This document shows, piece by piece, positions 1 to 64,000 of a stretch of 64,000 nt of DNA. The DNA is from Maritimibacter sp. DP1N21-5. GTDB taxonomy: Bacteria; Pseudomonadota; Alphaproteobacteria; Rhodobacterales; Rhodobacteraceae. How positions within the stretch are numbered: the stretch's first letter is position 1; each line of letters begins with the position of its first letter. The stretch is taken from NCBI RefSeq assembly GCF_019218295.1, contig NZ_JAHUZF010000001.1, forward strand, positions 62,001-126,000, given 5' to 3'. Position numbers and translations under genes: made by a program. Below the pieces are notes generated by a model, which worked only from the letters and a program-made list of their open reading frames with translations, had not been told where the DNA came from and made no database searches.

Positions 1-105
1 ATCGCGAATGCACCCGGCGCGGACCCCGGCACCGCGCTGGGGGTGATGATATTTTTTAATGCCGCACCCGGTCTTGACGGCGCGCCGATCTCCATCGCAC
101 GCTAG
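1..105 (+). CDS. Possible 3' end of an unidentified gene (partial)
   Basis: Frame 1 is open from the first base to a TAG at 103-105 and would encode 34 C-terminal residues rich in Ala, Gly and Pro, including GLDGAPISIAR at the end. It would converge on the thiamine operon, whose last gene ends at 120, which is a common arrangement. No family is recognisable from so short a tail and the coding status is only a guess from the open frame. Confidence 0.25.
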   Translation: MANAPGADPGTALGVMIFFNAAPGLDGAPISIAR

Positions 106-119
106 TCACCACTGCCTGT

Positions 120-854
120 TCAATACCGCTCCAGGATCGCTCGGGCCCCTTGGCCCACGGCGGCGTGCAGGAGCACGGTCAGGATCGCCAGCACGATCAG
201 CGCCGCGAACATCAGGTCCGTCTTGGCGCGGCCATTGGCCAGGAGCATCAGGTAGCCCAGGCCTTCGGATGCCCCCACCCATTCGCCGATGATCGCCCCG
301 ATGGGCGCATAGACGGCCGCGAGGCGCAGCCCGCTGGCCAGACCGGGCAAGGCGGCGGGAATGCGGATGTGCCACATGATCCGCGTGCGGCTGGCCCCCA
401 TCAACCGGGCAAGACCCTCCCAGTCGCGATTGGGACGCAGCAGCGCATCCAGAAACGACGAGGTGACCGGAAAGTAGATGATGATCAGCGCCATCACGAT
501 CTTCGAGCCCTGCCCATAACCGAACCAGAGCGTCAGGATCGGCGCCAAGGCAAAGACCGGGATCGCCTGGCTGAAGACCAGAAGCGGGCGCACCAGTTGA
601 CGGGCGAAGGACGAAGCAGCCAGCGCGATGGCCGACAGCGACCCCAGAAGCGTGCCCAGAACGAGGCCGACCAGCACCTCTTCAAATGTCACCAATGCGT
701 GTTGGGCCAGCAGCATGCGGCTTTCCCACATCGTCTCGGCCACCAGCAGGGGACCCGGCAAGATGAAGCGCGGCAGGCCGGTGGCCCAGACCACAGCTTG
801 CCAGAGCGCAAGACCCAGCATCGCCGAGAAGAGCAGCGTGCGCGTGCCGCTCAT
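120..854 (-). CDS. thiX: ABC transporter permease, thiamine-pyrimidine precursor uptake (ThiX-like)
   Basis: This 244-residue inner-membrane protein has several hydrophobic segments and the BPD-type permease pattern; the segment around residues 170-200 (ASGLRLAAVYAPIGAIIGEW) matches the loop that contacts the ATPase in SsuC/TauC/ThiX permeases. It is the last gene of the riboswitch-controlled thiamine operon, and its ATG overlaps the stop of the preceding tenA-type gene (ATGA). With the ATPase at 1483-2229 and the binding protein at 2894-3829 it completes an ABC importer. Family knowledge links such ThiXYZ systems to uptake of HMP or formylaminopyrimidine salvage products; the exact ligand is inferred from context. 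Confidence 0.85.
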   Translation of the reverse strand: MSGTRTLLFSAMLGLALWQAVVWATGLPRFILPGPLLVAETMWESRMLLAQHALVTFEEVLVGLVLGTLLGSLSAIALAASSFARQLVRPLLVFSQAIPVFALAPILTLWFGYGQGSKIVMALIIIYFPVTSSFLDALLRPNRDWEGLARLMGASRTRIMWHIRIPAALPGLASGLRLAAVYAPIGAIIGEWVGASEGLGYLMLLANGRAKTDLMFAALIVLAILTVLLHAAVGQGARAILERY

Positions 855-1504
855 CGTGCCACGCCGAACCCGGCCCAGGCGGCGTCGAAGAAGTCACGCT
901 CCAGCGCCACGGCTCGGTGAAACAGCGCTTCGGCGCGTGCCTGCTCGTCCGGGGACAGGCCGGGCCAGATCCGGTCGAGTTGGTCGCGAAGGTAGGCAAC
1001 GACCCCGGCAAAGCCTTCGCCGGTGTGCAGGGTGATCCATTCCCCGTGCCAGAAAGGAAGGGACGCGGCGCGCTCGGAAAAGGGCGTGGCCCAATCGAGA
1101 TAGCTCCACTCGGCCACGACCAGGACGGCCAGCATGCATTCGTAGCGGCCGGTCTCGCGAGCCTCGGCCATGAGGTCCTGAAAGGCGCGGGTCACGGGCG
1201 CGGGACGGGCGTCAGGGGATACGCCCAAAGCGTCGAAACTGCGCAGGAAGTAGGTGTTCTCCGGCCCGGCAACTACCGCCAGGAACTGCGCGGCGGGCAC
1301 CGAGTCGGCGAGGCTTGGCGCCCGCGCTATGGCCGAAGCCAGAAGCCGCACGAAACCGTCGATGAAAAGGAAATCCTGTTGCAGGTAGCCGGCCATTTTC
1401 TCCGGCGGCAGGGTGCCCTCCGCCAGCGCACGGGTGAAAGGGTGGTCGGTCGCGGCGGTCCAGTCCGCCTCGGCGCCGGATTTCAGCAGGTCGGTGGGAC
1501 GCAA
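851..1504 (-). CDS. TenA-family protein, Glu-type (TenA_E), thiamine salvage
   Basis: A 217-residue all-helical TenA-fold protein. The N-terminal block (HPFTRALAEGTLPPEKMAGY, about residues 21-40) and QQDFLF are characteristic of TenA aminopyrimidine aminohydrolases. At the position of the catalytic Cys of classical TenA (within LAPC in the paralogue) this protein has Glu, in VVAEWSYLDWA around residue 132, which is the hallmark of the TenA_E subgroup. TenA_E proteins are thought to act in salvage of damaged thiamine, possibly on a different pyrimidine from TenA_C. It lies between the transporter ATPase and permease genes and overlaps both neighbours. Confidence 0.85.
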   Translation of the reverse strand: MRPTDLLKSGAEADWTAATDHPFTRALAEGTLPPEKMAGYLQQDFLFIDGFVRLLASAIARAPSLADSVPAAQFLAVVAGPENTYFLRSFDALGVSPDARPAPVTRAFQDLMAEARETGRYECMLAVLVVAEWSYLDWATPFSERAASLPFWHGEWITLHTGEGFAGVVAYLRDQLDRIWPGLSPDEQARAEALFHRAVALERDFFDAAWAGFGVAR

Positions 1505-2229
1505 GTTTCGTCCTTTCTCAATTCATCGAGCAGCCGGGCCTGCACCTTCAGGGTTTCGGGATCGCCCGACGCGCGCGGCACGCGGCCCGGTGGCGGGGGC
1601 AGGTCGTGCATCCCGCTTTCGGTCATCACCACGATCCTGTGGCCGAGGCGCGCAGCCTCGCCCGGGTCGTGGGTGACCAAAAGCACGGTGCGGCCCGCGA
1701 GGCTCTCGACCGTCAGTTCCTGTATCCGGGCGCGGGTGCGGGCGTCGAGGGCCGAGAACGGCTCGTCCAGCAGCACCACGGCGCGGTCTTCCATCAGCGT
1801 GCGGGCGAGTGCAGCGCGTTGGCGCTGGCCGCCGGAAAGCTCGGCAGGACGGCGCGCGGCCAAGGCCGCCATCCCGACCTGTTCAAGGACGCGCCGCAGT
1901 CGAGCGGGATCGGCGCTCTCACCGCGCAGCCGCGCGCCGAGGGTCGCATTCTCCATGACGGTCAGCCACGGGAGCAGCAGGTCGTCCTGCGCCATCAAGG
2001 CCACGCGCCCGGCCAGTGGCGCGCCGTCATCCGCGCCGATCCGGCCCGAGAACGCCACCCCCTCTGCCAGGCCCGCAAAGAGCCGCAGGATGGTGGACTT
2101 GCCGATGCCCGACGGGCCCAGCAGGCAAGTCCATTGACCCGCGGGCACCTCCAGCGACACCGTGTCGAAGAGGGGTGTTCCGGCAAAGGCGGCACTGCCC
2201 TCGATGTTGAGTGAAGGCGCGGGCGTCAA
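1483..2229 (-). CDS. thiZ: ABC transporter ATP-binding protein of the thiamine-precursor importer (ThiZ-like)
   Basis: The product carries Walker A (GPSGIGKST), the signature LSGGQRQR, Walker B (VVLLDEP) and the H-loop (VTHDP), so it is a complete ABC ATPase of the nitrate/sulfonate/taurine-type importer class. An ATG at 2418 would add 63 residues of the wrong-frame tenA sequence; I therefore chose TTG at 2229, which overlaps the tenA stop at 2226-2228 as TTGA, giving 248 residues. It would power the ThiX-like permease. Its 3' end overlaps the start of the TenA_E gene. Confidence 0.85.
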   Translation of the reverse strand: MTPAPSLNIEGSAAFAGTPLFDTVSLEVPAGQWTCLLGPSGIGKSTILRLFAGLAEGVAFSGRIGADDGAPLAGRVALMAQDDLLLPWLTVMENATLGARLRGESADPARLRRVLEQVGMAALAARRPAELSGGQRQRAALARTLMEDRAVVLLDEPFSALDARTRARIQELTVESLAGRTVLLVTHDPGEAARLGHRIVVMTESGMHDLPPPPGRVPRASGDPETLKVQARLLDELRKDETCVPPTC

Positions 2230-2897
2230 GGGGTCAGACCCATGTTCCAGAAGCCGACCTCCAGCCGTGTCGCGGTGGTGAAGCGCTGGCAAAGCGCGTC
2301 CCAGCGCGGGGTCGCCTCCGGAGTCTCGCCCAACCGCAGCGCCATGGCGCCGTCGATCAGGGCGCCCACGCTGTGACAGACCTCCTGATACGCTGCGCCC
2401 CCATAAAGAGCGATCCACTCGGCATAGGGTCCGCCGCCGCCCGCCGCCAGAAGCCGCGCGCCGATCTCGCCGTAGCCCAGCACGCAGGGGGCCAGCGCCG
2501 CGAGCAGGTCGAGGAAGTCGCCCGAATGACCGGCATCCAGCACGTAGCGCGTGTAGGCGATGTTCTCGGCCCGCTCCTCGGCATCAAGAAGCTGCGCCTC
2601 GTCAATAACCTCGCGGGCGCAGAGCGCGACATGCAGCGCGATCTCGTCATTGATCAGCGCGTTCACCGTGGCGGCGCAGTGGCGCATCTCGTCGACCGTT
2701 GCGGCCTTGGTGACGCCAAGCGCCCAGGCACGGCTGAAGTGGATGAGGAACAGGTAGTCCTGCACGAGGTAGTGCAGGAAGGTGGGGTGGGGCAGGGTGC
2801 CATCCGCCAGCCCCTGCACGAAGGCGTGGCCGGTATAGGCGGGCCAAGTCTCGCCCGCTGCAGCCCGCCAGAGCGGGAATGTCCTGCCGTAAGTCAT
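2226..2897 (-). CDS. tenA: TenA, aminopyrimidine aminohydrolase/thiaminase II, Cys-type
   Basis: This 223-residue protein has the TenA block HAFVQGLADGTL, QDYLF near residues 46-50, and the catalytic cysteine in ALAPCVLGYGEIG (Cys138), matching the Cys nucleophile of classical TenA. TenA hydrolyses aminomethyl-HMP, a thiamine breakdown product, to HMP. It sits immediately after the substrate-binding protein gene (4-bp overlap) in an operon with the importer, so imported pyrimidine would be converted here to HMP and then phosphorylated by ThiD. Assignment to TenA_C is firm; the exact natural substrate is inferred. Confidence 0.92.
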   Translation of the reverse strand: MTYGRTFPLWRAAAGETWPAYTGHAFVQGLADGTLPHPTFLHYLVQDYLFLIHFSRAWALGVTKAATVDEMRHCAATVNALINDEIALHVALCAREVIDEAQLLDAEERAENIAYTRYVLDAGHSGDFLDLLAALAPCVLGYGEIGARLLAAGGGGPYAEWIALYGGAAYQEVCHSVGALIDGAMALRLGETPEATPRWDALCQRFTTATRLEVGFWNMGLTP

Positions 2898-3829
2898 TGG
2901 GCCCCCAGGTCGATGGCAAGCGCGGAGACCGGGCGGGTGCCTTCGACGAGACCGGCCTCGGCCAGGAAGGCCTCGAAACGCGCATAGCGGCCTTCGTCCA
3001 GTGCTTCGGGGCGCAGCGCGAAGCGGGGCAGGGTGTCGGCCCAGGCCATCTCGTTCAGATCGTCCTGCAGTTCTGGCGAGCTGGCAGAGAAGAGCTCCCA
3101 GCTTTCCTCCGGATGGTTGACGATATATTGCGTGGCCAGCTCAGTGGCGCGCAGGAAGCGGCGGATCAGGCCGGGCTCCATGGTCTCGGGGTTGGCGACA
3201 TAGACCAGTTCGTCATAGGTCGGCACGCCCTCTTCCTCGATGTAGAAGCACCTGCCTTCGACGCCCTCGATCGTCATCTGGTTCAGCTCGAAATTGCGGT
3301 AGGCGCCCAGCACCGCGTCCACCTGTCCCGACATCAGCGAAGGCGAGAGCGACCAGTTCACGTTGACCAGCTCGACGTCGTCCAGCGTCAAACCATGGGT
3401 GTCGAGGACGGTGCCCAGGAGCGCCTCCTCCACGCCGGCGACCGAGAACCCCACCTTGCCGCCCTTCAGGTCCGCGACCTGCCGCACCGGACCGTCGGCC
3501 AGCACAAGAAGACAGTTGAGCGGCGTGGCGACCAGCGTGCCCACCCGGATCAACGGCAGGCCTTCGGCCACGTGCAGATGGAGTTGCGGCTGATACGAGA
3601 TGGCAAGGTCGGCCTGACCGGCGGCGACCATCTTGGGCGGGTCCGAAGGATCGGCCGGGGCGATGATCTCGACCTCCAGTCCCTGATCGGCGAAGAACCC
3701 CTTTTCCTGCGCCACGATGATCGGGCCGTGATCGGGGTTCACGAACCAATCCAGCATCAGTGTCATCTGGTCCTGCGCGAAGGCAGGAGGGGCGGCCAGG
3801 ATCAGAGCCGACAAGAGCAGTTTCTTCAT
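2894..3829 (-). CDS. thiY: ABC transporter substrate-binding protein for a thiamine pyrimidine precursor (ThiY-like)
   Basis: After an 18-residue signal peptide ([18 protein letters not shown]) the mature protein begins [18 protein letters not shown], the strongly conserved N-terminal block of NMT1/THI5-like binding proteins such as ThiY. I chose ATG 3829, which overlaps the thiF stop (ATGA), over an ATG 22 codons upstream that would bury the signal sequence. The periplasmic protein would capture formylaminopyrimidine or HMP for the ThiXZ importer encoded further down the operon. Length is 311 residues, usual for the family. Confidence 0.9.
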
Positions 3830-4821
3830 TCCGGGGTCTCCTTTCTTGGGGTGTCCGTATCGCCGAGCGCGAGGAGCAGGATGTCGCCCGGCCAATAGGT
3901 CCGCAGCCGTTCCGCCGCTTGCCAGGCGCGCAGGCCCGAGCGACAGGCGAAAACGGCGCGCTGACCGGGGGCGGGACGGGGGCCCTGCGGCCCGAACGCG
4001 GCGACCTCGTGTCGCGCGGCGCCGGACAGGGCAGGGCCCGGTTCACCGGCACTGCGCAGGTCGACGACGAAATCGGCGTCTGTCAGCTCGGCCAGCGTAA
4101 TGAAACGGGCGCCGCGCTCCGGCTCTGGTGCGCCGTCGAAGCGGAAGCCACCGAAGCGCATCGTGGCCGCGTCATAGGTTACGATCCGGCCTAGCGGTGA
4201 GGGGGTGGCACCGGTCAGCACGGCGATGGACATCTGCGCTTGCAACGCGCCGATGACGCCCACCGAGGGGCCAAGAACGCCGTCCGCGTCGCAGCTTCCC
4301 AGCCGCTCGGGCAAGTCGGGAAAGACGGCGCGGAGCGAAGGAGCCGGGCCGCAGAAGCCGCCCGCGTAACCCGCCATCCCCACGACCGAGGCCGAGATGA
4401 GGGGCAGGCCCATCTCGTGACAGGTGTCGCTGGCGGTATAGCTGGCGGCGAAGCTGTCGGCGCAATCGAGCACCAGCGTCACACCCGCGCAGGACCGCGC
4501 CGCAGTGGCGGGGTCGAAGCGCTCTTCGATGGGTTCCACCCGCGTTTCCGGGTTGAGCGCCGCCATGTGGCGCGCGGCGGCGGCGACTTTCGGCATGCCG
4601 GTGTCGGTCTCGCGGAAAAGAGTCTGACGATGCAGGTTCGACAGGGAAACCCGGTCCGGGTCCATCAGCCGGACAGCACCCACGCCCGCGCCCACGAGGT
4701 ATTGCAGCACCGGCGCGGCCAGACCGCCCGCGCCGATCACCAGCACGCGGGCATCGCGCAGCGCCGCCTGTCCCGAAAGGCCGAAGTCCGGCACCGCGAT
4801 CTGGCGGGCGTAACGGCTCAT
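3826..4821 (-). CDS. thiF: ThiF-like adenylyltransferase with C-terminal rhodanese-like domain
   Basis: Residues 1-235 are an E1-like ThiF/MoeB domain: [14 protein letters not shown], the nucleotide loop GAGGLAAPV (about 30-38), NLHRQTLF and the ThiF-type Cys177 in [13 protein letters not shown]. Residues about 240-331 form a rhodanese-like domain with VDLRSAGE and an active-site loop CRSGLRAW (Cys293). The protein would adenylate the C-terminal Gly-Gly of ThiS and help load sulfur. The CxxC zinc ligands found in E. coli ThiF/MoeB appear to be replaced ([14 protein letters not shown]). ATG 4821 overlaps the thiE stop; the longer frame to 5022 is thiE shadow. Confidence 0.9.
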
Positions 4822-5414
4822 GCCGTGACCTCCAGCCACTGCCGCACCCGCGCCTCCGGGTCGTCGTTCAGGGTTATGTCGGTCACGGCGGACACCACGT
4901 CTGCCCCGGCAGCAAAGGCCCCCGGCGCGCGGTCCACCGACATGCCGCCGATGGCGACCAGGGGGATGGCACCAATCCGGGCCTTCCACTCGGACAGTTT
5001 TTCCACCCCCTGCCGGTGCCATTTCATCGTCTTAAGGATGGTCGGATAGACCGGCCCAAGGGCGATGTAATCGGGGTGCAGCGCCAGCGCCCGGGCCAGT
5101 TCCCTGTCGTCATGGGTCGATATCCCCAGCCGCAGGCCCGCCGCCCGGATTGCCTCCAGGTCGGCGATGTCCAGATCCTCTTGCCCCAGATGCAGCCAGT
5201 CGCAGCCCAGTTCGATCGCCAGTTGCCAGTGGTCGTTGACCACCAGATGCGCGCCATGATCACGGCAGAGGTCACGCGCTTCTGCGATCTGGGCGCGCAG
5301 CGCGTCTTCGGGCAGATCCTTGATCCGCAGTTGCACGAACGTCACCCCCAGTGGCAGCATCCGGCGCAGCCACCGCACGTCGTCGAAGATCGGATAGAAA
5401 CGCGGCAAGCTCAT
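4818..5414 (-). CDS. thiE: Thiamine phosphate synthase
   Basis: A 198-residue TIM-barrel enzyme that joins HMP-PP to thiazole phosphate carboxylate. Diagnostic blocks are VQLRIKD near residue 28, [21 protein letters not shown] (about 72-81), GPVYPT (about 120-125) and AIGGMS (154-159). ATG 5412-5414 overlaps the thiG stop as ATGA, typical for this operon; the open frame upstream to 6020 is a shadow of thiG. It receives HMP-PP from ThiD and thiazole from ThiG, both encoded upstream in the same transcript. Confidence 0.93.
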
Positions 5415-6184
5415 TCCAGGAACGCCTTTCCCAGAACCGGGGTCGAGGGGGCCGCCATGTCGCGCGGCGGCATCGGGTCGGACCGGTTCGCGAGCGCGCC
5501 GGCGGCGACGGCTCCGGCAAAGGCCTCGGCCATGCCCGCCGGGTCGCCCGCCCTGGCGACGGCGGTGTTCAGAAGCACGGCGTCGAAGCCCAGTTCCATC
5601 GCATGGGCCGCCTGGCTGGGCAGGCCGAGGCCCGCGTCGATCACGAGAGGCACCTCGGGGAAATGCGCCCGAAGCGAACGCAGCCCATAGACGTTGTTCA
5701 GACCAAGCCCGGTGCCGATCGGTGCGCCCCATGGCATCAGAACCTGACAGCCAGCGCCCAGCAGCCGGTCGCAGAGCACGAGATCCTCGGTGCAGTAAGG
5801 GAAGACCTCGAAGCCGTCGTCGGTCAGCAGGCGCGCGGCTTCCACCAGCCCGAAGGGATCCGGCTGGAGCGTGTCGGCATGGCCGATCACCTCCAGCTTG
5901 ATCCAGTTGGTGCCAAAGAGCTCGCGGGCCATCTGCGCCGTGGTCACCGCCTCGCGCACGGAATGGCAGCCGGCAGTGTTGGGCAGCAGGGCCACGCCCA
6001 ATTGCTCGACAAGCGACCAAAACCTCTGGCCCTGTCCGCCATCCCCCGCCTCGCGCCGGACCGAAACAGTGGCGATCCCCGCGCCGGATCGGCGGAAGGC
6101 CTCTTCCAGCACGGCGGGGGAGGGGTATTGCGCGGTGCCCAGCATCAGGCGCGAGGCGATCTCGGTTCCATAAAAGGTCGGCAT
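5411..6184 (-). CDS. thiG: Thiazole synthase
   Basis: This 257-residue protein matches ThiG over its full length: FGTEI-like start ([19 protein letters not shown]), [17 protein letters not shown], the catalytic Schiff-base lysine in [12 protein letters not shown], and [26 protein letters not shown] blocks ending in [12 protein letters not shown]. ThiG condenses DXP, dehydroglycine and the ThiS thiocarboxylate into the thiazole. Dehydroglycine would come from ThiO encoded two genes upstream, so this is the aerobic glycine-oxidase route. It starts 1 base after the thiS stop region. Confidence 0.95.
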
Positions 6185-6185
6185 C

Positions 6186-6383
6186 TCAGCCGCCCTGCCT
6201 TGGGGCGACGATCTCGACCCTGTCTTGCGGATTGAGATAGGTTTCGGCGCGCAGCGTTGCGGGCACGAAGACCTCGTTCACCGCGGTGGCAACCTTGGCC
6301 CTGCTTTGGCCGGTCTCTTCCAGAAGGTCGGCCAAGGTAGGGCCCGTTATGGTGCGGGGTTCGCCGTTAAGCGCGATGATCAT
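6186..6383 (-). CDS. thiS: Sulfur carrier protein ThiS
   Basis: A 65-residue ubiquitin-like protein ending in the diagnostic Gly-Gly (APRQGG) that is adenylated and thiocarboxylated. LNGEPRTI near the N-terminus, LADLLEE, and [14 protein letters not shown] sequence ([13 protein letters not shown]) fit ThiS. It overlaps the 3' end of thiO by 17 bases and lies directly before thiG, the usual thiOSG order in alphaproteobacteria. Confidence 0.95.
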
Positions 6384-7341
6384 GCCAAAGCTCCGGTTTT
6401 TCCTGGCCGTCCAGCACCGCCGCCGCCATCCGCGCCATCGCGGGGGCGAGCAGGAAACCGTGCCGGAACAGGCCGTTTACATAAAGAACGCCGCCTGCCT
6501 CGGTGAGGCGCGGCAGGTGATCGGGAAATGCGGGGCGCGCGTCGGCGCCGATCTCGGCCAGCTCCGCCTCTGCGAATGCGGGGTCGAGCGCGTAGGCCGC
6601 CGACAGCAACTCCATGACCGAGCGCACCGTGGCGCGGCCCCGTTCGGCGCTTTCGATCTGGGTCGCGCCCAGCATGAAAACCCCGTCGCCGCGCGGCACG
6701 ACATAAAGCGGAAACCGCGGGTGCAGCAGACGCACCGGCCGCTTGAGGTGGACGCCGGGCGCGCGCAGCACGACCATTTCCCCTTTCACGCCCCGGAGGT
6801 CGGAAAGCGCTTCGGAGGCGGCCAGCCCGGTGCAATCGACTACGCGATCGGCCGGCGTGGCTTCGGTCGTGAAGCGGACGCCTCGCGCGGCCAGCCGGTC
6901 GCGCAAAGAAAGCAGCGCGGCGCGCGGGTCCAGGTGCGCCTCTTTGGTCATCAGCAGGGCGCGGTCGAAACGTCCGGCGAGCTGCGGTTCCGCACTGGCG
7001 ATGCCCTCGCGGTCCAGCCAGCGGTGGTTCGCGGTGCGGCGGGCGAAGATATCGAGTTCGCGCCGATCGCGTCCAAGGGTCACGACCAGCGTGCCCTCGC
7101 GATGCACTTCGGCCCCCTGTGCCTGCCACCAGTCGGCGGCGGCGCGACCCAGCCGGAACACCGGTTCCTCGGCCGAGAACCCTTCGCAATCCGGTGCCAG
7201 CATGCCACCGGCCCACCACGAACAGGACTGTGCGCCGGGTCCGCCGGCGGGGTCCGTCACCGTGATGCTGTGGCCGCGCCCTGCGAGTTCCGCCGCAACG
7301 CATAGCCCGGCGACGCCGCTGCCCCGGATCGTGACCCTCAT
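6367..7341 (-). CDS. thiO: Glycine oxidase
   Basis: A 324-residue DAO-family FAD oxidoreductase with the dinucleotide fold at the N-terminus (IRGSGVAGLCVAAELAGRG) and late blocks YVVPRGDGVFMLGATQIES and GLFRHGFLLAPAMA that are typical of ThiO. It oxidises glycine to dehydroglycine for ThiG, replacing the ThiH radical route of anaerobes. Its ATG overlaps the thiD stop (ATGA), and its 3' end runs into thiS, so translation of the three genes is probably coupled. Confidence 0.93.
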   Translation of the reverse strand: MRVTIRGSGVAGLCVAAELAGRGHSITVTDPAGGPGAQSCSWWAGGMLAPDCEGFSAEEPVFRLGRAAADWWQAQGAEVHREGTLVVTLGRDRRELDIFARRTANHRWLDREGIASAEPQLAGRFDRALLMTKEAHLDPRAALLSLRDRLAARGVRFTTEATPADRVVDCTGLAASEALSDLRGVKGEMVVLRAPGVHLKRPVRLLHPRFPLYVVPRGDGVFMLGATQIESAERGRATVRSVMELLSAAYALDPAFAEAELAEIGADARPAFPDHLPRLTEAGGVLYVNGLFRHGFLLAPAMARMAAAVLDGQEKPELWHDHRA

Positions 7342-8135
7342 GACCAGACCTCATGGAAGTGATGCACCGGGCCGTGGCCCCCGCCGATTTGCAGCCCCTC
7401 CGCCGCGCGGATCGCGCCCTGGAGCCAGACGTGCGCGCGCCCGACTGCCTGTGACAGGGGCAGGCCCCGTGCCAGCCCGGCGGCAATGGCCGAGGACAGG
7501 GTGCAACCGGTGCCGTGGGTGTTCTGGGTGGCGATGCGGTCGGCCTTGAAGGCTTTCGTGCCCGCTGCGGTGACCAGCCAGTCGGTGCAGGTCTCGCCCC
7601 TGCGGTGGCCGCCCTTCATCAGCACCGCCCCCGCGCCCATCGCCAACAACCGCCGCCCCTGCTCCTGCATGTCTTCGTCCGTGTCGGCGTGGACTGCGTT
7701 CAACAGGCGGGCGGCTTCCGGTAGGTTGGGGGTCAGGACCGTGGCGCGCGGCAGCATGTGGCGGCAGAGCGCCAACACCGCGGTATCTGGCAGGAGCGCA
7801 TCGCCGGATTTGGCCACCATCACCGGGTCCAGCACCACGGCCCCGGGAAATCCCGAGATGGCCCCGGCCACGCATTCCACCAGGTCGGGTGTGCCCAGCA
7901 TCCCGACCTTGATCGCGTGAACCTCGATGTCCTCCAGCACTGTCGCGACCTGCGCTTCGATCACCTCGAGCGGGACCGGGTGCACGGCGCGCACCGCTCG
8001 GGTGTTCTGCGCGGTGATCGCTGTAATGACGCTGGCACCGTAGACACCCAGGGCCGAAAAGGTCTTCAGGTCCGCCTGGATCCCGGCGCCGCCGCCGCTG
8101 TCGGACCCGGCAATGGTGAGAACTGTGGCTGTCAC
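7338..8135 (-). CDS. thiD: Hydroxymethylpyrimidine/phosphomethylpyrimidine kinase
   Basis: First gene of the thiamine operon. The kinase signature [20 protein letters not shown] opens the protein and the anion-hole loop [20 protein letters not shown] closes it, both standard for ThiD of the ribokinase superfamily. I take GTG 8135 as start (265 residues), since the 15 residues upstream read by an ATG at 8180 do not look like ThiD. It phosphorylates HMP twice. The gene follows a TPP riboswitch by about 80 bases. Confidence 0.93.
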
Positions 8136-8214
8136 GTCCGTCCATCCGCTTGTCAGGGTCAGGGCGCGACAGGACATCAAGGGTGACCATGGGTCTTCGG
8201 ACGGTCACGATGAC

Positions 8215-8290
8215 TGTTTCCTACGCCGGTCCTAACCGGTTCAGGTTCAATGGGTTCGCGTGAAAGCGTCTCAGCCCCGAGGGGCACCCC
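8215..8290 (-). promoter_or_regulatory. TPP riboswitch (THI element)
   Basis: Reading the minus strand, the segment starts GGGGTGCCCCTCGGGGCTGA, continues with CTGAGACG, ACCC and the core TTGAACCTGAACCGGTTAGG, and closes with GGCGTAGGAA. CTGAGA and the GAACCTGA...CCGGTTA..ACCGGCGTAGGGA-type block are the defining conserved parts of the thiamine pyrophosphate aptamer. It lies about 80 bases before the thiD GTG and presumably represses translation or elongation of the whole 8-kb operon when TPP is plentiful. Confidence 0.95.
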
Positions 8291-8305
8291 AACAGATCTG
8301 CCTAC

Positions 8306-8334
8306 TGTGTAGGAAGGAATGGCCGCAGGGTCAA
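8306..8334 (-). promoter_or_regulatory. Candidate sigma-70 promoter of the thiamine operon
   Basis: On the minus strand TTGACC (8334-8329) is separated by 17 bases from TACACA (8311-8306), which would place the start site about 8 bases before the TPP aptamer. The match and the spacing fit a vegetative promoter; no experimental support is possible from sequence alone. Confidence 0.55.
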
Positions 8335-8335
8335 G

Positions 8336-8972
8336 GAACGACCATTTTGCGCCTCGCGGCCCGCAAGGGTTCGCTTCGCCGACCGGTCTTGCAGGCTTTT
8401 TCAGGCAATCAGGTCTGGCTTGCGACGCGCTGCACCTGACAGTGCGATGCATTGTCGATGGGGCAAGAGGCGGACGCGGCGCCGTGGTCCCGCGACACCC
8501 GAACGGTGAAACGCGAGGGGGCCCGGCGTCGGGTGCCGGCAAGGCTCGTCATGAAAACGTCGCGGCGCAGGTGGGACGGTGCGACTGCACGGGTCCGGAT
8601 CAGTTGGCCCTTGCCGAAAGCGGGGGCAAGTTTCCAAGCATTGCGGAGAAGGAAGCCACGAGAGCGCCTTTCGGCGTGAAACTCGGTAACATCCAGTCTG
8701 TGACCGCACCGATGAGACGTGAAACCATCGAAGCCTTCGCCAGACTCCGGATCTTTTCTCAAGGCTACCAAGGGCAATGCGGCACGAGCAAATCCCCGGA
8801 TCCGACCAGATAAGTGTTCAATCAGCCAGATCGTATGAAGTGCCTAGATGCTCTTGTAGCCCGTGGGTATCGATCCATGACCAGCCATGGTGCAAGTATC
8901 TTCGAGCACGACACTCGAGACAGATGGGCTTTGCCTTGCACGCGGCGCAGAACATATCGCCGGACAGCGCGG
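8336..8972. other. 637-bp gap without a supportable gene
   Basis: Between the thiamine promoter and the sensor kinase stop codon both strands contain only short overlapping open frames of 70-120 codons with no recognisable motif and no convincing ribosome binding site. I see no transposase motif, tRNA or strong terminator here. It may be decayed sequence or hold an unrecognised regulatory RNA. Confidence 0.5.
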
Positions 8973-10364
8973 CTACGCCGGCTTGGTTGCCGCCGGCAAC
9001 TCGAGCCGAAAGCGCGTTCCACGATCGACGTTCTCCAAGCGTACCTTGCCATTGTTCTTGCGGATCACCTGTTCGACGATTGCCAGCCCCAGACCCGTTC
9101 CTTCGCCGTGACGCAGCTGGGAAAACCGGCGGAACGCTGTTTCTTCCTCTTCCGGCGGAATTCCGATGCCATCGTCTTCGACGGTGACGACGATGGTGTC
9201 GCCGTCTCGGGCGGTGCTGACTGAGATTCTCCCCATCGTGGGACCACCGTGTTTGAGGGCGTTCTCCACAAGATTGGTCAGCGCCTCGCCGATCAGGACG
9301 GGATCGCCCTCGATCTCGAGACGCTCGTCGGCCGGGTCAAGTGAAAATCTCAGATCGCGGGACAGGACGGAGGGGGCGATGCCACGGCAGACTTCTTCGA
9401 CGATTGTGTTCAGGTCAAACCGCGTCACCGATCCGCCGTAGCCGTAGCGCAGACGTTCAAGCTGGAGCAACTGGCTTGTCAGCCGGGCCGCGGCGCGGGC
9501 GGCCGAGATCAGCTCGGCCTGACGGACGGAGCGTTCGGTGTCGTCGCGGACATCCGGCAGGGTTTCCGCGAGTGCCAGCAGCGCTGCGGTCGGGTTGCGC
9601 AGCTGATGAGCGGCATCGGAAATGAAGGCTTGATGTGCCTCGATACTGTCGCGGACCTGCCCGAAGAGGCGGTTCAGCGTCGAGACCACCCCGGCGACCT
9701 CGGTTGGCACGGGTCTGCGAATCCGACCGAGATCGTCGGGCGATCTTTTCTGGATCGCTTCCTGCAGGTCGTTGAGCGGGCGAAGCCCGACCTGCACCCC
9801 GAACCAAACCACGAGGGCCAAGGCGACCATCAGGCCTGCCATGACGGTTATTGCGCGCAGAGCCAATTCCTGGGCGAACGCCTGACGGTCGCTCACCCGC
9901 TGCCAGACAGTCACGACCGTTTCGCCGGAGAGATTGTCGATCGTGCTTGCCTCGGTCATACGCAGCACCCGCATGTCTTCACCGCGATAGTTGGCAATGT
10001 AGTAGCCGGGTTCGGATTGCGGCATGTGCTGGTCGGGCCGCGGCGGATAGGCATATCCGGTGACATAGTAGCCCCCCGGCCCGGTCACATGATAAAAAAC
10101 CTCGCCGCCGCCCGCGTCCGAGATGAAATTGCGCGTGCTGGGGGACAGCGCATCGCCGCCCGAGATTGCCACATCGCGGGAAATGGCCAGTGCTGCCGCC
10201 AGCAGGCTACGATCGAAAAGGTCTTCGGACGTGCGCTTTGCGGCCTCGAACCGCCACAGGCCCAACAGGACCGACACCACCAGCAGAGGCGGAAGGATGA
10301 CCAGAAACAGCCGCAGGCGCAGCGACATCGGCCGGTGCCTGACCGGCCTGCGGGTTCTAGCCAT
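8973..10364 (-). CDS. Sensor histidine kinase, TctE-like
   Basis: A 463-residue membrane kinase: transmembrane segments near residues 16-36 and 171-192 flank a periplasmic sensing domain of the TctE N-terminal type; HAMP linker follows; the phosphoacceptor is His253 in FISDAAHQLRNPTA; ATP-binding boxes are NLVENALKHGG, DDGIGIP and GTGLGLAIV. The start overlaps the stop of the response regulator gene by 8 bases, so the two are translated together. Because the TTT transporter genes are divergently encoded next door, it most likely senses the transported carboxylate and controls them, as TctE does; the ligand is unknown. Confidence 0.9.
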   Translation of the reverse strand: MARTRRPVRHRPMSLRLRLFLVILPPLLVVSVLLGLWRFEAAKRTSEDLFDRSLLAAALAISRDVAISGGDALSPSTRNFISDAGGGEVFYHVTGPGGYYVTGYAYPPRPDQHMPQSEPGYYIANYRGEDMRVLRMTEASTIDNLSGETVVTVWQRVSDRQAFAQELALRAITVMAGLMVALALVVWFGVQVGLRPLNDLQEAIQKRSPDDLGRIRRPVPTEVAGVVSTLNRLFGQVRDSIEAHQAFISDAAHQLRNPTAALLALAETLPDVRDDTERSVRQAELISAARAAARLTSQLLQLERLRYGYGGSVTRFDLNTIVEEVCRGIAPSVLSRDLRFSLDPADERLEIEGDPVLIGEALTNLVENALKHGGPTMGRISVSTARDGDTIVVTVEDDGIGIPPEEEETAFRRFSQLRHGEGTGLGLAIVEQVIRKNNGKVRLENVDRGTRFRLELPAATKPA

Positions 10365-11028
10365 TCTCTACTTCCAGCATGTATCCCAGACCGCGCGCTG
10401 TCTTGATCCTAATGCCATATGGCTCCAGTCGCTTTCGCAGGCGGGAGATATGCGGCTCGATCGCGCTTTCCTCGGCGTCCGATCCGATCCCGTAGACGTG
10501 ATTCATGAGTTGGCCTTTTGACACCAGCCGCCCGCGACGTTCCAGAAGGCATTCGAGCGTGGCGATTTCCTTCCGCGGAATGTCAAAGGGCTGTTCGTCG
10601 AGAAGAAGCTGCCGCCCGGTGCGGTCAAAGACCAAAGGACCCAGCATGTCCCGTTCGGAAAATTCGAGGTTCTTGCGGCGGGCCATCGCGCGCAGTCGCG
10701 CTTCCAGTTCGTCCATATCGAAGGGCTTGGTCAGGTAATCGTCGGCACCCGCATCCAGGCCCGCGACGCGTTCCGCCGTTTCGGAGCGCGCGGTCAGCAG
10801 GATCACGGGCGTCCCGTCGCCACGCCGCCGCATCGCACGCAGTACCGCCAGCCCGTCCATCTGCGGAAGGTTGAGATCGAGCACGATCAGATCGGCGCCT
10901 TCCCGTCGGAGAAAGGCATCGGCTTCGGCGCCGTCGTGAAGCAGGTCAACCGAATGGCCCCTGTCGCGCAGACGGAAAGCGATTCCGTGGGCCAGCGCCT
11001 CGTTATCTTCTATGACTGCAATACGCAT
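10357..11028 (-). CDS. OmpR-family response regulator, TctD-like
   Basis: This 223-residue protein has a receiver domain (acidic pair ED at 7-8, phosphorylated Asp51 in IVLDLNLPQMDG, Lys in LTKPFD) and a C-terminal winged helix (SAIEPHISRLRKRLEP...TARGLGYML). ATG 11028 opens MRIAVIEDNE; an in-frame ATG at 11106 would add 26 non-homologous residues. It partners the kinase encoded just downstream and probably activates tctC/tctAB, divergently transcribed from 11176. Confidence 0.93.
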   Translation of the reverse strand: MRIAVIEDNEALAHGIAFRLRDRGHSVDLLHDGAEADAFLRREGADLIVLDLNLPQMDGLAVLRAMRRRGDGTPVILLTARSETAERVAGLDAGADDYLTKPFDMDELEARLRAMARRKNLEFSERDMLGPLVFDRTGRQLLLDEQPFDIPRKEIATLECLLERRGRLVSKGQLMNHVYGIGSDAEESAIEPHISRLRKRLEPYGIRIKTARGLGYMLEVENG

Positions 11029-11062
11029 GGTCACGCATTTGTCACGATGCGCAAGTTTCACG

Positions 11063-11070
11063 CAAGCTTG
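11063..11070. promoter_or_regulatory. Short palindrome in the response regulator/tctC divergent promoter region
   Basis: CAAGCTTG forms an 8-base perfect palindrome inside the 147-bp gap between the response regulator start (11028) and tctC (11176). Its position makes it a candidate site for the TctD-like regulator, but an 8-base palindrome alone is weak evidence. Confidence 0.25.
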
Positions 11071-11175
11071 GAACGGCATTGTGCCGGGGTTGGAGGAGGG
11101 AATCATTCCCTTGAACGGCTAAAATAGCGCGCCGCGCTCCTGCTCGGCGCCCACAGGGTCTATGGGAGGAAACCA

Positions 11176-12252
11176 ATGACCATCAAGCATCTCGCCAGCT
11201 CTGCTGCGGTTCTCGCGATAATGACTGGCACGGCATTCGCCGAGGTCGATTTCGAAGGCAAGACGATCGAATGGGTGATCCCGTTCTCGGAAACCGGCGG
11301 GTCGGCCAAATGGGCAAACTTTTTCGCGCCGCTACTCTCTCAGGAATTGCCTGGCCAGCCCACGGTCGTCGTGAAGTTCATGCCGGGCGCCGGATCGACC
11401 AAGGGCGCAAACTGGTTTCAGGAACAAGAACACAAGGATGGCACCTTGCTGTTCGGGTCCTCGGGTTCGACACAGTTCCCTTATCTTCTGAACGACCCCC
11501 GCGTTCGCTACGAATATGGTGACTGGATTCCAGTTATGGCCACGGGCACCGGTGGCGTCGCCTATCTCAACCCCGAGGATGGTGCGAAATTCGACGGTTC
11601 GGCCGATGGCCTGAAGGATGTGAGCCTGATTTTCGGGTCGCAAGGTGCCACGGGTCTTGACCTCGTACCGCTCCTTGCGTGGAAGATGCTCGGCATGAAC
11701 GTCGAGCCGGTATTCGGCATCAAGGGCCGTGGGGATGGCCGCCTGATGTTCGAGCGCGGCGAAGCGACGATCGACTACCAGACTTCCTCGGGCTATCTGT
11801 CGGGTGGCGCGGAACTGGTCGAGGCTGGCACAGCCGTTCCGATGATGTCCTGGGGCGCGCTGGACGAAGACGGCAACATCGTGCGCGATCCGACCTTCCC
11901 CGACATGCCGTCCTTCAAGGAAGTCTGCGCGGCCACCGAGGGCTGCGAGACCGAGGGGGTCGCATGGGACGCCTGGAAGGCCTTCTTCATCTCCGGCTAC
12001 CCGTCGCAGAAGATCGCCTTCCTTCCCAAAGGCACCCCGCAGGATGTCGTCGACACCTATGTGGCCGCCTTCGAGGCGGTTCGGGCGCATCCCGACTTTG
12101 CCGACATCTCGTCCAACGAGGTGGGTGAATACCCGATGTTCGTCGGTGAAGGCGCCGAGAATGCGGCCAAGGAAGCCACGACGGTGACCCCCGAGGCGAA
12201 AGCCTATGTCATCGACTGGCTCAAAGAGTCCTACGGCGTGACGATCGAGTAA
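11176..12252 (+). CDS. tctC: Tripartite tricarboxylate transporter substrate-binding protein (TctC family)
   Basis: A 358-residue periplasmic protein with a 22-residue signal peptide ending AFA. The block KTIEWVIPFSETGGSAKWAN followed by VVVKFMPGAGSTKGANWF is the typical N-terminal carboxylate-binding part of the TctC/Bug family. A strong GGGAGG site precedes the ATG by about 6 bases. It delivers a di- or tricarboxylate to the TctAB permease encoded next. Ligand is not deducible from sequence; the neighbourhood (GalD-like, TcuAB) points to a tricarboxylate. Confidence 0.93.
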   Translation: MTIKHLASSAAVLAIMTGTAFAEVDFEGKTIEWVIPFSETGGSAKWANFFAPLLSQELPGQPTVVVKFMPGAGSTKGANWFQEQEHKDGTLLFGSSGSTQFPYLLNDPRVRYEYGDWIPVMATGTGGVAYLNPEDGAKFDGSADGLKDVSLIFGSQGATGLDLVPLLAWKMLGMNVEPVFGIKGRGDGRLMFERGEATIDYQTSSGYLSGGAELVEAGTAVPMMSWGALDEDGNIVRDPTFPDMPSFKEVCAATEGCETEGVAWDAWKAFFISGYPSQKIAFLPKGTPQDVVDTYVAAFEAVRAHPDFADISSNEVGEYPMFVGEGAENAAKEATTVTPEAKAYVIDWLKESYGVTIE

Positions 12253-12262
12253 TCGTCCGCCC

Positions 12263-12294
12263 GGCAGGTCCTGCTTCTCCCTGCAGGGCCTGCC
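12263..12294 (+). terminator. Stem-loop between tctC and tctAB
   Basis: GGCAGGTCCTGC and GCAGGGCCTGCC form a 12-bp stem with one G-U pair and an 8-base loop, 11 bases after the tctC stop and without a following T-run. It probably protects or partially terminates the transcript so that the binding protein is made in excess over the permease. Confidence 0.65.
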
Positions 12295-12333
12295 ACCCCC
12301 GCCTCTTAAATCCTCAACAGAAAGAACGGTGCG

Positions 12334-14364
12334 ATGGATCTCTTCGCGACCGCCCTGCCGGCGCTTGCCGATGCCTGGGCTCTCATTCTGCAACCTGTCG
12401 TCCTGGGTCATCTCGTTCTGGGCGTCGTCATGGGTCTCGCCGTCGGCGTGTTCCCCGGGCTGGGCGGCATCGCAGGCCTGTCCCTGCTTCTGCCCTTCAT
12501 GTTCGGCATGGATCCGGTTCTGGGTCTCGCGCTGATGATCGGCATGGTGGCGGTGGTGCCGACATCGGACACGTTCTCGTCGGTGCTCATGGGCATCCCG
12601 GGGTCATCAGCGTCACAGGCGACAGTTCTTGACGGTTTCCCGCTGGCGCGCAAGGGACAGGCGGCGCGGGCGCTGGCGGCGGCCTTTACCGCTTCGCTGT
12701 TCGGAGGCCTGGTCGGGGCGGTGTTCCTGACGCTCTTCATCGTCGTCGCGCGTCCGCTCGTGCTGGCCTTCGGCCTGCCCGAGATGCTCATGATTTCCAT
12801 TCTCGGCCTGTCCATGGTCGCCGTCCTCGCAGGTCGGGTCGCGCTCAAGGGTCTGGCAGCCGCCGGGCTCGGTATGCTGATCGGCACCATCGGCGTCGCC
12901 GATGCGGGAGGGTCGCTGCGCATGGCGAGCTACGATTTCCCCTATCTGACGGACGGTCTGCAACTGGTCATCGTTGGTCTTGGCATCTTTGCGGTGCCCG
13001 AGATCGTCTCGCTCCTGCGGCAGGACCGGTCAATTGCCAAGAACGCCTCGCTCGGTGCCGGTTGGATGGACGGGGTGCGAGACTGGTTCGAGAACAAGTG
13101 GCTGTCGGTGCGCTGTTCGCTGATCGGTGTTCTGGTCGGCGTGATCCCCGGCCTTGGCGGCTCTGTCGTCGACTGGATCGCCTATGGTCACGCTGTCCAG
13201 ACCACCAAGGACAAGTCGCAATTCGGCAAGGGCGAGATCCGCGGCGTGATCGGGCCGGAAAGCTCGAACAACGCCAAGGAAGGCGGCGGGTTGGTTCCGA
13301 CGCTGCTGTTCGGCATCCCCGGATCGGGCTCGATGGCGATCTTCATCGGGGCGATTGCCCTGCTCGGGTCGGGTGACATCGAGGTCGGCCCCGCCATGCT
13401 GCGCGACAACCTCGACATCACCTATTCCATCGTCTGGTTGCTGGCGCTGGCCAATGTCGTGGGCACGCTTCTGTGCATCGGCGTGTCGGGCGGGATCGCG
13501 CGGCTCACCACGATCCGCTTCACCTATCTCGCGCCGTTCCTGTTCATGCTGATCGCCTTTGCGGCTTTCCAGTCGGGCCAGAACTTCGAAGACATCCTGG
13601 CGCTTTTTGCTATCGGTCTGATCGGCATCTTCCTGCGCCGCTTCGACTGGTCGCGTCCGGCGTTCCTGATCGGCTTCGTGCTGTCCAACCCGGTCGAGAA
13701 ATTCTCGAACCAGGCTTTCCAGATTGCGTCGTTCCGTTTCCGCAAGTCCTTTGAGGAGGGCATCGATTACATCTTCTCACCGATCGTGATTGTGCTTCTG
13801 ATCGTGACGGTGGTCTCGGTGGTTCTGGGTCTTCGTCAGGCCAAGACCATCATGGCCGAGGGCGACGTGCAGTCGGGTTCCAAACGGGCGCCGGTCATCT
13901 TTCTCTTCGTCATCATGGCCTATGTCGTGGTCGCGCTCATCAATGCGAGCCTGATCCCGAACTACAATATGACTGACAAGATCGTGCCGCTTCTGATCGG
14001 TGGGATCACGCTGGTCGCGTTGCTCATCCTGCTCGGGCAGATGATCCGTCGGCCCGAGACGGACGCGATCTTCGCCGACAAGGAATCCTCGGGCGAGGAT
14101 GCCGATGCGCCCTATGGGCTCTGGGGCACGCTTGCGTGGTTCTCTGGGCTCATTGCGGCGACCTACGTGCTCGGCTTCATCCTCGCGCTCGCACTTTTCC
14201 TCGTGACTTTCCTCAGGGTTCGGGCACAGGCGGCATGGCCCAAGACCTTCATCCTCACAGCAGCTGGACTTGCCCTGATGTGTGTGATGGCGGGCGCCTT
14301 GAACCGTGATTTCCCGCCGGGGCTCTTGCAGGACGCCATCGATTTGCCCTGGCCGCTGAACTGA
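12334..14364 (+). CDS. tctA: Fused TctA-TctB permease of a tripartite tricarboxylate transporter
   Basis: At 676 residues this is longer than TctA alone (about 500). Residues 1-500 are TctA, with the paired motifs GLAVGVFPGLGGIAGLSLLLP and GVIPGLGGSVVDWIAYG and IGPESSNNAKEGGGLVPTLLFGIPG. After a loop the last 160 or so residues have four hydrophobic segments of TctB type (PVIFLFVIMAYVVVALIN, ALLILLGQMI, TYVLGFILALALFLV, AGLALMCVMAG). The two normally separate membrane subunits are thus joined. It forms the transport channel used by TctC; the next gene starts within its stop codon. Confidence 0.92.
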   Translation: MDLFATALPALADAWALILQPVVLGHLVLGVVMGLAVGVFPGLGGIAGLSLLLPFMFGMDPVLGLALMIGMVAVVPTSDTFSSVLMGIPGSSASQATVLDGFPLARKGQAARALAAAFTASLFGGLVGAVFLTLFIVVARPLVLAFGLPEMLMISILGLSMVAVLAGRVALKGLAAAGLGMLIGTIGVADAGGSLRMASYDFPYLTDGLQLVIVGLGIFAVPEIVSLLRQDRSIAKNASLGAGWMDGVRDWFENKWLSVRCSLIGVLVGVIPGLGGSVVDWIAYGHAVQTTKDKSQFGKGEIRGVIGPESSNNAKEGGGLVPTLLFGIPGSGSMAIFIGAIALLGSGDIEVGPAMLRDNLDITYSIVWLLALANVVGTLLCIGVSGGIARLTTIRFTYLAPFLFMLIAFAAFQSGQNFEDILALFAIGLIGIFLRRFDWSRPAFLIGFVLSNPVEKFSNQAFQIASFRFRKSFEEGIDYIFSPIVIVLLIVTVVSVVLGLRQAKTIMAEGDVQSGSKRAPVIFLFVIMAYVVVALINASLIPNYNMTDKIVPLLIGGITLVALLILLGQMIRRPETDAIFADKESSGEDADAPYGLWGTLAWFSGLIAATYVLGFILALALFLVTFLRVRAQAAWPKTFILTAAGLALMCVMAGALNRDFPPGLLQDAIDLPWPLN

Positions 14365-15470
14365 TGCGCGGAGACATGGACATGACACAGACAGGCATTC
14401 CCTACGTCTTCATGCGCGGCGGCACCTCGCGCGGACCCTACTTCAACATGAAGGACCTGCCCCACGACCGTGAAACGCTGGCCGAGGTGCTGCTCGCCGT
14501 GATCGGCGCGGGGCACGGGATCAACATCGACGGGATCGGCGGCGGTGTCGCCGTGACCACCAAGGTGGCCATGCTGTCGCCCTCGGAGGACGACTGGGCG
14601 GACGTGGACTATTTCTTCGCCCAGGTCTCGGTCGAGGACCGGATCGTGGACTTCAGGCCGACCTGCGGCAACATCCTCTCGGGCGTCGGTCCAGCCGCCG
14701 TCGAGATGGGGCTGGTTGCGCCCACCGGCGACGAGACCGAAGTGAAGATCCGCGCCGTCAACACCGGCGCGCGGGTGCTGGCCCGGGTTCAGACTCCGGG
14801 CGGCGCGATGCGCTATGACGGCGATGTGGCGATCGCGGGGGTGCCCGGCACGGCGGCCCCCATCGCGCTCAATTTCATGGGCGTCGTCGGCTCCTCTACC
14901 GGGGCCTTCCTGCCCACGGGGAACCTGCGCGACAGTTTCGACGGGATTGAAGTCACCTGCATGGATGTCGCGATGCCCATGACCATCGCCCGCGCCGCCG
15001 ATTTCGGCCTCACGGGATACGAAACCGTGCAGGAGCTTGACGACAACCGTGACTTTTTTGCCCGGATGGAAAGCGTCCGGCGTCAGGCGGGCGCGGCGAT
15101 GGGGCTTGGGGACGTCTCCCAATCCGTAACGCCGAAATTCGGGCTTCTCTCTCCGGCCCGGAACGGCGGTACCATTGCGACCCGGTATTTCATGCCCTGG
15201 ACGACACATCCCTCCATGGCGGTGACCGGGTCGCAGTGCCTTGCCTCCTGCGCGCTGACGCCGGGCACTGTGGCGGACGGGCTGCTCGAGCGCCCAGTGA
15301 CCAGCCCGGCCAATGTGGTGCTGGAACATCCCTCGGGCACCATCGAGGTTCTCGTGGACTTCGAGATGAACAACCACTTCACGCTGAACTCCGCCGGACT
15401 GCTGCGGACGGCGCGCAAGCTGGCGGACGGGCGCGTCTATGTCCCCGCTGCCGTATGGAAGGGACTTTGA
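14364..15470 (+). CDS. PrpF/GalD-family isomerase, probable 4-oxalomesaconate tautomerase
   Basis: A 368-residue DAP-epimerase-fold protein. It opens IPYVFMRGGTSRGPYFNMKDLP and includes GHGINIDGIGGG, CGNILSGVGPAAVE and NFMGVVGSSTGAFLPTGN-type blocks, which are shared by 4-oxalomesaconate tautomerase GalD and the aconitate isomerase PrpF. Reading begins at ATG 14364 overlapping the TctAB stop (TGATG); a second in-frame ATG at 14376 gives 364 residues and is equally likely. In this operon it would isomerise an imported unsaturated tricarboxylate. Whether the substrate is oxalomesaconate or an aconitate isomer cannot be settled here. Confidence 0.8.
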   Translation: MRGDMDMTQTGIPYVFMRGGTSRGPYFNMKDLPHDRETLAEVLLAVIGAGHGINIDGIGGGVAVTTKVAMLSPSEDDWADVDYFFAQVSVEDRIVDFRPTCGNILSGVGPAAVEMGLVAPTGDETEVKIRAVNTGARVLARVQTPGGAMRYDGDVAIAGVPGTAAPIALNFMGVVGSSTGAFLPTGNLRDSFDGIEVTCMDVAMPMTIARAADFGLTGYETVQELDDNRDFFARMESVRRQAGAAMGLGDVSQSVTPKFGLLSPARNGGTIATRYFMPWTTHPSMAVTGSQCLASCALTPGTVADGLLERPVTSPANVVLEHPSGTIEVLVDFEMNNHFTLNSAGLLRTARKLADGRVYVPAAVWKGL

Positions 15471-15471
15471 C

Positions 15472-16287
15472 ATGCCGGTGATGAACCTTCTCGTGGCCTT
15501 CAACGGGTCCGACGGATCGGTCGCGGCGCTGCGCTACGCAGCCTCGCTCGCCAATCGGTTCGGGGGCCATGTCAACGCCATGTTGGCCCACAGCACCCAT
15601 GAGGTGATCGACAAGCGCACGCGCTGGATCCCGAAAGAGGCCCGCGTCCTTCTGGACGAAGCGAATGCCCGTATCCTGCGCGAGATCGAGGCGCGGTTCG
15701 AGACCGAGCGCGCCGCGCTGGGTCTGCCCGAGGGCCTGCGGTTGCAAGAGGTCTCGGGCCGTGTCGATCAGGTCCTGTCCGAAGCCGCGCGGCATTACGA
15801 CGTGATGATCGTGGGTGCCCGGTCGGAGGCCGACGACGAACACGTCACGCTGCACCCGGACCGGATCGCGCTCTTGTCCGGTCGCCCGATCATCGTTGTG
15901 CCTGCGGGCTATGACGCCGGGGCCGGGCACAGCCACGCGGCGCTCGCCTGGGACGGGGGACGTGCCGCCGCGCGGGCGCTTTCTGACAGCCTGAGGCTGC
16001 TCGAGGACGAGGGCCGCGTCAGCGTGCTGACTGTCGGCCCGCGCAACCCCTGGCCGATCAGCGACCTGATGGCGCATCTGTCGCGCCACGGGGTCGAGGC
16101 GACGCACGAGGATTTTCCGACGTCCGATCCCGTTGCGGAAACGCTGCTCGGGTGGTGCGATGCGCATAGCCCCTCGCTTCTCGTCATTGGCGCCTACGAA
16201 CATTCCAAGTTTCGCGAGGATTTCTTCGGCGGTGCGACCACCCACATCCTGTCGCGCACCAGAATCCCCGTTCTGCTGTCTCACTGA
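15472..16287 (+). CDS. Universal stress protein family protein, two Usp-like halves
   Basis: A 271-residue cytoplasmic protein with an N-terminal UspA fold (VMNLLVAFNGSDGSVAALRYAASLA; HYDVMIVGARSE) and a second, more divergent half ending LLVIGAYEHSKFREDFFGGATTHILSRTRIPVLLSH, which keeps the Usp G-x2-G-x9-S-type nucleotide loop. ATG 15472 immediately follows the GalD-like stop, so it is in the same operon. Usp proteins are commonly found next to TTT and TRAP transporter genes; the role there is not established. Confidence 0.88.
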   Translation: MPVMNLLVAFNGSDGSVAALRYAASLANRFGGHVNAMLAHSTHEVIDKRTRWIPKEARVLLDEANARILREIEARFETERAALGLPEGLRLQEVSGRVDQVLSEAARHYDVMIVGARSEADDEHVTLHPDRIALLSGRPIIVVPAGYDAGAGHSHAALAWDGGRAAARALSDSLRLLEDEGRVSVLTVGPRNPWPISDLMAHLSRHGVEATHEDFPTSDPVAETLLGWCDAHSPSLLVIGAYEHSKFREDFFGGATTHILSRTRIPVLLSH

Positions 16288-16297
16288 GGACCCCACC

Positions 16298-16459
16298 ATG
16301 AGTGATTTCGAAAAACTCGCCCGCGCCCGCCGCGATCTCGAGGAAACGCGCAACGACCTGTCCAAGCGGATCGCAGAGGATGCCCCGGACAAGGCCGATC
16401 TCGTCGTCTTGCACGAAAGGGTCTGCCGCGCGATCAAGGCGCTCTACGGCAACACCTGA
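16298..16459 (+). CDS. Small hypothetical protein, 53 residues
   Basis: A short charged protein, MSDFEKLARARRDLEETRND and onward to IKALYGNT, almost wholly predicted helix with heptad-like leucines. It starts 10 bases after the usp stop and ends 10 bases before the dehydrogenase ATG, so it is part of the operon. The tight spacing and clean start-stop support it being real. No family recognised; it resembles small helical or coiled-coil accessory proteins only in composition. Confidence 0.6.
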   Translation: MSDFEKLARARRDLEETRNDLSKRIAEDAPDKADLVVLHERVCRAIKALYGNT

Positions 16460-16469
16460 GACGCATCCC

Positions 16470-17444
16470 ATGAAGGTCCACATACTCGACGACTGGTTCG
16501 ACACGCTGCGGGGTCTGCCCTGTTTCGATCTGCTGGCGGACCATGAGGTCACCGTCTGGACCGACCATGAGCCCGATCCGGCGGCACTGGCCGCGCGGCT
16601 GGCCGATGCGGAGGCCCTGGTTCTGTTTCGCGAACGCACGAAGGTCACCCGCGACCTGCTCGCACGGCTGCCCAACCTGCGGCTCATCTCGCAGCGCGGG
16701 GTCTGGCCGCATGTGGACGTCGAGGCCTGCACCGAGGCGGGTGTGCTCCTGTGTTCGAACAAAGGCGCCGATGGCGCGAATTATGCGGCGGCCGAGCTGA
16801 CCTTTGCGCTCATCCTCGCGGCGATGCGCCAGTTGCCCCAGCAGATGGCGAGCGCCAAGGCGGGCCGATGGCAAATGGGCGTGGGCCGGACCCTGCGCGG
16901 GCGGCGGCTGGGGCTTTATGGCTATGGCCGGCTCGGGCGCGTGGTGGCCGACTATGCCCGTGCCTTTGGCATGGAGGTGGTCTGGTGGGCCTCCGAGGCG
17001 GGGCGGGACCGGGCGATGGCGGCGGGCGAGGCTGTGGCCGAGAGCCGCGCGACGTTCTTTGCCGACAGCGATGTCGTGTCGCTCCACCTCAGGCTCACGC
17101 CCGAGACGCGGGGCATCGTCACGACGAAGGATCTTGCCGCCATGGGGCCAAGGTCCGTGCTCGTGAACACCTCGCGCGCGGGGCTCATCGCGCCGGGGGC
17201 GCTGCTCGCAGGGCTCGACGCGGGCCGCCCCGGCACGGCCGCGGTCGATGTGTTTGACAGCGAGCCCCTCACCGATCCCGCCGATCCGCTGCTTGCCCAT
17301 CCGAACCTGATCGCGACGCCCCATATCGGCTTTGTCACCGAGGACGAGTTTGACAAGCAGTTCGCCGATATCTTCGCCCAGGTGAATGCCTATGCCGCGG
17401 GCGCGCCGATCCACATGGTCAATCCCGCTGCCCACGGGCGATGA
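16470..17444 (+). CDS. D-isomer-specific 2-hydroxyacid dehydrogenase family protein
   Basis: 324 residues with the NAD(P)-binding fold GLYGYGRLGRVVADYARAFG in the middle and the catalytic set Arg (VNTSRAGLI), Glu (VFDSEPLTDPADPLL) and His (TPHIGFVT) of the D-2-hydroxyacid dehydrogenase superfamily. ATG 16470 gives MKVHILDDW, a normal start. It would reduce or oxidise a 2-oxo/2-hydroxy acid in the carboxylate pathway served by the TTT transporter; the specific substrate is unknown. Its 3' end overlaps that of the convergent membrane protein gene by 26 bases. Confidence 0.88.
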   Translation: MKVHILDDWFDTLRGLPCFDLLADHEVTVWTDHEPDPAALAARLADAEALVLFRERTKVTRDLLARLPNLRLISQRGVWPHVDVEACTEAGVLLCSNKGADGANYAAAELTFALILAAMRQLPQQMASAKAGRWQMGVGRTLRGRRLGLYGYGRLGRVVADYARAFGMEVVWWASEAGRDRAMAAGEAVAESRATFFADSDVVSLHLRLTPETRGIVTTKDLAAMGPRSVLVNTSRAGLIAPGALLAGLDAGRPGTAAVDVFDSEPLTDPADPLLAHPNLIATPHIGFVTEDEFDKQFADIFAQVNAYAAGAPIHMVNPAAHGR

Positions 17445-18474
17445 TCGCCGCCAGCACGGGAGCGCCGACGATGACGATCACGATGCGCGTCAGGTGATGG
17501 GTGATGACAAAGCCAAGATCGGCCCCGGTCACGATGGCCAGCACCGTCATTTCTGCCTGACCGCCGGGGGCGAAGGCCAGGAAGGACGCGACCGGAGTGC
17601 CGAGGCCCAGTGCCGTTACCAGCCCCGAAAAGAACGCCGCGAGCATGGCGAGCACGACGACATAGGCGATGCCCGCCGCAACGACGCGGGTCAATTCCTT
17701 CCAGGTCACGCCAAGAAATTGCACTCCGATCCCGCAGCCAATCAGAAACTGCGCGGCGAGGATCGCCTCGGCGGGGGGGCGGACGTGGACGATGCCCGAC
17801 AGCGAAAGCGCGGCGGTCACGGTCAACGGCCCGAGTATCGAGGCTCCGAAAAGCCCGATGCGCTCGCCACCCTTCCAGCCAATCCATGCCGCGGCGACCA
17901 TGATCAGCAATTCATGGACCGGAAGGTCGGTCACCGGCGCGCCGATCGGATTGGACAGAGGCACACCGTAGAAATGGCTCAGGATGAATGGCGCGAGCGT
18001 CACGATGATGAGCACCCGCGTTCCGTGGACGAGCGACAGGATACGCGGGTTGGCGCCTGCCTCGGCTCCGAAAATCACCATGTCCTGTAGGCCGCCGGGC
18101 ATTGCCGCGTAATAGGCCGTGGGGGCGTCGAATCCCCAGATCCGTCGAAAGAACGGTACGCCCACCAGTGCAATGAGCGCGATGAAGACTGGAATCAGGG
18201 CAACCGACAGCGCCATGCGGGGCAATTGGGCCACGACTTCTGGAGTTATCGAGGCGCCAACCGCAACTCCAAGGATCGTGCGTGCTGCGACCGTGACCTG
18301 CCCGAACCCCTTGAGGGGCAGGTGAACGAGCGCACCCACGAGGCAGAAGGTCATCGGCCCGAAGAGAAAGGGCAGGGGGAGACCGCAGATCCAGAACAGA
18401 GCCGTCCCGGCAGTCGCGAGCAGGAAGGTCAGGCCGCGCTGGCCCGAGACGGGGATGATGAACTGTTTGCGCAA
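17419..18474 (-). CDS. AbrB-family (ammonia-monooxygenase-like) integral membrane protein
   Basis: About 350 residues with roughly ten hydrophobic segments and two internal repeats (PLPFLFGPMTFCLVGAL and RIGLFGASILGPLTVTAALS) as in the AbrB/DUF membrane family (regulator of aidB in E. coli). Conserved TAYYAAMPGGLQDMVIFG and FAPGGQAEMTVLAIVTGADL blocks confirm the family. I chose TTG 18474, preceded by GGAGG 5 bases away, because an ATG at 18573 lies inside gntR. The family is often found next to TTT transporters and may itself be a transporter; it is not the AbrB DNA-binding protein. Confidence 0.85.
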   Translation of the reverse strand: MRKQFIIPVSGQRGLTFLLATAGTALFWICGLPLPFLFGPMTFCLVGALVHLPLKGFGQVTVAARTILGVAVGASITPEVVAQLPRMALSVALIPVFIALIALVGVPFFRRIWGFDAPTAYYAAMPGGLQDMVIFGAEAGANPRILSLVHGTRVLIIVTLAPFILSHFYGVPLSNPIGAPVTDLPVHELLIMVAAAWIGWKGGERIGLFGASILGPLTVTAALSLSGIVHVRPPAEAILAAQFLIGCGIGVQFLGVTWKELTRVVAAGIAYVVVLAMLAAFFSGLVTALGLGTPVASFLAFAPGGQAEMTVLAIVTGADLGFVITHHLTRIVIVIVGAPVLAAIIARGQRD

Positions 18475-18503
18475 ACGGGCCTCCGGGGAACTTGACGCCT
18501 TAT

Positions 18504-18531
18504 GGATACACTTGTATCCAACTGCATACAA
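18504..18531. promoter_or_regulatory. Operator-like palindromes in the gntR/abrB divergent region
   Basis: GGATACA (18504-18510), two bases, then TGTATCC (18513-18519) make a perfect inverted repeat, and TTGTAT (18512-18517) is mirrored by ATACAA (18526-18531). The site lies 20-47 bases before the gntR ATG. GntR/FCD regulators commonly bind short palindromes with a GTATAC-like centre, so autoregulation is a reasonable inference. Confidence 0.6.
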
Positions 18532-18550
18532 TATGAAACCGGAGGCCCGG

Positions 18551-19234
18551 ATGACCACCGAAGACGAAAGCACACCGCAGGGGAATGTGGCCTATGCCCG
18601 GCTGTTGACCGAACTGCGCGAAGGTCGGCTCAACCCCGGCGACCGCCTGCGGGAAACCGAGCTTGCCGAGCGTCTTGGCATGTCGCGCACGCCGGTGCGC
18701 GAGGCGATCCGCCTGCTCGAAGCCGATGACATCGTCACCCATATGCCGCGGCAGGGGGCCAGCGTGCGCACGCTTGATTACGCCGAGGTAATGGAGCTTT
18801 ACGAAATGCGCGCCGTGCTCGAAGGCACTGCCGCGCGGCTCGCGGCGCGGGCGGCGTCGGAGATCGAGCTTGAAGAGCTTTACGAGATGAACCGCCAGAT
18901 GGCGGCGCTGGGAAACGGGGCCGAGGCGTTCATCCTCAACCGCCAGTTCCACGGCGCGATGCTCGATGCCGCACGCAACCGGTTTCTCGCGCGGTCGATC
19001 CGGTCCCTGCAAAAGACCCTGATGATTCTGGGGCCGACGACGCTGACCGAACCCGACCGGGCCGAAAAGGCGGTCGAGGAACATTTTGGCGTGCTGGATG
19101 CGATCAAGGCCCGCGACGGGTCCCTAGCCGAAGCCGCCATGCGCGCCCATATCGCGGCGGCGCAGCGTGTGCGGGTGCGCGCCCTGCGCGCCCAGCCTGA
19201 CCGCACCAGCGGTCATGACGGAGACCTCCTGTGA
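18551..19234 (+). CDS. GntR-family (FCD/FadR-type) transcriptional regulator
   Basis: 227 residues: an N-terminal winged helix with RETELAERLGMSRTPVREAI (about residues 38-57) and a C-terminal FCD ligand domain with EMRAVLEGTAARLAA and conserved metal-type His (FHGAM, EHFGVLDAI). ATG 18551 is preceded by GGAGG six bases upstream; in-frame ATGs at 18533 and 18455 are less well placed. It is divergent from the AbrB-type gene and overlaps tcuA, so it likely controls both. Recurrent TTGTATAC-like sites further along the window may also belong to it or a close relative. Confidence 0.92.
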   Translation: MTTEDESTPQGNVAYARLLTELREGRLNPGDRLRETELAERLGMSRTPVREAIRLLEADDIVTHMPRQGASVRTLDYAEVMELYEMRAVLEGTAARLAARAASEIELEELYEMNRQMAALGNGAEAFILNRQFHGAMLDAARNRFLARSIRSLQKTLMILGPTTLTEPDRAEKAVEEHFGVLDAIKARDGSLAEAAMRAHIAAAQRVRVRALRAQPDRTSGHDGDLL

Positions 19235-20631
19235 CCCAGACCTCACCCAACCCCGACATCGCCATCATCGGCGGCGGCAACGCGGCGCTCTGCGCGGCGA
19301 TCACGGCGGCCGAGGCGGGCGCGCGCGTGCTCATCCTCGAGACCGCGCCGAAACCCTATCGCGGCGGCAACTCCCGCCACACCCGCAACTTTCGCTGCAT
19401 GCACCACGGTCCGCTCGGCCCGCTCGTGGACAGCTATTCCGAGGACGAATATCTGGCCGACCTGATGAAGGTCACCGGCGGCAAGACCGACGAGACGCTC
19501 GCGCGGCTGGCCATCCGCACCTCGGAGGAATGCCTGCCGTGGATGGAGGCGCATGGCGTGCGCTTCCAGCCGTCGCTGTCGGGCACCCTGTCGCTCGCGC
19601 GGACCAACGCCTTTTTCCTCGGCGGCGGCAAGAGCCTCGTCAATGCCTATTACCGCACGGCCGAGGCGCTTGGCGTGGCGGTGGAATACGAGGCCGCCGT
19701 TACCCATCTGGAACTGGACGGCGACCGGGTGGTCCGGGTGGATTACACGCAGAACGGCGAGACGCAGAGCATCACGCCGAAATCCGTGGTCGTCGCCTCT
19801 GGCGGGTTTCAGGCCGACACCGACTGGCTCGCCCGTGCCTGGGGACCGGCAGCCAGGAACTTTCTCATCCGGGGCACGCCCTACAACCGCGGCGTTGTGC
19901 TGGCCGACCTCCTGGATCAGGGCGTCGAGCAGGTGGGCGACCCCACGCAATGCCATGCCGTCGCCATCGACGGGCGCGCGCCGAAATTCGACGGGGGCAT
20001 CGTCACCCGGCTGGACTGCGTGCCCTTTTCCATCGTGGTGAACAAGGACGCGCAGCGCTTTTATGACGAGGGCGAGGATGTCTGGCCCAAACGCTACGCC
20101 ATCTGGGGCCGCCTCGTCGCCGCCCAGCCCGATCAGGTGGGCTATGTCATCATCGACGCCAAGTCGCTGGAGCTGTTCATGCCCTCGGTGTTTCCGCCGA
20201 TCAAGGCGGACACGCTCGAAGATCTGGCGGCCAAGATGGGCCTGCCTGCGGACGCGCTGGTCGAGACCGTGACGCGCTTCAATGCGGCCTGCGGCGATAC
20301 CTCGGGCTTTCACCCGACCGAGCTTGACGGCGTGGCGACCACGGGCCTTGAGCCGCCCAAGACGAACTGGGCGCGCCCGATCACCGAGCCTCCGTTCTAC
20401 GGCTATTCGCTGCGCACCGGGGTCACCTTTACCTATCTCGGGCTAAAGGTGGACGAGCGCGCGCAATGCACCATCGCGGGCCGCAGGGTCCAGAACCTCT
20501 GGGCCGCGGGCGAAACCATGGCCGGGTCGATCCTTGGCCAGGGCTATCTCGCCGGGTTCGGCATGACCATCGGAACCGTTTTCGGACGTATCGCAGGCAA
20601 GGAGGCCGCCGCCCATGCAAATGCAAACTGA
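19231..20631 (+). CDS. tcuA: FAD-dependent tricarballylate dehydrogenase
   Basis: A 466-residue flavoprotein of the fumarate reductase/succinate dehydrogenase flavoprotein fold: N-terminal IAIIGGGNAALCAAITAAEAG, RGGNSRHTRNFRCMH near residues 44-58, and a C-terminal FAD block LWAAGETMAGSILGQGYLAG. This with the directly following TcuB is the TcuAB pair that oxidises tricarballylate to cis-aconitate in Salmonella. GTG 19231 overlaps the gntR TGA. Tricarballylate is the best candidate but a related tricarboxylate is possible. Confidence 0.88.
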   Translation: MTQTSPNPDIAIIGGGNAALCAAITAAEAGARVLILETAPKPYRGGNSRHTRNFRCMHHGPLGPLVDSYSEDEYLADLMKVTGGKTDETLARLAIRTSEECLPWMEAHGVRFQPSLSGTLSLARTNAFFLGGGKSLVNAYYRTAEALGVAVEYEAAVTHLELDGDRVVRVDYTQNGETQSITPKSVVVASGGFQADTDWLARAWGPAARNFLIRGTPYNRGVVLADLLDQGVEQVGDPTQCHAVAIDGRAPKFDGGIVTRLDCVPFSIVVNKDAQRFYDEGEDVWPKRYAIWGRLVAAQPDQVGYVIIDAKSLELFMPSVFPPIKADTLEDLAAKMGLPADALVETVTRFNAACGDTSGFHPTELDGVATTGLEPPKTNWARPITEPPFYGYSLRTGVTFTYLGLKVDERAQCTIAGRRVQNLWAAGETMAGSILGQGYLAGFGMTIGTVFGRIAGKEAAAHANAN

Positions 20632-21682
20632 TCTGCTGGAAGAGGCCCGGCGTCAGGCCGAGATCTGCAACGCCTGCCGCTACTGCGAGGGCTATTGCTC
20701 GGTCTTCCCGGCGCTCCACGCCGAACGCGCCTTCAGCGACGGGAACCTCACGCAGCTTGCCAACCTCTGCCACAACTGCCGGGGCTGTTCCTATGCCTGC
20801 CAATATACCGCCCCGCATGAGTTCAACCTGAACCTGCCGCAGGCGCTGGCCAATGTGCGGCAGGACAGTTGGGAGAGCTTCGCCTTCCCCCGCGCCGCCG
20901 GCACCGCGTTCCAGAAGCACGGCCTGCGGATCGCGGTGGCGACCGTCATCGGCTTTGCGCTGCTGTTCTGGGTGATCCGCGCGCTGCCCACGGCGGGGGG
21001 CGACGGGTTCTATGCCGCCCTGTCGCACAACGCGATGGTGGCGATCTTTCTGCCCGCCTTCCTGTTCCCGCTGGCGAGCATCGCGATCAGCCTGCGCCGC
21101 TACTGGCGGCACATCGGGGCGGGTCCGTTTCGCCCTGCCCATCTGGTCGCGGCCTTCAGGCAGGTGGCCAACATGCGAAACCTCAAGGGCGGACATGGCG
21201 ACGGCTGCAATTTCGAGGATGAAGACCGCTTTTCCCATGCCCGGCGCCGGGCGCATCAGGCGGTGATGTATGGCTTTCTGCTGTGCTTTGCCTCGACCAG
21301 CGCCGGGACGATCCTGCACTACATCTTCGACTTGCCCGCGCCCTACGGGTTCTGGTCGCTGCCCAAGCTGCTTGGCGTCTCGGGCGGGCTCTTGCTGGTC
21401 GTGGGCTGTGCGGAGATGATCCGGCTCAAGCTGCGCGCCGATCCCGACCTTGGTGCCACCGGTGCCTTCGGCGGCGAGGTCGCCTTTGTCGGACTTCTGG
21501 GCTTCGTCGGCCTGAGTGGGCTTGTGCTCTATGCGCTGGGACAGACGGCCATGATGCCCGCGCTGCTGGCGATCCACCTTGGAGCGGTGCTGGCGTTCTT
21601 CCTGCTCACGCCCTTCACCAAGATGGCGCATGGGTTTTACCGTCTGGCCGCCCTGACAGCTGATGCGCAAAGGAAAGGATAG
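20615..21682 (+). CDS. tcuB: Tricarballylate utilisation electron-transfer protein TcuB
   Basis: 355 residues: two cysteine clusters in the N-terminus, Cys18/21/24/28 (CNACRYCEGYC) and Cys52/55/58/62 (CHNCRGCSYAC), for [4Fe-4S] centres, followed by about six membrane segments typical of CitB/TcuB. It reoxidises the FAD of TcuA and passes electrons to the quinone pool. It overlaps tcuA by 17 bases. The dedicated permease tcuC of enterobacteria is absent and is presumably replaced by the TctCAB transporter upstream. Confidence 0.92.
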   Translation: MQMQTDLLEEARRQAEICNACRYCEGYCSVFPALHAERAFSDGNLTQLANLCHNCRGCSYACQYTAPHEFNLNLPQALANVRQDSWESFAFPRAAGTAFQKHGLRIAVATVIGFALLFWVIRALPTAGGDGFYAALSHNAMVAIFLPAFLFPLASIAISLRRYWRHIGAGPFRPAHLVAAFRQVANMRNLKGGHGDGCNFEDEDRFSHARRRAHQAVMYGFLLCFASTSAGTILHYIFDLPAPYGFWSLPKLLGVSGGLLLVVGCAEMIRLKLRADPDLGATGAFGGEVAFVGLLGFVGLSGLVLYALGQTAMMPALLAIHLGAVLAFFLLTPFTKMAHGFYRLAALTADAQRKG

Positions 21683-21825
21683 GTTACCAAGCCGCTGACT
21701 CGGCGCTCGCATTAGGGCCTCGTCGATCTGAACCTCTTGCAGACCATGCTCAGGCATGGCCGTGAGGCGTTGGTATGCGCGTGTCTTACCTCGACTCTGT
21801 AGGACTAGCCTTTGGAACTGGTGCT

Positions 21826-21995
21826 TCAGACGCTGGTAGAAGAAATTGGGGAACTGTGGTATCTTGGCAGTTGTCGTTCACTTTCCAAGCTGTCTCTCTC
21901 AGCAGGGTCGTGATGCGGCGATAGCCATAGCGGCCGTATTGGCGGGCCTGCTCGCTGGATCATTTCCGCCACCGGCCGTTCTTCATCAGTGCGTC
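21826..21995 (-). pseudogene. Decayed IS3-family transposase (OrfB) fragment
   Basis: On the minus strand the segment encodes EQARQYGRYGYRRITTLLRE followed by TAWKVNDNC, the very conserved IS3 OrfB block (QYGRYGYRRITALLR...GW.VN). The preceding TDEERPVAEMI lies in another frame, so a frameshift separates the parts, and the rest of the transposase is missing. No intact inverted repeats were found. Confidence 0.8.
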
Positions 21996-22015
21996 GCTCA
22001 GAGAGTGCGAATGTG

Positions 22016-22206
22016 CCGCTCAAGAAGCCGTGGGCCGAGCAAGAAGCTGAGTCTCGCAGATTTGGTGACGCCCGCTGTTATGCGCGAGGCGATCGTGCAT
22101 CTTGTCGGGGCGGATCGCACGGGTGGTCCGCTACAACGCGCGGCGTACGCCGGACATCGAGCGCCGTGAGCAGTTGCGGGCGCTGGCCAACGAGCGCCGA
22201 CCGCAC
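22016..22206 (+). pseudogene. Decayed second IS3-family transposase (OrfB) fragment
   Basis: The plus strand reads KKLSLADLVTPAVMREAIVH and then, after a one-base frameshift near 22126, VVRYNARRTPDIERREQLRA with LANERR, matching the N-terminal part of another IS3-type OrfB (normally ...ERRACQVLGADRTVVRYNARRTPD). About 20-30 codons between the two blocks are missing and homology stops abruptly at about 22206, where sulfatase-derived DNA begins. It is opposite in orientation to the neighbouring fragment. Confidence 0.75.
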
Positions 22207-22231
22207 ACGGCACCGTCATCACCTCGACCCG

Positions 22232-22988
22232 TCACGCCGGATGGATCGCCCGCGGGCTTTCGTCCATCTGGCCGATCATCCGGTCCAGAAGCCGCCGGGT
22301 CAGACTGGCCTGAACCTCGGCATAGGCCGGATCGTCCCACTTGTTGTCGATGTTCTCGGGGTCGGCCTTGCGGTCATAAAGTTCGCCCCAACCTTCCCCG
22401 CCCGGCACGACCAGCGTCCAGTCCTCGGTGACCAGCGACCTGATCCGGGCAGGTGCCTGATAGCCCTGCCGCGCGTTGGCGTCGTTGTATTCCACCATGA
22501 TCTCGGTCCGTTCGCCTTCTGCGCCCTCCAGCACAGGCAGGAACGATTGCCCCTGCACGCCATTATAGGGCGTCAGCCCGGCCCGCGCGAGGATCGTGGG
22601 CGCGATGTCGACGGTCGAGGTCAGGGCAGCACACCGCGCGGGCTGATCCGCGACGGCAGGATCGCTCCAGACCAGCGGCACCTTGTTGATCGACTCGCGC
22701 ATCCACGGCCCCTTGAGCAAGAGATCGCTGTCGCCAAGGTAATCGCCGTGGTCCGAGGTAAAGATCACGACCGTGTTCCCGGCCCGGCCCGAAGCCTCCA
22801 GGGCATCGAGAATCTCGCCCACCGCGTCGTCGATCATCGTGATCATCCCGGCGGTCAGCGCCATCGCCTCTTTCAGGTGCTGTTCGTCGGCCATGAAGGA
22901 AAAGGTCCGCGCGGCGGGCGGCGTGCCTGCCTCGTAGTCGCGTCGCAGATGCGCGAGCGGCACCGGCGGAGCTTTGTGGTCGGCGTAG
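22232..22988 (-). pseudogene. Sulfatase, N-terminally truncated
   Basis: The reading frame gives the C-terminal half of an alkaline-phosphatase-fold sulfatase: GMITMIDDAVGEILDALEAS, VVIFTSDHGDYLGDSDLLLK, KVPLVWSDP, TSTVDIAPTILARAGL and GWGELYDRKADPEN. The N-terminal half with the formylglycine motif C/S-x-P-x-R is absent; homology begins near 22988 exactly where the truncated CoA-transferase gene begins on the other strand. The frame stays open artificially to 23152 through that gene. Without its catalytic motif and promoter it is almost certainly dead. Confidence 0.85.
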
Positions 22989-23609
22989 CGGGCGCCGATC
23001 GAGCTGATCCACGCCCTGATCGACCATGGCGCGAAACACCTTACCGTGGTGAACAACAACGCGGGCAACGGCCATGTGGGTCTCGCCGCGCTCATCGAAC
23101 AGGGACAGGTGGACAAGCTGATCTGTTCCTTCCCGCGCTCGGCCGATCCCACCGTCTTTGTCGAGGCCTACACGGCCGGCAAGATCGCGCTCGAGATCGT
23201 CCCCCAGGGCACGCTGGCCGAACGGATCCGGGCCGGAGGCGCGGGCATCCCGGCGTTCTACACACCGACCGCCTTCGGCACCGACGTGGCCGAGGGCAAG
23301 CCGGTCGAGGTCTTTGACGGCCGGTCCTATGTGCAGGAGCGCTGGCTCAAGGCCGATTATGCGCTCGTCAAGGGCGAGCTTGGCGACCCGCACGGCAACT
23401 TGACCTACCGGATGGCCGGACGGAACTTCAATCCGGTGATGGCCATGGCCGCCAACGTGACCATCGCGCAGGTGTCGAAGATCGTCCCCCTGGGCGGGAT
23501 CGACCCTGAACATGTGATCACGCCGGGCATCTTCGTGCAGAGGCTGGTCGAGGTCGCGAACGCGGCGCAGGAAGAAGACCTGAACCGGGCGGAGGCCGTC
23601 TATCCATGA
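22989..23609 (+). pseudogene. pcaI: 3-oxoadipate CoA-transferase subunit A, 5'-truncated
   Basis: Homology starts with PIELIHALIDHGAKHLTVVN directly after a TAG at 22986-22988 and runs to the normal C-terminus (DPEHVITPGIFVQRLVE). The first roughly 33 residues, including the GGFG CoA-binding loop, are missing. The only usable in-frame starts are GTG codons at 23046/23049, which would give about 187 residues instead of about 230. Downstream pcaJ overlaps it by 4 bases and is intact. The junction with the inverted sulfatase fragment marks a deletion or inversion breakpoint. Confidence 0.85.
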
Positions 23610-24295
23610 CCGATCTTGACGCCAAAAAGCTTTCCAACGCCCAGATCGCCTGGCGCGCGGCACAGGACATCGAGGACGGCGCTTATGTCAACCTCGGCAT
23701 CGGCTTTCCCGAAATGGTCGCCCGCTTTCAGCCGCTGGGTAAACAGGCAATTTTCCACACCGAGAACGGCGTTCTCGACTTCGGCGAGGCTCCGGCCCCC
23801 GGCGCGGAAGACTGGGACCTGATCAACGCCGGGAAAAAGGCGATCACCCTGAAACCCGGCACCTCCTTTTTCCACCATGCCGACAGCTTCGCCATGGTGC
23901 GCGGCGGCCACCTCGACGTCGCGATCCTCGGTGCCTACGAGGTCGCGCAGAATGGCGACCTCGCGAACTGGTCGACCGGCAAGGGCGGCATTCCCGCCGT
24001 CGGCGGGGCGATGGACCTGGTGCAATCCGCCAGACGCATCGCCGTGCTGACCGACCACGTGACGAAAAGGGGCGACCCCAAGCTGGTCACGGCCTGCTCC
24101 CTCCCCTTGACCGGCGTCGCCTGCGTCACGCGCATCTACACGTCGCTCGCCGTGGTGGATGTGCAGGACGGGCATTTCGTCCTGCGTGAAAAGGTCCCCG
24201 CCGTCTCCATGGACACCCTGCAATCCCTGACCGGCGCGCCTTTGCACACCGATGGCAACGTGGCCGACCTGATCTGTCCCGAGGACCTGGCATGA
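23606..24295 (+). CDS. pcaJ: 3-oxoadipate CoA-transferase subunit B
   Basis: 229 residues containing the catalytic glutamate of family I CoA-transferases at Glu53 in FHTENGVLDFGEAP, followed by DWDLINAGKKAITL and FFHHADSFAMVRGGHLDVAILGAYEV, matching PcaJ closely. It forms a heteromer with subunit A to convert 3-oxoadipate to 3-oxoadipyl-CoA. The gene itself looks intact, but its partner pcaI has lost its N-terminus and promoter, so function here is doubtful unless an A subunit is encoded elsewhere. Confidence 0.9.
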   Translation: MTDLDAKKLSNAQIAWRAAQDIEDGAYVNLGIGFPEMVARFQPLGKQAIFHTENGVLDFGEAPAPGAEDWDLINAGKKAITLKPGTSFFHHADSFAMVRGGHLDVAILGAYEVAQNGDLANWSTGKGGIPAVGGAMDLVQSARRIAVLTDHVTKRGDPKLVTACSLPLTGVACVTRIYTSLAVVDVQDGHFVLREKVPAVSMDTLQSLTGAPLHTDGNVADLICPEDLA

Positions 24296-25485
24296 CCGAC
24301 GTCTTTATCTGCGACTATATCCGAACCCCCATCGGCCGCTTCGGTGGCGCCCTCGCCCCGGTGCGCACCGACGATCTGGGCGCGGTCCCCATCACCGCGC
24401 TCATGGGCCGCAACACGGGTGTGGACTGGGCCGCGGTGGACGAGGTCTTCTACGGCTGCGCCAACCAGGCGGGGGAGGACAACCGCAACGTCGCGCGCAT
24501 GTCGGCACTGCTCGCCGGCCTGCCCGACGCAGTGCCCGGCACGACGATGAACCGGCTCTGCGGCTCCGGCATGGATGCTGTCATCACCGCGGCACGGGCG
24601 ATCCGCGCGGGCGAGATCGACCTCGCCATCGCGGGCGGCGTCGAAAGCATGTCGCGCGCGCCCTTCGTCATGCCCAAGGCGGAAAGCGCCTATTCCCGCG
24701 CGAACGCGGTCCATGACACCACTATCGGCTGGCGGTTCATCAACCCGGTGATGAAGGCGCAGTACGGCGTCGAGTCCATGCCCGAAACGGCCGAGAACGT
24801 GGCCGATGACTTTGGCGTCAGCCGCGCCGACCAGGACGCCTTCGCGCTCCGGTCACAGGACAAGGCGGCAGCGGCCCAGGCCTCGGGTCGGCTCGCGCGC
24901 GAGATCGTTCCGGTGACGATCAAGTCCCGCAAGGGCGATACCGTGGTCGATACCGATGAACACCCCCGCGCCACCTCGCTCGACAAACTCGCAGCGCTCA
25001 AACCCATCGTGCGCGCGGATGGCACCGTGACCGCCGGCAATGCCTCGGGCGTGAACGACGGGGCGGCGGCGCTGATCCTCGCCTCGGAGGCGGCGGCGCA
25101 AACGCATGGCCTTAGCCCCATCGCCCGGGTTCTGGGCGGCGCGACGGCCGGGGTCGCGCCTCGCATCATGGGGTTCGGACCGGCACCCGCGTCAAAGAAA
25201 CTGATGGCGCGGCTCGGGCTCACCGCCGACGACTTCGCCGTGATCGAACTGAACGAGGCGTTCGCCTCTCAGGGTCTCGCCACGCTGCGCGATCTCGGCA
25301 TCGCCCACGACGACCCCCGCGTGAACCCCAATGGCGGTGCAATCGCGCTCGGCCATCCGCTCGGGATGTCGGGCGCGCGGATCACCGGCTCGGCCATGCT
25401 CGACCTGAAGCCCGGCGAGATCTCGCTCTCGACCATGTGCATCGGCGTCGGTCAGGGCATTGCCATCGCGCTCGAACGGCTCTGA
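24292..25485 (+). CDS. pcaF: 3-oxoadipyl-CoA thiolase
   Basis: A 397-residue thiolase with nucleophile Cys90 in NRLCGSGMDAV, the basic pair His in GHPLGMSGAR and Cys in STMCIGVGQG. Length and order after pcaIJ indicate PcaF, which cleaves 3-oxoadipyl-CoA to succinyl-CoA and acetyl-CoA, the last step of the beta-ketoadipate pathway. ATG overlaps the pcaJ stop (ATGA). The other pca genes are not in this window. Confidence 0.9.
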   Translation: MTDVFICDYIRTPIGRFGGALAPVRTDDLGAVPITALMGRNTGVDWAAVDEVFYGCANQAGEDNRNVARMSALLAGLPDAVPGTTMNRLCGSGMDAVITAARAIRAGEIDLAIAGGVESMSRAPFVMPKAESAYSRANAVHDTTIGWRFINPVMKAQYGVESMPETAENVADDFGVSRADQDAFALRSQDKAAAAQASGRLAREIVPVTIKSRKGDTVVDTDEHPRATSLDKLAALKPIVRADGTVTAGNASGVNDGAAALILASEAAAQTHGLSPIARVLGGATAGVAPRIMGFGPAPASKKLMARLGLTADDFAVIELNEAFASQGLATLRDLGIAHDDPRVNPNGGAIALGHPLGMSGARITGSAMLDLKPGEISLSTMCIGVGQGIAIALERL

Positions 25486-25521
25486 CAGCTTCAGCTGATC
25501 CCCGACACCAACAGACCTCCC

Positions 25522-26541
25522 TCACGTCTCTTCGCCGACGATCCCGCTGATCAGGTTCTCGCGCATCAGGCGTTCAGACAGGGACCCGCGCGGCGTCGCG
25601 ATCCGGTCCATCGCATCTTTGCGCCGCAGCGCCACGCGCCTGCTTTCGGCAATGGCCTCCTGCGGGGTCACGGGCTTGAAACGCAGTTTCTGGCCCGGCC
25701 GGGCCTGCGCCAGTCGGTCGGTATGGTGCATGGGGATCGTCGCGATCTTGGGATAGCCCCCCGTGGTCTGGTGATCCGCCAGCAGCACGCTCGCCACCCC
25801 ATCGCCCGCGACCTGCACCGCGCCCCGCAGCGCGGGTTCCGAAGGGATCGACAGCGCGTCGGCCAGGTCGAGCGCGGGGCCGTCGAGCCGCATCCCCATC
25901 CGGTCGAATACCGGAGTGACCCCGAATGGCCCGGTCACGAAGGCCTCGAGCGCATCGGGCGCGAAGGCCGCTTCCTGCGGGCCCATGACGACGGGGACCT
26001 CCACCGGATCCCGGCCAAGACCATCGCTCAGTTCCGTTGCGATAACGCCCTCCCGCTCGGGCACCGTCCGGGCATCGTCAATCGTGATCACGCTGCCGCT
26101 CGTCACCACCCCACCCCCTAGGCCCGACGCCGCATGGGTGGCGCCATGACCCAGCCAGCGCTCGGTGCGAAGGCTCCCGGCAAAGGCAAGCGTGCACCAA
26201 TTGCCAAAGCCTCCGGGCCGGATCGTCAGCCGACCGCCCTCGGTCAGCCGCCCCACCGTCCATGAGCCGGCGCGCTGCCCGTCGACCTCGACGGTGAAAC
26301 CGCCGCCACAGACCGCGAAAGCCACTTCGCCCCTCTGGCAGGTCAGCAATAGGCCCCCCATCGACACCTCGATGGCCGTCGCATCGGCACTCAGTCCCAA
26401 CGCGGCGAGCGCGGCATCATGTGCGAAGCGGTCCATCGGCCCGGAGGCCGGAACCCCGAAGCGCAGGTATCCCACGCGACCCCGGTCCTGATAGGACACA
26501 TGCGGCCCGGCCTGAGTGACCTTCAGCACCGCCTCAACCAT
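25522..26541 (-). CDS. pxpC: 5-oxoprolinase subunit C (biotin-dependent carboxyltransferase-like)
   Basis: A 339-residue protein of the PxpC/KipA family: VTQAGPHVSYQDRGRVGYLR and FGVPASGPMDRFA near the N-terminus and later DHQTTGGYPKIATI, all family signatures. ATG 26541 overlaps the end of pxpB; an ATG at 26565 is less likely. PxpABC hydrolyses 5-oxoproline to glutamate with ATP. The gene order A-B-C in one operon supports the specific name over urea-amidolyase-like paralogues. Confidence 0.9.
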   Translation of the reverse strand: MVEAVLKVTQAGPHVSYQDRGRVGYLRFGVPASGPMDRFAHDAALAALGLSADATAIEVSMGGLLLTCQRGEVAFAVCGGGFTVEVDGQRAGSWTVGRLTEGGRLTIRPGGFGNWCTLAFAGSLRTERWLGHGATHAASGLGGGVVTSGSVITIDDARTVPEREGVIATELSDGLGRDPVEVPVVMGPQEAAFAPDALEAFVTGPFGVTPVFDRMGMRLDGPALDLADALSIPSEPALRGAVQVAGDGVASVLLADHQTTGGYPKIATIPMHHTDRLAQARPGQKLRFKPVTPQEAIAESRRVALRRKDAMDRIATPRGSLSERLMRENLISGIVGEET

Positions 26542-27247
26542 GGCCCTCACCCATCCGCACCTCATACTCCGCGCGTGAAATCCGGCGAAACCGGACCGGG
26601 TCGCCGACGTCGAACAGGAAAGGTCGCTCGGAACCCCGCGACAGGACCTTCGTCGGCGAGCGGCCGATGATCGACCATCCCGTCGGCATCGTCAGCGTGG
26701 TGACGAGGCATTGTTCGCCCGCGATGATCACGCTGCCCGCGGGCACATCGCGCACCGCGGCGGACTTGCGCGGCACGCGGATCGCCTCGGGCACGCCGGA
26801 CATGTAGGCGTAGCCCGGCGCGAAGCCGTACATGCGCACCCGGAAATCGCCGTTAAGAAACCGCTCGCAGACCGCCTCTTCCGACAGGGATTTGGCCGTG
26901 GCCACCGCCCGCAGATCGGGCGCGAAATCGTCGTCGAAGCAGACCTCCACCACCCGCTCCGTTCCGGCCAGATCGTCCGTCGCCGCGTCACGGGCAAGCG
27001 CGCGGACAGACTCCGTCAGGCTGTCATGATCCGTCACGAGCGGATCGAACACCACGAGGAGATTGACCATCGCAGGCACGACCTCGCAAACGCCGGGGGG
27101 CGGCGCTTCTGCGATCCTGCGGTCGAGGGTGAGGATTTGCTGCGCGACGGCGTCAGAAGATACGGTGCCGTATGTAACTAGCAGCCCGCAATCTCCGACC
27201 GCGCGAAAGCTGGGGAAATCCTCCTGTTCTGGGGGCGCTTGCGTCAT
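26534..27247 (-). CDS. pxpB: 5-oxoprolinase subunit B
   Basis: 237 residues of the KipI/PxpB (allophanate hydrolase subunit 1) family, with FRAVGDCGLLVTYG at the start and the diagnostic MYGFAPGYAYMSGVP with VPRKSAAVRDVPAGSVIIAG downstream. It overlaps pxpA by 4 bases and pxpC by 8. Together with PxpA and PxpC it forms the prokaryotic 5-oxoprolinase that removes spontaneously formed pyroglutamate. Confidence 0.92.
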   Translation of the reverse strand: MTQAPPEQEDFPSFRAVGDCGLLVTYGTVSSDAVAQQILTLDRRIAEAPPPGVCEVVPAMVNLLVVFDPLVTDHDSLTESVRALARDAATDDLAGTERVVEVCFDDDFAPDLRAVATAKSLSEEAVCERFLNGDFRVRMYGFAPGYAYMSGVPEAIRVPRKSAAVRDVPAGSVIIAGEQCLVTTLTMPTGWSIIGRSPTKVLSRGSERPFLFDVGDPVRFRRISRAEYEVRMGEGHG

Positions 27248-28011
27248 CCCTCCACCGCCACGAAGGGCGCGACACTCACGCCCGCCCCTTCAAGCGCGCG
27301 GCGAAGAACGCCGGCCGTGTCTAGAGCACCCGGCGTGTCGCCATGGAGACAGATCGAGTCGGCCGCCAGCCGGATCCGCCCGCCTCCCAGCACCGGCATC
27401 TCGCCGCTTTCGAGCATCGACAACATCCGCGCAACGATCTCGTCCGTGTCGTGCAGCACCGCGCCGGGGGTGCCGCGCGGCACGAGCTGACCGTCGGCTT
27501 GATAGGCCCGGTCGGCGAAAACCTCGGAAAAGGTCGGATGCCCCGCCTCCCGCGACAGCCTGTCCAGCACGGTCCCCGAAATCGCAAGGATCGGAAGCGC
27601 GGTGTCAATGGCCCTCACGGCACCAAGGATCGCGCCCGCCACCTCCCGGTCGGCCGCCGCCAGATTGGCCAGCGCGCCATGCGGTTTGACATAGCGCACC
27701 TGGCCCTGCGTCAGGCCCGCCGCCCCCTTCAGCGCCCCGATCTGGACCGCGACCATCGCCGCGATCTGATCCGGCGTCATCGGGATCACCCGGCGGCCGA
27801 ACCCGGAAAGGTCCGCATAGCCCGGATGCGCCCCGATCACGACGCCCTTCTCCCGCGCGACACGGGTCGCTGTGGCCATCGTGTCCGGATCGCCCGCATG
27901 GCCGCCACAGGCGATATTGGCGCTGGTCACGATGTCGAACATCGCGGCGTCCTCCGCCATCGCCCAGGCCCCGAAGCCTTCGCCAAGGTCGGCGTTGAGG
28001 TCGATCTTCAT
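27244..28011 (-). CDS. pxpA: 5-oxoprolinase subunit A (LamB/YcsF family)
   Basis: 255 residues opening KIDLNADLGEGFGAW and continuing with TSANIACGGHAGDPDTMA and GAHPGYADLSGFGRR, the unmistakable PxpA signatures. It is first in the pxpABC set. The gap of 88 bases to the EthD-domain gene upstream contains no obvious terminator, so the two units might be cotranscribed. Confidence 0.94.
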   Translation of the reverse strand: MKIDLNADLGEGFGAWAMAEDAAMFDIVTSANIACGGHAGDPDTMATATRVAREKGVVIGAHPGYADLSGFGRRVIPMTPDQIAAMVAVQIGALKGAAGLTQGQVRYVKPHGALANLAAADREVAGAILGAVRAIDTALPILAISGTVLDRLSREAGHPTFSEVFADRAYQADGQLVPRGTPGAVLHDTDEIVARMLSMLESGEMPVLGGGRIRLAADSICLHGDTPGALDTAGVLRRALEGAGVSVAPFVAVEG

Positions 28012-28099
28012 CGGTTCTGTCCGCCTTTTTCCAGTCCTGCCTCACAGCCCGAGTAAAGACCGCGACCGGAGCAAGGGCAAGCCGGCGTCGCCCGACCCC

Positions 28100-28753
28100 T
28101 CAGGCGTCCATGGGGACCCGCTTCGCCTCGGTATAGGTCAGATAGGCGGCGAACCCTCCGCCGGACAGGGCAAGCGGTTCGAGGATCGGCCCCTCCGGCG
28201 CCAGAAGATCGGCGGCCCCCGCGCCAAGGGGCAATTCGGCAAAGAGGAACCAGCCGGGAACCTCGCCCTTCTCTTCGGCGGCATCGGGGGTGTCGATGCG
28301 GCCCACGGTGCGTTCGCCGTGACAGGCAACCACCTGCCCGATCCGGGCGAGAGCCGTCTCGACCGCGACGTCCTCTGCTTCTGACACATGGGCCACGACC
28401 CGGCGCAGGCTCGGTGCCTGGCTGTCCTCCTGGCGGACCGACCAGCACCCGAGCCGGTTCGACAGGAACCGCGCCTCGTCGGCCCGAAGCTCCGCAACCC
28501 GGTCCCAGCCCTCGATCTTGTCAAGGATCCCCGCGCTCACGCCATAGGCGATCTCGGCGATCCCGTCGCAGGTCGAGTTTATGCCCGGACTGGACGCAAG
28601 TGGCCGGATCACGTGGTTCTGGATATACCAGACGAGGTCCGGCAGCTCCCGCGCGATGTCGGCATGAGGTCCGGACCAATGCGCGTGGAAGGCGGCGGGC
28701 GTCATGTCGTCCCTGCGCCAGATGATCGTGTTTCGCTTGTTGGGCTGGGTCAC
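28100..28753 (-). CDS. EthD-domain protein
   Basis: About 217 residues. The N-terminal half has the ferredoxin-like EthD pattern (NTIIWRRDDMTPAAFHAHWS, then GPHADIARELP and YIQNHV); the second half is a second, weaker dimeric alpha-beta unit. GTG 28753 with GAGG just upstream is the best start, placed 1 base beyond the stop of the TIM-barrel gene; the ATG at 28897 lies in shadow sequence. EthD proteins assist varied degradative pathways as small-molecule isomerases or lactonases; no specific role can be assigned. Confidence 0.8.
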   Translation of the reverse strand: MTQPNKRNTIIWRRDDMTPAAFHAHWSGPHADIARELPDLVWYIQNHVIRPLASSPGINSTCDGIAEIAYGVSAGILDKIEGWDRVAELRADEARFLSNRLGCWSVRQEDSQAPSLRRVVAHVSEAEDVAVETALARIGQVVACHGERTVGRIDTPDAAEEKGEVPGWFLFAELPLGAGAADLLAPEGPILEPLALSGGGFAAYLTYTEAKRVPMDA

Positions 28754-28754
28754 G

Positions 28755-29561
28755 TCACGCCTCCTCGAACGCCGCAGCCATCGCGATGCGGGCCATCCGG
28801 ATCGCCTCCGCCGCCTTTTGCGCGGGCGTCCATCCGGCGAGGCGCGGATGCGAACAGGGCGCTTCGATGTCGATGCGCACATCGTCGGGCAGGCCACGCA
28901 GAAACCGGATCACGTCAAACTCGCCGTCTCCCGGATAACGCCGGTCCGCCACCGCCTCGTGCAGCCATTCATCCTCGGGCCGGGACAGGGGGCCGTCGCA
29001 GAGCTGGCCGTGCCCGATAGGTGCGCGGCGCGGCGCATAAAGCGACTCGAGCCCGCCCTCGTTGCGGTAGAAATGCAGGATGTCGGCGGAAATCGTCGCC
29101 GGGTAGTCGATCGACAGCAGGAAATCCTCGGCCTGCGGCAAGGTGTTGATCAGCCCAAAGGCGTGGAACTCCAGATGCGGTTCGATCCCGCGGTCCTTGG
29201 CGCGCAGGGCAAAGGCATCGAAGGTGTCGCGCGCGCGGCTCAGGTCCTGCTTTTCCAAGGTGACCGTGATGCGCTTGCCGCCAAGGATCGCGGCCACGTC
29301 GAGGTTCGCGTCGAACATGTCGGGGGTGTAGCTGTCGGGCAGCGAGAATACGTCCATCCCATAGAACTCGACGCCCAGCCGATCCGCCTGCGCGCGCAGG
29401 GCCTTGGCTTGTGTCTCGGTCTCGACAAAGGGGCTGCCTGAACGAGCCGAGCGTGTCACGAAGAGCGACACGGCAGGCACGCCGTTCTGTGCGGCGATGT
29501 CCACAAGCTCTTCCGGCTGGCTCCCCGCGGCGGCAAGCTGGTGAAGGCAAAGTCGGTCCAT
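28755..29561 (-). CDS. Sugar phosphate isomerase/epimerase-like TIM-barrel protein
   Basis: A 268-residue AP-endonuclease-2-type TIM barrel: MDRLCLHQLAAAG, then LEFHAFGLINTL, SADILHFYRNEGGL, GHGQLCDGP and RYPGDGEFDVIRFL. The Glu, Asp, His and Glu residues expected for metal binding are visible in these segments. I chose ATG 29561 because GGAGAG lies just upstream. A paralogue with the same architecture (CDGP...PGEGEF) is encoded at 46741-47550 beside the Liv transporter. Substrate unknown; these proteins isomerise hydroxy-keto compounds in catabolic clusters. Confidence 0.82.
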   Translation of the reverse strand: MDRLCLHQLAAAGSQPEELVDIAAQNGVPAVSLFVTRSARSGSPFVETETQAKALRAQADRLGVEFYGMDVFSLPDSYTPDMFDANLDVAAILGGKRITVTLEKQDLSRARDTFDAFALRAKDRGIEPHLEFHAFGLINTLPQAEDFLLSIDYPATISADILHFYRNEGGLESLYAPRRAPIGHGQLCDGPLSRPEDEWLHEAVADRRYPGDGEFDVIRFLRGLPDDVRIDIEAPCSHPRLAGWTPAQKAAEAIRMARIAMAAAFEEA

Positions 29562-29664
29562 GTTTCTCTCCATGATTTTGCGCCATCCTCGCAGTTTTGC
29601 ATATTTATAACCACCAATTTGTATTATTGAGAGTGGATTAAGATGATTGGACAGGAGGAACCAG

Positions 29665-30072
29665 ATGAGTGACGAGAACGACATTCGCCGGCGGATCGAA
29701 CTCTATTGTGACGCGGTGAACCGGCGTGGCGGGGCGGCTTGGATCGACTGCTGGTGGCCCGACGCTCTCTGGACGATCTACGACCGCAGGATCGAGGGCG
29801 CGCAGGAGATCCTGACGACGTGGGAAGGGGCCATGGCGGGCTATTCCCAGATCCATTTCTTCGCGCAGGTCGGGACGATGGACATCGACGGCGACCGGGC
29901 ACGGCTCCGCGTCTATACGACCGAATATCTCACGACGATCGAGGGTGCGCAGCGTCTTCAGGTCGGGGAATACGATGACCTGATGGACAAGCGTGACGGC
30001 CACTGGCGTTTCGCGCACCGCGCCTACAGGGTGCGCGAGCAACGCCATGTGCCATCAGGCGAGCGCGGGTAA
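29665..30072 (+). CDS. SnoaL-like/NTF2-fold protein
   Basis: 135 residues, MSDENDIRRRIELYCDAVNR, with WIDCWWPDALWTIYD and the C-terminal HWRFAHRAYRVRE pattern typical of SnoaL_4-type cone-fold proteins, which include polyketide cyclases, small dehydratases and Rieske beta subunits. A GGAGG site precedes ATG 29665. It is divergent from the TIM-barrel gene and its end overlaps the convergent NmrA-like gene by 18 bases. A related protein is encoded at 53997-54380. Confidence 0.78.
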   Translation: MSDENDIRRRIELYCDAVNRRGGAAWIDCWWPDALWTIYDRRIEGAQEILTTWEGAMAGYSQIHFFAQVGTMDIDGDRARLRVYTTEYLTTIEGAQRLQVGEYDDLMDKRDGHWRFAHRAYRVREQRHVPSGERG

Positions 30073-30966
30073 CTCCTGCCGCGCCGCCCAGTCTTCCAGC
30101 GAGGTGAGCGTCACCGGCAATTCGGCCAACACAGGCCCCATGTCGACCGAAAAGGGCTTCGCCACCGGGTCATTGTACCAGGTGTATTTCTTCGTCATCT
30201 CGCGGGCGAGCGTGTCGCGCTCGAGCGTCGCGGTCTGCGAGAACACGTTCGCCATGACCTCGCCGCAGGTTTCGACCGGCATCGACTTGAACCGAAGCGG
30301 CATGTCCCAGACCCGGCCCAGACGGCGTGCAAGGTCCGGTCCCCGGATCGCCTCCGGCCCGCCGACCGGGAAAATCCGCCCGGCCAGGTGCGGGCGCTCG
30401 GCAGCCGCGATCATCAGTTTTGCCAGATCGTCATGGCAGATCCAGCAGACGTCGAGGTCTTCGCGGTGTGGATAATGGATCAGGTGATCCCCCGCGATCT
30501 CGGGCCAGGCCCAGGCCTTCAGCAGGTTGTCGAGATAGACGACCGGCTGGATCGTCACCGCAGGCACTCCCGCCCCCATCACGATATGGCGCATCTCGAG
30601 CCGCGCATCCTGCGCCTTGATGTCCATCATCTCGTCGGGCAGCGGCATCGAGGTGTTGAAGACGAGCATCTTCACCGTAGGGTTCTCGGAAGCCGCCTTC
30701 GCGATCACCTCGGTCGCGGCCAAAAGCGGCTCGGCGGCTTGAAACGAGGTCGAAGGCAGGTTCAGAAGGACGGCATCCGCCCCCTCCATCGCCGCGACGA
30801 GGCTCTTGTGATCGTCGTAATTCACCGCGCGCGGCACCGCGCCCTCGGGCAGACCGGCGCCCGCCGGATTGCGCGCGATGGCGATGGGCGTGTGACCGGC
30901 GGCGAGCGCGGCCTTGACCTGCGCCAGCCCCTGATCCCCGGTGGCGGAAAATATGGCGAGCTTCAT
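30055..30966 (-). CDS. NmrA-like NAD(P)-binding protein (atypical SDR)
   Basis: 303 residues starting KLAIFSATGDQGLAQVKAAL, a glycine-rich loop of the NmrA/TMR atypical short-chain dehydrogenase type, followed by ADAVLLNLPST and VTIQPVVYLDNLLKAW. There is no YxxxK catalytic pair in the usual place. It is the last gene of the TRAP transporter operon (13 bases after dctM), which hints at a redox or sensor role for the imported compound. Confidence 0.8.
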   Translation of the reverse strand: MKLAIFSATGDQGLAQVKAALAAGHTPIAIARNPAGAGLPEGAVPRAVNYDDHKSLVAAMEGADAVLLNLPSTSFQAAEPLLAATEVIAKAASENPTVKMLVFNTSMPLPDEMMDIKAQDARLEMRHIVMGAGVPAVTIQPVVYLDNLLKAWAWPEIAGDHLIHYPHREDLDVCWICHDDLAKLMIAAAERPHLAGRIFPVGGPEAIRGPDLARRLGRVWDMPLRFKSMPVETCGEVMANVFSQTATLERDTLAREMTKKYTWYNDPVAKPFSVDMGPVLAELPVTLTSLEDWAARQELPALA

Positions 30967-30978
30967 GGTCTCTCCTCC

Positions 30979-32295
30979 TCAATTCATCAGGTTCGGCAGG
31001 AACAGCACGACACCCGGCACCGCGATGATGAAAAAGAGCACCACGATATCGGCAATCAGGAACCGCGTCGTGCCCTTGAAGATCGCGCCCAGCGAAATCC
31101 GCTTGTCCACCACGTTCTTGAGCACGAAGACGTTGAGCCCGATGGGCGGCGTGATCATTCCGACCTCGAGCAGCTTGGCAAGGAAGATGCCCAGCCACAG
31201 CTCATGCACGCCCAGCGACGCGGCGACCGGCAGCACGATGGGCAGCGTGATGATCATCGCCCCGGTGGGCTCCAGGAACATGCCGAGGATCAGGTAGACC
31301 ACCATCAACGCCATGAGGAACAGGAAGGGCGACGAGGACACCGCGCTCACCACGTCCGAGATGTAGCCATCCACACCGGAGAGCGCCACGAAGCGCGCCA
31401 GAAGGTTCGCGCCGATCACGATGAACAGAAGCGCCGCGGTGGTGATGAAGCTCTCGCCCACCGACAGCCGGAACGTCCGCCATGTCAGCTTGCGCTGCGC
31501 CAGCGCGATGAGCGTGCAGAGCGCGGCCCCCACGGCCCCGGCCTCGGTCGGGGTGAAGAGCCCGGCGAAGAGACCGCCAAAGACCAGAAGCGCCAGAAGG
31601 AGCGCAGGTGTCACACCGGCCAGCATGCGGAATTTCTCGCGCATGGTGAAGGCCTCGGTCGCGCGCGGGGCGACGCCGGGAACCATCCAGGCCCAGCCCA
31701 CGACCACGATGACATAGGACAGCGCCGACAAGAGCCCGATGCCGACTCCCCCAAGGAACAGAAGGTTGATCGGCACCTCGGCGATGATGCCGTAGAGGAT
31801 GAGCAGGATCGACGGTGGAATGAGCGCCCCGATGGTGCCCGAAGCCGCAACCGTGCCGGTGGCAAGTCGCGGATCATACCCGTGGCGCAGCATCTCCGGC
31901 ACCGCGATCTTGCCCATGGCCGCAGCCGTGGCGACCGACGATCCGGTCACGGCCGCGAAACCCGACGCGCCAAAGATCGACGCGACAGCAAGACCGGCAG
32001 GAAGCCGTGACAACCACGCCCGCGCCGCCTCGAAAAGCCCTGCCGTGATCCCCGTGTGATAGGCGAGATACCCCATGAGCAGGAACATCGGGATCGACGA
32101 CAGCTCCCAGCTTGCCGCGAAGTCGTAGGGGATCGTCTTGAGCGCCCCGATGGCCGGCCGCCAGCCGAACATCGCGTAGATGCCCGCGAAAGGCACGAGG
32201 AACAGCGATACAGCGATCGGAACGCGCAGAAGGATCAGCAGAAAAAGGACACCCAGCCCGATCAGGCCGATGTCGACATTGGTCAGTTCGGTCAT
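30979..32295 (-). CDS. dctM: TRAP transporter large permease subunit (DctM)
   Basis: A 438-residue membrane protein with about 12 hydrophobic segments and TRAP-M signatures: VPIAVSLFLVPFAG, SGFAAVTGSSVATAAAMGKI, IPPSILLILYGIIAEV, FTPTEAGAVGA and EVGMITPPIGLNVFVLKNV. It pairs with the small subunit upstream (4-bp overlap). It imports an organic acid using a sodium or proton gradient. Confidence 0.95.
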   Translation of the reverse strand: MTELTNVDIGLIGLGVLFLLILLRVPIAVSLFLVPFAGIYAMFGWRPAIGALKTIPYDFAASWELSSIPMFLLMGYLAYHTGITAGLFEAARAWLSRLPAGLAVASIFGASGFAAVTGSSVATAAAMGKIAVPEMLRHGYDPRLATGTVAASGTIGALIPPSILLILYGIIAEVPINLLFLGGVGIGLLSALSYVIVVVGWAWMVPGVAPRATEAFTMREKFRMLAGVTPALLLALLVFGGLFAGLFTPTEAGAVGAALCTLIALAQRKLTWRTFRLSVGESFITTAALLFIVIGANLLARFVALSGVDGYISDVVSAVSSSPFLFLMALMVVYLILGMFLEPTGAMIITLPIVLPVAASLGVHELWLGIFLAKLLEVGMITPPIGLNVFVLKNVVDKRISLGAIFKGTTRFLIADIVVLFFIIAVPGVVLFLPNLMN

Positions 32296-32840
32296 TGCGC
32301 CTCTCCGATCTCTTCCGAGAAGGCACGAAGTCTCTGACCACCATCCTGCGCATTGGCGCCGAAGAGATAGGCGATGAACTTGAGCGCGAAGAGGAGCGAC
32401 AGGAACCCGTATCCCAGCGGCGCAGAGAAGCGGACCGGCCAGGTGATGATCTTCTGGCCGCGCTCGATCTCGAACGTGCCCGCCGCGTATTTCGACAGCG
32501 CCTCGTCCCAGACGGCATAGGCGATAAAGCCGGTGACGATCATGCAGACGAGAAAGATCCAGCCATAAAGATGCTTCTGCACGCCGCCCGGAAAGGCGGC
32601 CGTGAGCACCTCGACCGACACGTGCTTGTCGATCCGTTCGACAAAAGCCAGCGGCAGGAACGTGATGAGAGGCATGTAGTAGTTGGACACGAGCGTGAGC
32701 GTGGCGGGCACCGGGGCGTTGAAGAGGTTCTTCATCACCACGTCCGCCGTCACCTGCACCATCATGACGATGACCGCGATGGCCGCCACCCAGCTCATGA
32801 CGAGCGTGGCCGCGTCGATTATTCTTAGAACTGCGCGCAT
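32292..32840 (-). CDS. dctQ: TRAP transporter small permease subunit (DctQ)
   Basis: 182 residues with four hydrophobic helices, e.g. TLVMSWVAAIAVIVMMVQVT and GWIFLVCMIVTGFIAYAVW, and the conserved N-x-P-type region FNAPVPATLTLVSNYYMPL; it fits DctQ in size and position between dctP and dctM. Its partner subunits are encoded on both sides in the same operon. Confidence 0.9.
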   Translation of the reverse strand: MRAVLRIIDAATLVMSWVAAIAVIVMMVQVTADVVMKNLFNAPVPATLTLVSNYYMPLITFLPLAFVERIDKHVSVEVLTAAFPGGVQKHLYGWIFLVCMIVTGFIAYAVWDEALSKYAAGTFEIERGQKIITWPVRFSAPLGYGFLSLLFALKFIAYLFGANAQDGGQRLRAFSEEIGEAQ

Positions 32841-32878
32841 GGTCCGCCCGTCTTCCTGGTCTTGTCTAGGAACGATGC

Positions 32879-32901
32879 GGGCCGGGGACTTGCCCCGACC
32901 C
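32879..32901 (-). terminator. Stem-loop between dctP and dctQ
   Basis: On the transcribed strand GGGTCGGGG and CCCCGGCCC form a 9-bp stem with one G-U pair and the loop CAAGT, 15 bases after the dctP stop. It resembles the hairpins after tctC and livK and probably keeps the binding-protein transcript more abundant than that of the permease. Confidence 0.65.
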
Positions 32902-32915
32902 GAAACGGATGTGCC

Positions 32916-34064
32916 TTATTCGACGCCGTAGGTGGCGACATCGACCTTGGAGTAGATCTCGTCGATGTAGAGCTGACGAAGGGCTTCGATGCTGCCATCG
33001 GTCTCGTTCGTGAGGCCTTTCCACTTCTCGATCAGGTCGGTGATCGTGGCGATCTTCTCGTCCACGTTTTCAAGCCCGTACTGGTTCACGTATTGCTCAC
33101 GCACGACCGGCTGGTCCAGCGCCACGAACTCGGTGATCAGGGCCTTGTCCTCGTCGGTCGCACGGAAGACCGTCTTGCCGGCTTCCTCGAAGGCCTGAAC
33201 ACCCGCGGCATTGCGCTCCACGTTCAGCTTCCACGAGGTCAGAGCCAGCGTGCCACCCGCATGCATCACGGCGCGCCGCTGGTCTTCGCTCAGGTTGGCC
33301 CACGTGTCCCGGTTGACGTTGGCCGTGCCTAGACCGGCGAACATACTGCCCGGAATACCGTCGAGGAAGTAATCGGCAATCTCGATGTAGCGAAGCCCGA
33401 CAAGGTTCTCGGCCGCATTGGCGGAACAATCGACGTTGCCGGTCGAAAGCGCGTCATAGATTTCGTTGCCCGACAGCGCCACACGGGTGCCGCCAAAATG
33501 CTCGACGAACCGCCCCGCATCGGCCGCACCGGTGCGCACCTTCATGCCAGACAGATCGGCGATGGTCGCCACCGGCTTGTTGCAGACGAAGCCGTAGTCG
33601 ATCGCAGCACCACCCGACAGGTAGACCGTGTTCAGCCCCTTGAGCTGTTCCTGGCAGTCCGGACAGTTGAGCATGATGTATTCCATCGACGCCCCGATCA
33701 TGGCCGGGCCGGCATAGGTGGCCTGCGTCCCGGAAGTGGCCAGCATGCCAAGATCCGCGGCGAGGTTCAGTTCCGAAAACTCCGCCGGAAAATAGGGGAA
33801 GAGCGTATAGCCCACATCCGCGAGCCCGTCCCGCACGCCGCCCAGCATCTCGCCCAGCGAGAGGAGCGACATGGAGAAGACCTTCACGTCCATATCGGCC
33901 GTTTCCTTGAGCTCCTCGGCAAAGGCGAGCGCCCCGTCATAGTTGTAGCTGCTTTCCGGAAGTCCGACCGCGTAGCGCAGATCCTGTGCAACGAGCGGCG
34001 TGGTCATCGCGACGGCGGTAAACCCGAAGGCGCCGAGGCGCAGGGCTGTCTTGACAGATTTCAT
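32916..34064 (-). CDS. dctP: TRAP transporter substrate-binding protein (DctP family)
   Basis: 382 residues with a 26-residue signal peptide ending TTPLVA. The mature domain contains the TRAP ligand-anchoring arginine region DLSGMKVRTG and the C-terminal helix VDEKIATITDLIEKW. GGGAGG precedes the ATG. It has four clustered cysteines (CPDCQ, VCNK, DCSAN), unusual for the family and possibly disulfide-linked. The ligand is unknown; TRAP proteins bind organic acids such as C4-dicarboxylates, keto acids or aromatics. Confidence 0.92.
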   Translation of the reverse strand: MKSVKTALRLGAFGFTAVAMTTPLVAQDLRYAVGLPESSYNYDGALAFAEELKETADMDVKVFSMSLLSLGEMLGGVRDGLADVGYTLFPYFPAEFSELNLAADLGMLATSGTQATYAGPAMIGASMEYIMLNCPDCQEQLKGLNTVYLSGGAAIDYGFVCNKPVATIADLSGMKVRTGAADAGRFVEHFGGTRVALSGNEIYDALSTGNVDCSANAAENLVGLRYIEIADYFLDGIPGSMFAGLGTANVNRDTWANLSEDQRRAVMHAGGTLALTSWKLNVERNAAGVQAFEEAGKTVFRATDEDKALITEFVALDQPVVREQYVNQYGLENVDEKIATITDLIEKWKGLTNETDGSIEALRQLYIDEIYSKVDVATYGVE

Positions 34065-34218
34065 GTGAGTTCCTCCCTTGTGAAACGCCGATCCACCCCT
34101 CTCTCCCCGAAGGTCTACGGATCAGCCTTGTGCATTCTGCCCGGAGCGCCGACCGTGCGGCTGTCAGAGCGAATACGGAATGCTGCGACATCGTCTAAAA
34201 ATACACAGCATATGTAAA

Positions 34219-34230
34219 TTGTATACGCAA
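34219..34230. promoter_or_regulatory. TTGTATACGCAA operator-like element upstream of dctP
   Basis: TTGTATACGCAA is an imperfect palindrome around GTATAC, about 155 bases upstream of the dctP start in an AT-rich setting. It matches elements at 41032, 46690, 52277 and 59128, and so is a candidate GntR-type binding site. Confidence 0.5.
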
Positions 34231-34578
34231 GTGTTTTCTGCAATCTCCGATATTGCTTCACAAGCGCGCCGGACCTGCCTATCGCGCGAGATCACCGACC
34301 AACGGATCGCGGCCCCAAGCGGCGAGTAAACGGCTTGAATGGCACAATTTGTTTGGACCGATCGCCGCAGTGTCGTTTTGGCCAAATCGGGTCCCGTGCT
34401 TCATAGAGGGTGCGCGAGAACGCGCGATACAAGCCTTTAACTACTGAATCTCGAGCCTATCGTCGCAGCACTGGCGCGACCGCAGAGGTGCAATATGACC
34501 CATTGACGAAACCTCTACCCAATCGACCGACGCTGTCGGGACGGATCGGACCTCCACTCGAATCCGGGACCTCGAGTT

Positions 34579-34586
34579 TTGTATAC
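34579..34586. promoter_or_regulatory. Second TTGTATAC element in the TRAP upstream region
   Basis: TTTTGTATACGCGA repeats the core of the element at 34219 at 360 bases distance, just beyond the 3' end of the ThDP-enzyme gene. It is too far from dctP to be a simple repressor site and could be an auxiliary operator or chance. Confidence 0.35.
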
Positions 34587-34629
34587 GCGATGCCACCAAA
34601 GATACGCGCAGCGCGTCAGGAATGCCGCC

Positions 34630-36288
34630 TCACCCGCCCCGCAACGCTGAAATTGTCGTGCGGGTCGAGATCCGGTCGGGGTCCGTCATCAGTTCGATCA
34701 CCGTCGGCCCGTCATGGTCGAACGCGGCCAGAAGCGCGGGCTTGAAGGCTTCGGTCGTCGTCACCCTCGTATGTGCGGCACCCAGCCCCGTCGCGATCTG
34801 CCCGATGTCCGTGGTCATGATCCTTGTGCCCGACACCCGGCCGGGATGCTCGCGCTCCTGATGCATGCGGATCGTCCCATAGGTCCCGTTGTTGAAGACC
34901 AGCACGATAGGTCGCGCGCCGTGTTGGACCGCGGTCGCGATCTCCATCCCCGACATCATGAAACCGCCGTCGCCGACAAAGGCCACGACCTGCCGCGAAG
35001 GGTCTGCGAGCGACGCAGCCACGGCCGCCGGAACCGCATAGCCCATCGAGCCACAAGTCGAGCCGATCTGCCGCCCGGGCCGCCCGAAACGCAGGAACCG
35101 CTGAGGCCAACCGGTGTGGTTGCCCGCGTCCAGCGTGATGACCGCATCCGCCGGGATCAGATCGCGCACCTCCGCCATGGCCTGCCCCATGTCGAGCGGG
35201 AAGTCATGCGGCGGAGGATCAATGTCGGCAAGGTGCTCGCCGCGCAGCGTCTCCCTCCATACGCCATCGGATGGTCGCGGTGCCTGCGCCCTCAACGCCT
35301 CCACCGCGGCTTCCGGCCCGGACACGACCCCAAGGTCCGGGGCATAGACCCGCCCGATCTCGTTCGCATCGACATGGATATGGATAAGCCTCTGCGCCGG
35401 GTTGGGCACCGAGAGCGTCGAATAAGTTCGTGTCGTGATCTCCCCCAGCCGCGCCCCGATGACCAGAAGCAGGTCCGCCTCGGCCACCCGGCGGATGAGT
35501 GCAGGCGCGACCCCGGTCCCGAACTCGCCGACGTAATGATCCGACCGGTTGTCGATCACGTCCTGCCGCCGGAAGCTCGTCGCGACCGGCAGGTCATTGG
35601 CCCGCGCGAAGTCCAGAAGCGCCGCCGTGCCGGCATCGCTCCACCCCGACCCGCCCGCGATCACCAGCGGCCGCGCGGCACCGGCGAGCGTGTCCATGAC
35701 CGCCTCCGCCTCGCCCGCCGTCATCCCCGGCACGCTCGGCGTAAAGGGCCGGGCATCCGCGACGCGCACCACCTCGGTCAGCATGTCCTCGGGAAGCGCC
35801 AACACCACCGGACCCGGCCGGCCCGAGGTCGCCATCCGAAAAGCCCGCGCCATGTATTCCGGGATCCGCTCGGCCCGGTCGATCTGCGCAGCCCATTTCG
35901 CGACCGGGGCGAACATCTGGCGATAGTCGATCTCCTGGAAACTCTCCCGGTCCATCGTGTCGCGCCCGACCTGCCCCACGAGCAGGATCATCGGCGTCGA
36001 ATCCTGAAAGGCGATATGGACCCCCACCGCCGCATGACAGGCCCCCGGCCCCCGCGTCACCATGCAAATCCCGGGCCGTCCGGTCAGCTTGCCATAGGCC
36101 TCGGCCATGTCTGCCGCCCCGGCCTCGTGCCGCGCATTGTAAAGCGTGAAGCGGTCCTTCACGTCATGCAGCGCGTCCAGCACCTCGAGGTAGCTCTCCC
36201 CCGGCACGCAGTAGGCACAGTCGGCCCCATGGATCAGAAGCTGATCCACCAGCACCTTGCCGCCGGTCCGTTCCTGAATGTCCGTCAT
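34630..36288 (-). CDS. Thiamine-diphosphate-dependent enzyme, acetolactate synthase/benzoylformate decarboxylase-like
   Basis: 552 residues in the usual three-domain order. The cofactor-activating Glu55 lies in NARHEAGAADMAEAYGKLTG, followed by VTRGPGACHA; the C-terminal ThDP/Mg motif is VGDGGFMMSGMEIATAVQHG ending in FNN. ATG 36288 has a GGGAGG site seven bases upstream; a far upstream ATG at 36582 is in TRIC shadow sequence. No separate regulatory subunit gene is present, so it is more likely a catabolic decarboxylase or lyase than housekeeping acetolactate synthase. Substrate unassigned. Confidence 0.85.
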   Translation of the reverse strand: MTDIQERTGGKVLVDQLLIHGADCAYCVPGESYLEVLDALHDVKDRFTLYNARHEAGAADMAEAYGKLTGRPGICMVTRGPGACHAAVGVHIAFQDSTPMILLVGQVGRDTMDRESFQEIDYRQMFAPVAKWAAQIDRAERIPEYMARAFRMATSGRPGPVVLALPEDMLTEVVRVADARPFTPSVPGMTAGEAEAVMDTLAGAARPLVIAGGSGWSDAGTAALLDFARANDLPVATSFRRQDVIDNRSDHYVGEFGTGVAPALIRRVAEADLLLVIGARLGEITTRTYSTLSVPNPAQRLIHIHVDANEIGRVYAPDLGVVSGPEAAVEALRAQAPRPSDGVWRETLRGEHLADIDPPPHDFPLDMGQAMAEVRDLIPADAVITLDAGNHTGWPQRFLRFGRPGRQIGSTCGSMGYAVPAAVAASLADPSRQVVAFVGDGGFMMSGMEIATAVQHGARPIVLVFNNGTYGTIRMHQEREHPGRVSGTRIMTTDIGQIATGLGAAHTRVTTTEAFKPALLAAFDHDGPTVIELMTDPDRISTRTTISALRGG

Positions 36289-36421
36289 GGGACCCTCCCG
36301 TTTTTCGCCATGCCGCACGATCCGGCCCCGATTGTCCAGTGCCCCGGGGGGAGAGGCCTCTGGACAGGCGTGGGCCCATGGCCGACCTTGCCCGCCAGAA
36401 GACCGCTCAAGGAGACCCCGC

Positions 36422-37036
36422 ATGGACACGCTGCCGATGAGCCTCTGGCTCGACCTTCTGGGCACCTTCGTCTTCGGTCTCTCCGGCGGCATGCTCGCGG
36501 TGCGCCGCAACCTCGATCTCTTCGGGATCGCGGTGCTCGCCGGGGCGGCGGCGCTCTTCGGCGGAGTGATCCGTGACGTCACGCTGGGCGCGACGCCGCC
36601 CGCCGCGCTCTCCGACAGCCGCTATGTGCTGGCGGCCCTCGCCGCCGCCGCGCTCGCCTTCTTCGCCCATCCCCTGATCGACTGGGTGGCCAAGCCCGTC
36701 ATGGTCCTCGATGCGATGGGGCTGGGGCTCTTCGCCGTCGTCGGTTGCCGCAAGGCGCTCGATCTCGGCGTAGGTCCGCTGCCCGCGATGCTCCTCGGCG
36801 TGGTCTCTGCCGTCGGTGGCGGGGTGATCCGCGACCTCCTCGTCACCGAAGTGCCCCGCGTCCTGCGCGAGGAAATCTACGCCCTCGCCGCGATGCTCGG
36901 CGCCGGTATCGTGGTCCTCGGACAGCTTCTCGACCTGCCTCAGGGCCCCACCGCGCTTGCCGCCGCAACGCTCACCGCGCTTTTCCGCATGGTCAGCGTC
37001 TGGCGCGGCTGGCACCTGCCCCGCGCGGGGAGCTGA
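36422..37036 (+). CDS. TRIC-type (UPF0126/YadS-like) trimeric intracellular cation channel family protein
   Basis: 204 residues with seven membrane helices and the internal duplication marked by FGGVIRDVTLG (about residue 60) and GGGVIRDLLVTEVP (about residue 135). These glycine-rich kinks are the potassium pathway in prokaryotic TRIC channels. ATG 36422 gives MDTLPMSLWLDLLGTFVFGLSGG, the usual start. It is divergent from the ThDP enzyme gene. Confidence 0.9.
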   Translation: MDTLPMSLWLDLLGTFVFGLSGGMLAVRRNLDLFGIAVLAGAAALFGGVIRDVTLGATPPAALSDSRYVLAALAAAALAFFAHPLIDWVAKPVMVLDAMGLGLFAVVGCRKALDLGVGPLPAMLLGVVSAVGGGVIRDLLVTEVPRVLREEIYALAAMLGAGIVVLGQLLDLPQGPTALAAATLTALFRMVSVWRGWHLPRAGS

Positions 37037-37177
37037 TCCCCGACCGGACCCGGTCCGCGCATCCTGCGCCCGAGCGCCCGACCCACCTTTGCATTCCCCC
37101 CGATCCGGCCTATTGAGGTGGGGATATTGACTCGCAGTCAACAAACCACTCAACAGACCACTGGCCCGGAGCCCCAC

Positions 37178-37846
37178 ATGCGGATGCGCGACACCTTCCT
37201 CAAACCGATGCACCCCGAAGGGCGCCGGTTCGTCGCGATCTTCGCCGCCGTCACACTCGTCCTATTCGTCCTGTCCGAGTATCTGGGCTGGATCGGCGTC
37301 GGCCTGACCGTCTGGTGCTACTACTTCTTCCGCGACCCCGAGCGCGTGACCCCGGAGCGCGAGGGCCTCATCGTGAGCCCTGCCGACGGCATCGTGTCGC
37401 TCATCGAACTCGCCGTCCCGCCCGCTGAACTGGGTATGTCCGACCAGCCGCTTACCCGCGTGAGCGTCTTCATGAGCGTCTTCAACTGCCACGTGAACCG
37501 CGCCCCCATCGCGGGCGAGGTCATGGCCATCGCCTACCGCCCCGGCAAATTCTTCAACGCCTCGCTCGACAAGGCGAGCGTGGACAACGAGCGCAATTCC
37601 CTGCGCATCCGCACGGCGCAGGGCGTGGACATCGCCGTGGTCCAGATCGCGGGCCTCGTCGCCCGCCGCATCGTCTGTTTCGTGAGCGAGGGCGACAGCC
37701 TGTCCACCGGCGAACGCTTCGGCCTCATCCGCTTCGGCTCCCGGCTCGACGTCTACCTCCCCGAAGGCACCGCCCCCATGGTCCAGATCGGCCAGACCAT
37801 GATCGCGGGCGAAACCCCCATCGCCCGCCTCGGCAGGGCGGACTGA
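37178..37846 (+). CDS. psd: Phosphatidylserine decarboxylase proenzyme
   Basis: 222 residues of the short (archaeal/alphaproteobacterial) Psd type: [55 protein letters not shown] and the self-cleavage Gly-Ser in [13 protein letters not shown] that generates the pyruvoyl group. I prefer ATG 37178 (or 37184) to the ATG at 37118, whose extra 20 polar residues are unlike the family. It makes phosphatidylethanolamine from the product of PssA encoded next. Confidence 0.93.
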
Positions 37847-37848
37847 CC

Positions 37849-38631
37849 ATGGCGAATGTCTCCGGCAAGCTCCCGACAGAGTTCCCGCTGATCCAGCTTC
37901 TGCCCAACATGCTGACCATCACCGCGATATGCGCCGGTCTCTCGGCCATGCGCGAAGGTTATCAGGGCGATTTCGTCACCGCCGTGCAGCTGATCCTCGC
38001 CGCCGCCATCCTCGACGGCCTCGACGGGCGCATCGCCCGGCTTCTGGGCAGCGACAGCCGCCTCGGGGCCGAACTGGACTCGCTCGCCGATTTCCTGAAC
38101 TTCGGGGTCGCGCCGGGGCTGGTGCTCTATTTCTGGGTGCTTCAGGACCTGCCAAGCGCGGCCTGGCTCGCCGTGCTGGCCTATGCCGTCTGCTGCGTCA
38201 TGCGCCTCGCCCGGTTCAACGTGACGGACAAGATCCCCGACAGCCTCGACGACACGGATCCCGACCGGCCCTGCCCCCAGAACGCCTATTTCACCGGTGT
38301 CCCCGCCCCGGCCGGCGCCATGCTTGTGATGCTCCCCATGTTCCTGTCCTTCGCCTTTTCCGACGCGCCGATCCTGCCCGGCATCGTGATCTGCTTCTAC
38401 ATGATCGCCGTCGGCCTCCTGATGATCAGCCGGATCCCCACCTGGTCCTTCAAGAAGACCACCATCTCGCGCGCCAACGTGAAGCCCTTTCTCGTCGTCT
38501 TCGGCGTGGTCGCGGCGGCGGTCATGATCCAGCCCTGGAGCACGCTGGCCTTTCTCTGCCTCGCCTATGTGGGCATGGTCATCTGGGGTCTCGTCTCGCG
38601 GGGCCGGGACGCAAGGACCAAAAGGATCTGA
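37849..38631 (+). CDS. pssA: CDP-diacylglycerol-serine O-phosphatidyltransferase
   Basis: A 260-residue membrane enzyme with the CDP-alcohol phosphotransferase motif D-G-x2-A-R-x8-G-x3-D-x3-D visible in LDGLDGRIARLLGSDSRLG and AELDSLADF. PNMLTITAICAGLSAM precedes it, as in PssA. It starts 2 bases after the psd stop and supplies phosphatidylserine to Psd. Confidence 0.94.
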   Translation: MANVSGKLPTEFPLIQLLPNMLTITAICAGLSAMREGYQGDFVTAVQLILAAAILDGLDGRIARLLGSDSRLGAELDSLADFLNFGVAPGLVLYFWVLQDLPSAAWLAVLAYAVCCVMRLARFNVTDKIPDSLDDTDPDRPCPQNAYFTGVPAPAGAMLVMLPMFLSFAFSDAPILPGIVICFYMIAVGLLMISRIPTWSFKKTTISRANVKPFLVVFGVVAAAVMIQPWSTLAFLCLAYVGMVIWGLVSRGRDARTKRI

Positions 38632-38633
38632 CG

Positions 38634-39254
38634 ATGGACATCAAGGCGGTTCAGACATCCTATGCCCGCTGGGCGCCGGTCTATGACCGGACCTTCGGGG
38701 CGGTGACCAACACCGGACGCCGGCGCGCCGTGGCCCATATCAGCACGCGGTCCGGCACCGTACTCGAGGTGGGCGTCGGCACCGGCCTGTCACTGGCCCA
38801 TTACAAGCCCGACCTCTCCGTCACCGGCATCGACTTCTCGGAAGAGATGCTGGGCAAGGCCCGCCAGAAGGTCGAGGACCAGAACCTCACCCACGTAAAG
38901 AGCCTGCGCCAGATGGACGCGCGCACTCTCGACTTCCCCGACGCGAGCTTCGACACCGTCGCCGCCATGCACGTGCTCTCCGTCGTCCCCGAACCCGAGC
39001 GTGTCATGTCCGAAATCGCCCGCGTCCTGAAACCGGGCGGAGAGGTCGTCATCACCAACCACTTCAAACGCGACACGGGCTTTCTCGCCGCCGTCGAACG
39101 CGTCGCCGCGCCCCTCTCGAACGTCCTGGGCTGGCATTCGGACTTCGAAATCGAAACGGTCCTTCAGGAACCCTCGCTCGTCATCAAAGAGCAAGGCACC
39201 CTGCCGCCCCTCGGCATGATGACCTTCCTTGTCCTCGAAAAATCCTCTGACTGA
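38634..39254 (+). CDS. pmtA: Phosphatidylethanolamine N-methyltransferase (PmtA type)
   Basis: 206 residues: SYARWAPVYDRTFG at the N-terminus, SAM-binding VLEVGVGTGLSLAHY, DFSEEML and LKPGGEVVITNHF. This matches the small Rhodobacter-type PmtA that methylates PE to phosphatidylcholine. ATG 38634 follows the pssA stop by 2 bases, so PS to PE to PC synthesis is encoded as one unit psd-pssA-pmtA. A generic methyltransferase is possible but the context argues strongly for PmtA. Confidence 0.87.
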   Translation: MDIKAVQTSYARWAPVYDRTFGAVTNTGRRRAVAHISTRSGTVLEVGVGTGLSLAHYKPDLSVTGIDFSEEMLGKARQKVEDQNLTHVKSLRQMDARTLDFPDASFDTVAAMHVLSVVPEPERVMSEIARVLKPGGEVVITNHFKRDTGFLAAVERVAAPLSNVLGWHSDFEIETVLQEPSLVIKEQGTLPPLGMMTFLVLEKSSD

Positions 39255-39313
39255 CCCCGTCATCCCGCACGGACCCTGCCCCCTTCTCTGGTCCAGAAAT
39301 ATCCCGGGAGGGT

Positions 39314-39336
39314 CCGGGAGGGCAGCGCCCTCCCGG
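39314..39336. terminator. Strong hairpin after pmtA
   Basis: CCGGGAGGGC and GCCCTCCCGG form a perfect 10-bp stem with the loop AGC, 60 bases after pmtA, in the convergent gap with the cardiolipin synthase gene. It lacks a T-run. The GGGAGGGCAGCGCCCTCCC type is a common repetitive hairpin in this bacterial group. Confidence 0.65.
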
Positions 39337-39340
39337 CCGG

Positions 39341-39455
39341 TCGGATTTCGCGAAGCGAAATTCGAACCAAACTCAACCAGTCGGATTTCGCGAAGCGAAA
39401 TCCGAGCCGAACTCAACCAGCCGGACGTCGCGAACCGAAAGCCGACCCGCTCACA
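39341..39455. repeat. Tandem 40-bp repeat, about 2.9 copies
   Basis: Units at 39341-39380 and 39381-39420 are nearly identical (TCGGATTTCGCGAAGCGAAA, then TCCGAGCCGAACTCAACCAG or close variant), and a third decayed unit runs to about 39455. Each unit contains the inverted repeat TTTCGC-GAA-GCGAAA. It may be a small mobile repetitive palindrome that was duplicated between convergent genes. Confidence 0.85.
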
Positions 39456-39461
39456 AAGCCC

Positions 39462-40925
39462 TCACAACACCGGCCCGGCAATCGCAACCGCGTTCTGCCA
39501 AAGCCGCCGGACCGGATGCCAGCCCGCGATGGTCTCCGACGTGACCTCGACACAGTCGGCAAGATAGTCCTCCTGCCGCCGGCGCAGCGCCGTCGCGGGT
39601 TCCGCCCCCACGAAGAGGATGTTGTTCTCGAAATTGAGGTCGAAACTCCGCCGATCCATGTTCGCCGAACCGATGAGCCCATAGGTCCCGTCCACGATCA
39701 CCGTCTTGGAATGCAGAAGCCCGGGCCCGTATTCAAAGATCCGCACCCCCGCCATGATCAGGTCGTAGTAGTAGCTCCGGCTCGCCGAACCCACGAGGCG
39801 GCTGTCGTTGCGCGCCGGGAAGATCATCTTCACCGCCACCCCCCGGTTCGCCGCCGCCACCAGCGCCGACTGGATCGCCTCCGAGGGCACATAGTAGGGC
39901 GTCGTGATGAAAAGCTCGTTCTGCGCCGAATAGATGAGCGAGGTGAAAAGCTCCGGCATCGCCGAGGGACGCAGCCCGGGCCCCGTCGCGATCACCTGCG
40001 CCGCGACACCCTCGGGCGCGGTCAGCCCGTTGCCTTGGGTCGGTCGGTGGTCTTCGAGCAGATGCCCGATCTCGTCGCTCTCGTCCTTGTTCTCGAGCCA
40101 GTCCGCCAGGAACACCGCCTGGTTCTGCCAGGCCACCGGCCCCGTGAAGCGCATTATCACGTCAATCCAGGGCGCATAGCGGCGCTTCTGCACGAAGGAC
40201 GGATGGGCGGCGTTCTGGCTGCCACAGTAGGTGATGGTCCCGTCGATCACCACGATCTTGCGGTGATTGCGCAGGTCGATCCGCCCCACGATCACCCGGA
40301 GGAGCGGATTGCCCACCTGCGACGCCCGCGCGAGTCCGACCCCGGATTCCGCCATCCGCTGCCAGATCGGCGCCCGGATAAGCCGCCGCGACCCAAGGTC
40401 GTCGGCAATCGCGCGCACCGTCACCCCGCGTTCGGCGGCCCGGATCAGCGCCTCGGCCAGCCGCGTCCCGCTCTCGTCCGCGACCCAGATGTAGAACTCC
40501 ACATGCACATGGTCTCGCGCCGCGTCGATGTCCTCGATCATCGCGTCGATGCTCGCGATGCTGTCGGGCAGAAGCGTCGCACTGTTGCCAAACGAGGGCG
40601 CGAAGCCGCTGATCGACTGTCCCACGCGAAAGAGCGCCGCATGGCCCGGCGACATGGCCGGATAGGGCGTCGCCATCTTGGGGTCGGAGGCCTCGATCCG
40701 GGGCAGGTTGCGCGCGAGGTTGCGCCTGACCCGACGCAGCCGCTCGCTCCGGCGCCGCCCCAGCCGGATCTCTCCGAACATGACATAGGCCACGACACCG
40801 ACGAACGGCAGCGCAAGCACCGTCAGAACCCAGGCCGCCCGCGCCGCCGGATCGCGGTGGGGACGTTGCAGCACCCTGAGGATGGTAGCAGCGTGAATGA
40901 GATAACCGGCGACGATCCAGAACAT
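39462..40925 (-). CDS. cls: Cardiolipin synthase (phospholipase D family)
   Basis: 487 residues: two N-terminal hydrophobic segments (FWIVAGYLIHAATIL, AAWVLTVLALPFVGVVAYV) then two PLD domains with HKD motifs HRKIVVIDG (His221) and HSKTVIVDG (His405), each followed by GS-x-N. I chose ATG 40925, since that gives the usual membrane start; upstream in-frame ATGs run through the divergent hotdog gene. It condenses phosphatidylglycerols to cardiolipin, extending the neighbouring phospholipid gene set, though it lies on the opposite strand. Confidence 0.92.
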   Translation of the reverse strand: MFWIVAGYLIHAATILRVLQRPHRDPAARAAWVLTVLALPFVGVVAYVMFGEIRLGRRRSERLRRVRRNLARNLPRIEASDPKMATPYPAMSPGHAALFRVGQSISGFAPSFGNSATLLPDSIASIDAMIEDIDAARDHVHVEFYIWVADESGTRLAEALIRAAERGVTVRAIADDLGSRRLIRAPIWQRMAESGVGLARASQVGNPLLRVIVGRIDLRNHRKIVVIDGTITYCGSQNAAHPSFVQKRRYAPWIDVIMRFTGPVAWQNQAVFLADWLENKDESDEIGHLLEDHRPTQGNGLTAPEGVAAQVIATGPGLRPSAMPELFTSLIYSAQNELFITTPYYVPSEAIQSALVAAANRGVAVKMIFPARNDSRLVGSASRSYYYDLIMAGVRIFEYGPGLLHSKTVIVDGTYGLIGSANMDRRSFDLNFENNILFVGAEPATALRRRQEDYLADCVEVTSETIAGWHPVRRLWQNAVAIAGPVL

Positions 40926-41008
40926 GCCCAAGCTGTCACCGGAAGCCGTCCGCCGTGCAAGAGGAAGTGGCACGGGTCCCCGCATTTCTGAGCACCCGCG
41001 ACGAATTG

Positions 41009-41039
41009 TTGTATTCACAAGCGGTATATCCGTATACAA
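41009..41039. promoter_or_regulatory. TTGTAT...GTATACAA element before the first catabolic-island operon
   Basis: TTGTATTCACAA (41009-41020) faces GTATACAA (41032-41039), so TTGTAT and ATACAA are mirrored 25 bases apart. On the minus strand the second part reads TTTGTATACGGAT, the same as upstream of the acyl-CoA ligase at 52277. It ends 7 bases before ATG 41047, leaving little room for a Shine-Dalgarno site. Confidence 0.55.
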
Positions 41040-41046
41040 ATGCGCC

Positions 41047-41454
41047 ATGGAGGAGTTCACGATACCCGAAGGCCAGTTCGCGCTGACCGCCGAGATGGAC
41101 GACCGCCTGCGCCAGATGGCCGGGGCCGGTCCCCGCGCGGGCGACGGCGCGCATCCGATCTTTGCCTTGGTCGGCGCCTTGGGCGGGCTCGGCCTGCGCA
41201 TCGCCGAGCTATCGCGCGCGCTCGGACTCGACTTCGACGCAGGCCCCGTCCTTGCCCGTTGCCGGCTCGACTACGACGATCGCCTGCGTGTCGGCACGAC
41301 CTACCGGGTCGCGGCCCGCGTGGACGAGATCACCCGCAAACCCAGCCGGGTCTTCGGCCAGGCCGATCACCTGCACCTCTCCATCATGCTCCACGACGAC
41401 CGCCCTGTCAGCCGTGCCCGGCTCCACATCGTCTTTCCCGTGAGGACCCCATGA
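41047..41454 (+). CDS. MaoC-like hotdog protein, non-catalytic-type partner
   Basis: 135 residues with the MaoC N-terminal-domain pattern: HPIFALVGALGG, RLDYDDRLRVGTTYRVAARV, GQADHLHLSIML and RLHIVFPV. The D-x-N-x-x-H hydratase dyad is absent. It overlaps the next gene by 4 bases, and that gene encodes a hotdog with the dyad, so the two probably form a heteromeric (R)-enoyl-CoA hydratase. ATG 41047 lies directly after the operator-like element with no clear ribosome site; a leaderless start is possible. Confidence 0.72.
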   Translation: MEEFTIPEGQFALTAEMDDRLRQMAGAGPRAGDGAHPIFALVGALGGLGLRIAELSRALGLDFDAGPVLARCRLDYDDRLRVGTTYRVAARVDEITRKPSRVFGQADHLHLSIMLHDDRPVSRARLHIVFPVRTP

Positions 41455-41798
41455 CCCGCCGTTTCAAGGATATCTCCGGCCCCGACATGGCCGTCTGGTG
41501 CGAGATGCTCGCCGACGACAACGCCATCCACCTGTCGCGCTACGCCGCCCAAGCCGCGGGCTTCGGGCCACGCCGCGTGAACCCGGGACCCGCCAACCTC
41601 GCCTGTCTCATGTCGCTGGTGGGCGAGGATATTGCCCATGTGGACGCGCGCTTTTCCGGCAACGTCTTCGAAGGCGACGACCTGACCGCCGAGGTCACGT
41701 CCCACACCACGACCGAGACCGAAACCCGCCTGATCCGCGACGCCGACGGCGGCACCGTCGTCACTGCCACCTTCACCCGATCCAAGGACAAGTCATGA
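41451..41798 (+). CDS. MaoC-like enoyl-CoA hydratase, catalytic-type hotdog
   Basis: 115 residues, single hotdog. The MaoC hydratase motif is visible as MLADDNAIHLSRYAAQAAGF (Asp-x-x-x-x-His arrangement), followed by VNPGPANLACLMS. It is encoded between the other hotdog protein and the acyl-CoA ligase with 4-base overlaps on both sides, indicating tightly coupled translation. It would hydrate an enoyl-CoA or similar thioester; stereochemistry and substrate are unknown. Confidence 0.78.
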   Translation: MTRRFKDISGPDMAVWCEMLADDNAIHLSRYAAQAAGFGPRRVNPGPANLACLMSLVGEDIAHVDARFSGNVFEGDDLTAEVTSHTTTETETRLIRDADGGTVVTATFTRSKDKS

Positions 41799-43276
41799 GT
41801 GCTGAAGAAGCCTCCCGAACCACCGTCTACGCCCTCATCGCGATGCGCGCCCGCGTCACCCCCGATGCCCCCGCGCTGGAATGCGGCGGTCGTCGCCTGA
41901 CCTTCGCCCAGACCGTCGAGGCGGCCGACCGGATCGCCGCCGATTTCACCGCACGCGGTCTGACCCGGGGCGACCGGATCGCGGTGATTTCAGAGAACCG
42001 GATCGACTACACGCTCGTGCAACTGGCCGGGGCCAAACTGGGGCTCATCGTCGCTTGCCAGAACTGGCGCCTTCTGCCCGCCGATCTCGCCTATTGCGTC
42101 GCGCTCATCGACCCCGCGCTGGTGATCGCTTCCGAGCGTCACATGGCGCTCGCGACCGAGGTGGCCGGCAATGTCCCGGTGGCCCCCATCAACGGCCTCG
42201 GCGCATCCGGCGCGACCCCCTGCGCCGCCGAACCCGAGGACGGGCTCTTCATCATCTACACCTCCGGCACCACCGGGCGGCCCAAGGCGGCGGTCATCTC
42301 GCACCGGGCCCAGATCGCCCGGATGAGCGCCCTGCGCCTCGACATGGGGATCCTGCCCGGTGATGGCTATATTTCCTGGGCGCCCATGTTCCACATCGGC
42401 GGCACCGAGCATGTCATGTCGACCCTGATGAGCGGCGGCCCCAACGTGATCGTCGACAGCTTCGACCCCGACGCCGTCATCGACGCGCTGGAGACCCACC
42501 CCATTGGCTGGCTCATGCTGGTGCCCGCCACCATCGAGCCGCTCATCGCCCGGATGAAAGAAAGACGACCGAAAATCAAAGGCGTGCGTGGCGTCGGCTG
42601 CATGGCCGATCTCGTGCCGCTCGCCGTGGTGAACGAGATCACGACTTTGGTGAATGCGCCCTTCGTCAACTCCTTCGGCGCGACCGAAACCGGGATGGCG
42701 CCCCTTTCGGGCGGCATGATCCCCGTCGGAAAGGCGCATGACAGCCTGGCCAAGCAGCTCTCGATTCTGACCGAACTGCGCCTCGTCGGCCCAGACGGGC
42801 AGGACGTCGCCCCGGGCGAGGCGGGCGAGGCTTGGGTCCGGGGCCCGACGCTCTTCTCCGGCTACTGGAACGCGCCCGAGGTGAATGCCAAGGAATTCGC
42901 TGGCGGCTGGTTCCACATGGGGGACCTCTTCCGCCTTACGGCGCGCGGCTACGAATTCGCGGGCCGGTCGAAATACCTGATCAAGTCGGGCGGCGAGAAC
43001 ATCTATCCCGCCGAGATCGAGCGCATTCTCCTCGCCGACCCGCGCGTCGCGGATGCCATCGTGGTGAAGAAGGCCGACGACCGCTGGGGCGAAGTGCCAG
43101 TGGCCGTCATCGCCCGCCAGGACGAGACGCTGACCGAGGATCAGGTCAACGCGCTCTGCGCTGCGGAACTGGCAAGCTACAAGCGCCCACGAGGCGTGGT
43201 CTTCGTCGGCCTCGAGGACCTGCCGCGCAACGTCTCTGGCAAGATCCTGCGCGAGGCGGTCGAGGGCATGGTCTAG
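41795..43276 (+). CDS. Acyl-CoA synthetase (ANL family)
   Basis: 493 residues with the AMP-forming motifs YTSGTTGRPKAAVISH, FGATETGM, the hinge GGWFHMGDLFRLTARGYEF and GRSKYLIKSGGENIYPAEIE, and the catalytic C-terminal lysine in RNVSGKILREAV. ATG 41795 overlaps the hotdog gene stop. It activates a carboxylic acid to its CoA ester as the entry step of a beta-oxidation-like pathway. It differs clearly from the second ligase at 52372. Confidence 0.92.
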   Translation: MSAEEASRTTVYALIAMRARVTPDAPALECGGRRLTFAQTVEAADRIAADFTARGLTRGDRIAVISENRIDYTLVQLAGAKLGLIVACQNWRLLPADLAYCVALIDPALVIASERHMALATEVAGNVPVAPINGLGASGATPCAAEPEDGLFIIYTSGTTGRPKAAVISHRAQIARMSALRLDMGILPGDGYISWAPMFHIGGTEHVMSTLMSGGPNVIVDSFDPDAVIDALETHPIGWLMLVPATIEPLIARMKERRPKIKGVRGVGCMADLVPLAVVNEITTLVNAPFVNSFGATETGMAPLSGGMIPVGKAHDSLAKQLSILTELRLVGPDGQDVAPGEAGEAWVRGPTLFSGYWNAPEVNAKEFAGGWFHMGDLFRLTARGYEFAGRSKYLIKSGGENIYPAEIERILLADPRVADAIVVKKADDRWGEVPVAVIARQDETLTEDQVNALCAAELASYKRPRGVVFVGLEDLPRNVSGKILREAVEGMV

Positions 43277-43308
43277 GGACCAACACCACGCCCTGCCTAT
43301 GGTCCCGC

Positions 43309-45528
43309 TCAGCGCTTGAGCGTCGCCAGCATGGTCTGCCGCGTTGTCTCGCGCGCGGCCATCCGCAGCACCGCCGCGCGTTCCAGATCCCGCATCTCGG
43401 CCTCCGGCAGGGGGCGGGCGGGGTCGCCCTCCGGACCCCCCGTCAGCACCGTCGCCAGATCCGTCGCAACCGCGAGCGCAACGTCATCCAGCCGCCCCGC
43501 CGCGTGATGCGCCCGGGTCGCGGCAAGCGCCCCCGCCATCCCCGCCGGACCAGGAACCGACAGAAACGCCTCGGGCGGCGCAACGTAACCCTCGATCATC
43601 GCCCGCGCCCGCTCCATCGCCACCGGTTCCACATCGTCCAGATGCATCACGATATCGTCCGTGGGCCGGATCAGGTGGAGCCCCTGCGCCTCGGCGGCCG
43701 AGGTCGCGGTGGGGCCGGGGAGCAGAAGCTCCACCGTCCGGCCGGCAACGGCGGCAGGGCCCACCGCGCCGGTATCTGGGTTGGACAGCCGCTCGAACAT
43801 CCGCGTGCATCCGCCCCAGCCCGGCAGGATGCCAAGCTTGGGTTCCGGAAGGCCAAAACGCGCCTCGGCATGGGCGACGACGTGATCGGCATGGAGCGTG
43901 ATCTCGCATCCCCCGCCATAGGCAAGGCCGTGCACCGCCGCCACGACCGGCATCGGCGACTGGCGCAGCGCGGCAAAGGCGCTCTGGCCACGGGCGAGGA
44001 AGGCCTCAAGCCGCTGGGGATCTTCCGCGAGCGTCAGGAAGCTGGCGAGGTCGGCCCCCGCCGAAAACGCCCGCGCCGACCCCGGCGCCAGAACCAGCGC
44101 CTTGAGCCGGCCCCCGGCAAGCTCGGTGGCATGGTCGAGCACGTCGAAGACCTCGGGTGAAAACACCCCCATCTTCGTCAGTATGCGGAAGATGCCGATC
44201 CCGTCGCCGGCATCTTCGAGCCGCGCCGCGCCGTTGTCCGCGATCACCGGCAGGGCGGGCTTCGCGGCCGTCGTCCCGATGAACCGCCCCCGCGCCGCCG
44301 CCTCTGCGACCAAGGCGGGAACCGGCCCGCCTTCGCGCTCCAGACGGGCCGCGATGTAGTCGGCCCCGATCCGGTCGGCCTGCGCAAAGGGCCCCTCGCG
44401 CCAGCCGTAGCCAAGCGCCACCGCCGTGTCGATCGACGGCAGGTCATGGGCAATTTCGTCGGCCACCTCGGCGGTATAGGTCACGAGCCGCGCGAGCACC
44501 GTCCAGGCGTAATTGCCCAGTTTGCCCCCGCCCTCGATCAGCGCCTTCAGATCGCGCACCCGCTCGGGTCGGGCCTCGGGACGATAGTCGCGGGACGCGA
44601 GGTCCAGCGCCTCCCGCGCGCCCTCTGCGGTCCGCCGATAGAACCCGCCACCCGCCTTGCGGCCGAGCCGGCCCTTGGCGACCATGTCCTGCGCAAGCGG
44701 GGAGCCAGCAAGGTCATAGGCCCGAAACCCGTCCGATGCCGGGAGCGACCGGATCAGGCTGCCCCAGACCAGCGGGATAAGGTCGATCCCGATCAGGTCC
44801 AGTAGCCCGAAGACCCCCGTCGCGGGCACCCCGAAAGACGCAATGACCGCGTCGGCCTCTTCCACGGTCAGCCCCTGCGCCTCGGCCTCGAGCACCGCCA
44901 TGGCCATCCAGTAGCAACCGATGCGATTGGCGATGAAACCGGGCGTGTCGCGGCAATCGACCGTGGTCTTGCCAAGGATCGCCCGCCCCGCGCGATGCGC
45001 CCGCGCGACGCTCTCGGGGTCGGACTCGGGACCCGCGACGATCTCGAGCAACTGCATGTGGCGCGGCGGGTTGAAGAAATGCGAAATGACGAAGTCCCGC
45101 CCGAAGGCGTCGGACAGCCCCGCCACCAGATCGGCACGCTTCAGCGTCGAGGTATTGGACGACACCGTCGATCCCGGTTTGCGCAGCGCATCGAGCCGGG
45201 CATAAAGGTCGCGCTTGGCACCCAGATCCTCGATGATCGCCTCCACGATCCAGTCGGCCTCGGCCACCCGGTCGAGATGCGCGTCCGTGTTCCCGGTGCG
45301 CACCAGCCTCGCCGCCTCCGCCGACATGAAGCCGCCCACCTTGATCTGCCGGGCGAGCCCGCCTTCGGCCGGACCCGATCCACCCTCGGCATCGGGGATG
45401 TCGAGCAGGTCCACGGGAATACCCGCGTTCGCGAATTGCGCCGCGATCCCGCCCCCCATGGACCCCGCGCCGATCACGCAGGCCCGTTTCACACCGGTCG
45501 CTTGGGCTCCGAACACCTGACCGTCCAT
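43309..45528 (-). CDS. 3-hydroxyacyl-CoA dehydrogenase/enoyl-CoA hydratase fusion (HAD-ECH order)
   Basis: 739 residues. The dehydrogenase is N-terminal: RACVIGAGSMGGGIAAQFAN, SNTSTLK, catalytic His in VISHFFNPPRHMQLLEIVAG and DTPGFIANRIG. The hydratase/isomerase domain is C-terminal: RAFSAGADLASF, GLAYGGGCEITLHADHVV and FGLPEPKLGILPGWGG. This order is the reverse of E. coli FadB/FadJ and resembles Bacillus FadN. It overlaps the thiolase gene (TGATG), so both act in the same chain-shortening cycle. ATG 45528 was chosen from that overlap. Confidence 0.92.
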   Translation of the reverse strand: MDGQVFGAQATGVKRACVIGAGSMGGGIAAQFANAGIPVDLLDIPDAEGGSGPAEGGLARQIKVGGFMSAEAARLVRTGNTDAHLDRVAEADWIVEAIIEDLGAKRDLYARLDALRKPGSTVSSNTSTLKRADLVAGLSDAFGRDFVISHFFNPPRHMQLLEIVAGPESDPESVARAHRAGRAILGKTTVDCRDTPGFIANRIGCYWMAMAVLEAEAQGLTVEEADAVIASFGVPATGVFGLLDLIGIDLIPLVWGSLIRSLPASDGFRAYDLAGSPLAQDMVAKGRLGRKAGGGFYRRTAEGAREALDLASRDYRPEARPERVRDLKALIEGGGKLGNYAWTVLARLVTYTAEVADEIAHDLPSIDTAVALGYGWREGPFAQADRIGADYIAARLEREGGPVPALVAEAAARGRFIGTTAAKPALPVIADNGAARLEDAGDGIGIFRILTKMGVFSPEVFDVLDHATELAGGRLKALVLAPGSARAFSAGADLASFLTLAEDPQRLEAFLARGQSAFAALRQSPMPVVAAVHGLAYGGGCEITLHADHVVAHAEARFGLPEPKLGILPGWGGCTRMFERLSNPDTGAVGPAAVAGRTVELLLPGPTATSAAEAQGLHLIRPTDDIVMHLDDVEPVAMERARAMIEGYVAPPEAFLSVPGPAGMAGALAATRAHHAAGRLDDVALAVATDLATVLTGGPEGDPARPLPEAEMRDLERAAVLRMAARETTRQTMLATLKR

Positions 45529-46661
45529 CACGCCGCCTCCAGAACCATGGCGATACCCATGCCGCCGCCGATGCACTGGGTGGCAAGCCCGTAACGTTTG
45601 CCGTCCCGCTTGAGGAGCGACGCGGCCTTGCCGACGAGCCGCCCACCGGTCCCGCCCAAGGGATGACCAAGCGCGATGGCACCACCATCGACGTTGAGCG
45701 TCGCGGGGTCGATCTCGAGCTCCCGACGACAGGCCTCGGCCTGCGAGGCGAAGGCCTCGTTCATCTCGACGATGTCGATGTCCTTGATGGTGAGCCCCGC
45801 CCGTTTCATCGCCTTCTTCGAGCTTTCGACCGGCCCCATCCCCATGATCCCCGGCGCACAGCCCGACACGCCGAAGCCCGCGATCCGCGCGAGCGGGGTC
45901 AGGTCATGCCGCTTGAGGAAGGCCTCGGAACAGACCAGGAGCGCCGACGCGCCGTCGGTCATCGGCGAGGACGTCCCCGCCGTCACGCTGCCCCCGTCAA
46001 GGAAAGCAGGCTTCAGGGTGGACAGCTTGTCGAGCGAGGTCTCGCGCGGACAGCCGTCGGTATCGACCACCCCGGCGGCCGTTTCGACCGGAGTGATTTC
46101 CCCGGCCAGCCGCCCCTCGGCCTGCGCCGCCACGGCCTTTTGCTGGCTGACCAGCGCGAAGGCCTCCTGCGTCTCACGGTCCACGCCGTATTGCCGGGCC
46201 ACCCGCTCGGCGGTCAGGCCCACGTTGATGAAGTCGGCCACGTGATCCGCCGGCCATTCCGGCGGCGGTGCGATGTTGAAGCCCATCATCGGGACCCGCG
46301 TCATGCTCTCGGCCCCGCCCGCGACGAAGGCCTCGCCCGCGCCCATCAGGATCATCCCGGCGGCGACCTGAACCGCCTGCACCGACGAACCGCACCAGCG
46401 GTTCACGGTCATACCCGCCGTCGCCTCGGGCAGCCCGGCAAGAAGCCCGGTGATCCGCCCGATGTTGAGCCCCTGCTCGCCTTCCGGAAAGGCGCAGCCC
46501 CAGACGACATCCTCGATCTCGTCTCCCGGCACGCCGGTCCTTGCCAGAAGCCCGCGTATGGCCGCAGCCCCAAGGTGATCGGGCCGCACGCCGGCCAAGG
46601 CCCCCTTGCGGGCAAAGGTGAAGGGTGTGCGGGTATAGGCGGCGATATAGGCGGTCTGCAT
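45528..46661 (-). CDS. Acyl-CoA thiolase (acetyl-CoA C-acyltransferase)
   Basis: 377 residues with the thiolase nucleophile Cys90 in NRWCGSSVQAV, the His in GHPLGGTGGR and the second Cys in TQCIGGGMG. It starts at ATG 46661; the ATG at 46697 would read through the TTGTATACAG element. It is first in the operon with the HAD-ECH fusion and would release acetyl- or propionyl-CoA. It is paralogous to PcaF at 24292 but clearly distinct in sequence. Confidence 0.92.
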   Translation of the reverse strand: MQTAYIAAYTRTPFTFARKGALAGVRPDHLGAAAIRGLLARTGVPGDEIEDVVWGCAFPEGEQGLNIGRITGLLAGLPEATAGMTVNRWCGSSVQAVQVAAGMILMGAGEAFVAGGAESMTRVPMMGFNIAPPPEWPADHVADFINVGLTAERVARQYGVDRETQEAFALVSQQKAVAAQAEGRLAGEITPVETAAGVVDTDGCPRETSLDKLSTLKPAFLDGGSVTAGTSSPMTDGASALLVCSEAFLKRHDLTPLARIAGFGVSGCAPGIMGMGPVESSKKAMKRAGLTIKDIDIVEMNEAFASQAEACRRELEIDPATLNVDGGAIALGHPLGGTGGRLVGKAASLLKRDGKRYGLATQCIGGGMGIAMVLEAA

Positions 46662-46689
46662 GATTTTGTGTCCCGTTATAGGTTCATCT

Positions 46690-46697
46690 GTATACAA
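46690..46697. promoter_or_regulatory. TTGTATAC element upstream of the thiolase operon
   Basis: On the minus strand CCTTGTATACAGATG lies 29-36 bases before the thiolase ATG, followed by TATAAC, a possible -10. It shares the TTGTATAC core with other sites in the window and could be an operator overlapping the promoter. Confidence 0.5.
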
Positions 46698-46740
46698 GGA
46701 AATTGGACGCGCGACGATAGGGCATGCGTGTCATCTCCTC

Positions 46741-47550
46741 TCAGGCGGTCGCGGATATGGTGAGAAGTTTGCGCGTGGCGCGGACAAGACGTGCGGCACG
46801 GTCGGCGGGGCTTACCCCGGTGTCGGCAAAGCGCTTCAGCGGAACCTCGATGTCGAGCGGACAGCCCTTAGGCAGGGCAGCAAGGAACTCGGGCAGGGGA
46901 AACTCGCCCTCGCCCGGAATGCCCCGGTTCTCCACCGCCTCGCCAAAGGGGCTTTCGGGCGCGCGGAGCGGCCCGTCACAGATCTGCGCCGCCCCGATGA
47001 GCGACGGATTGGTCCCCGCAAGGTCGGCAACACTGCCGCCCGTGCGAAACAGATGAAGCGGATCGACCAGCAGGCTCAGATTGTCATGCCCCGCCTCGCG
47101 CAGGAACTCGGCCCCTGCCCCGATCGACCGGCATTCGGAGAACTTCATGAACTCGACCGACACCGCGATGCCGCGTTCGCCCGCCAGATCCGCAAGCCCG
47201 CACATATTGGCCACGGCCCGCCTCCGGTCGGCATCCTGCACCAGCGCCGTGAGCCGCGTCGCGCCGAGCTCGGCGCCCAGATCCAGCGCCGGGAGGAAAT
47301 CCTCGGGCACCGTCTCCGGCCCGACCGAGAAAACCTCGACGTTGTGCACCCGTACGCCATGGTCGTCGCAGGCCGCCACGAAATCCCGCGCGCCCTGCCC
47401 GGCCTCGACCCTCGGGAAGATATCGAGTTTCGGCGACGGCGCGACGACGAAGACCGACACGCTGTCCACTCCCGCCCCCCGCGCGATTCCCGGAAGGTCC
47501 ACCGGAGCCACGTCGCGCAGGCACAGTTGATGCAGGGTCAATCGGGTCAT
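46741..47550 (-). CDS. Sugar phosphate isomerase/epimerase-like TIM-barrel protein (second copy)
   Basis: 269 residues similar in plan to the protein at 28755-29561: MTRLTLHQLCLRD, VSVEFMKFSECRSIG, LLVDPLHLFRTGGSVADLAG, AAQICDGP and GIPGEGEFPLPEFLAAL. Metal-ligand positions Glu, Asp-His, and Glu are retained. It overlaps livF by 4 bases and is the last gene of the Liv transporter operon, so it likely acts on the imported compound or its first product. No reaction can be named. Confidence 0.82.
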   Translation of the reverse strand: MTRLTLHQLCLRDVAPVDLPGIARGAGVDSVSVFVVAPSPKLDIFPRVEAGQGARDFVAACDDHGVRVHNVEVFSVGPETVPEDFLPALDLGAELGATRLTALVQDADRRRAVANMCGLADLAGERGIAVSVEFMKFSECRSIGAGAEFLREAGHDNLSLLVDPLHLFRTGGSVADLAGTNPSLIGAAQICDGPLRAPESPFGEAVENRGIPGEGEFPLPEFLAALPKGCPLDIEVPLKRFADTGVSPADRAARLVRATRKLLTISATA

Positions 47551-48260
47551 GCGCCCAGATAGCTCTCGATGATCGACGGGTTCTCGGCAATCTCGGCCGA
47601 GGTGCCCTCGTGCGAAATCACGCCACGTTCGAGCACATAGGCCCGCCGCGTGATCTCCAGCGCCCGATGCGCGTTCTGTTCGACCAGAAGCACGGTCAGC
47701 CCCTCGGCGTTGAGCTTCTTCAAGGCATCGAAGACCTGATCGGTGATCAGGGGTGACAGGCCCAGCGACGGCTCGTCGAGGAGAAGCAGCTCCGGCCCCC
47801 CCATCAGCGCCCGTCCAATGGCCAGCATCTGTTGCTGCCCGCCCGACAGCGTCCCCGCGATCTGGTTCCGGCGCTCTTCCAGCACGGGAAACAGCTCGTA
47901 GACATGATCGAGCGTATAGCGCGTCTGCCGCCCGCCCAGGGCGATCTGCCCGACCTGAAGGTTCTCGTAGACGCTCATGTCACCCAGAATCTGACGCCCC
48001 TCGGGCACATGCAAAAGCCCCCGGCGCGCCACGGCATGGGGATTGAGCCCCCGCGTCTCGGCCCCGTTGAACACAATCTCGCCGGACTTGCGTTTGACCA
48101 CGTTGGACAGCGCGTTGAGCAGCGTGGATTTTCCCGCGCCGTTCGAGCCGATCAGCGCGACCATCTCGCCCTCTTCGACCGTCAGCGACACGCCGCGCAG
48201 CGCCTTGATGCCCTTGTAGGAGACATGAAGGTCGGTGATGGACAGTTTCTCGTTCGCCAT
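47547..48260 (-). CDS. livF: Branched-chain amino acid-type ABC transporter ATP-binding protein (LivF family)
   Basis: 237 residues with Walker A GSNGAGKST, the LivF-specific RRGLLHVPEGRQILGDMSVYENL, signature LSGGQQQM, Walker B LLLLDEP and a family-typical C-terminus (SLGLSPLITDQVF, LLVEQNAHRALEI). One of two ATPases of the importer encoded at 47547-52044. In degradative clusters Liv-type importers often carry aromatic acids or other carboxylates rather than amino acids. Confidence 0.93.
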   Translation of the reverse strand: MANEKLSITDLHVSYKGIKALRGVSLTVEEGEMVALIGSNGAGKSTLLNALSNVVKRKSGEIVFNGAETRGLNPHAVARRGLLHVPEGRQILGDMSVYENLQVGQIALGGRQTRYTLDHVYELFPVLEERRNQIAGTLSGGQQQMLAIGRALMGGPELLLLDEPSLGLSPLITDQVFDALKKLNAEGLTVLLVEQNAHRALEITRRAYVLERGVISHEGTSAEIAENPSIIESYLGA

Positions 48261-48266
48261 GATGCC

Positions 48267-49031
48267 CTAGTGCCCCTTGGTTCCGATGTATGCCGCGACG
48301 ACCTTGGGGTCGCGGGTGACGGTATGCGGATCACCAGCCGCGATCATGCGGCCAGAGTCGAGCACATAGACCTGTTTGCACAGTCGCGTGACGAAACCGA
48401 CGTTATGTTCGATGAGCAGAAGCCCCATGCCGCTTTCGGCCAGTTCGCGAAAGATCACGGCGAGCTCTTCGCTCTCCACGTCGTTCATCCCCGCGACGGG
48501 TTCATCCAGCAGCACGATGTCCGGCTCGCTCGCAATCGCGCGGGCCATCTCGACCCGGCGCTGGTGGCCATAGGCGAGGTTGCCCGCCTCAAGGTCCGCA
48601 TATTCCTCGAGCCGGAAGCGCTTGAGAAGCTCATGCGCCTTTTCCCGGAACTCGCGGTTCTCACGAAGCGCCCGTGGCAGCCCCAGAAGGCTCGCCACCA
48701 CGCCCGCCTGCTCGCGCCGGTGAAAACCGATCAGCACGTTCTCCAGCACGCTCGCCTCGGGCAGAAGACGGATGTTCTGGAAGGTCCGGCTCACCCCGTG
48801 CCGCGCCACGATATCGGCGCGGTCGGTCGAGATCGACCTCTCCCCCAGCCGGATGTCCCCATGGGTGAGCGAGAGCACGCCCGAGATCATGTTGACCACG
48901 GTGGACTTGCCCGCGCCGTTGGGTCCGATCAGCCCCGTGATCTCGCCCTTCGGGACGACCATCGTGACATCATCGACGGCTTTCAGGCCACCGAAATGCT
49001 TGGACACGGCCTCAAGATGAAGTGACGGCAT
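48267..49031 (-). CDS. livG: Branched-chain amino acid-type ABC transporter ATP-binding protein (LivG family)
   Basis: 254 residues: Walker A GPNGAGKST, VSRTFQNIRLLPEASVLENV (LivG signature), LAYGHQRRVEMARA as the ABC signature, Walker B IVLLDEPVAGMN and LLIEHNVGFV. The signature LAYGHQRR in place of LSGGQ is normal for LivG. It overlaps livM by 20 bases. Confidence 0.93.
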   Translation of the reverse strand: MPSLHLEAVSKHFGGLKAVDDVTMVVPKGEITGLIGPNGAGKSTVVNMISGVLSLTHGDIRLGERSISTDRADIVARHGVSRTFQNIRLLPEASVLENVLIGFHRREQAGVVASLLGLPRALRENREFREKAHELLKRFRLEEYADLEAGNLAYGHQRRVEMARAIASEPDIVLLDEPVAGMNDVESEELAVIFRELAESGMGLLLIEHNVGFVTRLCKQVYVLDSGRMIAAGDPHTVTRDPKVVAAYIGTKGH

Positions 49032-49911
49032 CGCGGGCCTCCTTGTCGGTCAGGGCTTGTGCCTTCTTCGCGGTCTTGCGGCGGCGGAACCAGAACACGA
49101 TCTCGTCCCCGACGCCGTTGGGCAGGAAGGTGATGACGAGGATCAGGATGATCCCGTTCACCGCCGGGCGATACTCGGCCAAAGGCCGCGCCAGCTCCGG
49201 CAGGATCGCCATGATCGCTGCCCCCATGATCGGGCCGAGAAGTGTGGTCCGCCCGCCAAGGATCACGACCGTCAGGACGTTGACCATGAAGGCGAAACCG
49301 AAGTTGTGCGGCTCGATCTGGAACACGTAAAGCGATTGAAGCCCGCCAAAAAGCCCGCCGACCGCGCCCGACAGGATGAAGGCCAGCGCATGGTAGCGCC
49401 CGATGTTCACCCCCAGCGACGAAGCCACACTTTCCTCCTGACGCAGCGCGTCAAAGATCCGGCCAAGCCCGGTGCGCCCGATGGACCACATCACATACAT
49501 GGTGACGACGACCACCGCGAGCAGGGTCCAGGTGTTCATGACGCGCGGAATTCCCGTGACGCCAAGCGCGCCGCCGGTGAAGTCCTCGCCATAAAGCAGG
49601 AGCGACAGCACGATCTGCACGAAGGCGAGCGTCGCGATGGCCTGAAACGCGCCGCGCAGGCGGGCGAGCGGCAGCGACAGCAGGAACCCGACGGCCCCCG
49701 CGATCACCATGCCAAGCACAACCGTCGACCAGATCGGCACGTCATAGCGCGTGACGAGGATCGCGACCGTATAGGCCCCGAGCGCCCCGAACCCGGCGGT
49801 CGCGATGGAAAACACCCCCGCCCGTAGCGCGATCTGCTGCGAATAGCCGAAGCCGACCGACAACAGGAAGAAGTCGATGATCGGCTGATAGGCGTAGTAG
49901 AAATTGATCAC
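49012..49911 (-). CDS. livM: Branched-chain amino acid-type ABC transporter permease (LivM family)
   Basis: 299 residues with eight or so hydrophobic segments. VGFGYSQQIALRAGVFSIATAGFGALGAY and SSLGVNIGRYHALAFILSGAVGGLFGGLQS with GGRTTLLGPIMGAAI are LivM hallmarks. The ATG overlaps the livH stop. It forms the membrane channel with LivH. Confidence 0.93.
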   Translation of the reverse strand: MINFYYAYQPIIDFFLLSVGFGYSQQIALRAGVFSIATAGFGALGAYTVAILVTRYDVPIWSTVVLGMVIAGAVGFLLSLPLARLRGAFQAIATLAFVQIVLSLLLYGEDFTGGALGVTGIPRVMNTWTLLAVVVVTMYVMWSIGRTGLGRIFDALRQEESVASSLGVNIGRYHALAFILSGAVGGLFGGLQSLYVFQIEPHNFGFAFMVNVLTVVILGGRTTLLGPIMGAAIMAILPELARPLAEYRPAVNGIILILVITFLPNGVGDEIVFWFRRRKTAKKAQALTDKEARDAVTSS

Positions 49912-50798
49912 TGGCGCGTCCCCCCTGCGACGGCATTCACCTCGCCGAACAGCCCGTTGGGCCGCACGAGCAGGACAAGGAACAGGAGCGCGAAGATGAT
50001 CGCATCGGTCAGCCCCGATGGCAGGTAGGCCACCGTGAGCGATTGCGTCACCCCGAGCAGGAGCGAGGCGACGATGGCGCCCTGCACGCTGCCGAGCCCG
50101 CCGATCACCACGACCACGAAGGCCCGCAGCATATAGGGCTCGCCCATGAGGAACTGCATCGAGTTGAACAGAAGCCCGATCAGCACCCCCGCCAGACCCG
50201 CAAGCGCCCCGGCAATGAAGAAGGTCTGGAGATAGACGCTCTGCGCGTTCACCCCCAGAAGCGCCGCAGCGCGTTCATTGGTCGCGACCGCCCGGACCTG
50301 CCGCCCGAAGGTTGTCTTCTTGAGATAGTAGATGAGCGCCGCGACCAGAACTGCCACCACGACCAGAATGACGATCTGCAGAAGCGAAATGCGCAGACCC
50401 ATGATCTCGTAGAACTTGATCGGGAAGGTCCCGAAGGGGAAGTTGAGCACCTGCGTCTTCGACACCTGCTGCGCGATGGAGATCAGGATCAGGTCCACCC
50501 CGATCGAGCTCACCAGCGCCGGAAACTCGGCATTGCCGCGCTTGCGCAATGTGCGGAAGGCGATGAAATCCGTCAGGATCGCGATCAACCCCGTCGCCAC
50601 CATCGCAAAGCCGATGGACAGCAGGAACGGAAGCCCGCTGATCGTGCAGTAATAGGCGATGAACGCCCCGGCCATGAAGATCGCGCCATGGGCGAAGTTC
50701 AGAAGCTTCTGAACCCCGAAGATCAGCGTGAAGCCCAAGGAAAACAGCGCATAGACCGATCCGGTCACAAGGCCGTTGAGTATCTGCTGTGCAAGCAT
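49908..50798 (-). CDS. livH: Branched-chain amino acid-type ABC transporter permease (LivH family)
   Basis: 296 residues, hydrophobic. The start LAQQILNGLVTGSVYALFSL with GFTLIFGVQKLLNFAHGAIFMAGAF and the late GGLGSVQGAIVASLLLGV are diagnostic for LivH. It follows livK across a 103-base gap containing a hairpin. Confidence 0.94.
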   Translation of the reverse strand: MLAQQILNGLVTGSVYALFSLGFTLIFGVQKLLNFAHGAIFMAGAFIAYYCTISGLPFLLSIGFAMVATGLIAILTDFIAFRTLRKRGNAEFPALVSSIGVDLILISIAQQVSKTQVLNFPFGTFPIKFYEIMGLRISLLQIVILVVVAVLVAALIYYLKKTTFGRQVRAVATNERAAALLGVNAQSVYLQTFFIAGALAGLAGVLIGLLFNSMQFLMGEPYMLRAFVVVVIGGLGSVQGAIVASLLLGVTQSLTVAYLPSGLTDAIIFALLFLVLLVRPNGLFGEVNAVAGGTRQ

Positions 50799-50855
50799 CC
50801 GGACACCCTGTTGTCGGGCCGGGCACGTTCGGCGCGCCTTTGGCCCATGTCATGG

Positions 50856-50878
50856 CGGGGGCGACAGCGCCGCCCCCG
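50856..50878 (-). terminator. Stem-loop between livK and livH
   Basis: CGGGGGCG and CGCCCCCG form a perfect 8-bp stem around a 7-base loop, 24 bases after the livK stop codon. There is no T-run; it most likely stabilises the upstream binding-protein message or attenuates transcription into the permease genes. Confidence 0.65.
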
Positions 50879-50901
50879 AGGATCGTCGGTTTCGGCCCGC
50901 C

Positions 50902-52044
50902 TTACTCGGTGGCCGAGGCGAAGGCGCCGTCTTTCACGGTCAGCACCTTCATCCCGAAATGCGGCACGCGCTCTTCGTCGAAGCTGTAGGTGTGCTCGCC
51001 GATGACCACGGGAATGTCCTTCTGCATCCCGAGCGCGTCGCGCACGCCTTCGCGGGTCAGGGTGCCGGCTTCCGCCGCGTCCTTGATCGCATTGGCGACG
51101 ACCTGCATCCCGGAGTAGCCGACCGCATGCCATTCGTCTGCGGGAACGCCGGTCTTGGCTTCGAAATTTTCCGCGAAGGCGGTCGAGAACTCGTCATCGC
51201 CGCCCGGCACCCAGGCGCCCATCAGGTAGACACCTTCAACTGCTGCGCCGCCCTTTTCGATGAAGGTCGGCGAGGCAAAGGCATTGTGCCCGATGATCGG
51301 CGTCTCCGGGTCGAGGCCCGCCTGCTTGAGCTGGATGATGATGTTGGCCCCCTGCGCGGCAGGCGTGCCGATGAAGATGCAATCCTGATCCGCCGTGGCG
51401 ATCTTGGTGGCGAGCGCGGAGAAGTCGCTGTCGGCCAGCGCGACCCCATCGACCGAGGCGATGCCGACGCCGCGCTCCTGGATCATCTCTTCGTATTTCT
51501 TCTGAAGGGCCACATAGGCTTCGTTGTCCTTCACGCCGATGATGGCGCAGTTCTTCGCCCCCATCTCGTTTGCAGTGAAGTCGGCGATATAGGGGATCGT
51601 CACGTCAGCCGGCTGGGTCAGGATGAAGGACCAGGGGCCGTTCTCGATCACTTCCATCGAGTTGGTGGTGGTCATGACCGGGAACTCCCGCTCATTGGCC
51701 ACGCTCGCCCCGGCCAGCGCCACCGACCCCGAGGTCGGGCCCATCACCAGAAGCACGTCCTCGTCCGCCGCCATCCGCGTGATGAGCGACAGCGTCTGCG
51801 TGCGGTCGGTCGCGTCATCGGCGACCTCGAAGGCCATCGAGTTGCCTTCGCCGAAGAACCCGTTCGCGTTGAGCTCTTCCGCGGCCATCGCTGCGCCGTC
51901 GGCCACGTTCTTGCCGATGAAGGCCGCGCCCCCGGTGAGAGACTGAAGAATCACGACCTTGTATTCTTCCGCCATCGCCATCGAAGAAGCCGTCATGGCA
52001 GCGGCGAAGGCCGCGACAGACATGCCAAGTTTCTGAATTTTCAT
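50902..52044 (-). CDS. ABC transporter substrate-binding protein (LivK family)
   Basis: 380 residues with a 25-residue signal peptide (MKIQKLGMSVAAFAAAMTAS and SMAMA). The mature protein is a type I periplasmic binding protein: VVILQSLTGGAAFIGKNVADGAAMAAEELN, then MGPTSGSVALAG and DFSALATKI. GGGAGG stands before ATG 52044. As first gene of the liv operon it decides what the importer carries; the ligand is not evident, but the surrounding acyl-CoA enzymes point to a carboxylic acid. Confidence 0.92.
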   Translation of the reverse strand: MKIQKLGMSVAAFAAAMTASSMAMAEEYKVVILQSLTGGAAFIGKNVADGAAMAAEELNANGFFGEGNSMAFEVADDATDRTQTLSLITRMAADEDVLLVMGPTSGSVALAGASVANEREFPVMTTTNSMEVIENGPWSFILTQPADVTIPYIADFTANEMGAKNCAIIGVKDNEAYVALQKKYEEMIQERGVGIASVDGVALADSDFSALATKIATADQDCIFIGTPAAQGANIIIQLKQAGLDPETPIIGHNAFASPTFIEKGGAAVEGVYLMGAWVPGGDDEFSTAFAENFEAKTGVPADEWHAVGYSGMQVVANAIKDAAEAGTLTREGVRDALGMQKDIPVVIGEHTYSFDEERVPHFGMKVLTVKDGAFASATE

Positions 52045-52371
52045 GGAATCCTCCCTGATCCGCGCCGCTTGGATACTTTGTATCTCCTCCAAGGCGAAGC
52101 CACGGCCATCCTCGCCCCTCGTGTTTGTATGGTAAGTGGGTTCATAAATATACACAACACCTGATTTGCGTGTTCTTCACCTTCTGGGTCATGGCCTCCC
52201 AGCGCGCCATTGACCTTGTTTTCAACGGTCACCGCTCCGATCCGCCCTTCTCTGCACCGCAGCATAAGGTTTCCACTTGTATACGGATGATATGTTTTCC
52301 ATATTCACAAGCGACGCGCCCCGGCCGGATCAGAGGAGAGATCCGCCGCGCGGCACAAGAGGGAGAAGCAC
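52045..52371. other. Divergent promoter region livK / acyl-CoA ligase
   Basis: This 327-bp gap separates the two divergent operons of the catabolic island. It contains TTGTATGG at 52125-52132 and an AT-rich ATAAATATACACAACA nearby, both on the liv side, and a clear TTGTATACGGAT at 52277-52288 on the ligase side. No gene is seen. Confidence 0.7.
52277..52284. promoter_or_regulatory. TTGTATAC element upstream of the acyl-CoA ligase at 52372
   Basis: ACTTGTATACGGATGATATG lies about 90 bases before the ligase ATG and is followed by CATATTCACAAGCG. Both parts recur upstream of 41047 (TTGTATACGGAT on the minus strand and TATTCACAAGCG on the plus strand), which is unlikely by chance. Confidence 0.55.
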
Positions 52372-54000
52372 ATGCTCGCATTTCAGGAGTTCACCGCCGT
52401 CACCACCGTGGGCGATCTGCTCATGCACACGGCCGCCGCGCTGCCGGACAAGGACGGCATGGTGTTTCCCGACGGCCGCCAGAGCTTTGCCGAGGTGCGC
52501 GACGGCGCGATTCGCATGGCGCGCGGCTTCCTCGCGATGGGCGTGCAGCCCGGCGATCACGTCGGCATGCTCCTCCCCTCCTCGCGCGAAACGGTCGAGG
52601 CCTTCTTCGGTCTCGCCCTGATCGGCGCGATTTCCGTGCCGATCAACGCCCGCTTCCGGTCGCGCGAACTCACCTACATCACCGAGAACGCCGACCTCGT
52701 CGCGATCCTGACCTCGGGCAAGGTCTCGGAAGGGCTGAACTTCATCGACCGGCTGACGGAAAGCTTCCCCGATCTCGCGAAGGCCCCCCAGAACGCCGAG
52801 TTGTCCCTCGCCGCGGCCCCCCGGCTCAAGCGTGTCATCCTCGTCTCCGACGATCACGCCCCCGGCTTCACCGATGCCGCCACATTCGGCAAGTCCGCCG
52901 ACACTATCCTCGACGAAACCATCCTCAGCCTGCGCGCCCATGTCCGTGTCTCCGACACCGCGCTCATCCTCTACACCTCCGGCACGACCTCGGACCCCAA
53001 GGGCTGCCTCATCAGCCACGAGGCCCTCGTGCGCACCGGACAGGCGATGGCCAAACGCTATGACATGACCGAGGCCGATGTCTTCTGGTCGCCCCTGCCC
53101 ATGTATCACATCGGCGCCATGTTCCCGCTCTGCGCCGCCTGGAGCGTGGGAGCGACCTATCTGTCGATGCAGTATTTCGACGCGGGCGTCGCGCTCGAGA
53201 TGATCGAACGCGACCGGGCGACCGTCACCTACCCCAGCTTCGGCACCTTCATCGCGGACATGATCTATCACCCGGACTTCGAGAAACGCGACCTCTCCTC
53301 CATTCGGATCATGAACTCCAACATGGCCATGCAACCGCCCAGCTTCGCCCGCGCCATTCAGGACAAGATCCCGAACATCATCCAGGTCGGCACCTACGGC
53401 ATGACCGAAACCTCCGGCACCGTGACCACGAGTTTCCCCACCGACAGCTTCGAGGCCCGCACCGGGCGCCTTGGCAAGCCTTTCGACGGCCTCAAGGTCC
53501 GCATCACCCGGCCCGATGGCACCGAATGCGGAACGGACGAGATCGGCGAGATCTGCGTGCGCGGGTTCTCGATCTTCACCGAATACTACAAGGACCCGGT
53601 CAAGACCGCCGAGGCCAAAAAGGACGGCTGGTTCCACACCGGTGACCTCGGCTCGATGGACACCGACGGCACGCTCATGTTCCACGGTCGCCTGAAGGAC
53701 ATGCTCAAGGTCGGGGGCGAAAACGTCGCCGCGCAGGAGATCGAGACGCTGGTCTGCGGCCATGATGCCGTGAAACTCTGTCAGGTGGTCGGCCGTCCCG
53801 ATGCCCGGCTTCAGGAAGTGCCGGTCGCCTTCGTCGAATTGAAGCCCGGCAAATCCGCGACCCCGGACGAGATCATCGGCTTCTGCAAGGGCAAGATCGC
53901 CAGCTTCAAGGTCCCGCGCGACGTGCGCTTCATCTCCGAATGGCCGATGTCGTCCTCCAAGATCCAGAAGTTCAAACTGAAGGAGATGCTGGAAGCATGA
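52372..54000 (+). CDS. Acyl-CoA synthetase (ANL family), second ligase of the island
   Basis: 542 residues. Motifs: ILYTSGTTSDPKGCLISH, TYGMTETSG, GWFHTGDLGSMDTDGTLMFH, GRLKDMLKVGGENVAAQEIE and catalytic Lys near SSSKIQKFKLKEML. The GGENVAAQEIE stretch, where most have GENIYPxEIE, is a feature of fatty/aryl acid ligases close to the DitJ/CaiC-like group. It is followed with 4-base overlap by a SnoaL-like gene. It is likely to activate the substrate imported by the divergent Liv system. Confidence 0.92.
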   Translation: MLAFQEFTAVTTVGDLLMHTAAALPDKDGMVFPDGRQSFAEVRDGAIRMARGFLAMGVQPGDHVGMLLPSSRETVEAFFGLALIGAISVPINARFRSRELTYITENADLVAILTSGKVSEGLNFIDRLTESFPDLAKAPQNAELSLAAAPRLKRVILVSDDHAPGFTDAATFGKSADTILDETILSLRAHVRVSDTALILYTSGTTSDPKGCLISHEALVRTGQAMAKRYDMTEADVFWSPLPMYHIGAMFPLCAAWSVGATYLSMQYFDAGVALEMIERDRATVTYPSFGTFIADMIYHPDFEKRDLSSIRIMNSNMAMQPPSFARAIQDKIPNIIQVGTYGMTETSGTVTTSFPTDSFEARTGRLGKPFDGLKVRITRPDGTECGTDEIGEICVRGFSIFTEYYKDPVKTAEAKKDGWFHTGDLGSMDTDGTLMFHGRLKDMLKVGGENVAAQEIETLVCGHDAVKLCQVVGRPDARLQEVPVAFVELKPGKSATPDEIIGFCKGKIASFKVPRDVRFISEWPMSSSKIQKFKLKEMLEA

Positions 54001-54380
54001 GCACACGCGAGGATGCCATCCGGCTGATCCAGTCGATTTACTACGACAGCATCGACGCGGGCGACATGGCGCGTGCCGCGACCGCGCTTCACCCCGACAT
54101 CGACTGGAGCCACGCGCAGGTCTGGGCCCATCACGATTTCGCGCGGGCCGAACCCTCGGGCTTCAAGGGCCGGCAGGCGGTCCGGGATTTCCTCGCTGCG
54201 CGAGTAGACCAGCTTCGCGAGGCGCGGATCACCCATGGCATCGAGGACATGGTGTTCGAGAACGACCGCGGTGCGTTTCTGGGGAACGTGACGGGACCGG
54301 ACGGCACCACCAAGCCCTTCATGGTCTGGTTCGCGCTCACCGACGGTCTCGTCAGCCGCTACGACCTCAGGCCGCTGTAA
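53997..54380 (+). CDS. SnoaL-like/NTF2-fold protein
   Basis: 127 residues. The cone-fold pattern is seen in IRLIQSIYYDSIDAGDMARA, DIDWSHAQVWAHHDF and the C-terminal GLVSRYDLRPL. NTF2-like proteins of this kind include ketosteroid-isomerase-like isomerases and small dehydratases. It overlaps the ligase gene (ATGA), so it probably acts on the activated compound. A catalytic assignment is not possible by eye. Confidence 0.78.
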   Translation: MSTREDAIRLIQSIYYDSIDAGDMARAATALHPDIDWSHAQVWAHHDFARAEPSGFKGRQAVRDFLAARVDQLREARITHGIEDMVFENDRGAFLGNVTGPDGTTKPFMVWFALTDGLVSRYDLRPL

Positions 54381-54392
54381 CGGCGCCGGCGT

Positions 54393-54710
54393 TCAATCCT
54401 CCGGCGCCAGCGTCACTGTAATCCCGTCAAGCTCGTCGCTCATCTCGATCTGGCACGACAGCCGCGAGTTTTCCTTGTAGTGCTCGGAAAATTCCACCAG
54501 CTCGAACTCGTCCGGCGACTGCGGTTCGAGCTTGTCCAGCCAGCCCTCGTCCACATAGACATGGCAGGTCGCACAGGAACACATGCCGCCGCAGATCGAC
54601 GCGATGTCGAGCCCGCCCTTGTCACGCAGGTTGAGCATGAGCGACAGACCGGGATCGCCCTCGATCTCGAGTTTCGTTCCATCCCGGTCGGTGGCGTGTA
54701 TCTTGGGCAT
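54393..54710 (-). CDS. [2Fe-2S] ferredoxin, adrenodoxin/putidaredoxin type
   Basis: 105 residues with the vertebrate-type cluster spacing Cys40-x5-Cys46-x2-Cys49-x36-Cys86 (CGGMCSCATCHVYVDEGW; RLSCQIE). It is probably the electron donor to the Rieske oxygenase encoded at 55424, or to a cytochrome P450 outside the window. No reductase gene is present in this window. It is transcribed on the minus strand behind its own operator-like element. Confidence 0.92.
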   Translation of the reverse strand: MPKIHATDRDGTKLEIEGDPGLSLMLNLRDKGGLDIASICGGMCSCATCHVYVDEGWLDKLEPQSPDEFELVEFSEHYKENSRLSCQIEMSDELDGITVTLAPED

Positions 54711-54738
54711 GCGTCTCTCCTCGTTTCAGGCGAGTTTA

Positions 54739-54770
54739 TTGTATCCAGATATGGCGGTCAACGCATACAA
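54739..54770. promoter_or_regulatory. TTGTAT...ATACAA element upstream of the ferredoxin gene
   Basis: TTGTATCC (54739-54746) is mirrored by GCATACAA (54763-54770), 26 bases apart. It lies 29-60 bases before the ferredoxin ATG and within 10 bases of the VOC gene stop. The arrangement is close to that at 41009-41039. Confidence 0.5.
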
Positions 54771-54778
54771 TTTGGCGA

Positions 54779-55306
54779 TTACCCAAGGTCGATCCGCGCC
54801 GTGACGCCGTCCCATTCGGCCCCGGCCGCGTCGATCTTGTCGAAGAACCGCTTCAGACCGGGCGAGGGCTGCACCAGTTCCAGCACCCGCCCCTGATCCG
54901 CCGGGTCCGTGTCGAGATAGGCGAAGGGAATCCCAGCCGTCGTCGTCCCACCCATCAGGACATCGACCCCCCGCGCCTTCCAGTCCGCCACATCGCCCTC
55001 CAGATCCTCGGTCAGCGCGCAGACGTGATGCAGCCCCCCGCCCGTGCGATCGACAAAAGCACTGAACATCGACGGGCCGCCCGCCACCTGCTGGATGATC
55101 TCCACCTGCATCCCGCGATGGCTCGCCAGCGCGACCGCGATCTCGGCATCCGAGGGCGCGCCGCGATAATGTACCTCGGCATAGGGCACCCGCGACGACA
55201 CGAAGAACGGCCCGACCCCGAACACCCGCGCCCAATGGTCCACCGCCGCGTCCAGATCGGGCACGACATAACCCAGCTGGCATATCTCTCCGAAGCCTGC
55301 CGTCAT
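54779..55306 (-). CDS. VOC-family (glyoxalase/bleomycin-resistance fold) protein
   Basis: 175 residues: GEICQLGYVVPDLDAAVDHW at the N-terminus and GGLHHVCALTEDLEGDVADW in the second half form the paired beta-alpha-beta modules of the VOC fold; HH and a late Glu (VLELVQPSP) could bind a metal. The ATG at 55306 was chosen; the longer frame is antisense to the Rieske gene. It might be an epimerase, a ring-cleavage-type enzyme or a binding protein; context with a Rieske oxygenase makes a catabolic role likely. Confidence 0.82.
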   Translation of the reverse strand: MTAGFGEICQLGYVVPDLDAAVDHWARVFGVGPFFVSSRVPYAEVHYRGAPSDAEIAVALASHRGMQVEIIQQVAGGPSMFSAFVDRTGGGLHHVCALTEDLEGDVADWKARGVDVLMGGTTTAGIPFAYLDTDPADQGRVLELVQPSPGLKRFFDKIDAAGAEWDGVTARIDLG

Positions 55307-55338
55307 CCGCTCCTCCCAAAAAATACGTAACTTAGGGT

Positions 55339-55370
55339 TTGCATATACGAGACACCGGGATAAAATACAA
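55339..55370. promoter_or_regulatory. Weak TTGCAT...ATACAA element between the VOC and Rieske genes
   Basis: TTTGCATATACG and ATACAAG are mirrored at the same 26-base offset as the element at 54739-54770. It lies in the 117-base gap between two divergent starts. The core deviates from TTGTATAC, so this is the weakest member of the set. Confidence 0.35.
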
Positions 55371-55423
55371 GAAACGCGGAACCGGCGTCCCATGGCGATT
55401 CCGATTCCCAAGGGAGGAAGCAC

Positions 55424-56674
55424 ATGAAACAGTCCGATATCCAGCAGATCCTCGACCAGCAGGCCTTTGAATCCAAGCGTGGCGGCCCGCCCGAAGGGTT
55501 CCCGCAGCTTCCCGACATTCCCGGCGACCGCTACGTCGACCCGGAGTTCAACCGTCTCGAAGTCGAACGCATGTGGCACAAGACCTGGGTCTATGCCATC
55601 CACGCCGACGAGGTGCCCGAGGTCGGCTCTTACGTGCAATGGACCAGGCTGGGCGAACCGCTCTTCTTCATCCGGGGCGAGGACGAGCGCGTCCGCTGTT
55701 TCTACAACACCTGCCGCCACCGGGGCGCGCCGGTCGTCACCGAACCCTCCGGCAAGTCGCGCGGTGTGTCCTGCAAATATCACGGCTGGACCTACAACAC
55801 GCGCGGCGAGCTCATCAACCTGCGCGACCGCCGCGACTTCGTGAACCTCGACATGTCCTGCCGGTCGCTCATCGAAGTGCGCTGCGAGAACATCGGAAAC
55901 CTCTACTGGGTCAACCTCGACGACGACGCCGAGCCGCTGCGCGACTACCTCGGCCCGGTCGCCACCAACCTCGACGAATGCAAGCCCGACACGCTGATGC
56001 TGGTCGACAAGACGGCAATCAAGGTCGACTGCAACGTCAAAATCCTGCTGGATGCGTTCATGGAGGTCTATCACCTCAAGTCGATCCACCAGAACACCGT
56101 GGACCGCTTCCTCGACCACCGGGGCTCGGCCATCACGCTCTGGCCCAACGGCCACAGCCGCATGGTCACGCCCTACAAACGCGAAGGCTGGCGCGATCCC
56201 GGCGTCAAGGGCCTGCCCGAAGTCGAAGGCATGGAGCCCTGGTTCCGCGACACGAACTATTCCGTCCTCGCCTATCCGAACTTCGTCTCGCCCATCGCGA
56301 CCGCCGGTATCCCGGTGCTCTGCTTCTGGCCCGATACCATCGACACCATGACCATCGAGGTGCATTGGTTCGCGCCCTCCTGGGGCGACGGCGAGCGGCC
56401 CGAGATCTGGGACACGCGGCTCAAGAACTTCCTCGTCATCCTCGACGAGGACCTGCAATTCGCCGACAAGATCCAGAAGTCGGTGGAAAGCAAGGGCCTC
56501 AGGGGCTTCCCGCTCAACTATCAGGAACGACGCATCTACCATTGGCATGCCGAGCTTGACCGCCGCATCGGCCGCGACGACGTGCCCGAGGTGCTTCAGG
56601 TGCCGGACCGTCTGGGCGACTGGGTGGACGAACCCGATGCCGCCCAGGCCGTTGCCGAACCCGCCGAGACCTGA
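55424..56674 (+). CDS. Rieske non-haem iron ring-hydroxylating oxygenase, alpha subunit
   Basis: 416 residues. The Rieske centre ligands are Cys97-x-His99 (CRH) and Cys117-x2-His120 (CKYHGW); the catalytic iron ligands His217 and His222 appear in DAFMEVYHLKSIHQNTVDRF. There is a clean GGGAGG-type site before the ATG (AAGGGAGGAAGCACATG). It hydroxylates or demethylates a ring compound using electrons from a ferredoxin (54393). No beta subunit gene is adjacent, so a homotrimeric alpha-only oxygenase is likely. Substrate unknown. Confidence 0.93.
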   Translation: MKQSDIQQILDQQAFESKRGGPPEGFPQLPDIPGDRYVDPEFNRLEVERMWHKTWVYAIHADEVPEVGSYVQWTRLGEPLFFIRGEDERVRCFYNTCRHRGAPVVTEPSGKSRGVSCKYHGWTYNTRGELINLRDRRDFVNLDMSCRSLIEVRCENIGNLYWVNLDDDAEPLRDYLGPVATNLDECKPDTLMLVDKTAIKVDCNVKILLDAFMEVYHLKSIHQNTVDRFLDHRGSAITLWPNGHSRMVTPYKREGWRDPGVKGLPEVEGMEPWFRDTNYSVLAYPNFVSPIATAGIPVLCFWPDTIDTMTIEVHWFAPSWGDGERPEIWDTRLKNFLVILDEDLQFADKIQKSVESKGLRGFPLNYQERRIYHWHAELDRRIGRDDVPEVLQVPDRLGDWVDEPDAAQAVAEPAET

Positions 56675-56679
56675 GCGTC

Positions 56680-57486
56680 ATGTCCTCCGACAGCGCAGAC
56701 CCGCCGGTTCTCGCCGCGCGGCATGAAGGCGCGCATGGGATGGTGCAGGTCATCACCCTCAATCGCCCGCATGTCTCGAACGCGATGAACGCCGAGGGCT
56801 CCTATCTCGTGGACCGTTACCTGCGCGAGGCCGAAGCCGACCCCGAAGTCGGCGCGATCATCCTCACCGGCGCGGGCGAGCGGGCCTTCTGTGCCGGCAT
56901 GGACCTCAAAGAGGCCGCTGAACGGGGCGCGGGCCACGGGCTCGTCCCTGGCGCGGGCTTCTGCGGCGTCACGGAACGGGTCATCGCCAAGCCCGTCATC
57001 GGCGCGATCAACGGCGCGGCGGTGGCGGGCGGGCTCGAAATCTCGCTCGCCTGCGACCTGCTCGTGGCGGGGTCCGGCGTCGTCTTCGGCCTGCCGGAAG
57101 TCAAACGCGGCATGGTCGCCTTCACCGGCGGCGTGCAGCGGCTTTCGACCCAGCTCCCCCGCCAGATCGCGATGGAGATCATCTGCGTCGGCAGCCTCAT
57201 CTCCGCCGAACGCCTGTATGAGCTGGGCGTGGTGAACCGCGTCGTGCCGCAGGCCGACGTGCTCCCTGCCGCGCTTGCGCTCGCCGACGACCTGCTGGCC
57301 AACTCGTGGACAGCGATCGCCTTCGGCAAGGAGCTTTTCAACCACGCCATGAACGAACCCCTTCCCGACGCCATCGCACGGGGTCACGCCAATGCCGACA
57401 GGCTTATGCGCTCGGACGACAGCCGCGAGGGCATCGCGGCCTATGCCGAAAAACGCAACGCCGATTTCAAGAGAGACAACCTATGA
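56680..57486 (+). CDS. Enoyl-CoA hydratase/isomerase family protein
   Basis: 268 residues of the crotonase fold: oxyanion-hole block RAFCAGMDLKEA, then AAVAGGLEISLACDLLVA with the first catalytic Glu and FGLPEVKRGMVAFTGG with the second. Both glutamates of true hydratases are present. It starts 5 bases after the Rieske gene and overlaps the SDR gene by 4 bases, so the three act together. Confidence 0.92.
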   Translation: MSSDSADPPVLAARHEGAHGMVQVITLNRPHVSNAMNAEGSYLVDRYLREAEADPEVGAIILTGAGERAFCAGMDLKEAAERGAGHGLVPGAGFCGVTERVIAKPVIGAINGAAVAGGLEISLACDLLVAGSGVVFGLPEVKRGMVAFTGGVQRLSTQLPRQIAMEIICVGSLISAERLYELGVVNRVVPQADVLPAALALADDLLANSWTAIAFGKELFNHAMNEPLPDAIARGHANADRLMRSDDSREGIAAYAEKRNADFKRDNL

Positions 57487-58349
57487 CCGACCAGACACCC
57501 GCGAAATGGGGCCTCACGCCCGACGAAATGGCGTCGCTTCCCACCGTCTTCGCCCCCGACCTGCTCGCAGGCCAACGCTTCCTCGTGACCGGCGGGAGCC
57601 AGGGCATGGGCAAGGCGATGGTCTTCCTCCTCGCCCGTCTGGGCGCGAAAGTCATGATCTGCGGCCGGACCGAGGACAAGCTCGTCCAGACCCAGCGCGA
57701 GGTGAAGGATCTCGTCGGGGCCGACATCTCCTTCCGCGCCATGTCGATCCGCGACGTGGATCAGGTGGACGCGCTGCTCGACGATACGTTCGAAGAATTC
57801 GGTGGCCTCGACACCCTCGTCAACAACGCGGGCGGGCAGTTTCCGCAGAACGCCATCGATTTTTCCCGCAAGGGCTGGAGCGCGGTCATTGACCTGAACC
57901 TCAACGGCACGTGGTGGATGATGCAGGGCGCGGCGCAACGCTGGCGCGACCGGGGCGAAGGCGGTCATATCATCTCGAACGTGGCCCACGTCGAACGCGG
58001 GATGCCGCAGGCCGCGCATACCTGCGCCGCACGTGCAGGCGTCATCTACATGTCGCGCACCGTGGCCACCGAATGGGCGCCGCTCGGCATCCGGGTGAAC
58101 TGCGTCGCGCCGGGCGCGATTGCGACCGAGGGGCTGTCAGCCTATCCGCCGGAAGCGACCAAGCGTTTCAACAACGTGAATCCGATGCGCCGCATGGGCA
58201 ATTCCTGGGACGTAGCTGAAGGCGTCGTCTACATGTCCGCGCCTTCGGGCAATTTCATCACCGGCGAGGTGCTGACCATCGACGGCGGCATGCGCATGTG
58301 GGGCACGGTCTGGCCCGCCGGCGTGCCGGAACAGTTTCAGGTCTACTAA
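57483..58349 (+). CDS. SDR-fold oxidoreductase lacking the Tyr-x3-Lys motif (dienoyl/enoyl-CoA reductase-like)
   Basis: 288 residues with the NAD(P) loop VTGGSQGMGKAMVF and NNAGG, and a normal C-terminus GEVLTIDGGMRMW. At the catalytic site the usual Y-x-x-x-K is replaced by HTCAARAG; this pattern (H...AARAGV) is typical of 2,4-dienoyl-CoA reductases and peroxisomal trans-enoyl-CoA reductases. It is therefore more likely a CoA-thioester reductase than an alcohol dehydrogenase. Third gene of the Rieske operon, followed by a strong hairpin. Confidence 0.88.
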   Translation: MTDQTPAKWGLTPDEMASLPTVFAPDLLAGQRFLVTGGSQGMGKAMVFLLARLGAKVMICGRTEDKLVQTQREVKDLVGADISFRAMSIRDVDQVDALLDDTFEEFGGLDTLVNNAGGQFPQNAIDFSRKGWSAVIDLNLNGTWWMMQGAAQRWRDRGEGGHIISNVAHVERGMPQAAHTCAARAGVIYMSRTVATEWAPLGIRVNCVAPGAIATEGLSAYPPEATKRFNNVNPMRRMGNSWDVAEGVVYMSAPSGNFITGEVLTIDGGMRMWGTVWPAGVPEQFQVY

Positions 58350-58356
58350 AAGATCA

Positions 58357-58380
58357 GGGGGCGCCGCCCGCGCCCCCTTT
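58357..58380. terminator. Bidirectional hairpin between convergent SDR genes
   Basis: GGGGGCGC and GCGCCCCC make a perfect 8-bp stem with loop CGCCC, followed by TTT. It sits 8 bases after the plus-strand SDR stop and 7 bases from the stop of the minus-strand SDR and may serve both. Confidence 0.7.
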
Positions 58381-58386
58381 CACGCT

Positions 58387-59115
58387 TTAGCGCGGGATCA
58401 TCGACATCATGTTCTTGGTCACGCCACCATCCACCACCAGCTCGTGGCCGTTCACATAGCTGGCCGCGTCGGACGCGAGCCACATCACCGCTTCGGCGAT
58501 GTCGCTTTCGGTCCCGAGCCTGCGGGACGGCACCGCCGCGCGCCGCCGCTCGGCCGCTTCCTCGTTCGCATAGATGCCCGTGGACATGCCGCCGTCGATC
58601 ATCCCCGGCGCGACCGCGTTGATCCGAAGCCCGAGCGGCCCCCATTCCTGCGCCATGAGTTCCGTCATCGCGGCGAGCCCCCGCTTGGCCGCCGCATAGG
58701 CATGGGTCCCCGGCGAGGTGCAGATTCCGCCGGTCGAAGTGATGTTCACGATCGACCCCGACCCGCGCGGGATCATGCGTTCCGCCGCCAGCCGCGATAC
58801 CGACACCGCCCCGGTGAGATTGATCGCGATGACCCGCTCGAACTCCGCCTTGGAGCACTCGAGGAGCGGCATGAAGGTCACGATGCCTGCGTTGTTGACC
58901 AGAAGATCGGGCACCGCCCCCATGGCGTCGAGCGCAGCCGTCACCGTGTCTTCCCGCGTCACGTCGCCCTTGAAGAACTGGACGCCCTTAAGGTCCTCGG
59001 GCAACCTGTCATCCGAGAGGTCGAGCACGGCGACCTCCCAGCCACGTGCCAGGGCCTGACGCGCTGTTTCCGCCCCAAGCCCTACGGTTCCGCCGGTGAT
59101 GAATGCCAGTGCCAT
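58387..59115 (-). CDS. Short-chain dehydrogenase/reductase, classical
   Basis: 242 residues: ALAFITGGTVGLGAETARQA nucleotide loop, LLVNNAGIV, catalytic Ser in VNITSTGG and Tyr-x3-Lys in HAYAAAKRGLAAM, and the C-terminal VNGHELVVDGGVTKN. It is probably an alcohol dehydrogenase on the ring or side chain of the island's substrate. ATG 59115 is used; the longer frame covers the divergent ANL-like gene. Confidence 0.92.
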   Translation of the reverse strand: MALAFITGGTVGLGAETARQALARGWEVAVLDLSDDRLPEDLKGVQFFKGDVTREDTVTAALDAMGAVPDLLVNNAGIVTFMPLLECSKAEFERVIAINLTGAVSVSRLAAERMIPRGSGSIVNITSTGGICTSPGTHAYAAAKRGLAAMTELMAQEWGPLGLRINAVAPGMIDGGMSTGIYANEEAAERRRAAVPSRRLGTESDIAEAVMWLASDAASYVNGHELVVDGGVTKNMMSMIPR

Positions 59116-59127
59116 TGATACCCTACC

Positions 59128-59135
59128 TTGTATAC
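59128..59135. promoter_or_regulatory. TTGTATAC element between SDR and ANL-like genes
   Basis: CCTTGTATACTGTAG lies 13 bases from the minus-strand SDR ATG and about 50 bases before the plus-strand start at 59185, in a gap of only 69 bases, so one bound protein could affect both genes. Confidence 0.5.
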
Positions 59136-59184
59136 TGTAGGCTATTACTGTGAACACAGAAGTCTCCGGGAAGGAAGGCCCAAG

Positions 59185-60159
59185 ATGCGGATGACGGATC
59201 AGGACACCGCGCCGAACGAGGCCGCCGACACAGCCGAAAGCCTTGCCGAGGTGATCGCCGCGAGGGCGCGCAGCACCCCGGAGGCTCCCGCGCTGGGGGA
59301 CCTGACTTACCGCGATCTCGCCGACAGCATCGCGCCCCGTCACGAAGGCCCCGTAGTGGCGTTCGGGAAGGCACCCCTGGCGGACCTGCTCGCCCCGGTC
59401 TTCGCCGCGCTCGCCACCTCCGCCGTTGCGGTGGGGGCCGAGGGGCCGTTCAAGCGCACCCAGCCGGGCGAGCTTGTCCTCCCGATCCGGCGCGAGGACG
59501 GTGGGATCGACTTCGCCCGCCACCGGCAGACCGCACTCCTCGCCATGGCCCGCGCGCTTGCCACGCGTTTCGCCCTTTCGCCCCATGACCGCGTCTGGAT
59601 CGACGGCAGCGTGACCGACCCGGCGACATGGATGATCGCCTGCGCCGCCCTCGCTGCTGGTGCCCATATTTCCTTGGACGAAACCGACGCGACGGTGGCG
59701 TGGCAACTGCGCGGCGGGACGCCTCTGTCCACCCCCGACCTGCGCCTCATCCATCTGCGCGCCCCGCGTGAAGCGCTCGCCGCGCTGCAATCAGAACGCC
59801 CCAGCCTGACCGTGGTCAACGGTTTTGCCCTGCCCGAGGCCGGGGGGCTTCCCATAACCTCCGACCCCCGCGATCCGCCCGCCACGGTGCCCGGAACCGT
59901 GGGGCGCCCGCTCGCCGGAATGGAGGTCATGATCGTCGATCCCCGCAGCGGGATGGACATGCTCCTCTACCAGACCGGCGAGGTCTGGCTGCGCGGTCCC
60001 GGCCTCGTCGCGGGCTTCGCGAATGGCATTGCGCCTTTCGAGCCGGGCCATTTCCTGCGCACCGGCGTGCTCGGCTACCTCGACAGCGAAGGCCGCCTCG
60101 TGCTGCCCCGGACCGAGGAGGAAGCCCTCCATATCGAGCCGGAGGACGAGGCGGATTGA
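59185..60159 (+). CDS. Degenerate ANL-type (acyl-CoA synthetase-like) protein without ATP motif
   Basis: 324 residues. The N-terminus (LAEVIAARARSTPEAPALGD) and the C-terminus (GTVGRPLAGMEVMIVDP, GEVWLRGPGLVAGF, FLRTGVLGYLDSEGRLVLP) follow the ANL adenylation fold, but the P-loop motif YTSGTTGxPKG is missing, the core is shortened and there is no C-terminal domain with the catalytic lysine. It therefore cannot be a normal ligase. The reading frame is clean and preceded by GGAAGG, so it may be a pseudoenzyme or a regulator of a ligase in the cluster. Alternative: recently decayed gene. Confidence 0.7.
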   Translation: MRMTDQDTAPNEAADTAESLAEVIAARARSTPEAPALGDLTYRDLADSIAPRHEGPVVAFGKAPLADLLAPVFAALATSAVAVGAEGPFKRTQPGELVLPIRREDGGIDFARHRQTALLAMARALATRFALSPHDRVWIDGSVTDPATWMIACAALAAGAHISLDETDATVAWQLRGGTPLSTPDLRLIHLRAPREALAALQSERPSLTVVNGFALPEAGGLPITSDPRDPPATVPGTVGRPLAGMEVMIVDPRSGMDMLLYQTGEVWLRGPGLVAGFANGIAPFEPGHFLRTGVLGYLDSEGRLVLPRTEEEALHIEPEDEAD

Positions 60160-60180
60160 CGTATCCAGAACGTCATATTT

Positions 60181-60188
60181 CTGTATAC
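60181..60188. promoter_or_regulatory. CTGTATAC element upstream of the KstD-like gene
   Basis: TTTCTGTATACTTATATCG, 56-63 bases before ATG 60244 and 22 bases after the ANL-like stop, contains GTATAC in an AT-rich patch; TATACT could also serve as a -10 element. Confidence 0.4.
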
Positions 60189-60243
60189 TTATATCGCTAG
60201 TAACTGATACACTGCCGTGACTCATGACGGACGGGAGGCCAGC

Positions 60244-62013
60244 ATGGCGACAGACAACACACGAAAACACGATCGCACCGTCGACGTTCTGGTCGTCGGC
60301 TCCGGCGGGGCCGGGCTGACCGCCGCCGCCACCGCACGCGCCGCGGGGCTCGAGGTGCTGGTGACGGAGAAGGACAGCGTCTTCGGCGGCACCACCGCCA
60401 CGTCGGGCGGCGTCATCTGGATCCCGATGAACCGCCACGCGCAGAAACTCGGCGCCGAAATCGGTGTCTCCGACAGCATCGAGAACGCCCGCCTCTACCT
60501 CGAAAACGAGACCGGCCAATACATCGACCGCGACCGGATCGAGGCCTATCTCGCCTCCGGTCCCGTCATGGTCGACTTCATGGAACGCGAGACCGAGGTG
60601 AAATTCCACGCCATGGAGTTTCCCGACTACCACTCCGACGACGAAGGCGCTTCCACCATCCGGTCCCTGGGCACGCTTCCCTATGACGCGGGCAAGATGG
60701 GCCCGCTTATGAAGCGGCTGAAGGGCGAGCTGCCACAGACATTGTTCATGGGCCTCGCCCTCGGCTCCTCGCTCGAGATGAAGAACTTCATGAAGGCCGG
60801 GCGCTCCGTCACCGCCATGGGCTTCGTCGTCAAGCGCATGATCCGGCACTTCCGCGACCTCGCGCTCCACGGCTCGTCGCAAAGCATCGTGCGCGGGCGG
60901 GCGCTCATCGCACGGCTGGCCAAGACCCTCGATGACGCGGGTGTCGAGATCTGGACCGACAGTCCGGCAACCGAGCTTCTGACCGAAGGGGGCCGCGTCA
61001 CCGGCGCAAGGCTCACCACGCCCGACGGCGTCGTCACGATCCGGGCAACATACGGTGTCGTATTGGCCGCTGGCGGCTATCCGCGCGACCGGGACCGTCG
61101 CCGCGAAAATCACCCCGGCATCACCGCCACGATGGAGCCGGTCCTGCCCGTCCCGATGACCAACACCGGCGACGGCTCACGGCTCGCGGAATCCGTCGGC
61201 GGGCGCTGGAACGGCCATGTCTCGACCGCTGCCGCCTGGATGCCCACCTCGAAACTACCGGGCGCCACGGATTTCACCGGGGTCTGGCCGCATCTCGTGG
61301 ACCGCACCAAACCGGGCTTCATCATGGTCACGCCGGACGGGCGGCGATTGGTCAACGAGAGCCAGAACTACCGCGACCTGATCCCGGCCATGCTCGAGAA
61401 ATTCGAGGAACGCGGAACCGATGTGGCCTGGCTCGTGGCCGACGCGCGCGCCGTGAAACGCTGGGGCATCGGCTTCGTCCGGCCCTTCCCAATCCCGAAG
61501 GGACATTACCTGAGGAACGGCTATCTCAAGTCCGGGCGCACACTCGAAGAGCTGGCACAGGTCTGCGGCATCGACGGGGCCGAACTGACCGCAACCGTCG
61601 AGCGCTTCAACGGTTTCGCCCGAGCGGGCGATGACCTCGACTTTGGCCGCGGCAGGACGAAATACGAACGCCACCACGGCGATGACGAGCACAAGCCCAG
61701 CCCCTCGCTCGGCGCGCTGGAGCAGGGACCATTCTACGCCGTGCGTATCTATCCGGGCGAAATCACCAGCTACAAGGGCATGGCGACCGATGTGCATGCC
61801 CGGGTTCTGGGCCACGATGACCAGCCCATTCCGGGCCTCTACGCCGTCGGCAACGACCAGGCCAACGTCTTTGGCGGGGCCTATCCCGGCGCGGGCGCGA
61901 CCATCGGACCCGGCATGGTCTTTGGCTGGCGGGCGGGCAAGCACCTTGCCGAAGAGGCTGGCAAGCGCCTCCCCGGCGTCGCGGGCGAGACGGAACGACT
62001 GGCGGCGGAGTGA
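60244..62013 (+). CDS. FAD-dependent 3-ketosteroid delta-1-dehydrogenase-like flavoprotein
   Basis: 589 residues. N-terminal VLVVGSGGAGLTAAATARAA and FGGTTATSGGVIWIPMN, and C-terminal GPFYAVRIYPGEITSYKGMA, PIPGLYAVGNDQANVFGG and YPGAGATIGPGMVFGW are closely KstD-like. These enzymes desaturate ring ketones in steroids and related compounds. ATG 60244 follows a GGGAGG site. The family is broad, so the substrate may be any cyclic ketone or enone; assignment to steroids is only a possibility supported by the Rieske, SnoaL-like and MaoC-pair neighbours. Confidence 0.85.
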   Translation: MATDNTRKHDRTVDVLVVGSGGAGLTAAATARAAGLEVLVTEKDSVFGGTTATSGGVIWIPMNRHAQKLGAEIGVSDSIENARLYLENETGQYIDRDRIEAYLASGPVMVDFMERETEVKFHAMEFPDYHSDDEGASTIRSLGTLPYDAGKMGPLMKRLKGELPQTLFMGLALGSSLEMKNFMKAGRSVTAMGFVVKRMIRHFRDLALHGSSQSIVRGRALIARLAKTLDDAGVEIWTDSPATELLTEGGRVTGARLTTPDGVVTIRATYGVVLAAGGYPRDRDRRRENHPGITATMEPVLPVPMTNTGDGSRLAESVGGRWNGHVSTAAAWMPTSKLPGATDFTGVWPHLVDRTKPGFIMVTPDGRRLVNESQNYRDLIPAMLEKFEERGTDVAWLVADARAVKRWGIGFVRPFPIPKGHYLRNGYLKSGRTLEELAQVCGIDGAELTATVERFNGFARAGDDLDFGRGRTKYERHHGDDEHKPSPSLGALEQGPFYAVRIYPGEITSYKGMATDVHARVLGHDDQPIPGLYAVGNDQANVFGGAYPGAGATIGPGMVFGWRAGKHLAEEAGKRLPGVAGETERLAAE

Positions 62014-62023
62014 CCGCCTCCGC

Positions 62024-63118
62024 TCAGAAGCTCCGTGACAGGTTGAGCGACAGGATGTTCTGCTGGTCGGTGCCCCGGAACCGCACGGGTTTCGCCACGG
62101 CGAAGTTCACGGTCCCGATCTGCGTGTCCCAGTAAAACGCCGCACCCACCGCGACGTTCAGGAAATAGCTGTCGTCGATGGGCCCCGAGGCCCCGACCGG
62201 CGCGCCGTCGAGCCGCCAGACCGATCCCGCATCGACAAAGGCGCCAAGCGCCGTGCGCTCGAAGACCGGACGCCGGACCTCGACGGAGCCCAAGAGGTAA
62301 TTCGTTCCACCCAGCGGCGAGTCGATGGCCCCTGTCGCGTCACGCGGGCCGATGCCTGCGACGCCGAAACCGCGCGGTGCCGCCCCGCCCAGAAACGCCC
62401 GGTCGAAGACCGACACGTTCTGCCCGCCCAGCCCCCGGATCGCGCCCGCCTCGCCCGAGACATGGAGCACGAACTCTTCGACGAGGGGCTGCGCGGTCTT
62501 GGCCGAGAGTTCTGCCGAGACGAAATTCCGCGTGCCGAGCGGGGCGACGCGAAAGGTCCCCGCCACGCCGCTTCCCGTGCGTCCGAACCCAGAGCCGGTG
62601 AAATTGTCCCAGCCCAGCCCGAGCATCCCGCCCGCGGTCCAGGAAATCCCCCGCTCCGCCATGATGAGGGGCGAGGCCGCCGTGTTGAAGGTCCCGATCT
62701 TGTTCACCTTCACAAAACCGCCCGCCGTCACGTCGATCGGACCAAGGCTCCCCACGACCCCCGCGCTCGCCCCGCCGGTCTGGCCGGTATAGGCGTCGTC
62801 CGACCAGTTCGACGACGTGTGGTCCAGCGTCACAAAAACCTCGGGGTTGGCGAGAAACCCGAGCGCGCCAAGCTCGGACGAATAGCCGACCGACAGCGCC
62901 GTGTCGTAACCCTTGCGCCCCAGGCGCACGGCCCCGGACAGGTCGATTCCGCTCCCGAAGAAATCCGCGACCTCGATCCCGGCGGTCCCGATGGGACCGT
63001 AAAGCGACGACCAGCCCGCCCCGGCGGTCAGCTGGCTCGCGTTTTGCGTCGACTGCGCGAAAGCAGGCGTGAGGGACGTTGCGACAAGCGCAGTCACGGC
63101 ATAAATGACGGATTTCAT
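62024..63118 (-). CDS. POTRA-less BamA/Omp85-like outer-membrane beta-barrel protein
   Basis: 364 residues with a 21-residue signal peptide (ending PAFA). The final third matches the BamA barrel signature: DRAFLGGAAPRGFGVAGIGPRD, LGGTNYLLGSVEVRRPVF, GAFVDAGSVWRL and GAAFYWDTQIGTVNFAVAKP, ending in Phe. There are alternating beta strands throughout but no POTRA repeats, which normally take up 400 residues in BamA. It overlaps the adaptor gene by 4 bases, so it belongs to an export operon. Function unknown. Confidence 0.8.
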   Translation of the reverse strand: MKSVIYAVTALVATSLTPAFAQSTQNASQLTAGAGWSSLYGPIGTAGIEVADFFGSGIDLSGAVRLGRKGYDTALSVGYSSELGALGFLANPEVFVTLDHTSSNWSDDAYTGQTGGASAGVVGSLGPIDVTAGGFVKVNKIGTFNTAASPLIMAERGISWTAGGMLGLGWDNFTGSGFGRTGSGVAGTFRVAPLGTRNFVSAELSAKTAQPLVEEFVLHVSGEAGAIRGLGGQNVSVFDRAFLGGAAPRGFGVAGIGPRDATGAIDSPLGGTNYLLGSVEVRRPVFERTALGAFVDAGSVWRLDGAPVGASGPIDDSYFLNVAVGAAFYWDTQIGTVNFAVAKPVRFRGTDQQNILSLNLSRSF

Positions 63119-63951
63119 TGGCTTTCCCTTCCGGTCGGGGTCGTCAGAACACAGTCGAGCCCGGGCAGCACTCCGGGGGCGGACAGCGTGAAGAAAATGG
63201 AAATGGTGCGCGACGACACATCGGCCATGGCCGAGGCATAGTCGAGCGTGACGGGATGCAGGGTGCCCCCGATCCGGGCCTCGTGCCCGGTGGCGGCCAG
63301 CACCTCGGGGGCACGCCCCGCCGGCACATAGGCCTCGATCCGCAGCGGATTGGTCACGGTCAGGGTGGCGATAGGCTGGTTCGGACCCGGCGCTTCGCCG
63401 GGGTCGATGACGCCTTCGGCCACCACCCCGTCCACCGGCGCGCGCACCTCGGCCCGCGACAGCGCCACCCGAGCGCGCTCGAGCTCCAGCACAGCGCGGC
63501 GCAGATCGGCCTCGGCCCGTGCCACCTCGCCCTTCGCGCTGTCGCGTTCAAGCCGCGCGGCATCGACATCGGCGGCCGAAACCGCGCGCGTCTCCAGCGC
63601 CTGCTCCAGCCGCCCGAGCTTGACCTCGAGCCCGGCAAGCCGCGTCCGGGCGAGGTCCAGCATCGAACGATCCGCCGCCCGTGCTTGGGCCAAAGCCTCC
63701 TCCGCGCGGCCAAGCGCCGTGTCGAACTCTGCCACCAAATCGCCCGCCGAAACGGATTGCCCGGGCCGCACATGCACCCGCGCGATCACCCCGTCCATCG
63801 GCGCGGCCAGCGTCACGACGCGGCTCGGCCGCACGGCGCAGGGGATGCCCGCACCGCCCTCGCCTCCCGGCCAGCCCGGGGGCGGCGTCACCCCCTGACC
63901 GAACGCCGGGCCGGCAAGCGCCAGCGCCAGTATGACCTCAGCGCAGCGCAT
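63115..63951 (-). CDS. HlyD/RND-type periplasmic adaptor protein
   Basis: 278 residues with signal peptide MRCAEVILALALAGPAFG. A split biotinyl-lipoyl domain (VVTLAAPMDGVIARVHVRPG and VRAPVDGVVAEGVIDPGE-type strands) flanks a long coiled coil (residues about 80-160). It has CAVRPSRV near the mature N-terminus. It is short for an RND adaptor (usually 350 or more) because the membrane-proximal domain is reduced. It overlaps the upstream TolC-family gene and would bridge an inner-membrane partner encoded beyond the window. Confidence 0.85.
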   Translation of the reverse strand: MRCAEVILALALAGPAFGQGVTPPPGWPGGEGGAGIPCAVRPSRVVTLAAPMDGVIARVHVRPGQSVSAGDLVAEFDTALGRAEEALAQARAADRSMLDLARTRLAGLEVKLGRLEQALETRAVSAADVDAARLERDSAKGEVARAEADLRRAVLELERARVALSRAEVRAPVDGVVAEGVIDPGEAPGPNQPIATLTVTNPLRIEAYVPAGRAPEVLAATGHEARIGGTLHPVTLDYASAMADVSSRTISIFFTLSAPGVLPGLDCVLTTPTGRESQ

Positions 63952-64000
63952 TGGTGTTGAGCGCCCCGGTCAGATACTGAAGTTCGTTCCAGGCCCGCAG
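63938..64000 (-). CDS. TolC-family outer-membrane protein, C-terminus (partial)
   Basis: The minus strand is open from the window edge to a TGA at 63938-63940 and encodes 20 residues, LRAWNELQYLTGALNTNALR. The AWNELQYLTGALNTNAL ending is typical for the outer-membrane factor of TolC type. Its stop overlaps the start of the adaptor gene. Most of the gene lies beyond the window. Confidence 0.6.
   Translation of the reverse strand: MRAWNELQYLTGALNTNALR

Follow-up and report, generated by a model that had tools for sequence, protein, structure and literature searches.

The locus described here has a close counterpart in proteobacterial bile-acid side-chain catabolism (Shy-Sal, ChsH1-ChsH2-Ltp2), with which it has in common an acyl-CoA ligase, an acyl-CoA dehydrogenase, a KstD-like enzyme, a hydratase of the MaoC type that has a hotdog domain as its partner, and DUF35 alongside a thiolase-like protein. 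However, here DUF35 is a separate gene, the thiolase-like protein carries YDAF rather than YDHF or YDCY, and the set extends to ThuA proteins, a lipoamide complex, and two Rieske enzymes with a Glu bridge. Neither a KshA_C nor a BphC-type match was found. Group V Rieske monooxygenases (CntA, GbcA, Stc2) are similar to our Rieske alpha subunit (RHO) in that CntA has a Glu bridge and that no beta subunit was recognised beside RHO, but RHO has other partners. Acetoin and 2-oxoacid dehydrogenase complexes have the same E1alpha, E1beta, E2, and E3 genes as the complex reported below, which differs in sitting inside a Rieske module. Another relevant system, known here only from NCBIfam models, is cyclohexanecarboxylate aromatisation. 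The KstD-like FAD dehydrogenase (KSTD) scores 462 bits on ChcC2 and the classical SDR (SDR2) 133 bits on ChcB2, both far under the curated cut-offs of 900 and 350, and the score on the equivalog ChcC1 is 327 against a cut-off of 1000. Four relatives (L004, L006, L008, and L009) carry two tandem KSTD genes, a likeness to the ChcC1/ChcC2 system, but the genome studied here has one KSTD besides an FAD protein that is 32% identical to it, and the module adds two Rieske enzymes and CoA chemistry.

Our analysis indicates that island A, which lies within the window (the whole 64,000-nucleotide stretch of DNA that was analysed), is half of one two-part catabolic module. With moderate confidence, we read this module as serving the side-chain shortening and ring oxidation of a carboxylate, probably under one GntR regulator. 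By analogy with bile-acid side-chain catabolism, it would carry out the aerobic breakdown of a CoA-activated, probably alicyclic carboxylate. The analysis shows the gene content, the co-inheritance of both halves, a common promoter palindrome, and catalytic-residue patterns; the alicyclic ring, the order of the steps, the enzyme activities, and the control by this GntR are inferred. The signs that a side chain on a non-aromatic ring is processed are indirect.

Gene content of the two islands

The features of island A are collected in Table 1. Gene calling and Pfam/NCBIfam scans recovered, at 41047-62013, the gene classes listed in the original prediction, with some refinements. In the protein described as a HAD-ECH fusion, the ECH part stands, while the other part is 3HCDH. 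Both full ANL ligases are present, but a third, truncated ANL-like gene (ANLt) had gone unlisted. The two hotdog proteins are likewise there, with the fold of HD1 taken from a predicted model (pLDDT 92.7) that, among PDB entries, matches the ChsH1-ChsH2 hydratase best. ANLt was rejected as a pseudogene on the basis of omega values of 0.18-0.30 in three pairs (0.07 and 0.18 for the C-half in two pairs), which are rough, with dS up to 1.5; the protein may be a conserved ANL pseudoenzyme.

Table 1. Features of island A and its surroundings (window positions).
Feature	Position	Strand	Remarks
Operator-like sites TTGTATTCAC and CCGTATACAA	41009..41040		5' of HD1
HD1, hotdog half	41047..41454	+	No Pfam match; predicted fold similar to ChsH1-ChsH2 / itaconyl-CoA hydratase
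HD2, MaoC-type hydratase half	41451..41798	+	DDNAIH (DxNxxH) motif; Pfam score 22.2, under cut-off 27
ANL1, acyl-CoA ligase	41795..43276	+	Pfam/NCBIfam scans
3-hydroxyacyl-CoA dehydrogenase / enoyl-CoA hydratase fusion	43309..45531	-	Top NCBIfam match Staph_FadB, under cut-off
FadA-type thiolase	45528..46661	-	Nucleophile motif NRWCGS present
Xylose-isomerase-like TIM barrel (AP_endonuc_2)	46741..47502	-	Start 47460 or 47502, by gene call
LivF, LivG, LivM, LivH importer genes	47547..50798	-	Names taken from annotated Paracoccus orthologues
LivK-type binding protein	50902..52044	-	Peripla_BP_6
Operator-like site TTGTATACGG	52277..52286		Between LivK and ANL2
ANL2, acyl-CoA ligase	52372..54000	+	Pfam/NCBIfam; in 24/27 regions
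SnoaL_2 protein	53997..54380	+	Pfam
2Fe-2S ferredoxin	54393..54710	-	Cys spacing C-x5-C-x2-C
VOC protein	54779..55306	-	Glyoxalase_4; weak likeness to methylmalonyl-CoA epimerase
Footprint TTTGCATATACGA..TAAAAT	55338..55366		5' of RHO
RHO, Rieske oxygenase alpha subunit	55424..56674	+	Glu bridge in FMEVYHLKSIH
ECH, crotonase	56680..57486	+	Start 56680 or 56740, by gene call
SDR1, 2,4-dienoyl-CoA-reductase-like SDR	57483..58349	+	In 27/27 regions
SDR2, classical SDR	58387..59115	-	Pfam/NCBIfam
ANLt, truncated ANL-like protein	59185..60159	+	No P-loop, no C-terminal domain; purifying selection
KSTD, KstD-like FAD dehydrogenase	60244..62013	+	KstD catalytic residues kept; accessory, 12/27 regions
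TRAP importer, possible further module piece	30979..34064	-	Homologues adjoin module in G020; DctP gene Pfam-scanned

The best matches of LivK (at most 73 bits) and of the TIM barrel (at most 24 bits, to Lmo2234, IolI, and psicose epimerase) give no ligand hint. The Cys spacing of the ferredoxin is one that we take to be of the adrenodoxin type. No reductase gene was recognised among the scanned island genes, and the sole genome match to Reductase_C (PF14759) sits on another contig, C4. Two operator-like sites, at 34220 and 34580, are found near the TRAP importer genes. Omp85 and HlyD genes occur downstream of island A (62024-63951).

The window is carried on a 132,965-base contig (C1), a probable plasmid because of its Rep3 and ParAB genes. 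Outside the window, at C1:18447-44168, lies the 25-gene island B. It encodes a second Rieske enzyme (RHO2), DUF35 with the thiolase-like protein THL2, a CoA-transferase, an acyl-CoA dehydrogenase (ACAD; a general one by PDB match), a GntR regulator at C1:31818-32501, MaoC, the FAD protein related to KSTD, and a complex of the 2-oxoacid dehydrogenase type with all four of the E1alpha, E1beta, E2, and E3 genes. The module had been predicted to be complete within island A, but with this second half elsewhere on the contig, the predicted coordinates cover only about half of it. The E1 searches did not separate an acetoin type from a pyruvate type: E1alpha shares 43% identity with plasmid genes that bear the name acoA and 40-42% with others called pdhA, among the 60 of 269 records that were listed, and E1beta matches pyruvate dehydrogenase best (276 bits), followed by 2-oxoisovalerate dehydrogenase (235 bits).

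Proposed pathway and an aromatic alternative

In the proposed scheme, the carboxylate would be taken up by the Liv-type importer and converted to its CoA ester by the ANL ligases. The side chain at a ring carbon would then be shortened by the acyl-CoA dehydrogenase and either the split MaoC hydratase (HD1-HD2) or the MaoC of island B, and cut by THL2, acting as a thiolase-like retro-aldolase with its DUF35 partner. The ring would be oxidised by RHO, RHO2, and the SDRs, with KstD-type desaturation where that enzyme is present; electrons for the Rieske enzymes would come from two ferredoxins, perhaps via the single Reductase_C protein. The opened product would be handled by the E1-E2-E3 lipoamide complex and beta-oxidation enzymes.

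THL2 has an aldolase-like motif. In 9/9 rows, the NRWCGS/NRLCGS of thiolases is replaced in THL2 by DNNRTGGS, and YDAF is present. Against the Ltp2/Sal motif YD(H/C)(F/Y), whose aldolase residues were taken for comparison from an excerpt of PMC12329534, the base Tyr is kept, the nucleophile Cys is lost, and the third position is Ala instead of the His of Ltp2 or the Cys of Sal. A DUF35-type gene adjoins THL2 on C1 and in L015, L083, L084, and L092. The DUF35 protein of the window genome has no cysteines and hence lacks the zinc-site Cys, which, like the Ala, counts against this reading. That of L015 matches zf-ChsH2 at the cut-off (23.4 vs 23.2).

The combination of a Rieske enzyme, ANL ligase, thiolase-like protein, and DUF35 also recalls the ibuprofen genes. 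The substrate could accordingly be aromatic (a phenylpropanoid or a lignin- or drug-type aryl-alkanoate), with RHO oxygenating the ring of the CoA ester, by analogy with ibuprofen catabolism, before its products reach 3-oxoadipate. PcaIJF-type genes are present in the window, where PcaF exceeds its equivalog cut-off (663.9 vs 597), and a PcaF-like thiolase is found near the module in L083, L095, and G472 and near RHO in L065/L066. However, PcaIJF belong to a common general pathway, no ring-cleavage dioxygenase was recognised among the Pfam-scanned island genes, which included part of island B, the genome has no match of the BphC type, and KstD enzymes require a non-aromatic cyclic ketone. We consider an aromatic substrate unlikely.

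For the alicyclic carboxylate that we favour, a bolder proposal, to which we give a low probability, is a new aerobic ring opening without a ring-cleaving dioxygenase. RHO2, with its Glu bridge, and its SDR would make an acyloin or alpha-diketone from a ring C=C or C-H, the co-inherited E1-E2-E3 complex, acting like acetoin dehydrogenase, would split the C-C bond to yield an acyl-CoA, and the DUF35-aldolase would remove the side chain.

KSTD and the steroid route

The KSTD protein matches FAD_binding_2 (PF00890) at 281 bits, and its nearest PDB entry is the 3-oxosteroid 1-dehydrogenase 7p18 (307 bits over residues 11-570). Its FPDYH, NESQNYRD, and AYPGAG segments align to chain residues 139, 338, 507, and 511 of 4c3x, which we take to be the catalytic Tyr119, Tyr318, Tyr487, and Gly491 (the chain is numbered 20 higher), and all four positions are kept. 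Abscisic acid was rejected as a substrate, as its ring lacks the CH2-CH2 beside the ketone that KstD needs by known chemistry.

Together with the ChsH-like HD1, the Ltp2/Sal-like residues of THL2, and the presence of acyl-CoA ligases, acyl-CoA dehydrogenase, and thiolase, this protein could indicate the 9,10-seco route for steroids or bile acids, in which ring B is opened by KstD together with a Rieske 9-alpha-hydroxylase and ring A by an extradiol dioxygenase, with side-chain shortening left to a ChsH-like hydratase and aldolase. However, KSTD falls below the cut-offs of the steroid KstD models (452 vs 789, 398 vs 788, and 345 vs 793) and of every one of the 25 NCBIfam models shown, and RHO scores best with CntA and GbcA. 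The whole genome (99.82% complete) gave no match to KshA_C (PF19298) and none to TIGR03213 (BphC-type) at E<=0.001, in searches for which the control genomes supplied no positive above the cut-off; a distant HsaC could escape the latter search because TIGR03213 models a BphC relative. The suggestion of steroid degradation is not supported for the classical route, which we regard as very unlikely.

Co-inheritance and a shared promoter palindrome

The 21 genes of island A and the 25 of island B recur jointly in relatives, and on plasmids of Paracoccus pantotrophus and P. versutus the two halves form one continuous block. Island A is represented by 16/21 genes and island B by 21/25 in both L083 and L095, and by 6 and 18 genes, respectively, in Terrarubrum L084. 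As a control, the 76 other C1 genes gave only 8 matches across the 27 x 76 cells of a gene-by-region grid, so the joint recurrence of the island genes goes beyond chance. Among 385 genomes of the class, RHO is found in 16, RHO2 in 13, and both in 12 (Fisher p about 1e-18, relatedness ignored), and a draw from the family placed both in the same 2 of 149 genomes.

In 27 chosen regions with RHO, SDR1 was always present, ANL2 occurred in 24, and KSTD in 12. This count left out L085 (with SDR1 and ANL2), L086 (ANL2, no SDR1), and L118 (G314; 20 kb, neither), as well as L007, which is the same contig as G020; L012, L014, L019, and G298 were assessed by tblastn. The 64 other RHO loci, mostly with less than 55% RHO identity, have mostly different neighbours (SDR1 in 3, ANL2 in 2, RHO2 in 1, ACAD in 6, E1alpha in 8, and KSTD in none), and RHO-type enzymes of this family therefore also serve elsewhere. 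The co-inheritance implied by the original prediction is thus found in the close clade and is weak beyond it, and we rejected a RHO-SDR1-ANL2 neighbourhood shared by the whole of this Rieske family. In many regions the core persists without KSTD, HD1, and HD2, in a set where 21-kb loci can cut genes off, and ring-ketone desaturation is therefore not obligatory. G020 has RHO and RHO2, and KSTD was not found in it at E<=1e-150. With these counts, KSTD was rejected as the module core, and the island is not built around this dehydrogenase as had been proposed. What is supported is a dedicated, CoA-dependent uptake-and-degradation module with KstD-type and Rieske proteins. We found no named pathway with its gene set in the open-licence full-text literature, in keeping with the original prediction, in which the combination was not recognised as one.

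The promoters of the two halves also share a palindrome. TGTATACA, with at most one mismatch, is the commonest 8-base palindrome in the intergenic DNA of A and B, with 12 sites against a shuffle mean of 0.60 (0/500 shuffles reach 12), and it occurs at 10 of 16 intergenic regions there versus 2 of 29 elsewhere on C1. A general C1 motif was rejected, the other intergenic DNA having 5 sites in 6531 bases. Of the 17 regions from relatives with gene calls, 12 hold more copies of the palindrome than any of 100 shuffles; those of L083, L095, L013, L092, and G472 show no enrichment, and in just 3 of the 17 is it the top-ranked palindrome. The ten-base TTGTATACAA, with one mismatch, was not enriched genome-wide (11 places vs 16 for the reversed control). 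Because TGTATACA marks promoters in both halves, one GntR may control them; because two other C1 promoter regions carry it, its use may extend beyond a single GntR. By eye, the footprint 5' of RHO is similar in the nearest loci, and it may be the promoter itself.

These data bear on whether the islands are instead two unconnected pathways with nothing in common but a plasmid and a regulator family. On C1, about 59 kb lie between the halves, KSTD and HD1/HD2/ANL1 come and go among regions, and the operator-like site is also present at other C1 promoters. Against this, the halves are contiguous and interleaved in L083, L084, L095, and G020, and RHO and RHO2 co-occur, which leaves two separate pathways with a very small probability.

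The Rieske enzymes

A Glu occupies the bridge position in 17/17 RHO and 10/10 RHO2 orthologues, near-duplicate Paracoccus records included, as it does in CntA (E205, in an excerpt of PMC7948474). This and the best scores of RHO, with CntA in the PDB (just 96 bits) and with GbcA in NCBIfam (103 bits, far under the cut-off of 670), could suggest quaternary-ammonium oxygenases of Group V, acting on a betaine-like carboxylate, with CoA activation of its skeleton as the next step. However, the CxxC pair, described in an excerpt of PMC10952381 for CntA and Stc2 and as confined to 'some' members of Group V, is missing from both enzymes, which have E-V-Y-H-L (RHO) and E-S-Y-H-V (RHO2) at these positions. 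Phe aligns to Tyr203 of CntA, and as the top PDB match of RHO2, the 3NT oxygenase 5xbp (104 bits) narrowly outscores CntA (99 bits). As two Rieske enzymes, KSTD, and a hydratase/aldolase set also misfit a small betaine, this alternative is highly improbable.

Implications

By their record names, the carriers are presumably alphaproteobacteria of several orders, with the gene set often on plasmids. Related RHO genes also occur in small genomes (1.3-1.9 Mb), for which a marine origin is our guess. The analysis also draws attention to two clades of Rieske enzymes with a Glu bridge, to a conserved ANL pseudoenzyme, and to a thiolase-like protein in which one motif resembles that of aldolases. If the ring-opening proposal were true, it would provide a route by which terpenoid acids or carboxyl-rich alicyclic acids in natural dissolved organic matter are degraded. 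If our reading of the two-part module is true, the module would mark its carriers as having an unrecognised route for ring-shaped acids.

Gene content of the two islands

Using a codon-based gene call together with Pfam and NCBIfam scans, we found that the gene list of the original prediction for the catabolic island in the window (island A) was borne out. The module is a real, conserved catabolic gene set that matches no assigned pathway. Its description as complete did not hold, as island A spans about half of the module and a second island (island B) lies on the same contig, C1. Among the matches listed in the NCBIfam scan of 10 island-A proteins, none reached an equivalog cut-off, and the thiolase was the only protein above a subfamily cut-off (TIGR01930, 414 against 240.6). 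Contig C1 (132,965 bases, with the window at C1:62001-126000) carries replication and partition genes and is most likely a plasmid.

Features of the window and contig C1; bare coordinates refer to the window, C1: to the whole contig
Feature	Coordinates	Content
Island A	41047-62013	21 genes
Island B	C1:18447-44168	25 genes; families from scans, unscanned genes named via annotated or scanned orthologues
Island B, genes 1-5		SnoaL_4, THL2, DUF35, CoA-transferase III, SDR
Island B, genes 6-10		RHO2, MaoC, ThuA, alpha/beta-hydrolase, Rieske ferredoxin
Island B, genes 11-15		ACAD, E1alpha, E1beta, E2, GntR
Island B, genes 16-20		VOC, SDR, ANL, ThuA, SDR
Island B, genes 21-25		ECH, E3, AKR, GMC, 456-residue FAD protein
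Island-B GntR	C1:31818
Replication and partition genes	C1:14139-18397	Rep3-type initiator, ParA/ParB-like
Third ANL-like gene	59185-60159
Second FCD-GntR gene	18551	preceded by three adjacent TGTATACA-like sites, 18503-18523
Sites before TRAP operon	34220, 34580	TGTATACA-like
TRAP importer region	28100-34064	EthD, TIM barrel, SnoaL_4, NmrA, TRAP importer
Pca genes	23046-25485	PcaI/PcaJ-family CoA-transferase, PcaF thiolase (equivalog score 663.9, cut-off 597)
Tcu tricarballylate genes	19231-21682	TcuA (678 against 369), TcuB
4-oxalomesaconate tautomerase	14382-15470	470.8 against 440
676-residue protein	12334-14364	beside the tautomerase and Tcu genes
TPP riboswitch	8201-8301	minus strand; 70.5 bits; upstream of a minus-strand gene run ending near position 120

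One island-A gene absent from the predicted list is a third ANL-like (acyl-CoA ligase-like) gene. The P-loop, TGD aspartate and C-terminal domain are lost in the window copy and seven aligned orthologues, while its second half is strongly conserved (SDPRDP, MIVDP, GEVWLRG) and purifying selection acts on the gene (three pairs gave omega 0.18-0.30; two pairs gave 0.07 and 0.18 for the C-terminal half). Its structural model, of modest confidence (pLDDT 73.9), matched ANL-type enzymes, and we read the protein as a probable conserved pseudoenzyme, a remnant of the ANL N-domain. Elsewhere in the window, the PcaI start was probably called late, since the gene call begins at model position 50; Pca homologues also occur near RHO, the island-A Rieske oxygenase, in loci L065 and L066.

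Co-inheritance and spread of the module

Families of both islands occur in single stretches on plasmids of Paracoccus pantotrophus (L083) and P. versutus (pTAV3, L095), each with 16/21 genes of A and 21/25 of B, as well as on a Terrarubrum plasmid (L084; 6/21 and 18/25) and in genome G020 (12/21 and 19/25). Another P. pantotrophus region, L094, has 12/25 of B, the record ending inside the region. Locus L007 was counted as part of G020, since its contig and G020:C19 are equally long (266,305 bases).

RHO served as the query for collecting relatives (the best 80 of 351 were kept, giving 79 loci), which means that its presence in these loci follows from the sampling. We chose 27 regions, comprising 15 of these loci, six plasmid regions and six genome regions, and counted a gene as present if it matched with at least 40% identity across half its length. 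SDR1 (2,4-dienoyl-CoA-reductase-like) was present in 27/27 and ECH in 20/27; KSTD, the KstD-like dehydrogenase, was found in 12/27 and in none of the other 64 RHO loci. The ligase ANL2 was present in 24/27, VOC and the ferredoxin in 18/27 each, and, from island B, the second Rieske oxygenase RHO2 in 15/27, E1alpha of the lipoamide complex in 13/27 and the acyl-CoA dehydrogenase ACAD in 11/27; the 21-kb loci lower these island-B counts, and 6/27 regions are Paracoccus records. With three further regions added, SDR1 reached 28/30 and ANL2 26/30. As a control, 76 other C1 genes were compared with the same regions; the 27 x 76 cells contained eight matches, of which five were to TRAP, NmrA and EthD genes of the TRAP importer region in G020.

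A universal RHO neighbourhood was rejected, as the other 64 loci, in which RHO is mostly below 55% identity and many of which are short, mostly lack SDR1 (3/64) and ANL2 (2/64); RHO2 occurred in one, ACAD in six and E1alpha in eight. This weaker linkage in distant loci concerns the module's spread, not its nature here.

Without any choice of loci, RHO (E<=1e-100) was found in 2/149 family genomes, both of which also have RHO2, and no others do. Among 385 genomes of the class, 16 had RHO, 13 had RHO2 and 12 had both (Fisher p ~1e-18, relatedness ignored), although four of these 12 (G187, G314, G411, G487) have several copies within large Rieske families, so that the two genes can be distant. 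RHO stood without RHO2 in G197, G239, G271 and G374, and RHO2 without RHO in G417. The four multi-copy genomes belong to one family and have 49-84 Rieske candidates with at least four RHO2-type matches each; a Novosphingobium locus (L093) also has several. Three genomes of 1.3-1.4 Mb (G197, G321, G493) encode an RHO-type enzyme at 52-54% identity, and in G493 homologues of E1, E2, RHO2 and ThuA share its contig. Among the best 80 of 351 relatives, a Hoeflea RHO is closer to that of the window (86%) than Paracoccus RHO (75-77%), which, with the patchy distribution, suggests spread by transfer.

A shared candidate operator

Allowing one mismatch, TGTATACA occurs at 12 sites in the 2316 intergenic bases of both islands (seven in A, five in B), compared to 0.60 in dinucleotide shuffles, none of 500 of which reached 12. 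It is the commonest of the 256 eight-base palindromes in this DNA (runner-up, five) and is present in 10/16 intergenic regions of the islands against 2/29 elsewhere on C1, these two preceding the second GntR gene and the TRAP operon; genic DNA of C1 has one site. In relatives, it exceeded all 100 shuffles in 12/17 regions with gene calls and was the top palindrome in 3/17; enrichment was absent in L083, L095, L013, L092 and G472, and a ten-base form was not enriched genome-wide. We infer that the island-B GntR would control both islands through these putative operator sites, which the second GntR (35% identical) could share. In G020, homologues of EthD, NmrA and three TRAP genes adjoin the module, and their region in the window may form a third part of this regulon.

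Enzymes and proposed pathway

KSTD aligned to solved KstD enzymes with 307 and 223 bits and retains their catalytic tyrosines and glycine. Among the small hotdog-type proteins, HD1 gave a high-confidence model that, among solved structures, most resembles the ChsH1-ChsH2 hydratase (E 9e-7) and itaconyl-CoA hydratase, and HD2 has a DDNAIH motif. No KshA_C or TIGR03213 (BphC) match was found genome-wide, the control genomes likewise lacking a positive over the cut-off, and neither a classical steroid route nor BphC-type meta cleavage is thus supported; Chc-type NCBIfam models scored far under cut-off for island-A proteins.

THL2 is a PRK06158-type thiolase-like protein (539 bits against 421, over the 321 residues scanned). 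In 9/9 aligned rows it has DNNRTGGS at the site of NRWCGS/NRLCGS in the window's own thiolases, together with a YDAF motif. The corresponding motifs are YDHF in Ltp2 and YDCY in Sal, the tyrosine being the base in the former and essential in the latter, according to passages of PMC12329534; THL2 shares this tyrosine with both but has alanine at the Sal cysteine. These residues make thiolase activity of THL2 improbable, and our best guess is an aldolase. The DUF35 protein of the Maritimibacter genome has no cysteines.

Both Rieske oxygenases have intact Rieske and iron motifs with glutamate as the bridge residue, in a DAFxExYHxxxIH-like motif found in 17/17 RHO and 10/10 RHO2 orthologues (the I is V in one RHO2). 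The usual bridge residue is aspartate, described as a "universally conserved Asp" in PMC5033481, and that of CntA is given as E205 in PMC7948474. RHO and RHO2 lack the CxxC pair noted for CntA and Stc2 in PMC10952381. RHO electrons may be supplied via the island ferredoxin and the sole Reductase_C protein found in the genome, on contig C4. The passages of PMC6946804 on SAR202 ocean bacteria discuss ring-oxygenase expansions, with no mention of this module found in them.

The data show which genes are present, how they are linked, the palindrome they share and the residues they keep; the step order, enzyme activities and ring type of the candidate pathway are inferred. The substrate would be imported by the Liv-type transporter (the G020 region has TRAP homologues, and no Liv genes were found there) and activated to a CoA ester, which ACAD would dehydrogenate; hydration by HD1-HD2 or MaoC would precede retro-aldol cleavage by THL2-DUF35. 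It is unlikely that the lipoamide complex itself opens the ring after RHO2. RHO, RHO2 and the SDRs, with KSTD in some carriers, would oxidize the ring, and the opened product would pass to the lipoamide complex and the beta-oxidation genes.
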